Positions 1 to 29,045 of a DNA stretch of 29,045 nt are shown piece after piece. How positions within the stretch are numbered: position 1 is the stretch's first letter; every line of letters starts with the position of its first letter. Origin of the DNA: a virus; IMG/VR virus record IMGVR_UViG_3300026118_000034, positions 1-29,045 of that record. One strand, given 5' to 3'. The position numbers were made by a program, and so were the translations under genes. Under the pieces are notes generated by a model. It did not search any database and had not been told where the DNA came from. It saw only the letters and a list, made by a program, of their open reading frames with translations.

Positions 1-1
1 T

Positions 2-439
2 CAGGCCCTGATGATCCCCGTCAACGGCCTGCCCGAGTCCGACGGCCGGGACGGCACCGAGGGCGGCACCACGTACGGCCGTGGCGACGCGGGCGAATCT
101 TGGGAGAACGCCACCCCGGCCCGCCAGACTCAGCAGGCCGGACACGAACAGCACGTGGACTCTCGGCCGCACACCGCGCCCGAGGAGGTCGAGAACAGCG
201 AGACCGCGTCTGCCCCGCCGATCGACGACCGCTCGCCGGAGGAGAAGGCCACGGCGGCGCAGAACGCCCTGATCGCGCTGGCCGGGTTCGCGAAGGAGGA
301 GCAGCGTCCCCGCCTGGACAAGATCCTCCGGGCCATCACCACGGCCGGGATCGGTGAGACCATGATCCAGCACGCGGACGGTCGGCAGACCACCCTGAAC
401 CAGTACGCCGCAACCGTGAACGCGCAGGTAGGTGTCTGA
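2..439 (+). CDS. C-terminal part of an unidentified phage protein (5' end outside window)
   Basis: The frame is open from the left edge, and the first ATG (position 11) has no visible ribosome-binding site in the few bases before it, so I read this as the tail end of a longer gene. The visible part has a low-complexity, Gly/Glu/Gln-rich stretch (about 60 residues) followed by a helical segment with the motif EEKATAAQNALIALAGFAKEE. I do not recognise a domain. The stop TGA overlaps the ATG of the next gene by one base, so the two are translationally coupled. Because the next gene resembles a partner of phage recombination proteins and an SSB gene follows, a single-strand annealing protein (RecT/Erf type) C-terminus is a possible identity, but that is inference from context only. 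Confidence 0.6.
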   Translation, partial: QALMIPVNGLPESDGRDGTEGGTTYGRGDAGESWENATPARQTQQAGHEQHVDSRPHTAPEEVENSETASAPPIDDRSPEEKATAAQNALIALAGFAKEEQRPRLDKILRAITTAGIGETMIQHADGRQTTLNQYAATVNAQVGV

Positions 440-1197
440 TGGGCCACGACGCGGACCACACGGCGGACCTCGCGCAGACCTACATGCCTGGCGTGGACCC
501 CGAGGCGGACGCCGAGTCAGTCGCGTTCAATGCCGAGATGGATGCGGCCGCCGAGATGGATGCGGCCATGCTCGCGGACAAGCTGGCCGACGCGATCCAT
601 GACGCCCTGGAGCGCAACAATCACGGCGACTGCGACCTGGGGCCGTACGCGAACACCACCCTGCACGAGGGCGAAACGGTCGTGGTGTGCGGATGCGCCC
701 AGTACTTCCCCGCGCCCGAGCTGGCCGCACCCACCGTGGCGCTGTCGCCCGAGCGTGTCGACGCGCACGGGTCGGCGGCCGTCACGGTGGCGGCCGCCGA
801 CCCGATCGCCCGCACGCTGGCTCTGATCGGCCCGGCGGAGGACTACCGGCCGGACCAGGTGGAGCGGCTGATGCTCGACTGCGTCCAGCGGCTGGAGGAG
901 GGTCAGGCGTTCGAGCGCTGGGCGCTGGAGCAGGCCAGCGAGGCGGACCGCGCCTACAGCCGCGCCTACGCCCTGGCCTTTACGAAGGCGCCCGGCGCGA
1001 TGGAGCTGCGGCGCAACGTCGCCGAGGTCGAGTGCGCCGAGCTGGCCGACGCCAAGGACCGGACCGACATGGTGCACCGGGCCGCCAAGGCCGCGATGCA
1101 CAACCTGCGGTCGACGCTGTCCGGCTATCAATCGGTGCTGCGCAGCGTGCAGGCGACCTTCCAGGCCGGGGGCTCAAACGGGGGCAGACCGTACTAG
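439..1197 (+). CDS. Recombination-associated hypothetical protein
   Basis: 252 residues, starting at ATG in a TGATG overlap with the preceding gene. The first third is Ala/Asp/Glu-rich with a small Cys/His-containing patch (DCDLGPY, VVCGCAQYF). The C-terminal 100 residues form a helical segment (RAYSRAYALAFTKAPGAMEL ... AAKAAMHNLRSTLSGYQSVL) of the kind I know from small phage proteins encoded beside RecT/Erf-type annealing proteins, where residues rich in Ala/Tyr lead into a Leu-rich helix. The role is unknown; presence in a block ending with SSB supports a DNA recombination or replication accessory role. Family resemblance is from memory and not tested here. The gene could instead be an unrelated helical protein. 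Confidence 0.75.
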   Translation: MGHDADHTADLAQTYMPGVDPEADAESVAFNAEMDAAAEMDAAMLADKLADAIHDALERNNHGDCDLGPYANTTLHEGETVVVCGCAQYFPAPELAAPTVALSPERVDAHGSAAVTVAAADPIARTLALIGPAEDYRPDQVERLMLDCVQRLEEGQAFERWALEQASEADRAYSRAYALAFTKAPGAMELRRNVAEVECAELADAKDRTDMVHRAAKAAMHNLRSTLSGYQSVLRSVQATFQAGGSNGGRPY

Positions 1198-1207
1198 GAG
1201 GTGCGGG

Positions 1208-1522
1208 TTGGCCAGGAAGTACCACCTCTCCGGATACACGTCCGGGCGGCAGAGGCCACTGGGCAAGGACGGCCCCGACTGGCTCGGGCACTGCTACATC
1301 CACGACAAGACCGCATGGGCTTCCCGCAAGGCCGCCCGCCGGGCCGCGAAGAAACGCCACCCGGAGGGCGGGAAGTCGCCCTACCCCTGTGGTCACACGA
1401 ACGGCTGGCACTACGGGACCGCGCACTATTCACGCGACACCTACCGAGGAGTAGTAGATGCCGAGGAAGACCCCCGACGGGAAGTGGACCCGGCGGGCGA
1501 CCAACACGAACAGCCGAGGTAG
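1208..1522 (+). CDS. Small basic His/Cys protein of unknown function
   Basis: 104 residues. The start is TTG at 1208, chosen because an AGGAGG Shine-Dalgarno sequence (1197-1202, overlapping the preceding stop) lies six bases upstream; there is no better ATG. The middle is strongly basic (WASRKAARRAAKKRHPEGG), followed by YPCGHTNGWHYGTAH, a Cys/His-rich patch that recalls the C-terminal metal-binding patch of many small actinophage proteins. The last 20 residues overlap the next gene in another frame and are acidic and low complexity. A nucleic-acid-binding role is plausible from charge and the Cys/His patch, but nothing more specific can be said. Confidence 0.65.
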   Translation: MARKYHLSGYTSGRQRPLGKDGPDWLGHCYIHDKTAWASRKAARRAAKKRHPEGGKSPYPCGHTNGWHYGTAHYSRDTYRGVVDAEEDPRREVDPAGDQHEQPR

Positions 1523-1799
1523 CGCGGCCGACCGGCGCAGGCGGCGCGAATACCTGATCAACACGTTCGGCGACGGCATCACCTGCACCTGTTCGCACTG
1601 CCCAGCAGTGCTCACGGTCAAGACCGTCAACGTGGACCGCATCATCCCGGGATGGCAGGGCGGCACCTACCGGCGCGAGAACATCCGGCCTTCGTGCTGG
1701 CCCTGCGGCAACAAGCAGGGCGGCGCGATGGGCCAGCAGGCGAAGAACGCGAAGACCAACGAGAGGAGCACGAGATGCAGTTCAACCGGTCCGCACTGA
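1458..1799 (+). CDS. HNH endonuclease-like zinc protein
   Basis: 113 residues, ATG start preceded by GAGGAG. It has a basic N-terminus (residues 1-32), then CSHC (C45, C48), the core VDRIIPGWQGGTYRRENIRP (59-78) and SCWPC (C80, C83). Paired CxxC motifs around a D-R-I-x-P-G...N-I-x-P core are the signature of small phage HNH nucleases, where the motif binds zinc and cuts DNA. Here the residue after the first Asp is Arg (D60-R61) where the catalytic DH pair is usual, and CN after the last CxxC is CGN, so nuclease activity is uncertain; a DNA-binding zinc protein is the alternative. It overlaps the previous gene by 65 bases and the next by 25 bases. Confidence 0.75.
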   Translation: MPRKTPDGKWTRRATNTNSRGSAADRRRRREYLINTFGDGITCTCSHCPAVLTVKTVNVDRIIPGWQGGTYRRENIRPSCWPCGNKQGGAMGQQAKNAKTNERSTRCSSTGPH

Positions 1800-2227
1800 T
1801 CGAGGCGATCGACAAGGCGATCAAGATGGAGCACGCGGCCATCGTCGACATCCACGCGCGCAACGCGGCGGCCGACGACGAGCACCGCAAGGAGTGGCTG
1901 TCGCTGCACGAGGAGAAGTGGATGAAGGCGACCGCCGCCATCCGCGCGAAGCTGCGCAGGGGTCAGCCGGTCACTGAAGAGGACATCCCCCGCGACCGGT
2001 CCGGCTACACCGGAAAGGCGTACTACCGGCCGAAGCGTGCCAGCGAGGTCCCCGCGCGCGCCACCGAGCTGGCCGGTCTGCGGGCCGTGCTGGACGCCGT
2101 CGCGGACGAGACGATTGGCACCACAGCGCTGCGGTCACTCGGGGTGGGTGTTAGCACCCTGCGCACGATCGTGCCGCTGCTGGGTTCGGCCACCGTGCGC
2201 AGCGAGACCCTGAAGGCGGTGAAGTGA
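1775..2227 (+). CDS. Helical hypothetical protein
   Basis: 150 residues. ATG at 1775 is preferred over upstream in-frame starts because GAGAGGAG lies just before it, and the region further upstream in this frame is only the shadow of the HNH-like gene. The first 60 residues look helical and charged (EHAAIVDIHARNAAADDEHR, WLSLHEEKWMKATAAIRAKL), followed by a loop with GYTGKAYYRPKR and a hydrophobic C-terminal half (LAGLRAVLDAVADETIGTTA). I recognise no family. The stop overlaps the next start as TGATG. Confidence 0.7.
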   Translation: MQFNRSALIEAIDKAIKMEHAAIVDIHARNAAADDEHRKEWLSLHEEKWMKATAAIRAKLRRGQPVTEEDIPRDRSGYTGKAYYRPKRASEVPARATELAGLRAVLDAVADETIGTTALRSLGVGVSTLRTIVPLLGSATVRSETLKAVK

Positions 2228-2628
2228 TGGGCTGGTGTGGCGGTACCGAGATCATGGACACCGCCCTGCGGGCGGCGGACCATCTGGCCGCCGCCGTGTG
2301 GGCGATCGGCTACAACGCCGGTGCAGCGGGCGATGAAGCCGACTTCGACGAGGTCCTGAAAAACCCCCAGACGCGCGCCAGGCTGGACGACGTCCTGCGC
2401 CCGTACGTCCGGCAGATCGCCAGGCAGCTGCACGAGGGCGACTGGGACTGCGTGGACGAGGCGGACGAGTTCGACCGCTTCCCTCAAGAGATGTACGACC
2501 ATGACGACACCGAGCACGAGTCATGGTTGCGCGCCCGCATGGCCGATGCGGAGACCTCGGAAGAAGCACTGGCCTGGTGCTACAAGCTCAAGGCCCACAC
2601 CGACAAGATGAAAGCAGGCAATGACTGA
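2227..2628 (+). CDS. MGWC-type actinophage hypothetical protein
   Basis: 133 residues from ATG at 2227 (a GTG one codon upstream is possible). The N-terminus [11 protein letters not shown] and the later [20 protein letters not shown] are the hallmark stretches of a small protein that I recall from many actinobacteriophages, where its role is unknown. The protein is acidic and helical. It overlaps both neighbours by one base (TGATG), placing it firmly in the operon ending with SSB. Family recognition is from memory of the conserved N-terminus and the W-D-C motif. Confidence 0.8.
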
Positions 2629-3128
2629 TGTCAGGCGAAACGGTACTGAGCGTGGTCGGCAATCTGACCGCTGATCCCGAACTGCGCTTCACCCAGTCCG
2701 GCGCGGCGGTGACGTCCTTCACGGTCGCCTCGACCCCCCGCACTTTCGATCGCCAGTCCGGTGAGTGGAAGGACGGCGAGGCGCTGTTCCTGCGGTGCAA
2801 CGTGTGGCGGCAGGTCGCCGAGAACGTGGCCGAGTCGCTCGCGCGAGGGTCCCGCGTGCTCGTGACGGGGCGGCTGCGCCAGCGCTCGTTCGAGACGAAG
2901 GAGGGCGAGAAGCGCACGGTTGTCGAGCTGGAGGTCGACGAGATCGGCCCCTCGCTGCGCTACGTCACCGCGAAGATCAACAAGGTGACCCGTGGCGATG
3001 GAGGCGGCGGCGGATACGGCGGCCGTCAGCAGCAGTCGACCCCGTCCGCCCCTGACCCTTGGGCCACCGCCGAGCCGCCCAGGCAGTCCGCGCAGCAGCA
3101 GACCTGGCCCGACGAGCCTCCGTTCTGA
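2628..3128 (+). CDS. ssb: Single-stranded DNA-binding protein
   Basis: 166 residues. Residues 1-112 form the OB fold of bacterial-type [23 protein letters not shown] at the N-terminus, [18 protein letters not shown] in the middle and [20 protein letters not shown] with the conserved Gly-Arg-Leu strand. A Gly/Gln/Pro-rich linker (about 125-155) leads to an acidic tip ending DEPPF, the usual docking peptide for replication and repair partners. The protein coats single-stranded phage DNA during replication and recombination. It is the last gene of the first operon; a 17-base-pair inverted repeat follows eight bases after the stop. Confidence 0.97.
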
Positions 3129-3135
3129 CCTGCGA

Positions 3136-3180
3136 CGATCCCCACAATACCCCTGCTCATGTCGGGTATTGTGGGGATCG
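3136..3180. repeat. 17-bp perfect inverted repeat after ssb
   Basis: Arms CGATCCCCACAATACCC (3136-3152) and its exact complement (3164-3180) flank an 11-base loop. It would form a strong hairpin in RNA and could end the ssb operon, but no U-run follows; instead the -35 box of the next promoter begins three bases later. It could therefore also be a protein-binding site for the adjacent promoter. Confidence 0.85.
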
Positions 3181-3182
3181 AC

Positions 3183-3212
3183 TTGACACCCCCACTTTCC
3201 AGGGGGCATGAT
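3183..3212 (+). promoter_or_regulatory. Promoter P1 with dyad spacer (copy 1 of 3)
   Basis: TTGACA (3183-3188) is a perfect -35 box; CATGAT (3207-3212) sits at an 18-base distance. The spacer is itself a dyad, CCCCCACTTTCCAGGGGG. The same TTGACACCCCCA start and G-tract before the -10 box recur at 6821 and, on the other strand, at 27909. After it a leader of about 36 bases ends in a GAACGGAGAACC purine-rich ribosome-binding region before the ATG at 3249. It likely drives the genes from 3249 to 6804. Confidence 0.8.
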
Positions 3213-3248
3213 GGCTTCACAACGGGAACAACGAGAACGGAGAACCCG

Positions 3249-3788
3249 ATGAAGCGCGTGCAGCACTGCGACGTCAAGCAGGGCTTGACGATCAAGCTGC
3301 CCAATCATGGTCCGACCGGGCGCTGGGCGACCATCGACCGGGTGATCGAGCAGCGCCCCGACACGGACAAGCAGGCCGCCTCGGCTCTCGTGGTCGTCTC
3401 CTACCTGAACGGCAGAGACTCGGGCAAGCTGCTCCAGATACTCCTGTATGCCCGCGTCGACGGCTACGAGGTCCACCCGAACAGCTCCATGATCGCGGCC
3501 CGGCGCCACCATCGCGCCGGTCGCGCCGACGTCAAGAACATCGTCCTGCGCGACTACGTGATCAAGTACTCGGCCGTGGACCGCGTCGACAGCCAGGGCG
3601 AGACCTGCGGCTACTGCCAGGCTCGCCCGGTCACCGTCAACATCTACGCGCACTGCCACGTCGCCGCCAGCAGGCGGGCCGAGGAAAACACCTGGCCCAC
3701 GTGCGACCGGTGCGCGCTGCACTCCATCGACCAGGTCGAGGACGTCGACCCGAGTTACGCCATCACCATCGAGAGGACGGGTCCCTGA
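3249..3788 (+). CDS. Zinc-ribbon-like hypothetical protein
   Basis: 179 residues, ATG with GGAGAA upstream; upstream in-frame starts lie inside the promoter and are rejected. The N-terminal 110 residues look like mixed alpha/beta with no known motif. The C-terminal part carries CGYC (C120, C123), HCH (135-137) and CDRCALH (C152, C155, H158), a spacing expected for one or two structural zinc sites. It is the first gene behind promoter P1, so probably highly and early expressed. Function unknown; a regulator or host-interaction protein would fit a first-in-operon zinc protein, but this is inference. Confidence 0.8.
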   Translation: MKRVQHCDVKQGLTIKLPNHGPTGRWATIDRVIEQRPDTDKQAASALVVVSYLNGRDSGKLLQILLYARVDGYEVHPNSSMIAARRHHRAGRADVKNIVLRDYVIKYSAVDRVDSQGETCGYCQARPVTVNIYAHCHVAASRRAEENTWPTCDRCALHSIDQVEDVDPSYAITIERTGP

Positions 3789-4252
3789 TGACACCCAAGC
3801 AGGGTCTTGACCCGGTCGACGCGCTGCCCCCGACCAGCAGGAAGGTTCTGGAGAGCGCGCCCGACCACGGCCGATACCTGGTCCCGTACACGGTCGGCCG
3901 CCTGTTCTTCGAGCGGGGATGGGGTGACCACCTGGGCAAGAGCAGCTCGCGCACCGGTAGCGGTGTACCAACCTCGCTGTTCCAGCTCAACGAACAGGGG
4001 CTCAAGGCTGTCCAGGTGGCCCGCCAGCGCTCTCGCGTCGCAGTGGAGGACGTCACCTACTCCGCAGTGCACGAGGCCACCACAGGCGTGATCGGGGACC
4101 TGCTGGAGGACTACTCGGTGGACTTCCTCATCCGCGAGGCCGAGGCACTGATCGTCCGCATCCAGGAGGCCGGACAGTCGGACGCCGGTGCGCGCGGCTA
4201 TCGGGACGCCCTGGTTGAGCACCGCGACGCGCAGGCGAGCGTGTCGGCATGA
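3788..4252 (+). CDS. Hypothetical protein
   Basis: 154 residues from ATG in a TGATG overlap with the previous gene. The segment LFFERGWGDHLGKSSSRTGS around residues 39-58 is followed by SLFQLNEQGLKAVQVARQRS, which could be a helix-turn-helix-like piece, and a C-terminal helical part (DFLIREAEALIVRIQEAGQS). No family recognised. The alternative upstream starts (from 3701) run through the preceding gene and are not needed. Confidence 0.72.
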   Translation: MTPKQGLDPVDALPPTSRKVLESAPDHGRYLVPYTVGRLFFERGWGDHLGKSSSRTGSGVPTSLFQLNEQGLKAVQVARQRSRVAVEDVTYSAVHEATTGVIGDLLEDYSVDFLIREAEALIVRIQEAGQSDAGARGYRDALVEHRDAQASVSA

Positions 4253-4500
4253 ACCTCGCGGGCTTCTTGGCGCAGCGCGCGGCGGTCGCCGTTCGCGGCA
4301 CCAAGTACCGCACCCAGGGCGTCGTCAACGGGCAGCGTCGAGACCTTCCGCCCACCACCGTTGACCGCCGGTACGCCGTCGCCGCCTGCTCGTCGATCCT
4401 GCGGGAGCTGGCCGAGATCGCGCGAGCAGCGGGCCCCTTGCCCGCACCGCTGCTCGACAAGCTCGCGCACACGGTGGAGAGCCAGGAGCCACCTAGATGA
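4249..4500 (+). CDS. Small hypothetical protein
   Basis: 83 residues, ATG overlapping the preceding stop as ATGA. The N-terminal half is basic (FLAQRAAVAVRGTKYRTQGV, NGQRRD), the C-terminal half a Leu/Ala-rich helix (ACSSILRELAEIARAAGPLP). No family recognised. Coupling to both neighbours by ATGA overlaps supports it as a real gene of the P1 operon. Confidence 0.65.
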   Translation: MNLAGFLAQRAAVAVRGTKYRTQGVVNGQRRDLPPTTVDRRYAVAACSSILRELAEIARAAGPLPAPLLDKLAHTVESQEPPR

Positions 4501-4778
4501 GCGGCGACGACATGATCGTGCTGGACGAGGTGCCAGGCATGCTCGAAGCTCTGCGCGCCGTCCAGCTCGTCGGCGGGGTCCTGCTCGACCCGCGCGCCGC
4601 TCAGCAGCTCGTCGTGGCCGCGTGGCATGCCGCCGAGCCTGCCGCGCGCGCCGCCGCCTTCGCCGACGCGGCCGACGTGCTGCACGAGTTCGCTGACAGC
4701 TCGGCCGGGCTTGGGCACTACCACGACGCGGCGACCCTGCTCGACCTGTTCAGCTACGAAATGAGGAGCCAGCAGTGA
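4497..4778 (+). CDS. Small Ala/Leu-rich helical protein
   Basis: 93 residues, ATG in an ATGA overlap with the previous gene. It is almost entirely predicted helix and acidic (GMLEALRAVQLVGGVLLDPR, AARAAAFADAADVLHEFADS). No transmembrane segment and no recognised motif. The stop overlaps the GTG of the next gene. Function unknown. Confidence 0.65.
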   Translation: MSGDDMIVLDEVPGMLEALRAVQLVGGVLLDPRAAQQLVVAAWHAAEPAARAAAFADAADVLHEFADSSAGLGHYHDAATLLDLFSYEMRSQQ

Positions 4779-5218
4779 AGACGATCATTCCGCCCAATCG
4801 TCGCATCCTGACGGTGCCATTGATCCTGGGGCACACCAACAAGGTGACTATGTCACGACGGGCGCAGGTCCTGGGCGTCCATGTCGACGCAGACGGCATC
4901 CTGACCCTGTCCGTGGCCGGGAACCCTGACGCGGACCGGTGGGACGACCGGCTTTTCGTGGTCAGGACGGACGCGCTGGGCCTGCCGCACGAACTGGGCA
5001 GGCTCGCCCTCGTTGGTGGTCCGATCATGTGCGGTGACGACGTGTGGTACGTGTTCGAGATCGACTCCCCCGAGGACGGGCCACGCCTGGGAACCAAGCG
5101 TGGCGCTGCCAGCGTCATCGTCCAGCAGAATGCGCCGGTGTCCGGCGTGAATGTGCAGGTTGGCCAGATGCTTGGCCACGCGGGCGGCTTGGCCGGAGCG
5201 GGGGTGTACGTCCAGTGA
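4775..5218 (+). CDS. Beta-rich hypothetical protein
   Basis: 147 residues; GTG start at 4775 with GAGGAG seven bases upstream. The body reads as alternating strands: RILTVPLILG, AQVLGVHVDADGILTLSV, DRLFVVRTDALGLP and DDVWYVFEID. The pattern of a short strand, a variable middle and a W-x-x-F-E ending recalls a small phage family typified by DUF7352, but I am not sure of the match. The last 30 residues are Gly/Val-rich and of low complexity. It sits in the middle of the P1 operon with a four-base overlap to the next gene. Confidence 0.68.
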   Translation: MKTIIPPNRRILTVPLILGHTNKVTMSRRAQVLGVHVDADGILTLSVAGNPDADRWDDRLFVVRTDALGLPHELGRLALVGGPIMCGDDVWYVFEIDSPEDGPRLGTKRGAASVIVQQNAPVSGVNVQVGQMLGHAGGLAGAGVYVQ

Positions 5219-5943
5219 TCCAGGACCGCGCCGAGCTGGAGCCGTTGCCCGCGATCTTCGGCAAACTGCCCACCGCTCAGGACCTGAAGCGGCAGGTTCT
5301 GGAGGCGATCGACGGCGGCTACAACCAGCTCGTGCGGGCGCGCGGCGAGGTCACCCGGCCGGAGGACACCTACGAGGTGCAGCGTCGCCTGGCGGGCGCG
5401 GCCGAAATGCTGGGCGAGTTCGAGCGGGCGTTCAAGGCAGGCCGCACGGCGATCAACTCCTACCAGAAAGAGGAGTTCGAGCTGGCCCTGGGCGGGCGCG
5501 AGGTGGCGCCGCGCGAGTCGATGAACGTGCCGGACACAGAGGGCGACCTGCGGGTTGCCGCCGACACGGCGAACAACTACAGCATCGACCTGCACGCCCT
5601 GATCGCGGCCGCCGCGAAATGCGCCTTCGACGCCCGTGACCCTGGGTATTCGCCGCTCACCGGCGGAATGCACCGGATCGACACGCAGGTCGAGAACGTC
5701 GTCAACGGGGACAGCGAGATTCCGCCCGAGGACCTCGCCGAGGTGCTCGCGGAGTACGCCATCGCCACCGCGTACGAGTTGCTGCGGTGTGGCAAGTTCG
5801 AGCCGCAGGTCACCAAGGTGCGGGCCTACGCTGACATGATCGCGCGCGCTGGAGACGACCAGCTCGCGGCGACCGTGAACAGCGCGATCATGAAGACCGT
5901 GAAGCTCAAGGGCGTCAAGGTGGAGAGGAAGGTAGCGAAGTGA
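5215..5943 (+). CDS. Conserved-looking hypothetical protein
   Basis: 242 residues from GTG at 5215 (GTGA overlap with the preceding stop; a GGAGCGGGGG purine run lies upstream). The reading frame upstream of this GTG is a shadow of the preceding gene. Residues 15-80 look like a helical hairpin (TAQDLKRQVLEAIDGGYNQL, YEVQRRLAGAAEMLGEFERA), and the centre has GREVAPRESMNVPDTEGDLR, a compact motif that looks conserved. No enzymatic signature recognised. At 242 residues it is the largest gene of the P1 operon. Function unknown. Confidence 0.75.
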   Translation: MIQDRAELEPLPAIFGKLPTAQDLKRQVLEAIDGGYNQLVRARGEVTRPEDTYEVQRRLAGAAEMLGEFERAFKAGRTAINSYQKEEFELALGGREVAPRESMNVPDTEGDLRVAADTANNYSIDLHALIAAAAKCAFDARDPGYSPLTGGMHRIDTQVENVVNGDSEIPPEDLAEVLAEYAIATAYELLRCGKFEPQVTKVRAYADMIARAGDDQLAATVNSAIMKTVKLKGVKVERKVAK

Positions 5944-6455
5944 ACGAGAACGATCCAGTGCAGGAAATCCCGGACTCCGAGCTGATCGCGGAGGAGTTCG
6001 ACCGAATGGAGCGGGACGTGCGCGGAGGAAGCGTGCAGATCCCGGTGGACTCTAGCCTGCTGGAGGATGTGCCGAACCACCTCGCGGCCGAGGCCTACAC
6101 GCCACCTGACGCCGAGATGATGGCGGTGATCGCCGAGATCGAGGACGCCACCGCCGAGCAGGTCGCGACGGTGCGCAACGAGCAGTCGCTCCGCATCGCG
6201 AACATGGGTCAGGACGGCGTGCACCACTTCCTCGTCAACGTCGAGGGCCGGGAGCTGTGCGGCTCGTGCGGCACGCCGTTCCCGTGCGAGAAGTGGACGA
6301 GCGAGATCGACCCCCGCAACGAGGCCGAGTCGACCGGACGCCCCATCCCGGACGAGGACAAGGCGCAGGCCGTCGCCCAGCTACTCAACGTCCCCATCGA
6401 GAGGGCTCGCCAGATCGTGCTGTTGTCGACGCCACTCGACCAGATCGGAGGCTGA
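5940..6455 (+). CDS. Acidic hypothetical protein with CxxC motif
   Basis: 171 residues; GTG start in a GTGA overlap with the previous gene. The N-terminal 90 residues are acidic and helical. Around residues 100-116 there is VEGRELCGSCGTPFPCEKW (C107, C110, C116), a partial zinc-knuckle pattern, and the C-terminus has a UBA-like sounding helix pair (AQAVAQLLNVPIERARQIVL). Family unknown. Located near the end of the P1 operon. Confidence 0.7.
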   Translation: MNENDPVQEIPDSELIAEEFDRMERDVRGGSVQIPVDSSLLEDVPNHLAAEAYTPPDAEMMAVIAEIEDATAEQVATVRNEQSLRIANMGQDGVHHFLVNVEGRELCGSCGTPFPCEKWTSEIDPRNEAESTGRPIPDEDKAQAVAQLLNVPIERARQIVLLSTPLDQIGG

Positions 6456-6457
6456 CC

Positions 6458-6547
6458 ATGGGAGAAGGACACCCCTGGGACCCGGAGGGCAACGTCCTGC
6501 CCAAGCCGCCGCCCAAGCCTGACCCGCCCAAGCCGGTCAAGATGTAG
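6458..6547 (+). CDS. Tiny proline/lysine-rich peptide
   Basis: 29 residues, MGEGHPWDPEGNVLPKPPPK followed by a Pro/Lys tail. ATG at 6458 has a GGAGG box six bases upstream (6447-6451), only two bases separate it from the preceding stop, and the next gene follows 14 bases later, so the spacing is that of a true gene. No function known. The high Pro content suggests an extended peptide that binds a partner. It could be non-coding filler, but the ribosome-binding site argues against that. Confidence 0.5.
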   Translation: MGEGHPWDPEGNVLPKPPPKPDPPKPVKM

Positions 6548-6561
6548 CCGGGGAGGTCCGC

Positions 6562-6804
6562 ATGAACAAGCGTCAGGCACTGGGCGCGCTCGCCGGTGAC
6601 CTCCTGCTGAAGCTGCGGGAGATGCGGGAGCATGACGAACGGTACGGCTCGTATCACGCTCAGACCGGCACGCCGGACCACGACAGGATGATGCTGGCTC
6701 ACGAAGAGCTGGAGTGGCGGCTGATGAAGATCGAAAGTCCCACCCTGCGGCGAAAGCCCAAGTCACGGCCGCCGGACCCGAACCAGGTTGCTCTGTTCGA
6801 GTGA
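6562..6804 (+). CDS. Small charged helical protein
   Basis: 80 residues, ATG with GGGGAGG upstream. Nearly all helix in the first 60 residues (LLLKLREMREHDERYGSYHA, MMLAHEELEWRLMKIES), then a basic Pro/Lys-rich tail ending DPNQVALFE. That ending resembles a short sliding-clamp-binding (PIP-like) peptide of the form Q-x-x-L-F, which would link it to the host beta clamp; this is an inference from five residues. Last gene of the P1 operon. Confidence 0.65.
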   Translation: MNKRQALGALAGDLLLKLREMREHDERYGSYHAQTGTPDHDRMMLAHEELEWRLMKIESPTLRRKPKSRPPDPNQVALFE

Positions 6805-6806
6805 CG

Positions 6807-6849
6807 TCATGCCCCATGAGTTGACACCCCCACCACTCATGGGGCATGA
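6807..6849. repeat. 14-bp inverted repeat spanning promoter P2
   Basis: Arms TCATGCCCCATGAG (6807-6820) and its exact complement (6836-6849). The left arm ends exactly where the -35 box of P2 begins, and the right arm covers the end of the spacer and most of the -10 box. This position is expected for an operator at which a dimeric regulator would block or shape promoter access. Confidence 0.8.
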
Positions 6850-6850
6850 T
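6821..6850 (+). promoter_or_regulatory. Promoter P2 with dyad spacer (copy 2 of 3)
   Basis: TTGACA (6821-6826), 18-base spacer beginning CCCCCA and ending GGGG, then CATGAT (6845-6850). It has the same boxes and same spacer length as P1. A 42-base leader containing CGAGAGGGAGAACCGA leads to the ATG at 6893. Confidence 0.8.
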
Positions 6851-6892
6851 GGTTTTACCAGCACAGAGGGACAACCGAGAGGGAGAACCGAA

Positions 6893-7537
6893 ATGGGCTA
6901 CCAGGCACCGTACGAGCGTATCGACTGGACGATCCCCCGCACCGACGAGGAGTGGACCACGCTCGCCGCCGAGCTGCGCGACAAGGCCAGGGACAACCGG
7001 CAGTCCGCCAGCGACAGCTTCGACCGCTGCGACACCGACGGGTTCATGAGCCAGTGGGCGGACGGCCTCACCGCTCGGGCCTACGAGTGCGCTGCCTCGA
7101 TCGCGGAGGAGCACGGCTGGATCGAGGTCAAGGCGCTGTTCACCCTCGACGGGCACTTCCTCACCGCCGAGCTGCGGGCGTCCCAGAACTACGGATGGGG
7201 GATGTACTGGGACGTCCCCGCCCAGCTGGCCGCTAAGCACGGCCTGGCCAAGCGGTACGTGAACGACCCCACCGCCGGATCGCCGGTGCGCCGCGCCAAG
7301 ACGCTGGCCAAGAAGGGTGTCGCGATCGGCATCCTGCGGGTCCGCCCGTACGTGACGATGGCGGGCAGCAACGCGACGAACGTGTCCGTGGTCGCGTGGC
7401 CCGATCGTGATGCCCTGGAGAATGGTCAGTTCGAGGTCGTGCGCACCAGCTGCGGTGATCTGCTGGACACCACCAAGGACCACTCGGACAAGTGGTTCTG
7501 CTGGACGCCGGAGGACCTGGCCGCGAAGCTGGCCTGA
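6893..7537 (+). CDS. Hypothetical protein with its own promoter
   Basis: 214 residues. ATG at 6893 is chosen because GAGGGAGAACC precedes it and in-frame starts further upstream lie within the promoter. Residues 10-90 are helical and charged (DEEWTTLAAELRDKARDNRQ, LTARAYECAASIAEEHGW); the second half is a beta-rich domain (VKALFTLDGHFLTAELRASQ, ATNVSVVAWPDRDALENGQF, DKWFCWTPEDLAAKLA). No recognised family. It forms a single-gene unit between promoter P2 and the convergent terminator at 7544-7581, so it is likely made in quantity and separately regulated. No similarity seen to the other first-in-operon genes at 3249 and 27841. Confidence 0.8.
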   Translation: MGYQAPYERIDWTIPRTDEEWTTLAAELRDKARDNRQSASDSFDRCDTDGFMSQWADGLTARAYECAASIAEEHGWIEVKALFTLDGHFLTAELRASQNYGWGMYWDVPAQLAAKHGLAKRYVNDPTAGSPVRRAKTLAKKGVAIGILRVRPYVTMAGSNATNVSVVAWPDRDALENGQFEVVRTSCGDLLDTTKDHSDKWFCWTPEDLAAKLA

Positions 7538-7543
7538 CGACCA

Positions 7544-7581
7544 CCGCCGCCGGGAGGTGCAGGCAACCCTCCCGGCGGCGG
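7544..7581. terminator. Convergent GC-rich terminator hairpin
   Basis: Perfect 14-base-pair stem CCGCCGCCGGGAGG / CCTCCCGGCGGCGG with a 10-base loop, between the convergent genes ending at 7537 (+) and 7589 (-). No U-run on either side, so it is a strong stem without the classic tail; it probably stops both directions or protects transcript ends. Confidence 0.8.
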
Positions 7582-7588
7582 CACCCAG

Positions 7589-7918
7589 CTACAGGCGGTC
7601 GCCGTCGACCGGCAGGCGCAGGCCCCTTGGCTTCAGGTCGGCCGGGTCGTAGATCGGCGGCCGGTTCGAGCCGAGCACCAGCACGGTGAGCCACGCGGGG
7701 AGCTTCGACTCGATCGACCGGAACAACGCGTACCACAGGCCGATGAGCGTGGCGGCCAGCACGGCGCCCAGGCCGGTCATGCCGGACTCGTTGAGCACCG
7801 GCGCCAGCGCGGGGATCTGCGTGGCCAGCCAGGTGAGGCCAGCGCCCCACAGGCTCGGGACGACGGTCCTGATGATCGAAACGCCGATGTCGCGAACGTT
7901 CGGCACAGGTTCGGTCAT
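7589..7918 (-). CDS. Small membrane protein, possible holin
   Basis: 109 residues; ATG with AGGAAGG eight bases upstream (the longer frame to 7975 lacks such a site). Two hydrophobic segments (about 11-38 and 48-67, the latter GLGAVLAATLIGLWYALFRS) are separated by a short turn containing Asn-Glu-Ser-Gly, followed by an amphipathic stretch and a charged C-terminus (DPADLKPRGLRLPVDGDRL). Size, two membrane segments and position at the end of the tail gene block fit a holin, which makes holes in the cytoplasmic membrane at lysis. The family cannot be named from sequence alone, and another small phage membrane protein is possible. Confidence 0.75.
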   Translation of the reverse strand: MTEPVPNVRDIGVSIIRTVVPSLWGAGLTWLATQIPALAPVLNESGMTGLGAVLAATLIGLWYALFRSIESKLPAWLTVLVLGSNRPPIYDPADLKPRGLRLPVDGDRL

Positions 7919-7931
7919 GGGATGATCCTTC

Positions 7932-8717
7932 CTATTGCGGCAGGCAGACCCAGAAGGCCCGCTCCTGTGGAACAAGGTCGGGCGGCACCTTCACGAATCC
8001 GCGCACCTCGGTGAACTTCCCCTTGCCTGCACACAACAGGTCGGGGTTCTGTGCGGCCGCCTCGTTGAACACGGCCATGATCTCGTCGGCGGTCGGGGTG
8101 TGCCCCGGTTCGCCGGGGATTCCCTGCTCGCCCTTCTCGCCCGGGGTGCCTGGGGTTCCGGACGTGCCCGGCTCACCTTGCCGACCGGGTGCCGGTGGGT
8201 TGGCCGTGAGGTAGGCGGATACCTGCTGGGCGACCAGCGACGGCGACACGCTGACCGGGTTCGTGATCATGTAGCTCGCGACCGCGTTCCCCACCTGCTC
8301 GCCCGTCGGCATCGGAGCCGGGGGGAGGTTGGCCAGCACGCGCGCGGACGCGGCCGCGACGAGGGTCTCCTCCGACTGGAGATCGGCCGGTGGCACGACC
8401 GGCTGTTGCCCGCGCGCCTGGAGGTCCTTATTCGCCTTCTCCAGGGCCTCGATCGCCTGGCGGGTGCGCTCCTGCTCGGTAGCGGTCTTCGCAAGCTCTG
8501 CGGTCCGCTCAGCCTGCCAGCCGACCACCTGATAGGCAGCGACCAGGCTGACGCCGATGGACACGGCGGCACCCAGGCACGCGACGACCGCCGCCACCTT
8601 CCAGACGTCGCGCCGGTCGGCCTTGTGGCTCAGGCCCTCGCCGAGCGCGTTCGCCGCTGCCACGCCCTCCGTGTGTGCGGTCTCGATCGCGTCGAGTCGC
8701 TCCGTCTCGTCACTCAC
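7932..8717 (-). CDS. Collagen-like membrane-anchored protein
   Basis: 261 residues; GTG start with GGGAGGGG upstream. In order: a short cytoplasmic helix (1-38), one transmembrane segment (about 40-62, KVAAVVACLGAAVSIGVSLV), a coiled coil (68-103, rich in Glu/Lys/Ala), a Pro/Ala linker with two similar helical pieces (around 121-152 and 157-174), nine perfect Gly-X-Y triplets (178-204, with GEPGTSGTPGTPGEKGEQGI), and a small C-terminal domain with two Cys (C229, C258). Gly-X-Y tracts trimerise as collagen-like rods. The layout suggests a trimeric, membrane-tethered rod, perhaps in the lysis or envelope stage. Minor tail protein is an alternative, but the transmembrane segment argues against that. 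Confidence 0.8.
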   Translation of the reverse strand: MSDETERLDAIETAHTEGVAAANALGEGLSHKADRRDVWKVAAVVACLGAAVSIGVSLVAAYQVVGWQAERTAELAKTATEQERTRQAIEALEKANKDLQARGQQPVVPPADLQSEETLVAAASARVLANLPPAPMPTGEQVGNAVASYMITNPVSVSPSLVAQQVSAYLTANPPAPGRQGEPGTSGTPGTPGEKGEQGIPGEPGHTPTADEIMAVFNEAAAQNPDLLCAGKGKFTEVRGFVKVPPDLVPQERAFWVCLPQ

Positions 8718-9141
8718 CAGAGTCCCCTCCCAGCTCCAGTGCCCGCATGGCCAGCTTCCTGCACGTCTGGTTGCACTGTTCGAGGTCAGCCTGGGCTTTC
8801 ACGAAGTTCTGCGCAACACGGTCGTGCTCAGCCTGGCAGGCCTGCAACCTCTCGCGCAGCTGGTCCACTTCCGCGCGGGCACCCTGCGACTCGACCGCTT
8901 CGGCGGCGAGGAGATCCAGGGCTTTGGTCAGCACGAGCGCGGTGTGCCCGTCCGACGCTGGCAGCCCAGCACGCTCCACGTCGGTCGGCGGTCTGTCGCC
9001 GTCCTCGTCGTCCTGCGCGTCGACCTCGCGGGAGTTCCGGGCGACCCACTTCAGGCCGATGGCGCCCGCGACGAGCAGGGCGACCACGACGATCACCACC
9101 CAGTCGGAGCGTCCCGTCAGGTCGGGCAGTAGGTCACGCAT
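8710..9141 (-). CDS. Single-pass membrane protein with coiled coil
   Basis: 143 residues. ATG at 9141 has GGGAG upstream; an in-frame ATG at 9180 is possible but poorly placed. One transmembrane segment near the N-terminus (residues 13-35, DWVVIVVVALLVAGAIGLKW), an acidic linker, then a long helix likely to form a coiled coil (ALDLLAAEAVESQGARAEVD onward) with three Cys in the last 45 residues. It overlaps the collagen-like gene by eight bases. The architecture recalls spanin-like or other lysis-cassette accessory proteins but no family can be assigned. Confidence 0.75.
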   Translation of the reverse strand: MRDLLPDLTGRSDWVVIVVVALLVAGAIGLKWVARNSREVDAQDDEDGDRPPTDVERAGLPASDGHTALVLTKALDLLAAEAVESQGARAEVDQLRERLQACQAEHDRVAQNFVKAQADLEQCNQTCRKLAMRALELGGDSGE

Positions 9142-9148
9142 CGTTGTT

Positions 9149-9185
9149 CTCCCATGTGGTCCGGGGGTGGCTCCTATCATGGGAG
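9149..9185 (-). promoter_or_regulatory. Hairpin overlapping the ribosome-binding site of the 9141 gene
   Basis: Inverted repeat CTCCCATG (9149-9156) and CATGGGAG (9178-9185) with a 21-base loop. Read on the minus strand, the downstream arm contains the GGGAG ribosome-binding site just before the ATG at 9141, so folding would hide it. This may limit or time translation of the membrane-protein cassette. Confidence 0.5.
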
Positions 9186-9218
9186 TGTGACATGTAGATC
9201 GCCCGACAGTTGCGCCGT

Positions 9219-10007
9219 CTACGGCGTGTAGCAGCGCGCTGAGACCACGGACGCGCGCGCCTTGTTCGCGCCGCCGCCGCCCGCCGTGCAGCGCGCCTCC
9301 CAGCGGAAGCTGACCGTCGTTCCTCGGCCTGCCGACACGTCTACTTCGGAGTCGAACACGGTCTGTGCGCCCACTCCGAGCGTGTGCGTCGTGCCGCTGA
9401 CATCACCGCTGTCCAGGGACACGCGCATGCGGCTTTCGCTGGACACGCCAGGGTCGTTGTAGGCGAACATCCGGTACCTGAGCTTGTTGCCGACGATGTT
9501 CGCGCGGCCCTCCCACAACGTCGAGAAACCCGCGTTCGGCGTGCCGGGCCAGATCTGCGCCGAGTCGCCGATCGGCCCCATCCACTGGGACTCCTCGGGG
9601 TAGCGCTGGCCGCCGTCACGCGACTCCTCGAACATGCGTTTGGTGTCGCCCGAGGTGACGATCAGGACCTGCCGGAGGCCGGAGTTGGCCGCGTCCGGCG
9701 TTGGGTCGTACATGGCGATTGCCGACACGCCGCCGCGCGAGTCGTCGCGCACGAGCGAGAAGCCGCGCTGTGGTCGGCCGCCCATGTCCGGGTCGCCGGG
9801 GAGGAACTCGCCGATCCACAGGAAGTTGATCTTGTCCGGGTTCCCGCTGTTGGTGTAATTGCCGATCCACTTGATCAGGCCCGAGGAGACCACGGCGCTC
9901 TGAATCGGGTTCGAGCGCGTCATCTCGTCGATCGCGCGGCGCACGTACGCGATGACCTCGACCGCGCTCTGGTCACGCGGCGCGTACGGGTTGAACGGGG
10001 AACTCAT
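9219..10007 (-). CDS. Minor tail protein
   Basis: 262 residues; ATG in an ATGA overlap with the preceding minor tail gene. The N-terminus (MSSPFNPYAPRDQSAVEVIA) is helical; the rest is beta-rich with many Asp/Gly/Ser/Trp (INFLWIGEFLPGDPDMGGRP, GFSTLWEGRANIVGNKLRYR) and ends in a strand-rich domain (VDVSAGRGTTVSFRWEARCT). Such beta-sandwich proteins at the end of a tail operon usually form tail-tip appendages that contact the host. The exact family is not recognised. It is the last clear tail gene before the membrane cassette. Confidence 0.72.
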   Translation of the reverse strand: MSSPFNPYAPRDQSAVEVIAYVRRAIDEMTRSNPIQSAVVSSGLIKWIGNYTNSGNPDKINFLWIGEFLPGDPDMGGRPQRGFSLVRDDSRGGVSAIAMYDPTPDAANSGLRQVLIVTSGDTKRMFEESRDGGQRYPEESQWMGPIGDSAQIWPGTPNAGFSTLWEGRANIVGNKLRYRMFAYNDPGVSSESRMRVSLDSGDVSGTTHTLGVGAQTVFDSEVDVSAGRGTTVSFRWEARCTAGGGGANKARASVVSARCYTP

Positions 10008-11275
10008 ACCGGCAGCCCTCCGCCCACGAGAAGGTCGATCGCCTCATGCTGGTCGCCCTGCGGGGGCGCCGCCGTCCAGCCGTAGATCCGGCCGGGCAGG
10101 TACATCCACCCGTCGACATACCAGTCCGGCGGCCAGGTCCGGTCATTCGTGCGCAGCAGGATGTCATCTCCCACGACGTAGCTACCGAAGTAGGGCGGCA
10201 GGTCTCCGCGCACCCTGACCGACGCGAGGTAGCGCTCTGAGCCGAGCCGATCCCACATCAGTTTGTACATGTGGTCGGCCAGCGTGTTCACGTTGCTCAC
10301 GTCCGGGTTCGAGAAGCGCTCCTCCGACTGGAGGTAGCCATACTCCCACTCCGCTTTCCCGTACTGGTCGATGTTCGAGATCTGCGCCTTGACCTGCAAG
10401 TCCTCGTAACCGTCGCCACGCCCCCACACGATGTTGGGTACCGCCGTGCCGTCGCGGTTCACCTTGAGCGTGGTCACGTTGCCGGTGCCGCCGGTGTCGT
10501 AGGTCAGGATGGGCATGGGGAAGTCCGACGACCTGCGCCGTCCCAGCTGCGGGTAGCCCATCACGTACACGGGGCGGAACGACTGCGCGCTGACCGCGCT
10601 CGCGCCGCTCAGGATGCGCAGGCCGGTGGTCCACTCGTAGGAGTTGGTGGCCAGCTGGGAGCGCGCCTGGTGCGCCTCCAGGAGATTGGTCTCCTGACCC
10701 TCGTCGTAGCTGTGATTGCGCAGCACGCCGGTCATGACCGTCGGCGGATCCACCGTCACGTACCCGGGCCACGGATTGGCGCCGAGCGGGATCAGGGAGA
10801 ACTTGGCGGGGTCGCACAGGTCGGCGGCGATGACCGTCTGGTCCTGCGCGACCCAGCTCATGCCCTTGGTGATCAGGCGCCGTGCCCACTGCGCCTCGGG
10901 GGTGGAGTGGGCGACGATGCTCTGACGGCCCGTCTCCGGGTCGCTGGGAGCCACGTACACCGTGTATGCGTCCATGGCCTGAGCGACCCAATCGCTACTC
11001 ACCGGATCTTGCTGTTCCCGAACCACGACGATGGCCGTCTTGCGGGGAATGATCTTGTCCCAGGGGTAGAGCGAACGCACGCTGTCGTCGGCGAGCTGCA
11101 ACGTCGCCCGCAGCTCGCCGACCTCGCGCATCGCCTTGGAGTACGCCACCCCCGACAGCGGGAGGGATACATTGCTGATGACCGTGAGGTTGCCCATCGC
11201 GAAGTTCACCGGCCAGTAGCTGTAGCGGACTTCCCGCTGCTGGCCGGTGATCGACGGGTCAACCGGGTAGCTCAT
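10004..11275 (-). CDS. Minor tail protein, tail-hub (ReqiPepy6 Gp37-like)
   Basis: 423 residues. The N-terminal half has alternating strands and the stretch GELRATLQLADDSVRSLYPW followed by KTAIVVVREQQDPVSSDWVA, a layout typical of tail-hub or tail-associated proteins in which a small beta domain reads 'define a line, write a value'; the middle and C-terminal parts (YEDLQVKAQISNIDQYGKAE, GSYVVGDDILLRTNDRTWPP) match the class called Siphovirus ReqiPepy6 Gp37-like. These proteins sit below the distal tail ring at the tail tip. Assignment is from remembered patterns. Overlaps both neighbours by four bases, so the tail-tip genes are translationally coupled. Confidence 0.72.
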   Translation of the reverse strand: MSYPVDPSITGQQREVRYSYWPVNFAMGNLTVISNVSLPLSGVAYSKAMREVGELRATLQLADDSVRSLYPWDKIIPRKTAIVVVREQQDPVSSDWVAQAMDAYTVYVAPSDPETGRQSIVAHSTPEAQWARRLITKGMSWVAQDQTVIAADLCDPAKFSLIPLGANPWPGYVTVDPPTVMTGVLRNHSYDEGQETNLLEAHQARSQLATNSYEWTTGLRILSGASAVSAQSFRPVYVMGYPQLGRRRSSDFPMPILTYDTGGTGNVTTLKVNRDGTAVPNIVWGRGDGYEDLQVKAQISNIDQYGKAEWEYGYLQSEERFSNPDVSNVNTLADHMYKLMWDRLGSERYLASVRVRGDLPPYFGSYVVGDDILLRTNDRTWPPDWYVDGWMYLPGRIYGWTAAPPQGDQHEAIDLLVGGGLPV

Positions 11276-12372
11276 GCCTGCGCGTCATCCTGAGCCGGAA
11301 CGGAGCGCAGGACCTCGGCAACAGCGGCCTTGACCTGAGCCGGGGTGGCGCCACCGAGTTGGACGCCCTGCGCCTTCAGCGCGGCGGCGAGGGCCTCCTC
11401 GTCCACGTCCGCCACGGCGTCCGCCACGGCCACGTTGATGTCGCGCAGGACCTCGAACGCCTGGAGGTACTCGTCCTCTCCCTGCTCGTTCTTGCGGCCG
11501 GTGGGCACCTCGTAGTTCCACATGGCGCGCGCCGACTCCGACCGGGTCGGGATGCGGTCGACGTCCACCTGGTTGTGAGTCCAGACCGGCACACCCGAGG
11601 CGATGAGGAGGTTGTATTCGTCACCTACCTGGCTCTTCCAGCAGCCGTCGGCACCCCAGGTGACACGGAAGACAGTGGGGTCGTTCGGGGTACGCACCAG
11701 CAGTGAGTCCATGGCCTCTTCCTTCTTGAGCGGCGAACCGATCTTCTCGAACTGGATGCACAAGTCGGCCTCGACCTGCCCGAAATCCGGGTAGATCCGG
11801 CCGTTGTTGAACTGGTAGAGGTGGACGCCCGGACGCCACCTGCGGATGTCGCCACACAGCCAGTACACGTCACCTACGCCCCGGTCCATCGCCGCGTAGA
11901 CGACGTCCCAGAAGCCGTAGACGCAACACAGGAAGCCTGCCGCGTTGACCACGGACTGCGCTCCCCTGAAGAACTCCATGGCCGTCGGGATGTCGTAGCT
12001 ACCCGCCGGGGCGTCGGCCGTGAAGGCAATCAGCTCGCCCTTGTAGTCGATCTCCTTGGCGTAGGACAGCGCCTCGCGCCCGAACGCCTCTCCGCGCGCG
12101 CGCCCGCCATCCGGGTCCCGCGTGGTCTTCTGGAAGATCAGCCAGCTGCGGATGCCCGCCGCACGCTGCGAGGCGTGCTCCTCCTTGGTGAGCGGCGCGT
12201 GCTGCTGGCCCTCGAAGTCGGCATACCGCAGCGTGAAGTCGATCGGTACCCGGCCGAACGGCGTGGCGTGCGTCTCCGCTCGCAGCGTCGTCCCAGCGAG
12301 CTGCTTCTCCGACCAGTCCGCACCGGTCGACAGGATCGGGACAGACTGGCCGTTGATACTCGCGAAGCTCAT
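11272..12372 (-). CDS. DUF1906 glycoside-hydrolase-like protein (tail lysin or endolysin)
   Basis: 366 residues. ATG at 12372 is chosen over 12384 because GGAGGT lies five bases upstream. Residues 13-212 follow the DUF1906 (Rv2525c-like) TIM-barrel pattern: STGADW (15-20), FTLRYADFEG (46-55), AAGIRSWLIFQ, GEAFGREALSYAKE, ELIAFTADA (113-121, the Asp in the catalytic-site position), VYGFWDVVYAAMDRG and HLYQFNNG (184-191). This family resembles glycosidases that cut peptidoglycan. The last 150 residues add a linker and a helical piece (DEEALAAALKAQGVQLGGAT). Lying among tail genes, it may be a virion-associated lysin, or the phage endolysin; no other lysin is visible in the window. Confidence 0.8.
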   Translation of the reverse strand: MSFASINGQSVPILSTGADWSEKQLAGTTLRAETHATPFGRVPIDFTLRYADFEGQQHAPLTKEEHASQRAAGIRSWLIFQKTTRDPDGGRARGEAFGREALSYAKEIDYKGELIAFTADAPAGSYDIPTAMEFFRGAQSVVNAAGFLCCVYGFWDVVYAAMDRGVGDVYWLCGDIRRWRPGVHLYQFNNGRIYPDFGQVEADLCIQFEKIGSPLKKEEAMDSLLVRTPNDPTVFRVTWGADGCWKSQVGDEYNLLIASGVPVWTHNQVDVDRIPTRSESARAMWNYEVPTGRKNEQGEDEYLQAFEVLRDINVAVADAVADVDEEALAAALKAQGVQLGGATPAQVKAAVAEVLRSVPAQDDAQA

Positions 12373-12421
12373 GCCGACCTCCATCGCAGGCTCATGACAC
12401 CCTCAAAGTGTACCGGTACCA

Positions 12422-13666
12422 CTACAGGTCGGTGCCGGTGTCGCCCGGGTCGCTTCCGATGTCCTCGATCACCAGGTCGATCGCGTCTCCCTTGGTGGCG
12501 TCCACGAAAATCTGCGCACCACCGACGCCCGCGATCCTGCGCACGACCAGCAGGAAGGACGCTGTCACGTCAGCCCCCGGCAGGACGGCCTGGATCACCT
12601 TGTGCTCGGCGACGTTGGTGTCGGTCTGCCTGGTCTGAATGTTGCTGCCTGGCAGAATCGTGGATGTGTCGGTGGCATCGGTGGCGTTCGTGGTGTACCG
12701 GATCCGGGCGCCGATCTCGTCGTTGTTCGACGAGGAGTCGAGGCCCAGCGGGCACGTCCAGATCTCATAGAGCCGTCCGGCGCGAAGCAGCACGTTGGAG
12801 ACCCGCAGCACGGGCACGTCGTCATCGTCCGCGCTCGACGCGTTGCTGGTAGTCGTCCGGTTGCCGCGTGCGACCACGCCTCGCGCCGCGATGCAGGCCC
12901 AGGCGCTGGTCGCCCCGTCGTACTGCCAGAGCGTGTCAGAGTCGGTGGTGACCGCGAGCTGCCCGGAGTACGGGTTGGTGATCGCCGAGTTGCGATCGGC
13001 GACCGACGAGCACACCGCCGTCCCCTGCACCCGCCACGCGGTGCCGTCGTGGATCTCGACCCAGTCCCGGTCTTCCCGGTAGATCTGCATGCCGTCGTGC
13101 GCGGTGATCTCGGCGCGCTCGGTGACACTGGCGACGCGAAGCAGGCCGCCGTCACTGGACGTCTTGCGGATCATGGACTGCAGGGCAGCCGGGGAGGTGT
13201 TCGTGGCGTTGACGACCGCGCGCAGCACGGGGATAAACGAGGCGGGCAACGTCGGGTCCGACGGGGTGCCAGCGCTGTTCGACCCCTGGATCACGGCGGG
13301 CACCGCCGTGTTGAGCCCCGAGGAGTCGAACAGGTTGTCCTTCACCTGGAAGCCGATGATGTCGTATCGGTTCAGGGTTGGGCTCGACGCGGCCAGGGTG
13401 ACCTGCACGGAGGCGTCGTTGGCCACCAGGTAGTCACCGGAGGCCGACGCGAACGTGTTGGCGACGACCGCGCCGCACGCGCCCATGGTGATGTTCATGC
13501 CGGACGGGTTGGCGTACACCGGCACGCGGCCGCCGAAGAAGCCCTGACGTGCGCTGTACGTGGCGGCCAGGTTGGGGATCTTTCCCAGCGTGGCCAGGTA
13601 GACGCGGTCGAGCTTCGCTGTGTAGGTGCCGCCCTGGGTGTAGCCGGGCGGGGTGAGCACGGTCAT
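12422..13666 (-). CDS. Minor tail protein, probable receptor-binding or tip appendage
   Basis: 414 residues. The N-terminus (MTVLTPPGYTQGGTYTAKLD) starts a domain with NITMGACGAVVAN, followed by a long strand-rich body. Two similar units occur in the middle: EITAHDGMQIYREDRDWVEI with HDGTAWRV, and YSGQLAVTTDSDTLWQYDGA with TSAWACI, which is the 'parameter, value, y-D-G-x-x-W' pattern common in tail-fibre-like and baseplate-upper proteins. The C-terminal 150 residues look like a beta-sandwich (RLYEIWTCPLGLDSSSNNDE, FLLVVRRIAGVGGAQIFVDA) that may bind the host. The function is inferred from position after the distal tail protein and from the sequence pattern. Confidence 0.72.
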   Translation of the reverse strand: MTVLTPPGYTQGGTYTAKLDRVYLATLGKIPNLAATYSARQGFFGGRVPVYANPSGMNITMGACGAVVANTFASASGDYLVANDASVQVTLAASSPTLNRYDIIGFQVKDNLFDSSGLNTAVPAVIQGSNSAGTPSDPTLPASFIPVLRAVVNATNTSPAALQSMIRKTSSDGGLLRVASVTERAEITAHDGMQIYREDRDWVEIHDGTAWRVQGTAVCSSVADRNSAITNPYSGQLAVTTDSDTLWQYDGATSAWACIAARGVVARGNRTTTSNASSADDDDVPVLRVSNVLLRAGRLYEIWTCPLGLDSSSNNDEIGARIRYTTNATDATDTSTILPGSNIQTRQTDTNVAEHKVIQAVLPGADVTASFLLVVRRIAGVGGAQIFVDATKGDAIDLVIEDIGSDPGDTGTDL

Positions 13667-13676
13667 CGGCTACTCC

Positions 13677-14618
13677 TCAGGCGTAGGTGGAACGCCACTG
13701 CACGGTGAGCAGGGCGGCAGGGTCGTAGGCGTCGTCGGCGGAACGCCAGCGAATGGTGTTCGAGCCGGGGGCCAGGTTGAACGGCGCACCGGAGATCCGG
13801 ACCGTTCCGGGCGTGATCGTGCCGGAACGGGCGTCGATCGTCACCGTGTCGGACGCGGTGAGCGTGGCCAACACCTGGAAGGACTGCCCTGTGGTGGCGT
13901 TGGTGATGATCGGGTTCAGCGCCGGACCACGCACGATGAACGTCGGCGAGGCCTCCAGGTTGCCCGTGTTGAGCGCGACCAGCTCGCCGCCGGGGCTGCT
14001 GGAGGCGCCGTAGTTCCAGCTGTACGTCTTGTCGTAGGTCCGGCCGCCCAGTAGCGCCGGGTTCAGGAGGGGAGCACTGGCGGTCTCCAGCGCCCCCGCG
14101 CGGAACTTCCACGGTGGGTTGGCGGCCACCAGGTTGAACCGCATCGTGGCCACGTAGCCGCCGGGCACGTGGCCGGTCGCGATCACCGGTTCGGCCTTCC
14201 CGACCGGCCGGGTGACGAGCCCAAGCCGTACGCCTGTCCGGTAGTCGTGTTGCTCCCACACCACAGGGCCGCGCGGTCCGCTCTGCGTCTGCGGGCCCAG
14301 CACGTAGCGCGCCTGCTCGATCGCCTCGGCCAGCGCCTGCGGGGTCGGCGCCGACAGCATGCCGTTGATCTCCAGCACCTTGGGCGCGATCGACGGAGGC
14401 CCGAGCACGCCGCCATCGCGGCCGCCCACCTGGTCGATGGGCGTGATGTAATCGGTGGTGCCCCAGTCGAGAGCGTCCGCGACCGTGTGCGTGCCGTTGG
14501 GCAGCTGGGTATTCCACCAGAAGTCGATGCCAGGCGACTCGGTGAGCAGCGGCCCCATGCGGCACCGCTGCTCCAGTCCCGTGACCGGGATGACCGCCCA
14601 TGGGTTCGCTACCGTCAC
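13677..14618 (-). CDS. Distal tail protein
   Basis: 313 residues; GTG start in a four-base overlap with the tape-measure stop. The order tape measure, then this gene, is the usual place for Dit. The sequence has an N-terminal belt-like domain (FWWNTQLPNGTHTVADALDW, LGPPSIAPKVLEINGMLSAP, LAEAIEQARYVLG) and a C-terminal beta-sandwich (TIDARSGTITPGTVRISGAP, PFNLAPGSNTIRWRSADDAY) typical of the two-domain distal tail ring that links tail tube and tip. The PGSNTI turn near the end is common in this group of tail proteins. An alternative name is minor tail protein. Confidence 0.82.
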   Translation of the reverse strand: MTVANPWAVIPVTGLEQRCRMGPLLTESPGIDFWWNTQLPNGTHTVADALDWGTTDYITPIDQVGGRDGGVLGPPSIAPKVLEINGMLSAPTPQALAEAIEQARYVLGPQTQSGPRGPVVWEQHDYRTGVRLGLVTRPVGKAEPVIATGHVPGGYVATMRFNLVAANPPWKFRAGALETASAPLLNPALLGGRTYDKTYSWNYGASSSPGGELVALNTGNLEASPTFIVRGPALNPIITNATTGQSFQVLATLTASDTVTIDARSGTITPGTVRISGAPFNLAPGSNTIRWRSADDAYDPAALLTVQWRSTYA

Positions 14619-17491
14619 AATCCACCCCCGACGCCCACGAACCTGTCATTGGACTGCATGCCCTGCTGCACCGGCCCGAGTTGCACCGAGCGCAGCGACC
14701 CCGCCGAGGACAGCGAGTACGCCTGGTTGCGGCTCGTGTAGTCCGCGAACTGCTTGGCGTCCACCCCAGGCTGCTGGATGTTCGTCTGCTGGAAGACGAC
14801 CGGCGCCGAGCTGGAGCTGGGCGCGCTCACGGTGCCACCAGACAGGTTGAGCGTCGTACTCACGCCGGTGCTCGTGGCGGCCAGCAGCGTCTGCCCAGCG
14901 GCCTCGGCCGCTGCGGCAATCTGCGCGGTCATCGACGCGAGGCCGATCACCAGGCCCTCTCCAGCGAACACGCCGAGCTTGGCCATCTCCTTGGACGGGG
15001 AGCTGATTCCCAGCGCGCTCTTCACGCCACCAAGAATATTCCCGCCGATTTCCTTGGCCTTGGCGATCAGGTTTCCGACCATGGAGGTGATACCGTTCAG
15101 CAGTCCGCTCAGCAAATCGCGACCGGCGTTGTAGAGTAGCGAGCCGAAGTTACCGAGCGCGCCTAGGATTCGCCCGCCCAGGCCGCTCACGAAATCGACG
15201 ATTGTTCCGATTGACGTGGAGACGATCTGCCGGATTCCAGCCCAGGCGCCGGTGACGATCGCGACCAGCGCATTCCAGGCGCCAGAGAACACGGACCCGA
15301 TGATCGAGAGGGCACCGGAGATCACGCTCTTAATCAAGTTCCAGGCGCCAGAGACGATGTTGACGATGCCCGACCAGGCACGATCCCAGTCACCGGTGAT
15401 CACGCCGATCACGACGTCGATCACGCCGGAGATGATCTGGAGGGCGGCCTTGATCACCTCGGCGATCGCGCCGAACACCGTTGTCACCACCGGCAGCAGG
15501 GCCTGAATGGTGGGCATCAGGATATTCAGCAGAATGTCGATAAGCGGCATCAGGATGGAAATGACCAGCGAAACGACCTGAACGACCTGATTGAAAACGG
15601 GAATGAGCGCGTTGACGATAGGCACCAGCGCAGCAATGACCGGTGTGAGAACCGCGCTCAGGATCTGCGCCACCGCGTTGATCACGGGCGCCAGGGCTGT
15701 TCCCAGCTGCGCGATCAGCGGGCCGACGGCGTCCAGGATCGCGGAGATGGCGGGCATCAGTGCCGCGAGCAGCTGGCCGACGAGCTGGCCGACGGTCTTG
15801 AGCAGGCCGCCGATAGCGTTGCGGAAGTCCTCCGAGCCGGTCAGCAGGGCGAGGAAGAGCGCGACGGCGATACCGACCGGTCCGGTGAGCGCGGTGAGCG
15901 CGCCTCGCACGCCACCGAACTTCGTGAGGAGGTCGTCCACGAACGGGGCCAGCGCGCTGAAGATCGGCGCGAGGTGCGAGAACACCAGGGCGATGCCGCC
16001 CGCTGCGGCGGCGAACCCAGCGAACGCGCCGGGGGAAGAGGTGATCTTCTCGATGAAGCTCGTCAGGGTCGGCAGGATGGCCGTCAGCGCCTGGGCGAAC
16101 AGCCCGGCCAGCTGGCCCACGAGCGTGCCGATCGCGGGCAGCAGGGGTGCCATGGCGCCCAGCACCTTGCCGAACGCCTGGCCCAGCGCGGTGATCCCCG
16201 GGTTGGCGTTCGTGAGAGCGCCGTTGAGTTGGGAGAACAGCGCGAGCAGGCCGGGCCCGATGCCGTCGGCGAGGTTCTTCACGATCGGCGCGAGTCCGCC
16301 ACCGATCGCCAGGGCGAGCTGCGAGATGATCGGCAGGACGTTGGTCGTCAGCGCGCCGATGCCCTCGAAGAACGACGCCAGCGCCTCCTGCCCCTCCGTG
16401 CTCTTGAGGAGGTCCACGAGGGCGCTGGAGATGCGCTCCAGGCTGTTGAGCAGTCCGGCGCCCTGCGCCTGTCCAGCGGAGAACACGGCGCCGATCGCGG
16501 TGCCGAGGTTGCCGAGGATCCGGCCGAGCTGCGAGCCGACGTCCAGGGCGCGCGAGAAGATCTCCTCCAGGCGCCCCGACGCGGCGAGTCCACTGATGAA
16601 CTGGGCGAACCGGGAGCCGACCTGGCCGACCGCCTCGCCGAGTCGGGGGAGCTGTGTCGAACCAGCGGCGACGATCCCCAGGATGGCCTGCGTGAACGGA
16701 ACAGCGGCGGTGCGCGCGGCCTCAAACCCGGACTTGATGTTGCCGGTCGTGGTGGCCACGTCCCGGAACGCGTCCTTGGTCTGGATGAACGCGAGCACTT
16801 CCTTCGCGGTCGCGTTGATCGAGGTGGCGAGCCCCTGGAACAGGCTGCGCGCCACCGGCAGGTACTGCTTGCCGAGCAGCTTCACCTGTTCACCCAGGCC
16901 AGAGAACAGGCGTTCCTGGACGCCGAGCTGAAGCTTGTCAAACTCGGGCTTGAGGCTGTTCACAGACCGCGCGAAGTCGCGGGCGCTCGGGCTCAGGCGC
17001 TTCAGGGCCTCGTCGAACGCGGCCCCGTCGCCCTCGGCGATCGCCTTGAACGCCTCGCTCATGCCCTTGAGGCCAAGCTGAACCGTGAAAGTAACCGCCT
17101 TCACGGCGGCCAGCGCAGCAGGCAGGATGCCTACTGCGGCACCGGCTTGGGCGGCGGCTCCCACGAGCGCGATCAGGCCAGCGCTCAGACTCGACACGGC
17201 CGTGAGGGCGCCACCGGCCGCCGCGCCCATCAGCAGCAGCCTGGAGCCGGACAGCACCGCGTTGCCTAGGCTCGCGGCCAAGCCCTTCACCGACTGGAAC
17301 GAGGCCTTGAACAGGTCCTTGACCCGCTTGCTCGTCCGGTCAGCGTCGTCCTCGATGCCCTTGGTGGAGTCCTTGCCGAGCCCCTTGGACGCTTCGCTGA
17401 TCGCCGACTGGAGCACCAGGCGGATGTTGGCCGCCAGTCCGGCGCCCTCGATCTTGAGGCGGACGCCAGCCGTAGCAATGATCTTCGCCAA
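14615..17491 (-). CDS. Tape measure protein
   Basis: 958 residues. TTG start at 17491 is chosen because GAGAGGGG lies six bases upstream and the sequence from there (LAKIIATAGVRLKIEGAGLA) is a typical start; the frame further upstream is a shadow of the chaperone gene. The protein is long, Ala/Leu/Gly-rich, with many hydrophobic helices, Trp-containing repeats (WDRAWSGIVNIVSGAWNLIK and relatives) and the common motif GISSPSKEMAKLGVFAGEGL near the end. It sets tail length and later leaves through the tube. At about 1.5 angstrom per residue it would give a tail near 140 nm (inference from the known rule). It follows the chaperone pair directly. Confidence 0.96.
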   Translation of the reverse strand: MAKIIATAGVRLKIEGAGLAANIRLVLQSAISEASKGLGKDSTKGIEDDADRTSKRVKDLFKASFQSVKGLAASLGNAVLSGSRLLLMGAAAGGALTAVSSLSAGLIALVGAAAQAGAAVGILPAALAAVKAVTFTVQLGLKGMSEAFKAIAEGDGAAFDEALKRLSPSARDFARSVNSLKPEFDKLQLGVQERLFSGLGEQVKLLGKQYLPVARSLFQGLATSINATAKEVLAFIQTKDAFRDVATTTGNIKSGFEAARTAAVPFTQAILGIVAAGSTQLPRLGEAVGQVGSRFAQFISGLAASGRLEEIFSRALDVGSQLGRILGNLGTAIGAVFSAGQAQGAGLLNSLERISSALVDLLKSTEGQEALASFFEGIGALTTNVLPIISQLALAIGGGLAPIVKNLADGIGPGLLALFSQLNGALTNANPGITALGQAFGKVLGAMAPLLPAIGTLVGQLAGLFAQALTAILPTLTSFIEKITSSPGAFAGFAAAAGGIALVFSHLAPIFSALAPFVDDLLTKFGGVRGALTALTGPVGIAVALFLALLTGSEDFRNAIGGLLKTVGQLVGQLLAALMPAISAILDAVGPLIAQLGTALAPVINAVAQILSAVLTPVIAALVPIVNALIPVFNQVVQVVSLVISILMPLIDILLNILMPTIQALLPVVTTVFGAIAEVIKAALQIISGVIDVVIGVITGDWDRAWSGIVNIVSGAWNLIKSVISGALSIIGSVFSGAWNALVAIVTGAWAGIRQIVSTSIGTIVDFVSGLGGRILGALGNFGSLLYNAGRDLLSGLLNGITSMVGNLIAKAKEIGGNILGGVKSALGISSPSKEMAKLGVFAGEGLVIGLASMTAQIAAAAEAAGQTLLAATSTGVSTTLNLSGGTVSAPSSSSAPVVFQQTNIQQPGVDAKQFADYTSRNQAYSLSSAGSLRSVQLGPVQQGMQSNDRFVGVGGGL

Positions 17492-17505
17492 CGTCCGCCC
17501 CTCTC

Positions 17506-18284
17506 CTATCGTCTCGGCGTCTGGCCGAGCAGTCCTTGACCCAACGCGCGGTGCTCGGGATCGAGCCCCCACGTGTCCCGGTCGGGGCGCAGTCGCGCGG
17601 CATTGAGGACGGTCTGCTGATGCGCCTTCTTCAGGACCTCGTCACCGGGACTGTCGAGGTATGCCGCGTACACCGCATCAAGCCAGTCGGCCAGCGGCGT
17701 GCGCAACCCGATGCCCGCAAGTGCGAGCTTGCCCCGCACGTACGGGCCCACCACGGGATCCCGTGTCCACCCATAGGTCAGGAGGACACGGCCGATGCTT
17801 TCCCCGAGGCCTCCGCGATGATCCACTCGAAGATCTTGTTCAGGTCCTCGAAGTCGACGATGGCGTCCTCGTCCTCTTCCATCAGGTACAGCCACCGGCG
17901 GCGCGACGAGTGGACCTCGGACTTGAGGTACTCGGGCGCCCGCTCCATCGGCATCAGCTCGCCCTTGTGGGCGCCGTACGGCACCCGGAACACGTCGGGC
18001 CGATCGTCGTCGGGCGCCTTCTCCAGGGGCTCGGGCTTCCAGCCGTACGGGATGCCGTCGCGGTTGTCGATCACGCGCGAGATCGTCCGGTAGTACGCGC
18101 TCGCCGCCTTGCCACCGTCGTCAGACTCGGCCGCCCGCAGTGCGGTGATCAGTCCACCGGCGTCCACCTTGCCCAGCAGGGCCGTGAAGTTGTAGACGTC
18201 GATGTCGTCTCCGCGCAGGACGCCGAACGTGAACGGCACGCTGCGCAAGGGCGCGTCACCCTTCTTTGCTCCGAAATGCTTCAT
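17506..18284 (-). CDS. Tail assembly chaperone GT, -1 frameshift product
   Basis: The gene at 18284 reads to TGA at 17778-17780, while the -1 frame continues to TAG at 17506-17508. The frames overlap from about 17895 to 17778, and both read through the heptamer GGGGAAA (17805-17799 on the minus strand). A -1 slip there moves the ribosome from the GGG AAA codons into the second frame, giving about 259 residues, of which the last about 97 (from SIGRVLLTYGWTRDPVV on) are unique. No ATG of its own with a good ribosome site is needed. This is the classical G/GT pair that folds the tape measure protein during tail assembly. The frameshift is inferred from frame geometry, position and heptamer. Confidence 0.85.
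17778..18284 (-). CDS. Tail assembly chaperone G
   Basis: 168 residues; ATG with AGAGG upstream. The protein is of mixed composition with an acidic C-terminal helix region (YLMEEDEDAIVDFEDLNKIF), as is common for the first tail chaperone in front of the tape measure gene. The first 110 residues contain SVPFTFGVLRGDDIDVYNFT and GGLITALRAAESDDGG. It is the short product made when no frameshift takes place; the long product shares its first 160 or so residues. It binds the tape measure protein with the long form during tail tube assembly. Confidence 0.85.
   Translation of the reverse strand: MKHFGAKKGDAPLRSVPFTFGVLRGDDIDVYNFTALLGKVDAGGLITALRAAESDDGGKAASAYYRTISRVIDNRDGIPYGWKPEPLEKAPDDDRPDVFRVPYGAHKGELMPMERAPEYLKSEVHSSRRRWLYLMEEDEDAIVDFEDLNKIFEWIIAEASGKASAVSS
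17799..17805 (-). promoter_or_regulatory. Slippery heptamer GGGGAAA for -1 frameshift
   Basis: On the minus strand the sequence reads GGGGAAA, with zero-frame codons GGG AAA. After a -1 slip the P-site tRNA re-pairs fully on GGG and the A-site tRNA sits on GAA, with one mismatch. It lies 19 bases before the zero-frame stop. Confidence 0.75.
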
Positions 18285-18314
18285 CGTGGTGCCTCTTTCG
18301 GTGGATGGGGTTGA

Positions 18315-18743
18315 TCAGTCGGCCGCCGCCAGCGGCAGCGACCTGGTCATGAAGTGCGAGCCGGTGGTGCCCGGGTGATGCACGCGGACCCGGAAGATGA
18401 CGCGTGCGCCACCGCCTCCGACCGGGATTCGCAGGAACTTACGGCGCCGCGCCTCGATGACGTGCGGCTTTGATCCCTCTTCCTCGATCATGACGTAGCT
18501 CGCCTGCTTGCCACCGGCCAGGATGTCGACGTACTGCGTCGAGGCGTCCCTGCCGCGATTCTTGCGGATCGAGGAGAGCAGCTTCCCGGTGCGCACCCGC
18601 ACCCGGAAGCGCATACCCATCTGGACGCGGCTGGCCCGCAGGTCCAGATTCCGGCTCAGGTCGTTGTCGGTGATGATGAACGCCCTGGGCTGGCCCGGGT
18701 CGAAGTCGATCTGGGCTGGCCTGTTGGCGATGGTCACGTTCAT
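18315..18743 (-). CDS. HK97 gp10-like neck or tail-completion protein
   Basis: 142 residues; ATG in an ATGA overlap with the previous gene. It has many basic residues (MGMRFRVRVRTGKLLSSIRK) and the ending KPHVIEARRRKFLRIPVGGG ... HHPGTTGSHFMTRSL, which is the pattern of small HK97 gp10-type proteins (GSKPHxI, then HPGT, then F-M-x-x-a-l). These proteins act at the head-tail junction or complete the tail end. Position between connector genes and tail chaperones agrees. Confidence 0.8.
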   Translation of the reverse strand: MNVTIANRPAQIDFDPGQPRAFIITDNDLSRNLDLRASRVQMGMRFRVRVRTGKLLSSIRKNRGRDASTQYVDILAGGKQASYVMIEEEGSKPHVIEARRRKFLRIPVGGGGARVIFRVRVHHPGTTGSHFMTRSLPLAAAD

Positions 18744-19279
18744 GCCAGCCCCGCAGAGGTCACCTGGAACAGGCCCACATGCCCGCCGAACCCTCCATCG
18801 GGGCCGATGGGCAGAATCTGTCCCACGCGCGCGATTCCGCCCGGCTCCAGCAGCTTCTGCCGCACGCGCGAGGCGATCTCGGTCAAGGCCTGCGACAGCA
18901 TGCCCGCGTCCCGGAAGGCCCGCTCGCCCTCGGCGGACAGGACGGCCACAGGCGGCGGCGTGCCGTCGTCATCGACCACGGCCACGCAGCGCAACAGCGT
19001 CACCTCGAAGATCACGTGCCGGGTGTTGAACACGCTCGTGCCCGCACCCAGCTGCGGCGCCGTGGCCGCCGTGTCGTCGGACTGGCCGTTGCCGACGCCC
19101 TGCATGCCCACAGTGAGCTGCTCGCAGTCCCAGGCGGCCAGCGCCGGATCACCGCCGAGGAGCAGTCGCCGGTCCGGCAGCGGCTCCACGTCGGGGTCGG
19201 TGTGCGCAGCCCAGTGATCGGCCACGCCCTCCAGGAGGGTGCGGCCGATCTCCAGGATCTTCAGGCGGTTGCCGATCAT
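18740..19279 (-). CDS. Head-tail connector or tail-terminator-like protein
   Basis: 179 residues. ATG at 19279 overlaps the previous stop (TGATG); the longer frame upstream is a shadow. The core has FNTRHVIFEVTLLRCVAVVD, followed by a helix with LSQALTEIASRVRQKLLEPG, a pattern typical of small neck or terminator proteins of siphophages that carry a beta sheet packed on one or two helices. Exact family not certain. Located between the adaptor-side genes and the gp10-like gene. Confidence 0.72.
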   Translation of the reverse strand: MIGNRLKILEIGRTLLEGVADHWAAHTDPDVEPLPDRRLLLGGDPALAAWDCEQLTVGMQGVGNGQSDDTAATAPQLGAGTSVFNTRHVIFEVTLLRCVAVVDDDGTPPPVAVLSAEGERAFRDAGMLSQALTEIASRVRQKLLEPGGIARVGQILPIGPDGGFGGHVGLFQVTSAGLA

Positions 19280-19902
19280 CAGTCGGTCTTCGGCTTGTAT
19301 GCGGCCTTGAGGTCCGCGACGGTCATCGCGTCGGCCTGCTCGAAGGTCAGGCCGTCGCCACGCGCCTTGGACACGGCGAGCGCGTACTCCACCCACTCCT
19401 CTTTGAGGGCGTTGCCCTTGGGCGCGGCCGGGAGCTCTTCCACGCTGGACGGCTCGACAGCGGCGGACGCGGCGGCGACGTCCGCACGTGCTCGCAGCTC
19501 AGCCAGGTCCGGCAACGCGCCCTCGACCCACACGGGGTCGCGTTCGTCGTCGGTGGCGTGCTGCTCAAACAGTTCCTTCCACTCGTCGATCTCTTCGTCG
19601 TCCAGCTCGGTGTATTCGGCGCGGAGCAGCAGGACGGGCAGCGAGATGAACTCGGCGTCGGGGTTCTTCTCGTCGGGGGAGCCGAACACGTCGAGGTATT
19701 CGGCGTGTCGGACGTGGCGCCGCTCCAGCTCGTCTGCGTCGATGTCGACGTCCGCTTCGGTGGCCCTCGCGAAGTGGTCACGGCGCCACTGGTAGAGGTT
19801 GGCCAGCGCGTCGGCGACTCGATGACTGCCCTCGTCGACCCAGTTGGCCGGGTGCTGCGGGGAGTCGCCGGGGGCGAACGGGTCGATATGGGTCGCGGTC
19901 AC
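19279..19902 (-). CDS. Acidic connector-region protein
   Basis: 207 residues; GTG start with GGAGG upstream, four-base overlap with the adaptor gene. The protein is very acidic and helical (EADVDIDADELERRHVRHAE, EYTELDDEEIDEWKELFEQH). The C-terminus KEEWVEYALAVSKARGDGLT followed by FEQADAMTVADLKAAYK resembles the short SAP- or Rho-N-like helical piece seen at the ends of several actinophage head-tail proteins. Role unknown, probably in the neck. Its place directly after the adaptor supports a structural or assembly function. Confidence 0.68.
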   Translation of the reverse strand: MTATHIDPFAPGDSPQHPANWVDEGSHRVADALANLYQWRRDHFARATEADVDIDADELERRHVRHAEYLDVFGSPDEKNPDAEFISLPVLLLRAEYTELDDEEIDEWKELFEQHATDDERDPVWVEGALPDLAELRARADVAAASAAVEPSSVEELPAAPKGNALKEEWVEYALAVSKARGDGLTFEQADAMTVADLKAAYKPKTD

Positions 19903-21482
19903 AGAGGCCTCCTGGGCATCAGTCGAGGTACATCAGGCGACCATACCCCCGCCCTTTGGGGGCGGGCATCAGGGTTGACCGCGCGCAGCCACAAGTCCAC
20001 CGACGTCAGGCCGGTGCCGCCCTCCTTCAGGATGTCGAGACTGTCCGCGATGTCGACGGTCACGCCCTGCCGGGTCACGCTCGTCAGCCTCTTGGGCAGC
20101 CTGCACTTGCCGATCCCGTAGAAGTCGCGAGCCAGCTCGACGCCCAGCGTCACCGCCGCCTGCACGCCGCCCAGCGGTGGTGGTTCGCCGTGCCGGTAGC
20201 TGACCACCGTCGTGCCAGAGCACAGATCCCAGCTCTTCCCGTCGAGGCGCTCCAGCCAGCCAGACCGGGTCAAGCCGTAACTCGTGAACGGGTCGCCGTT
20301 GATCGTCACAGAGGTGACCTCGATGACGGTGTCTCGCGGCAGCTTCACCGCGTACACGCCCTCCACGTGGTTCCACACCCCGAGGTAGGCCGCGATCGGA
20401 TAGCCGTTGATCCACTGCGCCTGGAGCCAGCAGCCGCAGTCTCCCCACGAATCGTGGTACGGCCACGAGCCGGTGCCGGGTCGGGGTGGCGTCGAACGGA
20501 GGTAGGCCTCCTCCAGGCACCCCACCCCGTACCAGCGTCGCCCAGACAGCATCCAGAGGATCTCGGAAGCGATCATGAGCACATGCGCCCACTGTGAGCC
20601 AGTGAGGGCCAGCTCGGCGCGAACCTGCTCAGGGACGTCGGCCTCCGTCGCCCAAGCTGCGCACAGGACGGCGCTGGACGGCGACGACGCGGGGTTCTCC
20701 CCGGACACGTTCATGCTGATGCTGGTGGATGCCACGACGGCGCCTTGTCCTCGGTGGGAGCCTGCGACGCTGGCACCCACCAGGACAGGGACATTCGCCG
20801 CGCCTGCTCCGACCTTCGCCCCTGCCGGTGAGCCAGCGACGGGAACGGGTGCGGATGCAGAACCAGAGGCGATCTTGCTGCCGGTCACGGACATGCCGAC
20901 GGGCACGGGAAGATCCACCGAGCCGCTCGCGACCTCGGTAGGGTCCACGTCGGTGAGGATCGGCGTGATCCAGAAGTTTGCGGCGGCACCAGAGCCGTTC
21001 GCGGGGAACGAGCGCGTAGTGCCGCCGATCAGGACGCCCTGCTCACCGTCGGGGGCAAGTGCCTGACTCGGCGCCACGAGGCGACCGGCGGTGATGCCAG
21101 CGGATCCGGCACCGCTCGACCAGTAGTTCGAGGTGAACGCATAGGCGCCGTTCGGGAGGTGGTGGCCGGTGCGGTACGAGGCCAGCACGCCCACGGAGAT
21201 GGGCACAGGGGTGGGCAGAAGAACGGTTTGGTAGACGCCTGTGCCGGACAGCGTGTACGTCGCCACACTGCCAGGAACGGCGACCCCGGCCTGGTCCCAC
21301 GTCTCCGCGCTCACCGGCCCCGTGACGGCGCCGTCAGCCCGCCAGAACTCGTAGCCCTTGAGCCAGAGGGGAGCGCCCGCCGTGGTGTGCCACGACAGGC
21401 CGAGGGTGTACTGATTGCCGGGGTCCGACGCCGATGCACCAGGCCCGGCGCCGAACGCTCCCGACAGGCTGTAGTCGGTCAC
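19899..21482 (-). CDS. Head-tail adaptor fused to DUF4082-like domain and 20-residue repeats
   Basis: 527 residues, one open frame. Residues about 25-180 follow the DUF4082 pattern: YTLGLSWHTTAGAPLWLKGY, then PVPISVGVLASYRTGHHLPN, GAYAFTSNYW, GVLIGG and SFPANGSGAAANFW. Residues 184-263 are four 20-residue repeats (units begin VASGSVDLPV, IASGSASAPV, VGAGAANVPV, RGQGAVVAST). Residues 271-527 look like the head-tail adaptor: CAAWATEADVPEQVRAELAL, ASEILWMLSGRRWYGVGC and a following domain with many Trp and Gly. The adaptor sits under the portal; the N-terminal half would be an external, perhaps carbohydrate-binding decoration. Such a long N-terminal extension is uncommon. Individual domain calls are from memory. 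Confidence 0.78.
   Translation of the reverse strand: MTDYSLSGAFGAGPGASASDPGNQYTLGLSWHTTAGAPLWLKGYEFWRADGAVTGPVSAETWDQAGVAVPGSVATYTLSGTGVYQTVLLPTPVPISVGVLASYRTGHHLPNGAYAFTSNYWSSGAGSAGITAGRLVAPSQALAPDGEQGVLIGGTTRSFPANGSGAAANFWITPILTDVDPTEVASGSVDLPVPVGMSVTGSKIASGSASAPVPVAGSPAGAKVGAGAANVPVLVGASVAGSHRGQGAVVASTSISMNVSGENPASSPSSAVLCAAWATEADVPEQVRAELALTGSQWAHVLMIASEILWMLSGRRWYGVGCLEEAYLRSTPPRPGTGSWPYHDSWGDCGCWLQAQWINGYPIAAYLGVWNHVEGVYAVKLPRDTVIEVTSVTINGDPFTSYGLTRSGWLERLDGKSWDLCSGTTVVSYRHGEPPPLGGVQAAVTLGVELARDFYGIGKCRLPKRLTSVTRQGVTVDIADSLDILKEGGTGLTSVDLWLRAVNPDARPQRAGVWSPDVPRLMPRRPL
20694..20933 (-). repeat. Four tandem 20-residue repeats inside the adaptor fusion
   Basis: Residues 184-203, 204-223, 224-243 and 244-263 of the adaptor fusion align without gaps; the shared pattern is x-A/G-x-G-A/S, hydrophobic, then P-V-x-V or similar, then G-S near the end. 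The fourth unit is the most diverged. They lie between the DUF4082-like domain and the adaptor domain, so they probably form a spacer or small beta stalk. Confidence 0.7.
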
Positions 21483-21493
21483 GTCCGGTCACC

Positions 21494-21826
21494 TCACACC
21501 ATGGTCGGAGTCAACAGGTACTGGCCAGCCGCGCCGTAGGCCTCTGGCGCCGGGAGCGCGCCACCCATGTGGAACGTGCCACCGGTCGGCGCGGTCCACA
21601 GGCCCCAGTGGGTGTAGGACTGCGCAGCCGCGCCGATGGTCGCCTGGGAGCCCACCTTGGTGCCGCCGCTCGACGCTGCCCACACGGTCTGCCCGCGCGA
21701 CGCGCCGGTTCCGGCCGCCTCGTTGGCGCCGGTGGTGCCAGGGTCTCCGGTGTGCAGGCTGAACCAGGTCGCCACGGCGCCGATCGCGTCCTGGGCAACC
21801 GCCTTGCTCGCGTTGCTCTGTGCCAC
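21494..21826 (-). CDS. Small virion protein
   Basis: 110 residues; GTG start with AAAGGAT upstream. The sequence ATWFSLHTGDPGTTGANEAA, then GASRGQTVWAASSGG and ATIGAAAQSYTHWGLWTAPT is a pattern common in phage structural proteins annotated as tail fibre-like or decoration-like: a strand pair, then S-L-H-T-G-D-P-G, then Y-T-H-x-G-L-W. Its role is not known. It lies between the major tail protein-like gene and the adaptor. Confidence 0.78.
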   Translation of the reverse strand: MAQSNASKAVAQDAIGAVATWFSLHTGDPGTTGANEAAGTGASRGQTVWAASSGGTKVGSQATIGAAAQSYTHWGLWTAPTGGTFHMGGALPAPEAYGAAGQYLLTPTMV

Positions 21827-21848
21827 GTGAAGATCCTTTTCTGTGAGC

Positions 21849-21878
21849 GGAGGTCAGCCGGGGCGCCGACTGACCTCC
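21849..21878 (-). terminator. Hairpin between the major tail protein-like gene and the next gene
   Basis: Arms GGAGGTCAG (21849-21857) and CTGACCTCC (21870-21878) with a 12-base loop, in the 88-base gap after the stop of the gene at 21915. No U-run. It may partly stop or stabilise the abundant upstream capsid and tail messages. A smaller hairpin GAGGG/CCCTC lies at 21893-21905. Confidence 0.55.
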
Positions 21879-21914
21879 TACCCATCCACCTTGAGGGAGA
21901 CCCTCGCAGTGGTC

Positions 21915-22898
21915 TTAGGCGGCCACCGTGACGTAGCCGCGCGACAGGTCGGGGATGCTCGCCACGCGGACGAACTGCCACACGCGGTCGGCCGCACCAG
22001 CGACGCTCACGGGCCAGTCGTCCTCGGGGCCAGCCCCCCAGTTCGAGTTCTGCGCGCTCGTCCCCTGGAAAACCGGCTGGAGCGCGTTCTCCGCGTTCAG
22101 TACGAAGTTGTCCGCGAGACGCAGCGTCGCGCGGGGAACCGTCCAGTGGATGTAAGGCAGATCCGGGTTCGACGCGCCATCGAGGATGTCCCGGGTCCAG
22201 AACTCCAGCCCGATGCCGTACGGGTTCGGCGTGATTCCCAGCTCGGGCGCCTTGAAGCCGAGCGCCAGAGCGGACACCCCGGGCGTGGTCGTGGTGACGG
22301 CGACCGCCGGGGCGGCACCGCCGGTCAGGCCGGTGCCGGACGCGGTCATCTGCGTCACGTTGCCCAGGCTGGAGGCGAACGCGACCGTCCAGGGCGTGCC
22401 GGGACCGGGGCCACCACCAACGGTCACGTCGCCCGGCGCCAGGTTGCTCAGCGCCTCCAGGGCCGACTGCACGGCGGCGGCCGCCGCGTTGTACGCGATG
22501 CCTGCGGTCGTCTGGCCGTTGTAGGTCAGCGTGAACGTGCCGCCGGTTGGCGTGCCGGTGATCGTCACGGTCTGCACCTCGCCGACAGCGGCACGGTTGA
22601 TCGTGTCACCGCCGATCGCGAACTGGAACACGTTCGGGTCCGGCTGGCACACCGTGAGCGCGTCGACCACGCCGTTGGTGAGCGTGTCGGGCGCCTTGTA
22701 CGACATGCACAGGTTCCCGGCGCCGTTGCGCTGGGTGATCTGCGCGCCGTCCTCGTAGGTCAAGCCGAGGCCGACCGTGGTCAGCGCCTCGGTCGTGTAG
22801 CAGGTCGTGGTACCGACCAGCGGGGCGCCGGTGGAGTCCAGCTTGGTCAGTCGCATGCCGAGAGCGAAGAGGCTCCCGCTTCCGTCCCATCCGGGCAT
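21915..22898 (-). CDS. Major tail protein-like protein with inserted domain
   Basis: 327 residues. ATG at 22898 is preceded by GAGGAGG; the much longer frame upstream is a shadow of the neighbour. The N-terminus (GWDGSGSLFALGMRLTKLDS, CYTTEALTTVGLGLTYEDGA) and C-terminus (LPYIHWTVPRATLRLADNFV, NSNWGAGPEDDWPVSVAGAA, RVWQFVRVASIPDLSRGYVT) match the style of siphophage major tail tube proteins. Between them residues 106-207 are a compact beta-rich domain that also occurs in the next gene at 79% identity. It would build the tail tube and carry the extra domain on the outside. The position before the adaptor is unusual; a capsid-associated role is the alternative. Confidence 0.75.
   Translation of the reverse strand: MPGWDGSGSLFALGMRLTKLDSTGAPLVGTTTCYTTEALTTVGLGLTYEDGAQITQRNGAGNLCMSYKAPDTLTNGVVDALTVCQPDPNVFQFAIGGDTINRAAVGEVQTVTITGTPTGGTFTLTYNGQTTAGIAYNAAAAAVQSALEALSNLAPGDVTVGGGPGPGTPWTVAFASSLGNVTQMTASGTGLTGGAAPAVAVTTTTPGVSALALGFKAPELGITPNPYGIGLEFWTRDILDGASNPDLPYIHWTVPRATLRLADNFVLNAENALQPVFQGTSAQNSNWGAGPEDDWPVSVAGAADRVWQFVRVASIPDLSRGYVTVAA
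22278..22583 (-). repeat. Shared 102-residue domain, copy in major tail protein-like gene
   Basis: Encodes residues 106-207, from EVQTVTITGTPTGGTFTLTY to GLTGGAAPAVAVTTTTPG. Aligned without gaps to the copy at 23597-23902, 81 of 102 residues are identical. Beta-strand-rich with one Ala-rich helix (YNAAAAAVQSALEALSNL), as in immunoglobulin-like or similar small decoration domains found in phage structural proteins. Confidence 0.85.
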
Positions 22899-22912
22899 TT
22901 CTACCTCCTCGC

Positions 22913-24073
22913 TCAGGTGGTGGCCGGGAGATCCACGGCCACGCCGTGCAGGACGCACGGGTCGAAGGTGGCCGCGTAAAACCGGTCCGCAGTCGTGTAG
23001 ATCTGGTTGTGCCGCTGGTCGACGAACGAGTTGACCGTGATGCGCGAGGTGCGCACCTCGACCGGTCCCGTCGCGTACATCCACAGGGCGTCGGCCTGCA
23101 CGGCGTCGTTCGGGTCGGTGCCGGGGTATCCGGCATCGGCGATGACGCGGGCGCCGGTCTTGGTGAACAGGCCAGTGCCGTTCTGCACGATCGAGTCGAG
23201 CATCAGCGGCACCAGGGTGATGGGCATGTGAATCCACACGTCCATGCCGAGCGAGCCGAGCTGACCACGTGCGGCCTGCTCCAGCGCGCCCAGCGCATGC
23301 AGTGGCTCATGCTTGCCCGCCACCACCTGCACACCGAGTCCGGCCGCCAGGCGGGCGTTGACCTGCCCGCTCGCCTCGGGCGTGTCGTACGGGTTCAGGT
23401 CGCTGTGCTCGCCGGTCCACAGCTCGCGGGCGATCGTCCACGAGGTGACGGCCTCCGCCTGGCGGCGAACGCGCGCCTCGTCCTCGGTCATGTCGCTATT
23501 GAGCGCCGGGCACGAGTCCTCGACCCGCAGCACGGGCGGCGAGTAGTAGACGGTGCCGGACGGGCCGACGCCGTAGGCCGCGCCGAACAGGTTGTAACCG
23601 GTCGTGGTGGTGGCAACGGCCACCGCCGGGGCGGTGCCGCCAGTCAGGCCAGCGGCGGACGCGGTCATCTGGACGACGTTGCCCATGCCAGCGCGGAACG
23701 TGACCACGTACGGCGTCGCGGGACCAGGGCCGCCAGTCACGGTCACATCGCCCGGGACCAGATTGCTCAGGTTCTCCAGAGCGGTCTGAACGGCCGCCGC
23801 CGCCGCGTTGTACGCGATGCCAGCGGTCGTCTGGCCCGAGTACGTGAGGGTGAACGTGCCGCCCGTCGGGTCGCCGGTGATCGTGACCGTCTGCACCTCG
23901 GAGATGTCTCCGCTCGCGCAGGCGTTGAACGAGCGCACCGACGTGCAGCGCTCGGGGCGCCACGCCATGCCCTGCGTCCAACGGTCATCGCCACTGGCGG
24001 GCGTGAGGGCCCATGCCGCCAGGCTGGACCGGGACGATGCTGCCTGGACCGGCTGAATCGGGGCGAACAACAT
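22913..24073 (-). CDS. Virion protein of unknown role with inserted domain
   Basis: 386 residues; ATG with GGAGGTGG upstream. Residues 58-159 carry the same 102-residue domain as the next gene. The remainder (VEDSCPALNSDMTEDEARVR, ALGALEQAARGQLGSLGMDV, VIADAGYPGTDPNDAV, LWMYATGPVEVRTSRITVNS, RFYAATFDPCVLHGVAV) has a pattern I have seen in structural proteins of actinophages encoded next to the capsid gene, with the A-D-A-G-Y-P-G-T and Y-A-T-G-P-V motifs conserved. The gene is directly downstream of the major capsid gene. Capsid decoration, vertex or tail-related roles are all possible; the family has no role I can state. Confidence 0.75.
   Translation of the reverse strand: MLFAPIQPVQAASSRSSLAAWALTPASGDDRWTQGMAWRPERCTSVRSFNACASGDISEVQTVTITGDPTGGTFTLTYSGQTTAGIAYNAAAAAVQTALENLSNLVPGDVTVTGGPGPATPYVVTFRAGMGNVVQMTASAAGLTGGTAPAVAVATTTTGYNLFGAAYGVGPSGTVYYSPPVLRVEDSCPALNSDMTEDEARVRRQAEAVTSWTIARELWTGEHSDLNPYDTPEASGQVNARLAAGLGVQVVAGKHEPLHALGALEQAARGQLGSLGMDVWIHMPITLVPLMLDSIVQNGTGLFTKTGARVIADAGYPGTDPNDAVQADALWMYATGPVEVRTSRITVNSFVDQRHNQIYTTADRFYAATFDPCVLHGVAVDLPATT
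23597..23902 (-). repeat. Shared 102-residue domain, copy in unknown virion protein
   Basis: Encodes residues 58-159, from EVQTVTITGDPTGGTFTLTY to GLTGGTAPAVAVATTTTG. The matching copy is at 22278-22583. Differences are concentrated in the stretch around PGPATPYVVTFRAGMGNV, while both ends are nearly identical. Confidence 0.85.
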
Positions 24074-24147
24074 TCACCCCACCTCCATTCGTGGAGCCAG
24101 GCCGCGCCGGGCGTCGGGCGGACCGGCGCGGCCTGGAGCTGGTCAGG

Positions 24148-25872
24148 TCAGTTAAGGATCGCGTTCAGGTCGCGGGTGGCGGCGCTCTGGCCGGTCACCT
24201 GGAGCTGGAACACGAGGTGCACGGACTCGATGCCACGGTGGGCAGCGGTCGCGAACTCCTCCCGGAACGTCTGGAAGCGGTTGACAGCGTTGAGCGCGCT
24301 GTCACGGACCAGGCCCATGTTCAGCTCGCCGCCGTCGAGGTACTTCCAGTCGCCCTCGCGGAAGATCAGCGTTGACACGGTGCCGATGTAGTTCGGCACC
24401 TCGGTGCCAGCGGCGGCCGTGGTGTAGGCCTGCGCCGGGACCACGATGTCCGGGGTCGGCTGCGTGATGTCGGCGGGGTCGATGCCGTCGAGGTGGAACG
24501 TCGGGTTGACGTTGCGACGACGGAACCAGTCCATGATCATCTCGTCCGCCACGGCCAGCGTGTCGAGGCCATCGCCGACCATCTGGCGGGCGACATCCAT
24601 GCGCAGGATGTCCTTCAGCCACAGCGGCAGGATCTGGCGCAGCGGCGCGTTGTCGCTCAGGCGGTGCACCGAGCGGTAGTAGGCGATGAACTTGTCCAGC
24701 GACACGAAGAAGTCGCGGGCCGCGCCGATCACGCGAGGCGTGTACAGCGGCTTGGACGCGTTGGTCAGCTGGGTCAGCAGCTTGTTCTCCGCGAAGCGCG
24801 CGAACGCCACGTCACCGGCCTGGATAACCGCGTCCATCAGCTCGGGGTCGAACTGCGTGGACATGTTCGAGAAGGTGAGGCAGTGGTAGACCGCCTCGAC
24901 GGTCGCCGTGACCGGGTCCGGGCAGTCGACCTCAAGGCACGACTTGGTGGGCAGCGGCGTGGTCTCGTCCATCGCCGGAGTCCAGTTGCCGATGCCGCCG
25001 GTCTGGGCCACGCCGTCGATCGCCGGGCGGTAGGTGATGCCGCCACGGTCCGCGCCGATCGGCGCGAGGGCGTCGCGCACCGGGCGGTCGGTGTCGCCGA
25101 TCACCGGGATGTCGTAGAGCGGGGTCACCGGGCCGCAGATACCGGCGGCGGTGAGCGCGTTCTCCTCGGCGGACCGGGAGCGCACCTCGTCCTCGACGCG
25201 GGACATCACCCGATTGACGGTGTAGCCGCTGTCCTTGCGGGAGACGAAGCGACCGGCGGCCTTGTAGCCATCCGCCCACTTGACGTTGACGAGGGTCGTC
25301 TTCGCGTACGGGTTGTGGATGGCCGCCTGGTTGGCGAACGCCGTGGCGATCTGCTCGCGGGCAACCTCGGGGTCCCTGTCGAGCGTGAGGCCGTTCTGGC
25401 CGGTCACGTTCGCGTTGATCTCCAGCGACTGGAACTCGCCCCGGTTGCGACGAGTGGTCAGGCCTGCCCCACCAAGAGGGCGGCGAGCGGAAGCGGTCAC
25501 GGTGTCGCCCCCTTCGGGCTTCTCGTCCTCCGGCTCGACGGCCGGGGGCTCTTCGGTGGCCAGCGTGGCGGGCGCTGCGGGCTGCTCGGGGATCTCCACC
25601 TCGGGCTGCTCCGGCTGCGCGGGCGGCTCGGGCTGCGCGGCCAGCTCGCCGATCATCGACAGATTGGCGGCGTACTCCGCGTTGACGCGGGCGCGCTCGT
25701 CCATCTGTCCACGGATGGCGGAGGCGGCATCCGCGAGGGCCTTCACCTGCGGTGCGGTCGTGGCGGTGGCGGGGCCCGTGAACGCTGCGGCCTGACCTGC
25801 GATCTCCGAGAGAGCGTCAGTCAGTTCCTGGTCCGTTGCCTCCGCCAGCCGATTCAGAATCTCCTCGTACAC
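24148..25872 (-). CDS. Major capsid protein with N-terminal scaffold-like domain
   Basis: 574 residues. GTG at 25872 is chosen because ACGGAG lies upstream and the sequence from there (VYEEILNRLAEATDQELTDA) is a typical start; the longer frame upstream is rejected. Residues 1-78 form charged helices (scaffold-like delta domain), 79-121 a Pro/Glu-rich linker, and from about 145 on the capsid fold: DPEVAREQIATAFANQAAIH, GYTVNRVMSRVEDEVRSRSA, LTFSNMSTQFDPELMDAVIQ, LLPLWLKDILRMDVARQM-type stretch (QILPLWLKDILRMDVARQMV), and VSTLIFREGDWKYLDGGELN. The ending VHLVFQLQVTGQSAATRDLN is typical. It forms the head shell, with the N-terminal part helping assembly and perhaps cut off later. Confidence 0.9.
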   Translation of the reverse strand: MYEEILNRLAEATDQELTDALSEIAGQAAAFTGPATATTAPQVKALADAASAIRGQMDERARVNAEYAANLSMIGELAAQPEPPAQPEQPEVEIPEQPAAPATLATEEPPAVEPEDEKPEGGDTVTASARRPLGGAGLTTRRNRGEFQSLEINANVTGQNGLTLDRDPEVAREQIATAFANQAAIHNPYAKTTLVNVKWADGYKAAGRFVSRKDSGYTVNRVMSRVEDEVRSRSAEENALTAAGICGPVTPLYDIPVIGDTDRPVRDALAPIGADRGGITYRPAIDGVAQTGGIGNWTPAMDETTPLPTKSCLEVDCPDPVTATVEAVYHCLTFSNMSTQFDPELMDAVIQAGDVAFARFAENKLLTQLTNASKPLYTPRVIGAARDFFVSLDKFIAYYRSVHRLSDNAPLRQILPLWLKDILRMDVARQMVGDGLDTLAVADEMIMDWFRRRNVNPTFHLDGIDPADITQPTPDIVVPAQAYTTAAAGTEVPNYIGTVSTLIFREGDWKYLDGGELNMGLVRDSALNAVNRFQTFREEFATAAHRGIESVHLVFQLQVTGQSAATRDLNAILN

Positions 25873-26030
25873 GAGGTTTCTCCGTTTCGTGTTGGACGGC
25901 TTGCACGGGGCTTGTCCACTCCAGCTAGGCCGGACCGCTCGGAGATCAGCTAGGCCGCTCCGTGCGGGGTCGTCCCCAACGTCGCGAAGCGTAGGCGCCG
26001 AGTTGCGCATGACGCCCGCGAGTTGCGCAC
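25873..26030 (-). promoter_or_regulatory. Capsid gene leader with two pairs of direct repeats
   Basis: The region between the terminator at 26031-26066 and the capsid start must hold the start of the leftward virion operon or be read through. It contains CGAGTTGCGCA twice (25999-26009 and 26019-26029, 20 bases apart) and CAGCTAGGCCG twice (25922-25932 and 25947-25957, 25 bases apart). No good TTGACA/TATAAT pair is visible on the minus strand. The repeats are candidate sites for a late activator or a phage sigma factor. Confidence 0.5.
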
Positions 26031-26066
26031 AAAAAGATCCCCCGCGCCACGTGGGTACGGGGGATC
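26031..26066 (-). terminator. Rho-independent terminator of the accessory operon
   Basis: Read on the minus strand: stem GATCCCCCG / CGGGGGATC (26066-26058 and 26044-26036) with a 13-base loop, followed directly by TTTTT (26035-26031). A classic leftward terminator that separates the accessory operon from the capsid operon. Confidence 0.88.
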
Positions 26067-26096
26067 AGGAGGTCCGCATCTCCTTGGCGGAGGCTA

Positions 26097-26657
26097 TCAG
26101 ACCTGCTCGTCCGGGAGGTCTTCGAGGGAGGGCATCACGTCCACGGTCTGCGTGCGGAAGTCGCAGACCCGCTCCGAGACGTGCACGGCGAGCATGGCCG
26201 CGTACTGCGCACGGGCGACGGACCACTGGTCCGGTTCGACCTTGCGCGTGTACGCGGTGTACGCCTTCACCGCGTCCTGGTGCTGCCCGGTGACGCCGGA
26301 GGCGAAGAGCGTGTTCACCAGGCGAATCTGCTCGCTGTGGTCGACGGTGCATTCGTCGTCGCCGCAGGTGGTGGTGATGTCGAACGGAGGGAACGGGATC
26401 CCCTGCTGGGACATCCGCTCGATCCACGTGGACAGCTCCCACACGTACGCGTGGCAGGCGTCCTCATTGCCCAGCGAGGTGATCCTCTTCGCCCACTCGT
26501 AGGAGGCGGCCAGGATGAGGCGGTGCTCGACCTGGTCATGAATGGGGACGGCCATGATTGCGAACGTCTCGACGGCGGCGTTGATCAGGCCGTGCGTCAT
26601 CTCGGCCGCCGCCTCGCTCACGGGGAACGGGTTGGTGGGTCGTACGTAGTCAGACAT
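26097..26657 (-). CDS. Hypothetical protein, last gene of accessory operon
   Basis: 186 residues; ATG with AGAGG upstream. Predicted helical, soluble: FPVSEAAAEMTHGLINAAVE, HRLILAASYEWAKRITSLGN, HAYVWELSTWIERMSQQGIP, then an acidic Cys-containing loop (TTTCGDDECTVDHSEQIRLV) and a further helical segment. The Cys/His cluster C-x4-C-x3-H may bind metal. No family recognised. It lies 30 bases upstream of the terminator at 26066, so it is expressed with the three genes above, not with the capsid operon. Confidence 0.75.
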   Translation of the reverse strand: MSDYVRPTNPFPVSEAAAEMTHGLINAAVETFAIMAVPIHDQVEHRLILAASYEWAKRITSLGNEDACHAYVWELSTWIERMSQQGIPFPPFDITTTCGDDECTVDHSEQIRLVNTLFASGVTGQHQDAVKAYTAYTRKVEPDQWSVARAQYAAMLAVHVSERVCDFRTQTVDVMPSLEDLPDEQV

Positions 26658-26679
26658 GCGGACCTCTCTGGTTTCGTTT

Positions 26680-27159
26680 CTACGGGTTCGCGGAGCCAGG
26701 GCACATCATCTTGGTGCCGCTGGTGGTCTCCACACTCCACGCCTCCGACCGCGCGCACTTCAGGCCGTCCCAAGAGACGGTCATGTCGACTGGACCGGGA
26801 GGGGCGACCGGCGACGCGACCGGCGGGGTGGTCGGTTCCGGTGTCGGCCATTCGTTCGGCGGCACCGGCGTGGTCTGGGTCGGCGGCTGCGGTGTCGTGG
26901 TCGACGTCTCAGGGTCGTCGGCGAGCACCACGGCGGGCGCCTGGGCAGCGGGGGGCGACGCGGCCTGAGTGGCACTCGTCGGCGGCGTGGCCAGCTGGAC
27001 GGGCGCCTCCAGCGACGCCGTGGCGGACGTGGACGAGGAGACCACCGGCGCGGTCTTCAGGTCGGCGCCGGGCTCATCACCGGCGGCGAACGCGGCGACG
27101 GTGGCCGCGAGCAAGGGAACGATGATCGCCCCCGCGAGCAGGGGCAGGGACTTCTTCAC
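26680..27159 (-). CDS. Secreted Thr/Pro-rich protein with C-terminal disulfide module
   Basis: 159 residues. GTG start with AGGAGT upstream. The N-terminus MKKSLPLLAGAIIVPLLAAT then VAAFAAGDEP is a clear Sec-type signal peptide with a likely cut after AFA; no lipobox Cys. Residues 30-120 are a long Ser/Thr/Pro/Ala linker (STTTPQPPTQTTPVPP, PEPTTPPVASPVAPP), like glycosylated or wall-spanning linkers. A short C-terminal module (126-159) has WDGLKC...SVETTSGTKMMC (C135 and C153), probably one disulfide. Role unknown; a phage-encoded exported protein beside the virion genes could act in superinfection exclusion or host surface change, which is inference. Confidence 0.8.
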   Translation of the reverse strand: MKKSLPLLAGAIIVPLLAATVAAFAAGDEPGADLKTAPVVSSSTSATASLEAPVQLATPPTSATQAASPPAAQAPAVVLADDPETSTTTPQPPTQTTPVPPNEWPTPEPTTPPVASPVAPPGPVDMTVSWDGLKCARSEAWSVETTSGTKMMCPGSANP

Positions 27160-27169
27160 GATTTGACTC

Positions 27170-27469
27170 CTAACGGGCTCGGTTGTGCGCAACGTTCTTC
27201 GCGCACTGCTTGTCGTGCAGCAAGTGAAAGCGGATTCCCCGCTCCAGCATGCCAGCACGCTGATTGCGGGTCTTGACCTGACCGGCGTGGTACTTCTCGC
27301 CGACCTTCGACAGCGCCCACTGGTCACTCGGGTACTCGTTCGTGAGGTCCTCCTCGACCTCGACCAGGATGGTGACCGGCTGCCCCTTGCTCATGCGAGC
27401 GGTGACGGCCGGGACCACCATCCCCTGACACTTCTGGCAGACCTTGACGTCCGCCTCGGGGACCTGCAT
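27170..27469 (-). CDS. Small zinc-finger-like protein
   Basis: 99 residues; ATG with GAGGAGG upstream. CQKC (C11, C14) at the N-terminus pairs with H82, H85 and C89 near the C-terminus (RFHLLHDKQC), a spacing seen in small actinophage proteins in which a CxxC opens and a H-F-x-x-C-like motif closes one zinc site around a short beta sheet. The middle has a strand pair (QPVTILVEVEEDLTNEYPSD). Function unknown, possibly regulatory or nucleic-acid binding. Second gene of the P3 operon, ten bases before the secreted protein. Confidence 0.72.
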   Translation of the reverse strand: MQVPEADVKVCQKCQGMVVPAVTARMSKGQPVTILVEVEEDLTNEYPSDQWALSKVGEKYHAGQVKTRNQRAGMLERGIRFHLLHDKQCAKNVAHNRAR

Positions 27470-27481
27470 CCCCGCCTCCTC

Positions 27482-27841
27482 TCAGTTGTGGGTCAGGCAA
27501 CGCCCTTCCTCGAACACGATGCCGCCGCAGCTCGCCCCCCAGGTCTCCACCGCCGTGGCTCCACACTCCGTCTCGCCGTCTGGGGTGGTGACAGCCACGG
27601 TGCACACCTTGCGGCCGTAGGGCGCCTGGCGGACTGGGAACACCGGTGTGCGGGCGGCGGCGAACTGGGCGTCGATCAGCAGGGCCCGCCCATGCAGCTC
27701 CTCGACGATTGCATTCATCCCCGAGGTCATGAGTTCGATGTCCTGCCCCTTGGCGAGCGCGGCGCCGAAAAGCTGGAACGTGTCGGTCAGGTACGCGTCG
27801 GTGTCGGTGGCGAATTCCCAGCTGCTGTCGTAGCGGCCCAT
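27482..27841 (-). CDS. Hypothetical Cys-containing protein, first gene of accessory operon
   Basis: 119 residues; ATG at 27841 with GAGGGAGAACC upstream, the same leader as at 6893. The longer frame runs into the promoter. Residues 1-65 are helical (WEFATDTDAYLTDTFQLFGA, GMNAIVEELHGRALLIDAQF); residues 75-119 form a small domain with four Cys (80, 93, 105, 115) and a final His (CTVAVTTPDGETECGATAVE, CGGIVF, CLTHN), a possible zinc site. Directly behind promoter P3. No family recognised. Confidence 0.75.
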   Translation of the reverse strand: MGRYDSSWEFATDTDAYLTDTFQLFGAALAKGQDIELMTSGMNAIVEELHGRALLIDAQFAAARTPVFPVRQAPYGRKVCTVAVTTPDGETECGATAVETWGASCGGIVFEEGRCLTHN

Positions 27842-27880
27842 CTCGGTTCTCCCTCTCGGTGGTCCCTGCTGATGTCGAGA

Positions 27881-27909
27881 ACAGTACCCCGAATCCATGG
27901 GGGTGTCAA
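27881..27909 (-). promoter_or_regulatory. Promoter P3 with dyad spacer (copy 3 of 3)
   Basis: On the minus strand: TTGACA (27909-27904), then a 17-base spacer beginning CCCCCA and ending GGGG, then TACTGT (27886-27881). The first 12 bases, TTGACACCCCCA, are identical to P1 and P2, and the leader has CACCGAGAGGGAGAACCGAG, almost the same as at P2. It drives the four leftward accessory genes. Confidence 0.8.
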
Positions 27910-27942
27910 ATACTTCCGCCGCACTGCTATCGTCGCAGTTGG

Positions 27943-27966
27943 CCCGCTACGGGCTCCCGATACGGG
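27943..27966. repeat. Tandem dyads CCCGnTACGGG between divergent genes
   Basis: CCCGCTACGGG (27943-27953) and CCCGATACGGG (27956-27966), two bases apart. Each is a near-palindrome CCCG-nta-CGGG. They lie in front of the rightward gene at 27988 and downstream of P3 for the opposite direction, so they are a candidate operator for the rightward gene. Confidence 0.6.
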
Positions 27967-27987
27967 CGAACAGAACGGAGAACCAGC

Positions 27988-28416
27988 ATGCCTCATGAGC
28001 GGATCTACTCCCTCGACGGCGACCCCGATCACGCCAACTGCGCGCAGGTCACATGGGGGCACCCATCCTCGCCGAGCAACACCGGCCCCGGCCACGGCAA
28101 CGACGAGGGCCACGTGATGGTCGTGGTCGAACGGCCTGGCACCCCCGCCCGCATGGCCTGCTCGATCGAGGAGATCCGGCGCGGCCTGCCTGAGCTGCTG
28201 AACACCATCCGCGAGTGGGACTACGCGGGTGGAGCCGATGCCGAGTCCGACGACCACCTGGTGGAGCGCCTCATCGAGGAGCATGGCGAGAAGCTCTCCT
28301 ACGCGTTCGGCGCCCCTCTGGACCTCCTGGCCGTCACGATCGACCGCAAGGGCTGCAACAAGATGATCGCTGCGCTGCGTCGTGGTCGTGACGCGGCGTT
28401 TGGCAAGGACGAGTAG
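27988..28416 (+). CDS. Hypothetical protein, rightward gene of accessory module
   Basis: 142 residues; ATG with GAACGGAGAACC upstream, the same leader ending as at 3249. The only rightward gene within the structural region. N-terminus RIYSLDGDPDHANCAQVTWG then a strand EGHVMVVVERPG; the second half is helical and acidic (ACSIEEIRRGLPELLNTIRE, SDDHLVERLIEEHGEKLSYA). No family recognised. It is set back to back with the P3 operon and closed by an 18-base-pair terminator, so it is an independent unit, as expected for a moron-type gene. Confidence 0.78.
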   Translation: MPHERIYSLDGDPDHANCAQVTWGHPSSPSNTGPGHGNDEGHVMVVVERPGTPARMACSIEEIRRGLPELLNTIREWDYAGGADAESDDHLVERLIEEHGEKLSYAFGAPLDLLAVTIDRKGCNKMIAALRRGRDAAFGKDE

Positions 28417-28450
28417 GCCCAGGCCTGCCAGGCACCAGCCAGGACCACGC

Positions 28451-28491
28451 CACGAGGCCCCCGCGAGATCGACTCTCGCGGGGGCCTCGTG
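28451..28491. terminator. 18-bp bidirectional terminator hairpin
   Basis: Perfect stem CACGAGGCCCCCGCGAGA / TCTCGCGGGGGCCTCGTG (28451-28468 and 28474-28491) with a five-base loop, between the convergent genes ending at 28416 (+) and 28499 (-). The strongest hairpin of the window; it closes the right side of the accessory module. Confidence 0.9.
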
Positions 28492-28498
28492 CTGACGG

Positions 28499-28729
28499 TC
28501 AGTCCTTCGTGGGCTCGAACGTGAGCGTGTAGGCGCCCGGCTCGAAGTTCTCCGCGACGTCGCCCCTGACGTTCATCGTCAGCTGGAGGGTGGGTGTCGC
28601 CTCCGCCCACTCGCGGTTGCGGTCGTCCTGGTAGTCCGGCTCGAAGCGCAGCGTCACCTGGCTGGTGCCCAAGGGCTCCTTGCTCGCCAGCTTCACCTTC
28701 GCCGTGGTCTTGCGCGTCTTCTCCGCCAT
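28499..28729 (-). CDS. Small actinophage hypothetical protein (MAEKTRKTTAKV type)
   Basis: 76 residues; ATG with GAGGAGGA upstream. The start MAEKTRKTTAKVKLASKEPL and the following VTLRFEPDYQDDRNREWAEA then TPTLQLTMNVRGDVAENFEP are strands of a small beta-sandwich that I recall as a conserved short protein of actinophages near head genes; role unknown. It follows the gene at 28744 by 14 bases and its transcript meets the 18-bp terminator just after the stop. Confidence 0.8.
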   Translation of the reverse strand: MAEKTRKTTAKVKLASKEPLGTSQVTLRFEPDYQDDRNREWAEATPTLQLTMNVRGDVAENFEPGAYTLTFEPTKD

Positions 28730-28743
28730 GATCTCCTCCTCGT

Positions 28744-29045
28744 TCAGCTCTTGGCCTTCTTGGCTTCCCACTCGGCTACCGCCGCACACGCCTCGGCGCG
28801 AGAGCCCGCGTTGACCTCCTGCGAGCCGGGGAAGTTCGTGTCGCCAGTGGAACACATCTTCTTCGCCGCGTTGACCGCCGTGGCGATGGCGCGCGACTCG
28901 TCCATGCCCTTCTCCTGCAAGTGCTTGGCGATGCGCTTGATGTACCTCGGCAGGCCGCCCGCCTTCTGCACCCAGTTGGCCAGCTCGGCGCCATGCAGCA
29001 CCAGCAGGAGATCCACCTCGGCGGCGAACTGAACCACGTCAGCCG
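28744..29045 (-). CDS. C-terminal part or whole of a small virion-associated protein
   Basis: The frame is open to the right edge; a GTG at 29037 is possible but has no visible ribosome-binding site, so the gene may be longer. The visible piece contains LPRYIKRIAKHLQEKGMDES, RAIATAVNAAKKMC and NAGSRAEACAAVAEWEAKKA, a helical module (about 80 residues) that I recall from the ends of several actinophage head proteins and as stand-alone small proteins. The module's role is unknown. It is encoded just upstream of the MAEKTRK-type gene. Confidence 0.7.
   Translation of the reverse strand, partial: ADVVQFAAEVDLLLVLHGAELANWVQKAGGLPRYIKRIAKHLQEKGMDESRAIATAVNAAKKMCSTGDTNFPGSQEVNAGSRAEACAAVAEWEAKKAKS

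Follow-up and report, generated by a model that had tools for sequence, protein, structure and literature searches.

A recurrent promoter cassette with a spacer dyad in a family of uncultivated phages, and its predicted ribbon-helix-helix regulator

IMG/VR virus record IMGVR_UViG_3300026118_000034 carries one promoter-like cassette in three distant places and on both strands, which raises the question of what could act on all three. The window is the whole stretch of 29,045 nucleotides analysed here (positions 1 to 29,045 of the record). Each cassette reads as a putative host-type sigma-70 promoter (TTGACA, 17 or 18 nt, YANNNT) whose spacer contains C- and G-tracts arranged as an inverted repeat. 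An exact search of the whole record finds the 12-mer TTGACACCCCCA three times and no further copy, at 3183 (+), 6821 (+), and 27909 (-); the coordinates, strands, and -10 boxes reported in the first-pass annotation are correct. The 12-mer with spacer and -10 pattern occurs in 0 of 100 shuffles, and a looser scan for -35, C-tract, G-tract, and -10 returns exactly the same three sites against 0.1 per shuffled window. The spacers of sites 1, 2, and 3 measure 18, 18, and 17 nt, the start codons lie 36, 42, and 39 nt from the -10 boxes, and each site falls between genes. Scans for Rfam families and tRNAs gave no match in the window. The relevant features are as follows.

2..3128, plus strand: left-end operon, last gene ssb (2628-3128)
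3136..3180, plus strand: hairpin past the ssb stop codon, 17-bp perfect arms at 3136-3152 and 3164-3180, fold -33.8 kcal/mol
3183..3212, plus strand: promoter cassette 1; -35 TTGACA at 3183-3188, 18-nt spacer with C-tract/G-tract dyad, -10 CATGAT at 3207-3212
3213..3248, plus strand: leader 1, boxes GGGAACAACG and GGAGAACC, read from the sequence
3249..3788, plus strand: gene under cassette 1, 179 aa, CxxC...CxxC protein of unknown function, gene family 28
6807..6849, plus strand: inverted repeat at site 2, 14-bp arms at 6807-6820 and 6836-6849, 15-nt loop containing TTGACA
6821..6850, plus strand: promoter cassette 2; -35 TTGACA at 6821-6826, 18-nt spacer with dyad, -10 CATGAT at 6845-6850
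6851..6892, plus strand: leader 2, GGGACAACC...GGGAGAACC
6893..7537, plus strand: gene under cassette 2, 214 aa, phrog_5855 (E=1.2e-19), function unknown
27881..27909, minus strand: promoter cassette 3; -35 TTGACA at 27909-27904, 17-nt spacer with dyad, -10 TACTGT at 27886-27881; upstream neighbour divergent, no hairpin
27842..27880, minus strand: leader 3, GGGACCACC...GGGAGAACC
27482..27841, minus strand: gene under cassette 3, 119 aa, no family match

The shared purine-rich leader noted earlier is present in that GGAGAACC stands in all three leaders (3239-3246, 6882-6889, and 27852-27845). The resemblance between leaders 2 and 3 is closer than had been stated, at 94% identity over 32 nt that reach into the start codon.

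The cassette is common to a family of uncultivated phages (55-62 kb, 63-70% GC) with no close isolate. Megablast searches for close isolates gave no useful match to the window or to three relatives, and the capsid protein has only distant matches to actinophages. Motif scans count 17 cassettes in the sister phage G001, 15 in G004, 14 in G010, and 13 in G005 against 0.05-0.45 in shuffles, and mostly 7-15 in each of the other large relatives, with shuffles below 0.5. The window's three sites are part of a larger group, about 10-20 promoters in each genome of the family; cassette 1 has a nearly identical counterpart in G001 (15850, minus strand). Among 192 cassettes family-wide, the spacer is 18 nt in 104, 17 nt in 86, and 19 nt in 2, and the leader boxes GGGAACAACG and GGAGAACC recur in 145 and 148, respectively. 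The cassettes thus show the TTGACA, 16-19 nt spacer, and -10 hexamer of sigma-70-type promoters. The sites are not scattered at random inside genes; almost all are intergenic, with a median of 39 nt from -10 to start codon. A promoter borrowed from a host was considered and rejected, as 84,980 bacterial and archaeal genomes contain 77 matches and the leader accompanies 0 of the 77.

One conserved gene has the dyad just ahead of it in essentially every genome that carries the gene. It encodes a predicted ribbon-helix-helix (RHH) protein, and a C/G dyad with TANNNT lies upstream in 22/22 members by inspection and in the further relatives examined, weakly in G047. Of the gene families found in 14 or more genomes, just two are preceded by a dyad, RHH in 20/21 and family 28 in 13/15; most capsid, tail, ssb, and replication families score 0/20 or so, all genes together 17%, and random positions 2%. 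The dyad is kept where the -35 box has changed. An AlphaFold2 model (pLDDT 89) contains two strand-helix-helix units (E9-16 H17-29 H34-47 and E74-81 H83-95 H100-114), and the product is predicted to be a single-chain tandem RHH protein of TraY/AvtR-like fold. The best structural matches in the PDB are chains of F-plasmid TraY (E=0.007, prob 1.0, TM about 0.6, with a high global rmsd) at about 10% sequence identity, followed by AvtR (TM 0.43-0.60). TraY is itself a single-chain tandem RHH protein and a relaxosome component at oriT (PMC12117103). Sequence profiles give weak matches: Pfam NikA-like in 3/21 members (best E 0.013, below cut-off), the PHROGs entry phrog_6506 'Arc-like repressor' in two (best E 0.002), and AvtR in the PDB at E=0.42, which is not significant. 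A tblastn search found no isolate with the protein. The RHH gene itself lies outside the window. In G001, which is collinear with the window at 95.6% identity, it occupies 20128-20526 on the minus strand as the next gene upstream of the operon matching the window's left-end operon, so the RHH gene of this phage should lie about 1 kb past the window's left end.

A mechanism can be proposed from what the DNA displays, namely where and how often the cassettes occur genome-wide, the dyad at the RHH gene, the lineage-specific matching of dyads, and hairpins with compensated changes. One small phage protein that also controls its own gene very probably binds the spacer dyad, and this regulator is most likely an autoregulated RHH protein acting on the dyad as a repressor. 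The tandem RHH protein would occupy the dyad and block RNA polymerase; cassette promoters would be active early through host polymerase and then be shut off as the protein builds up. A putative operator of this kind also precedes the RHH gene, in most cases next to a weaker -35, which suggests negative autoregulation. At promoters that closely follow the end of an upstream gene, a fused terminator hairpin would shield the promoter against read-through. The whole reading, a phage regulon in which an autoregulated RHH protein on the spacer dyad blocks sigma-70 promoters and hairpins insulate them, has a probability of roughly three in four. We infer binding, repression rather than activation, and early timing from comparative sequence evidence.

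The same protein on the same dyad could instead be an activator or timing switch, for example by reshaping the spacer. TraY, the nearest solved fold, is a DNA-bending and activating accessory protein, and the often poor -35 of the RHH gene could mean that help is needed there. However, cassette promoters, with their consensus -35, spacing of 17/18 nt, and good -10, have no need of an activator; polymerase is normally kept out by a protein sitting between -35 and -10, and SvtR, which serves an archaeal virus as an RHH regulator, acts as a repressor of its own gene (PMC5569661). Activation is therefore unlikely, though it is the least improbable of the alternatives to repression by the RHH protein.

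The spacer dyad is shared by the sites of one genome and varies between phage lineages. Its arms change jointly between classes (CCCAC/GTGGG, CCCCGC/GCGGGG, CACCCC/GGGGTG), and the -35 can change independently. RHH-bearing phages without the TTGACACCC motif (G032, where a profile search found the gene, G057, G060, and G061) have the dyad of their own RHH gene at further promoters whose -35 differs (TAGACA, TTGTGT), whereas in G055 and G059, which lack the gene, dyads are about as frequent as in shuffles. The RHH-bearing G049 has three other sites, about shuffle level, and several RHH-bearing phages likewise have few, which weighs against the proposed regulon. Among 26 relatives sampled by capsid protein, independently of the motif, 15 have the RHH gene, and TTGACACCC-type cassettes occur in 7/15 with it versus 1/11 without (a lone site). 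RHH-gene sites match the sites of their own genome better than those of permuted genomes (0/20,000; mean rank 5.6 vs 12.5), in a permutation that ignores shared ancestry. In G001, however, the RHH-gene site is a poor match to the rest of the regulon (rank 21/24), and the match is also poor in G014, G006, and G053.

These patterns bear on a second alternative, in which the C- and G-tracts are intrinsic to the promoter, reflecting spacer shape or a preference of host polymerase or a host factor, with no phage regulator involved. At many sites, as in G001-type phages, the C-tract stays beside the -35 and the G-tract beside the -10, so that half-site distance follows spacer length (17/18), a shift that a rigid dimer would not easily tolerate and that counts against a single regulator; similar sequences also occur as isolated promoters in diverse bacteria. 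Against this, dyad class depends on lineage with both arms co-varying and the -35 free to vary, and in G029 and G031 a C6-N3-G6 unit stays rigid at variable distances from the -35. G032, G049, and G061 have other arms and another -35, which makes the dyad gap tracking spacer length less telling. The dyad also precedes nearly every RHH gene and is absent before structural genes, and the leader is missing from all 77 bacterial matches. An intrinsic feature is thus improbable, slightly more so than activation. A host metal- or copper-type repressor of the CsoR/RcnR family binding the spacer is the most remote of the explanations weighed: C-tract/G-tract operators are typical of that family, but 0/12 of these phages encode a PF02583 protein, and a host factor leaves both the lineage dependence of the dyads and their presence ahead of the RHH gene unexplained. 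An immunity repressor also appears improbable as the regulator, with neither integrase nor resolvase (PF00589, PF00239) found in the records of 15/15 relatives, which may be fragments.

Several known systems resemble a regulon of this kind. Start-associated sequences of cluster K mycobacteriophages are a repeated motif with its conserved part directly before start codons; placement is similar and the sequence different (compared by description only), and we know of no cognate RHH regulator. Stoperators of cluster A mycobacteriophages, the likeness first proposed, are asymmetric 13-bp sites at which the lysogeny repressor stops elongation (PMC6550527, PMC9283540). The likeness extends to many sites per regulator (up to about 30 per genome there), a motif diverging between relatives, and a proposed autoregulation site at the repressor gene. 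It ends with the sites here, which are symmetric, within promoters, and ahead of start codons, and with the candidate, an RHH protein in phages with no integrase found rather than the HTH immunity repressor of temperate phages. Archaeal rudi- and lipothrixviruses place a virus-specific promoter and regulatory sequence on many early genes and on aca8, with 'motif prevalence 1' (PMC11065993, Nat Commun 2024). Both systems share one virus-specific sequence among many small, poorly conserved genes and the regulator's own gene, and the motif at the regulator gene in every virus, as looked for in Aca-type systems, has its counterpart in the 22/22 and 20/21 given above. Unlike the phage family, Aca8 viruses use archaeal TATA/BRE promoters, Aca8 is a predicted wHTH protein, and no fused terminator hairpin is described; early expression was measured there and is proposed for the phage cassettes. 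AvtR, with two RHH motifs per chain, and SvtR (PMC5569661) are likewise small viral RHH regulators, and the tandem architecture of AvtR is that predicted for the phage protein; they differ in having few known viral targets, AT-rich operators, and archaeal hosts, with no significant sequence similarity. The literature searched showed no bacterial-phage precedent for TTGACACCC in phages or for RHH control of many early promoters.

The genes behind the cassettes are short orphans with little conservation; they fall into 115 gene families, of which 64 are singletons, and database matches are almost absent. A large and rapidly changing set of phage genes without known function thus appears to be governed by one protein. 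By analogy with the archaeal viruses, such regulatory sequences can point to anti-defence genes (PMC11065993). It is conceivable, at somewhat less than even odds, that the cassette is an insulated plug-in module (terminator hairpin joined to a promoter, spacer RHH operator, and a standard leader including the start codon) for adding or swapping early accessory genes family-wide, that the more than 100 orphan families serve largely in anti-defence or host takeover, and that each dyad predicts its own regulon. The analysis provides a concrete, predicted regulator-operator pair for a phage family without a close cultured member. The motif shifts from lineage to lineage, yet a matching site is retained at the gene of the regulator, which makes the family a natural series for RHH-operator co-evolution.

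Hairpins account for some of the symmetry. A site-specific, GC-rich hairpin following the upstream stop codon, as in intrinsic terminators, and holding the -35 in its loop is present at 32/49 sites with a co-directional gene ending 12-45 nt upstream versus 1/143 others (Fisher 7e-23). Symmetry arising from terminator hairpins alone, with no operator, would fit these 32 sites, including window site 2, where -35 and spacer are covered. The C/G dyad nevertheless persists at hairpin-free sites: the hairpin is found at 0/24 divergent sites, arms of at least 9 bp at 0/45 sites that overlap or abut the stop codon of the upstream gene, and neither a fused nor a preceding hairpin at window site 3. This explanation is very improbable, only marginally less so than a CsoR/RcnR repressor. 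The proposal of one regulator on the spacer dyad keeps strong comparative support from genome-wide, lineage-specific dyads that also precede the tandem-RHH gene; at site 2, the inverted repeat, judged from its sequence, is a terminator-type hairpin fused with promoter 2 that explains part of the symmetry. A terminator scan found no T-run after the stem near 3180 or 6850. In high-GC actinobacteria, terminator T-runs are often missing, and we infer termination at the fused hairpins from their sequence. A -35 within a terminator-hairpin loop is a compact architecture.

The first-pass annotation had missed both the 14-bp inverted repeat at site 2 and the 17-bp hairpin ahead of site 1. The latter is a probable transcription terminator separate from promoter 1, and its G001 ortholog has a compensated stem change (GATCCCC/GGGGATC vs GACTCCC/GGGAGTC). 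At site 2, the 3' arm spans the G-tract and most of the -10, and the ortholog at G001 12033 (minus strand) likewise has a compensated stem change.

The window, which takes in all 29,045 bases of an IMG/VR virus record, contains TTGACACCCCCA at exactly the three places where the first-pass annotation had described one promoter-operator cassette, with no other copy in the record. A wider scan of the window (TTGACA with one mismatch, a 16-19 nt spacer C-rich at its start and G-rich at its end, and YANNNT) returned just these sites, compared with 0.1 per shuffled window. All three are intergenic:

3183, + strand: site 1, 36 nt ahead of the start codon at 3249
6821, + strand: site 2, 42 nt ahead of the start codon at 6893
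27909, - strand: site 3, 39 nt ahead of the start codon at 27841

The leaders of sites 2 and 3 have 32 nt in common at 94%. The divergent intergenic region at 27842-27987 separates the site-3 gene from the gene at 27988 on the + strand. The leader of that + strand gene has CGGAGAACC as well, yet no recognisable cassette; CTGCGACGATAGCAG in this region is kept in G001, the sister of the window phage. Elsewhere, neighbouring structural genes contain a 300-nt direct repeat (22279-22578 and 23598-23897, 80% identity), probably a duplicated domain.

The cassette is family-wide among related phages. An IMG/VR scan with TTGACACCCCCAN{6,9}GGGG found 31 stretches. Five of these, with six sites, come from G001, which is 95-98% identical to the window phage across most aligned blocks. 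G001 contains 15 copies of TTGACACCCCC and none of its reversed control, and the wider scan counts 17 cassettes in it. Further scans added other large contigs, most with about 20-30 gene families in common, including capsid, tail, and ssb. Besides G001, cassettes number 15 in G004, 14 in G010, 13 in G005, 9 in G014, and 7 in G006, against 0.05-0.25 in shuffles. Among 192 cassettes, the spacer is 18 nt in 104, 17 nt in 86, and 19 nt in 2, the median -10-to-start distance is 39 nt, and the leader boxes GGAACRAC and GGAGAACC/GGAAGGACC each occur in about three quarters. The promoter part has 77 matches among 84,980 bacterial and archaeal genomes, and the cassette leader lies beside none of them. 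Window 6792-6889 matches G001 35199-35292 at 88% identity across the entire cassette and hairpin, with the G001 copy before an unrelated gene, which is a sign of cassette copying between genes.

The spacer dyad differs by lineage: CCCCCA..TGGGG in the window phage and G001, CCCAC..GTGGG in G004/G010/G024/G027, C6-N5-G6 in G023/G026/G037/G039, and a rigid C6-N3-G6 at variable distance from the -35 in G029/G031. In a core family of predicted ribbon-helix-helix (RHH) proteins of about 113-212 aa, the gene is immediately preceded by a C/G dyad and a TANNNT box in 22/22 cases by inspection. In an automatic scan of all gene families, the dyad preceded 20/21 RHH members. Only one other widely shared family had it, the one to which the window's site-1 gene belongs (13/15), and most families of capsid, tail, ssb, and replication genes lacked it. 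The dyad appears to belong to a regulator, the predicted tandem-RHH protein. The earlier proposal that one regulator acts on the spacer dyad gains strong comparative support from dyads that are genome-wide, lineage-specific, and placed upstream of this conserved gene; the protein would bind there.

Relatives collected by capsid protein rather than by motif served as a held-out set, in which 15 of the 26 records searched carry the RHH gene. TTGACACCC-type cassettes occur in 7/15 RHH-bearing records versus 1/11 RHH-less ones (a lone site). In RHH-bearing phages without this motif, the RHH gene is still preceded by a C/G dyad of other sequence, which recurs at other promoters of the same phage, often with a different -35: CACCCC..GGGGTG behind TAGACA (G032), CCCCGC-N7-GCGGGG (G049 and G061), and C6-N5-G6 behind TTGTGT (G057). 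In G055 and G059, which lack the RHH gene, dyad sites are about as frequent as in shuffles. RHH-gene sites score better with position matrices built from the remaining sites of their own genome than with genomes permuted (0/20,000), and their mean rank is 5.6/24 against an expectation of 12.5, statistics that ignore shared ancestry. In some genomes, G001 included, the RHH-gene site fits the genome's other sites poorly.

The RHH protein is predicted with high confidence to contain two RHH units in one chain. Its best solved structural matches are chains of F relaxosome entries, taken to be TraY from PMC12117103 rather than from the chain label, followed by AvtR; both TraY (PMC12117103) and AvtR (PMC5569661) are described as single-chain RHH proteins. 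The predicted second DNA-contacting strand reads R-x-R-F-R/S or K-F-R-F-G in long-G-tract phages and P-L-R-F-T in phages with GTGGG arms, a suggestive pattern that may follow dyad type. One family member matches sigma-70 region 4/helix-turn-helix models, and the G035 sub-lineage (L266:11206-11808; also L377, L378) has an extra N-terminal domain.

The candidate regulator gene lies outside the window. At its left end (2-3279) the window runs collinear with G001 19025-15754, and the gene next upstream of this operon in G001 is:

G001 20128-20526, same strand as the operon collinear with the window's left end: RHH gene

Since the window's left edge cuts the operon's first long gene, this gene order places the RHH gene, as a prediction, about 1 kb beyond that end. 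Its position directly upstream on the same strand means that the operon, including ssb, may share the RHH protein's own promoter.

The favoured reading is that the RHH protein would act as a repressor causing early shut-off of cassette promoters, including its own, in a probably lytic phage. It is favoured because the promoters are good and carry the operator between -35 and -10, the RHH gene would be autoregulated, and no integrase or resolvase was found in the 15 records searched. Binding by the protein, the sign and timing of its regulation, and termination at the hairpins are inferred.

Some sites also have a site-specific inverted repeat around the -35 (e.g., G004 12214, 18 bp, loop 12). 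Repeats of at least 9 bp occur at 32/49 sites where a co-directional gene ends 12-45 nt upstream of the -35, 1/143 other sites (n = 192; Fisher 7e-23), and 0/24 divergent sites. Because their presence tracks a close co-directional gene end, these repeats would be terminators of the upstream gene, not operators. Window site 2 has a 14-bp terminator-type repeat around its -35, the 17-bp hairpin at site 1 stands apart from the promoter, and site 3, with a divergent neighbour, has no such hairpin; both hairpins show compensated changes relative to G001. The C-tract/G-tract dyad is present at every site, with or without a hairpin. At G005 14738 (L063:14738-14840, +), a long GC-rich hairpin (GGTAGGTCCCGGCG...CGCCGGGACCTACC) immediately follows the cassette and precedes the next gene; it may be a leader RNA or attenuator.

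The 198 genes downstream of cassettes form 115 families, 64 of them singletons, with a median length of 113 aa versus 141 for all genes. Only 7% belong to families found in at least 10 genomes, versus 38% of other genes. Pfam matched 3/87 representatives and PHROGs at most 17/87, nearly all unnamed. This set resembles the early, anti-defence gene set described in archaeal viruses (PMC11065993). Three cassettes precede no protein gene for 1-2 kb, and their stretches contain tRNA genes (Glu, Val) along with degenerate tRNA-like elements:

L070:8926-10507, - strand (G014 30307-): tRNA-bearing stretch
L079:5958-7259, - strand (G010 7259-): tRNA-bearing stretch
L076:18862-19828, - strand (G004): tRNA-bearing stretch

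These tRNA arrays may belong to the same regulon.

Follow-up and report, generated by a model that had tools for sequence, protein, structure and literature searches.

Within the window, which is the whole 29,045-nucleotide stretch of viral DNA that was analysed, positions 26031-28491 hold a block of five genes set among virion genes, with the end of the head maturation protease gene on its right and the major capsid gene on its left (Table 1). The genes of the block run in the same direction as the flanking virion genes, with the exception of 27988-28416, and the four leftward genes are spaced by 12, 10 and 22 bp in the open reading frame list. An earlier sequence-only reading had proposed this arrangement of a leftward four-gene set (27841-26097) and a divergent gene, and all five reading frames were found as proposed and were retained by a purpose-written, hexamer-based gene caller. 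The base composition of the block is about that of its flanks (GC 0.65-0.71).

Table 1. Features of the block, its flanks and the other element copies of the window
Feature	Position	Strand	Remarks
Third element copy	3179..3246	+	HMM 28.8 bits, E 1.7e-7
179-aa gene behind third copy	3249..3788	+	53% aa identity to G002 allele
Second element copy	6817..6889	+	HMM; 15-bp perfect inverted repeat around -35
214-aa gene directly behind second copy	6893..7537	+	G002 has an unrelated 87-aa gene there
Major capsid protein (flank to the left; uncertain start codon)	24148..26010	-	phrog_777, E 1e-58
Intrinsic terminator, U5 tail	26031..26066	-	Conserved in G002 and L010
186-aa protein, conserved CGDxECxxDH	26097..26657	-	99% in G002, 48% in L010
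Probably exported protein, 159 aa	26680..27159	-	Signal-peptide-like start
Possible zinc binder CxxC...H...C, 99 aa	27170..27469	-	96% in G002, 53% in L010, about 25% in G004
Leftward gene 1, 119 aa, orphan	27482..27841	-	No family match
Putative module promoter (P3 of the sequence-only reading), element copy	27845..27913	-	HMM 55.8 bits, E 6e-16
142-aa divergent gene, phage protein family	27988..28416	+	phrog_10659 at C-terminus, E 1.5e-6
Perfect 18-bp hairpin, convergent gap	28451..28491		No U tract on either strand
76-aa gene	28499..28729	-	phrog_6978 at C-terminus, E 1.1e-8; in window and L010, not in G002
Head maturation protease, C-terminal part, right flank	28744..29045	-	Maps to G002 45889-48282; phrog_18402, E 8e-68

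Both ends of the block are marked by hairpins. The leftward gene set ends in a stem followed by UUUUU (26066-26031; -24.6 kcal/mol, z -3.0), a fold that 1 of 200 shuffles equalled and that shows a compensatory change in its L010 copy; the U-tailed terminator proposed at this place is thus well founded. The convergent gap on the other side contains a stem with z values of -7.7 and -7.5 on the two strands, matched by 0 of 200 shuffles, and the relatives G002, L010 and G004 have hairpins of unrelated sequence at the equivalent place. The 18-bp hairpin said to close the rightward gene therefore exists as a perfect stem, but without the U tract of an intrinsic terminator. A generic promoter and terminator scan of 25000-29045 returned 0 promoters and 0 terminators. 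It missed the candidate promoter of the block because the -10 hexamer, TACTGT, matches TATAAT at only three of six positions, and it missed the terminator at 26066-26031 because the rule used by the scan did not catch it.

The five module proteins gave no functional family match. As read from its sequence, the 27159-26680 protein begins with KK, a hydrophobic segment and an AxA site, followed by a P/T/S-rich linker and a conserved C-terminal stretch with two cysteines. This apparent export signal and both zinc-like motifs are kept across the window, G002 and L010, which agrees with the exported protein and two possible zinc proteins that had been predicted. Structures predicted for 26097-26657 and 27988-28416 had mean pLDDT values of 41.6 and 46.4, too low for use. 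The family of the divergent gene extends to 8 further viral contigs, some of its members lying near portal, MuF or protease genes, and follows the pattern MPxExI ... VGW ... LDRxGINRLIRxLRRARDAAFGxDE; there is also a weak match to Microbacterium phage Leaf gp57 (E 0.08). To us, 27988-28416 looks less like cargo than like a conserved protein of phages.

A search of 50,697 phage records with positions 24000-29045 of the window gave no near match; the capsid protein matched 762 of the records, all at under 60% identity and most of them actinobacteriophages. An IMG/VR relative, G002 (57,950 bp), is mostly 92-98% identical to the window and is probably circular, since window positions 19122-19241 match both of its ends. 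L005 (5,991 bp) is identical to the window over 3,224 bp, and G005 (9,477 bp) extends L005 rightward, with 2,866 bp identical; these are separate records named for other samples, which we treated as the window's phage population because the overlaps are identical. L010 (7,036 bp) has about 70% identity, and G004 (57,035 bp), whose ends share a 127-bp repeat, is a distant and probably circular relative. The three distal leftward genes occupy the same site in the same order in G002 (96-99% amino acid identity) and L010 (46-53%), as does the homologue of 27988-28416 (92% and 70%). In G004, a homologue of the divergent gene lies antisense behind the protease gene, as in the window, and a CxxC gene resembling 27170-27469 precedes the capsid gene. 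The first leftward gene is represented by three unrelated genes, of 119 aa in the window, 56 aa in G002 and 79 aa in L010. Behind the protease gene, G002 and L010 also carry a copy of the element described below with a 116-119-aa gene (66% identical) that the window lacks; loss from an L010-like state would explain both this difference and the missing 76-aa gene of G002.

The first leftward gene is preceded by an element of about 70 bp composed of TTGACA, a 17-18-bp spacer with a C...G dyad, a -10 hexamer and a leader ending AGGGAGAACC before ATG. In the module copy, the -35 TTGACA (27909-27904) and the -10 TACTGT (27886-27881) are separated by a 17-bp spacer, CCCCC-N8-GGGG, and the leader ends in AGGGAGAACC. 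This copy (27845-27913) is one of the 17 seeds of our HMM, and seeds match by construction. At E<1e-3, the HMM recovered 18 copies in G002, 3 each in the window and G005, 2 in L010 and 4 in G004, the best E-values reaching 4e-20; 20 Markov shuffles of the 58-kb G002 genome gave 0 matches of this strength. The link to start codons is tight, as all 18 copies in G002 have an ATG starting 1-4 nt downstream, and two of these copies lie between the protease and capsid genes, within the virion operon. A looser pattern search combined with the HMM added eight loci on six contigs (E<1e-3), two of them sharing an identical copy. The promoter P3 of the sequence-only reading is thereby backed by 18 near-copies in G002, though the generic scan was negative, and the suggestion that the far rightward region uses the same promoter is borne out by the copies at 3179-3246 and 6817-6889 on the plus strand.

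A common promoter-leader grammar fits 42 of 43 listed copies on ten virus contigs. It opens with TTGACA or a close variant, followed by a spacer that contains a run of C and a run of G (18 bp in 31 and 17 bp in 11 of the 43) and by TANNNT or CANNNT; the start codon lies 33-44 nt further on, preceded by a ribosome site of the GGGAGA type. Long inverted repeats with variable arm sequences were significant (P 0.01 or less, with 200 mononucleotide shuffles as the sole null) in 18 of 33 tested copies, 4 of the 18 lying wholly upstream of the -35, and a compensatory change distinguishes the orthologous copies at window 6817 and G002 12037. The module's own copy has the spacer dyad only (5 bp, P 0.74), without a long inverted repeat. 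A DNA query with two copies against the 50,697 phage records gave one irrelevant 29-bp match and otherwise none, Rfam gave 0 matches within the window, and a literature search largely confined to papers outside subscription returned no description of the element. Two pattern matches in bacterial genomes, both upstream of the same sugar-binding-protein-like gene in Micromonospora chromosomes, had HMM E-values of about 0.6 and were taken as chance. Ahead of 27988 the window has a start-associated sequence (exact GGAGAACC), but neither G002 nor L010 conserves it and it was dropped.

Gene replacement is concentrated behind the elements. When the window plus G005 were compared with G002, a homologue was missing for 5 of 7 element-first genes and for 1 of 42 other called genes (Fisher P 6e-5), a contrast that may be partly one of gene class, many of the 42 being structural or replication genes. 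At an eighth element site, which is absent from this count because the gene caller picked an antisense reading frame (2631-3794, minus strand) over 3249-3788, a 53% identical allele stands behind an element that is 86-100% identical; DNA identity is mostly 44-72% in the gene, recovers at its end and is mostly 88-98% in the flanks. In the comparable DNA, seven segments are rearranged, and for five of them an end lies no more than 20 bp from one of the eight elements. Random placement yielded a mean of 0.2 such segments, with 0 of 20,000 placements reaching five, and placement at random gene starts yielded a mean of 1.0 (P 0.0003). Three of the five are swaps behind a kept element, and two are gains or losses of an element plus its gene. 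The clearest swap is cassette c (6893-7537), where identity to G002 stops at the start codon; G002 38661-38965, an element with its gene, is cleanly missing in G005, and G002 48289-48723 is a single cassette present or absent between relatives. Two of the seven rearranged segments are without an element, and two of the eight element-first genes are conserved in the compared DNA (91-96% amino acid identity). This association derives from one close pair, the window plus G005 against G002, with L010 and G004 contributing few sites.

Among the proteins behind elements at different positions in different genomes, a search for the same cassette gene gave only weak similarities along part of the proteins (37-41% across 54-104 aa) in a comparison that omitted the 2 of 45 elements for which the script's rule gave no downstream protein. 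Eight PHROG families were matched among 27 element-first proteins, PADLOC gave 0 matches for the 27 cassette proteins, and Pfam gave one weak match, with HNH families in one G004 cassette.

We consider it probable, with some reserve, that the block forms an accessory operon with a switch of its own inside a genome-wide regulon, and that the shared element doubles as a recombination seam. Each copy would hand its accessory gene an identical host-sigma-type promoter and a strong start-associated ribosome site, while terminators before and behind would separate the block from late virion transcription. Expression apart from the surrounding virion operon, as had been proposed, would fit the block's own promoter, its terminators and the sharing of that promoter. 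The element may act as a seam because it is near-identical at many places; if recombination enters there and replaces the gene immediately downstream, then the first gene would turn over quickly while the remaining operon genes, together with the divergent gene, would stay. G002 encodes an Erf-like annealing protein (phrog_155, E 6e-14) that could carry out such recombination. We infer promoter activity, early timing and co-regulation of the element genes from these arrangements, and likewise that the gene swaps arose through homologous recombination at the element. Pfam models for tyrosine and serine integrases had no match in G002 and G004, the relatives with overlapping ends; the lysogenic expression that had been entertained for the block is therefore unlikely, and early lytic expression is the more likely course.

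The sequence-only reading had instead pictured a moron-type cargo island, in which 26031-28491 was gained whole and is expressed early or in lysogeny for superinfection exclusion or anti-defence. The apparent promoter and terminators of its own and the small unknown proteins, one of them exported, would suit such an island, and that part of the proposal stands. However, the presence or absence of exactly 26031-28491 was not seen among relatives: homologues in the same gene order are kept at the site in G002 and L010, and partly in G004, and the composition of the block resembles that of its flanks. Judged from these comparisons, the block is not present or absent as a unit, only smaller units vary, and its status as a recently gained unit is already refuted within the sampled relatives. 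The missing integrase match in G002 and G004 likewise weighs against an island, and the exclusion or anti-defence role is unsupported, as none of the module proteins matched such a family (with PADLOC covering 27482-27841 of the five). The cargo island is thus improbable. Still less can be said for ordinary promoters and ribosome sites arising by chance in GC-rich sequence, to which we give almost no weight; the empty generic scan would agree with chance, but the E-values down to 4e-20, the 0 matches in shuffles and the ATG behind 18 of 18 copies in G002 refute it here.

Two further explanations keep the element but give it a narrower part. It might only regulate, with small early accessory genes turning over everywhere and the element kept because it lies upstream of the replaced DNA. 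The many small orphans of the element-first class, with their 8 PHROG families among 27 proteins, would be expected under this explanation, which we regard as possible though doubtful: homologues are missing for 1 of 42 other called genes against 5 of 7 element-first genes, in part a contrast of gene class, and the gene-start null (P 0.0003) also argues against it. Alternatively, the element could be a PeSL-like composite of terminator and promoter, whose hairpins around the -35 insulate a cassette from the preceding gene. The inverted repeats of 18 of 33 copies, with arms that differ, and the compensatory change between window 6817 and G002 12037 speak for insulation; on the other hand, the module copy has nothing beyond its C/G spacer dyad, several hairpins have no U tract, 4 of 18 are situated entirely upstream of the -35, and the inverted repeat is often missing from copies in contact with the preceding gene. 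We hold this, too, to be rather unlikely.

A more speculative extension of the regulon and seam reading, which we put forward only tentatively, is that the element serves as a plug-in socket, such that a newly landed gene joins a co-regulated early regulon at once and the annealing recombinase of the phage, working on the common sequence, exchanges cassettes both between phages and between sites. This extension concerns a group of uncultured actinobacterial phages. If true, it would bring together two phenomena so far described apart from each other, the promoter repeats at start codons in actinobacteriophages and the promoter-stem-loop gene shuffling of T4-like phages. Where the proteins of a phage genome match nothing, exchangeable genes could then be recognised by a simple rule based on sequence, and the same rule would flag likely candidates for host takeover or counter-defence.

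In lambdoid phages, morons are genes that sit amid the virion genes under a promoter and a terminator of their own, and the block is like them in having what appear to be its own promoter and terminator in such a setting. It differs in that the whole block is not present or absent, although single cassettes are, in its unremarkable composition, and in a promoter that is common to about 20 genes. Closer in anatomy are the SAS and ESAS repeats of Cluster K mycobacteriophages and Cluster EF Microbacterium phages, for which published accounts describe many copies per genome, a ribosome-site position right before the start codon with conservation extending past that site and, in an upstream part, SigA-like -35 and -10 hexamers at 17-18 bp, about half with inverted repeats (PMC3203893, PMC11373665, PMC7302621; for SAS/ESAS see also PMC12699233, and for the Cluster O repeats PMC4351075). 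Our element similarly is multi-copy, lies a few nucleotides from start codons and is conserved beyond the ribosome site (18 of 18 in G002); it also has a SigA-like promoter at 17-18 bp and inverted repeats in 18 of 33 copies, the module copy not among them. In contrast, its consensus is AGGGAGAACC rather than the GGGATAGGAGCCC of SAS or GGGAAAGGACCCC, promoter and leader occur together at the listed copies, and the spacer dyad is a fixed C/G one accompanied by long inverted repeats with variable arms. Moreover, two of 18 G002 copies lie between the protease and capsid genes, whereas the Cluster K repeats belong to the non-structural half, and the element is linked to gene replacement.

The promoter early stem-loop, or PeSL, is reportedly the work of Arbiol in 2010 and Comeau in 2014. 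PeSLs of T4-like phages, and similar motifs in the haloarchaeal virus HGTV-1, are described in two reports as a repeated promoter plus stem-loop before genes and as proposed mediators of shuffling (PMC4503421, PMC3950731). The element resembles them as a repeated promoter with a stem-loop, in about half of its copies, that borders shuffled genes in one close genome pair. It is unlike them in occurring in different phages with a different sequence, not as a T4-type early promoter in a T4-like phage; its stem-loop, where present, mostly overlaps the -35, and it also carries a start-associated leader and places the seam at the start codon. By sequence, the element is a member of neither the SAS/ESAS nor the PeSL group; its anatomy is SAS/ESAS-like, and its link to gene exchange is PeSL-like.

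The promoter grammar of the dispersed promoter-leader element also occurs in viral contigs L046, L047, L052 (IMGVR 3300049458_000003), L049, L060, L061 and L063. Because these additional contigs share the grammar, and several of them carry GGGAGACCC leaders, the element family appears to be both wide and divergent. A short string, GTTCGAGTGA, is common to several elements, where it lies directly upstream of the inverted repeat or the -35 (see table). At window 2631-3794, our own gene caller scored a long antisense ORF above the element-led gene 3249-3788 (+). The element-led gene is real-looking, and automatic annotation may go astray at this locus.

Two tandem repeats of the window are conserved in its close relative G002 and in the 7,036-bp contig L010. 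The TGCGCAACT(C) repeat, which has no other occurrence in the window, G002, L010 or the distant relative G004, is possibly a late-promoter or activator site, or else a portion of a longer capsid N-terminus. The CCCGNTACGGG pair is a possible operator of the divergent gene.

Coordinates of repeats, strings and the inhibitor gene
Feature	Location	Strand	Remarks
TGCGCAACT(C), tandem direct repeat	window 26001-26029	-	copies 20 bp apart; between capsid gene and block's terminator
CCCGNTACGGG, two tandem copies	window 27943-27966	+	within leader of divergent gene 27988-28416
GTTCGAGTGA, examples	window 6795-6804; before G002 35224, G002 38266, G004 56375
T7 gp5.9-type RecBCD inhibitor	G002 23744-23857		PF25708, E 1.9e-15

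In G002, the head maturation protease protein (45889-48282) additionally matches RNA-ligase family phrog_2659 (E 1.5e-37), an unusual domain partner for such a protease. The RecBCD inhibitor gene, a counter-defence gene, adjoins a DnaC-like helicase loader; neither the window nor G004 nor G005 (a contig treated as the window's own phage population) yielded a counterpart (PF25708).
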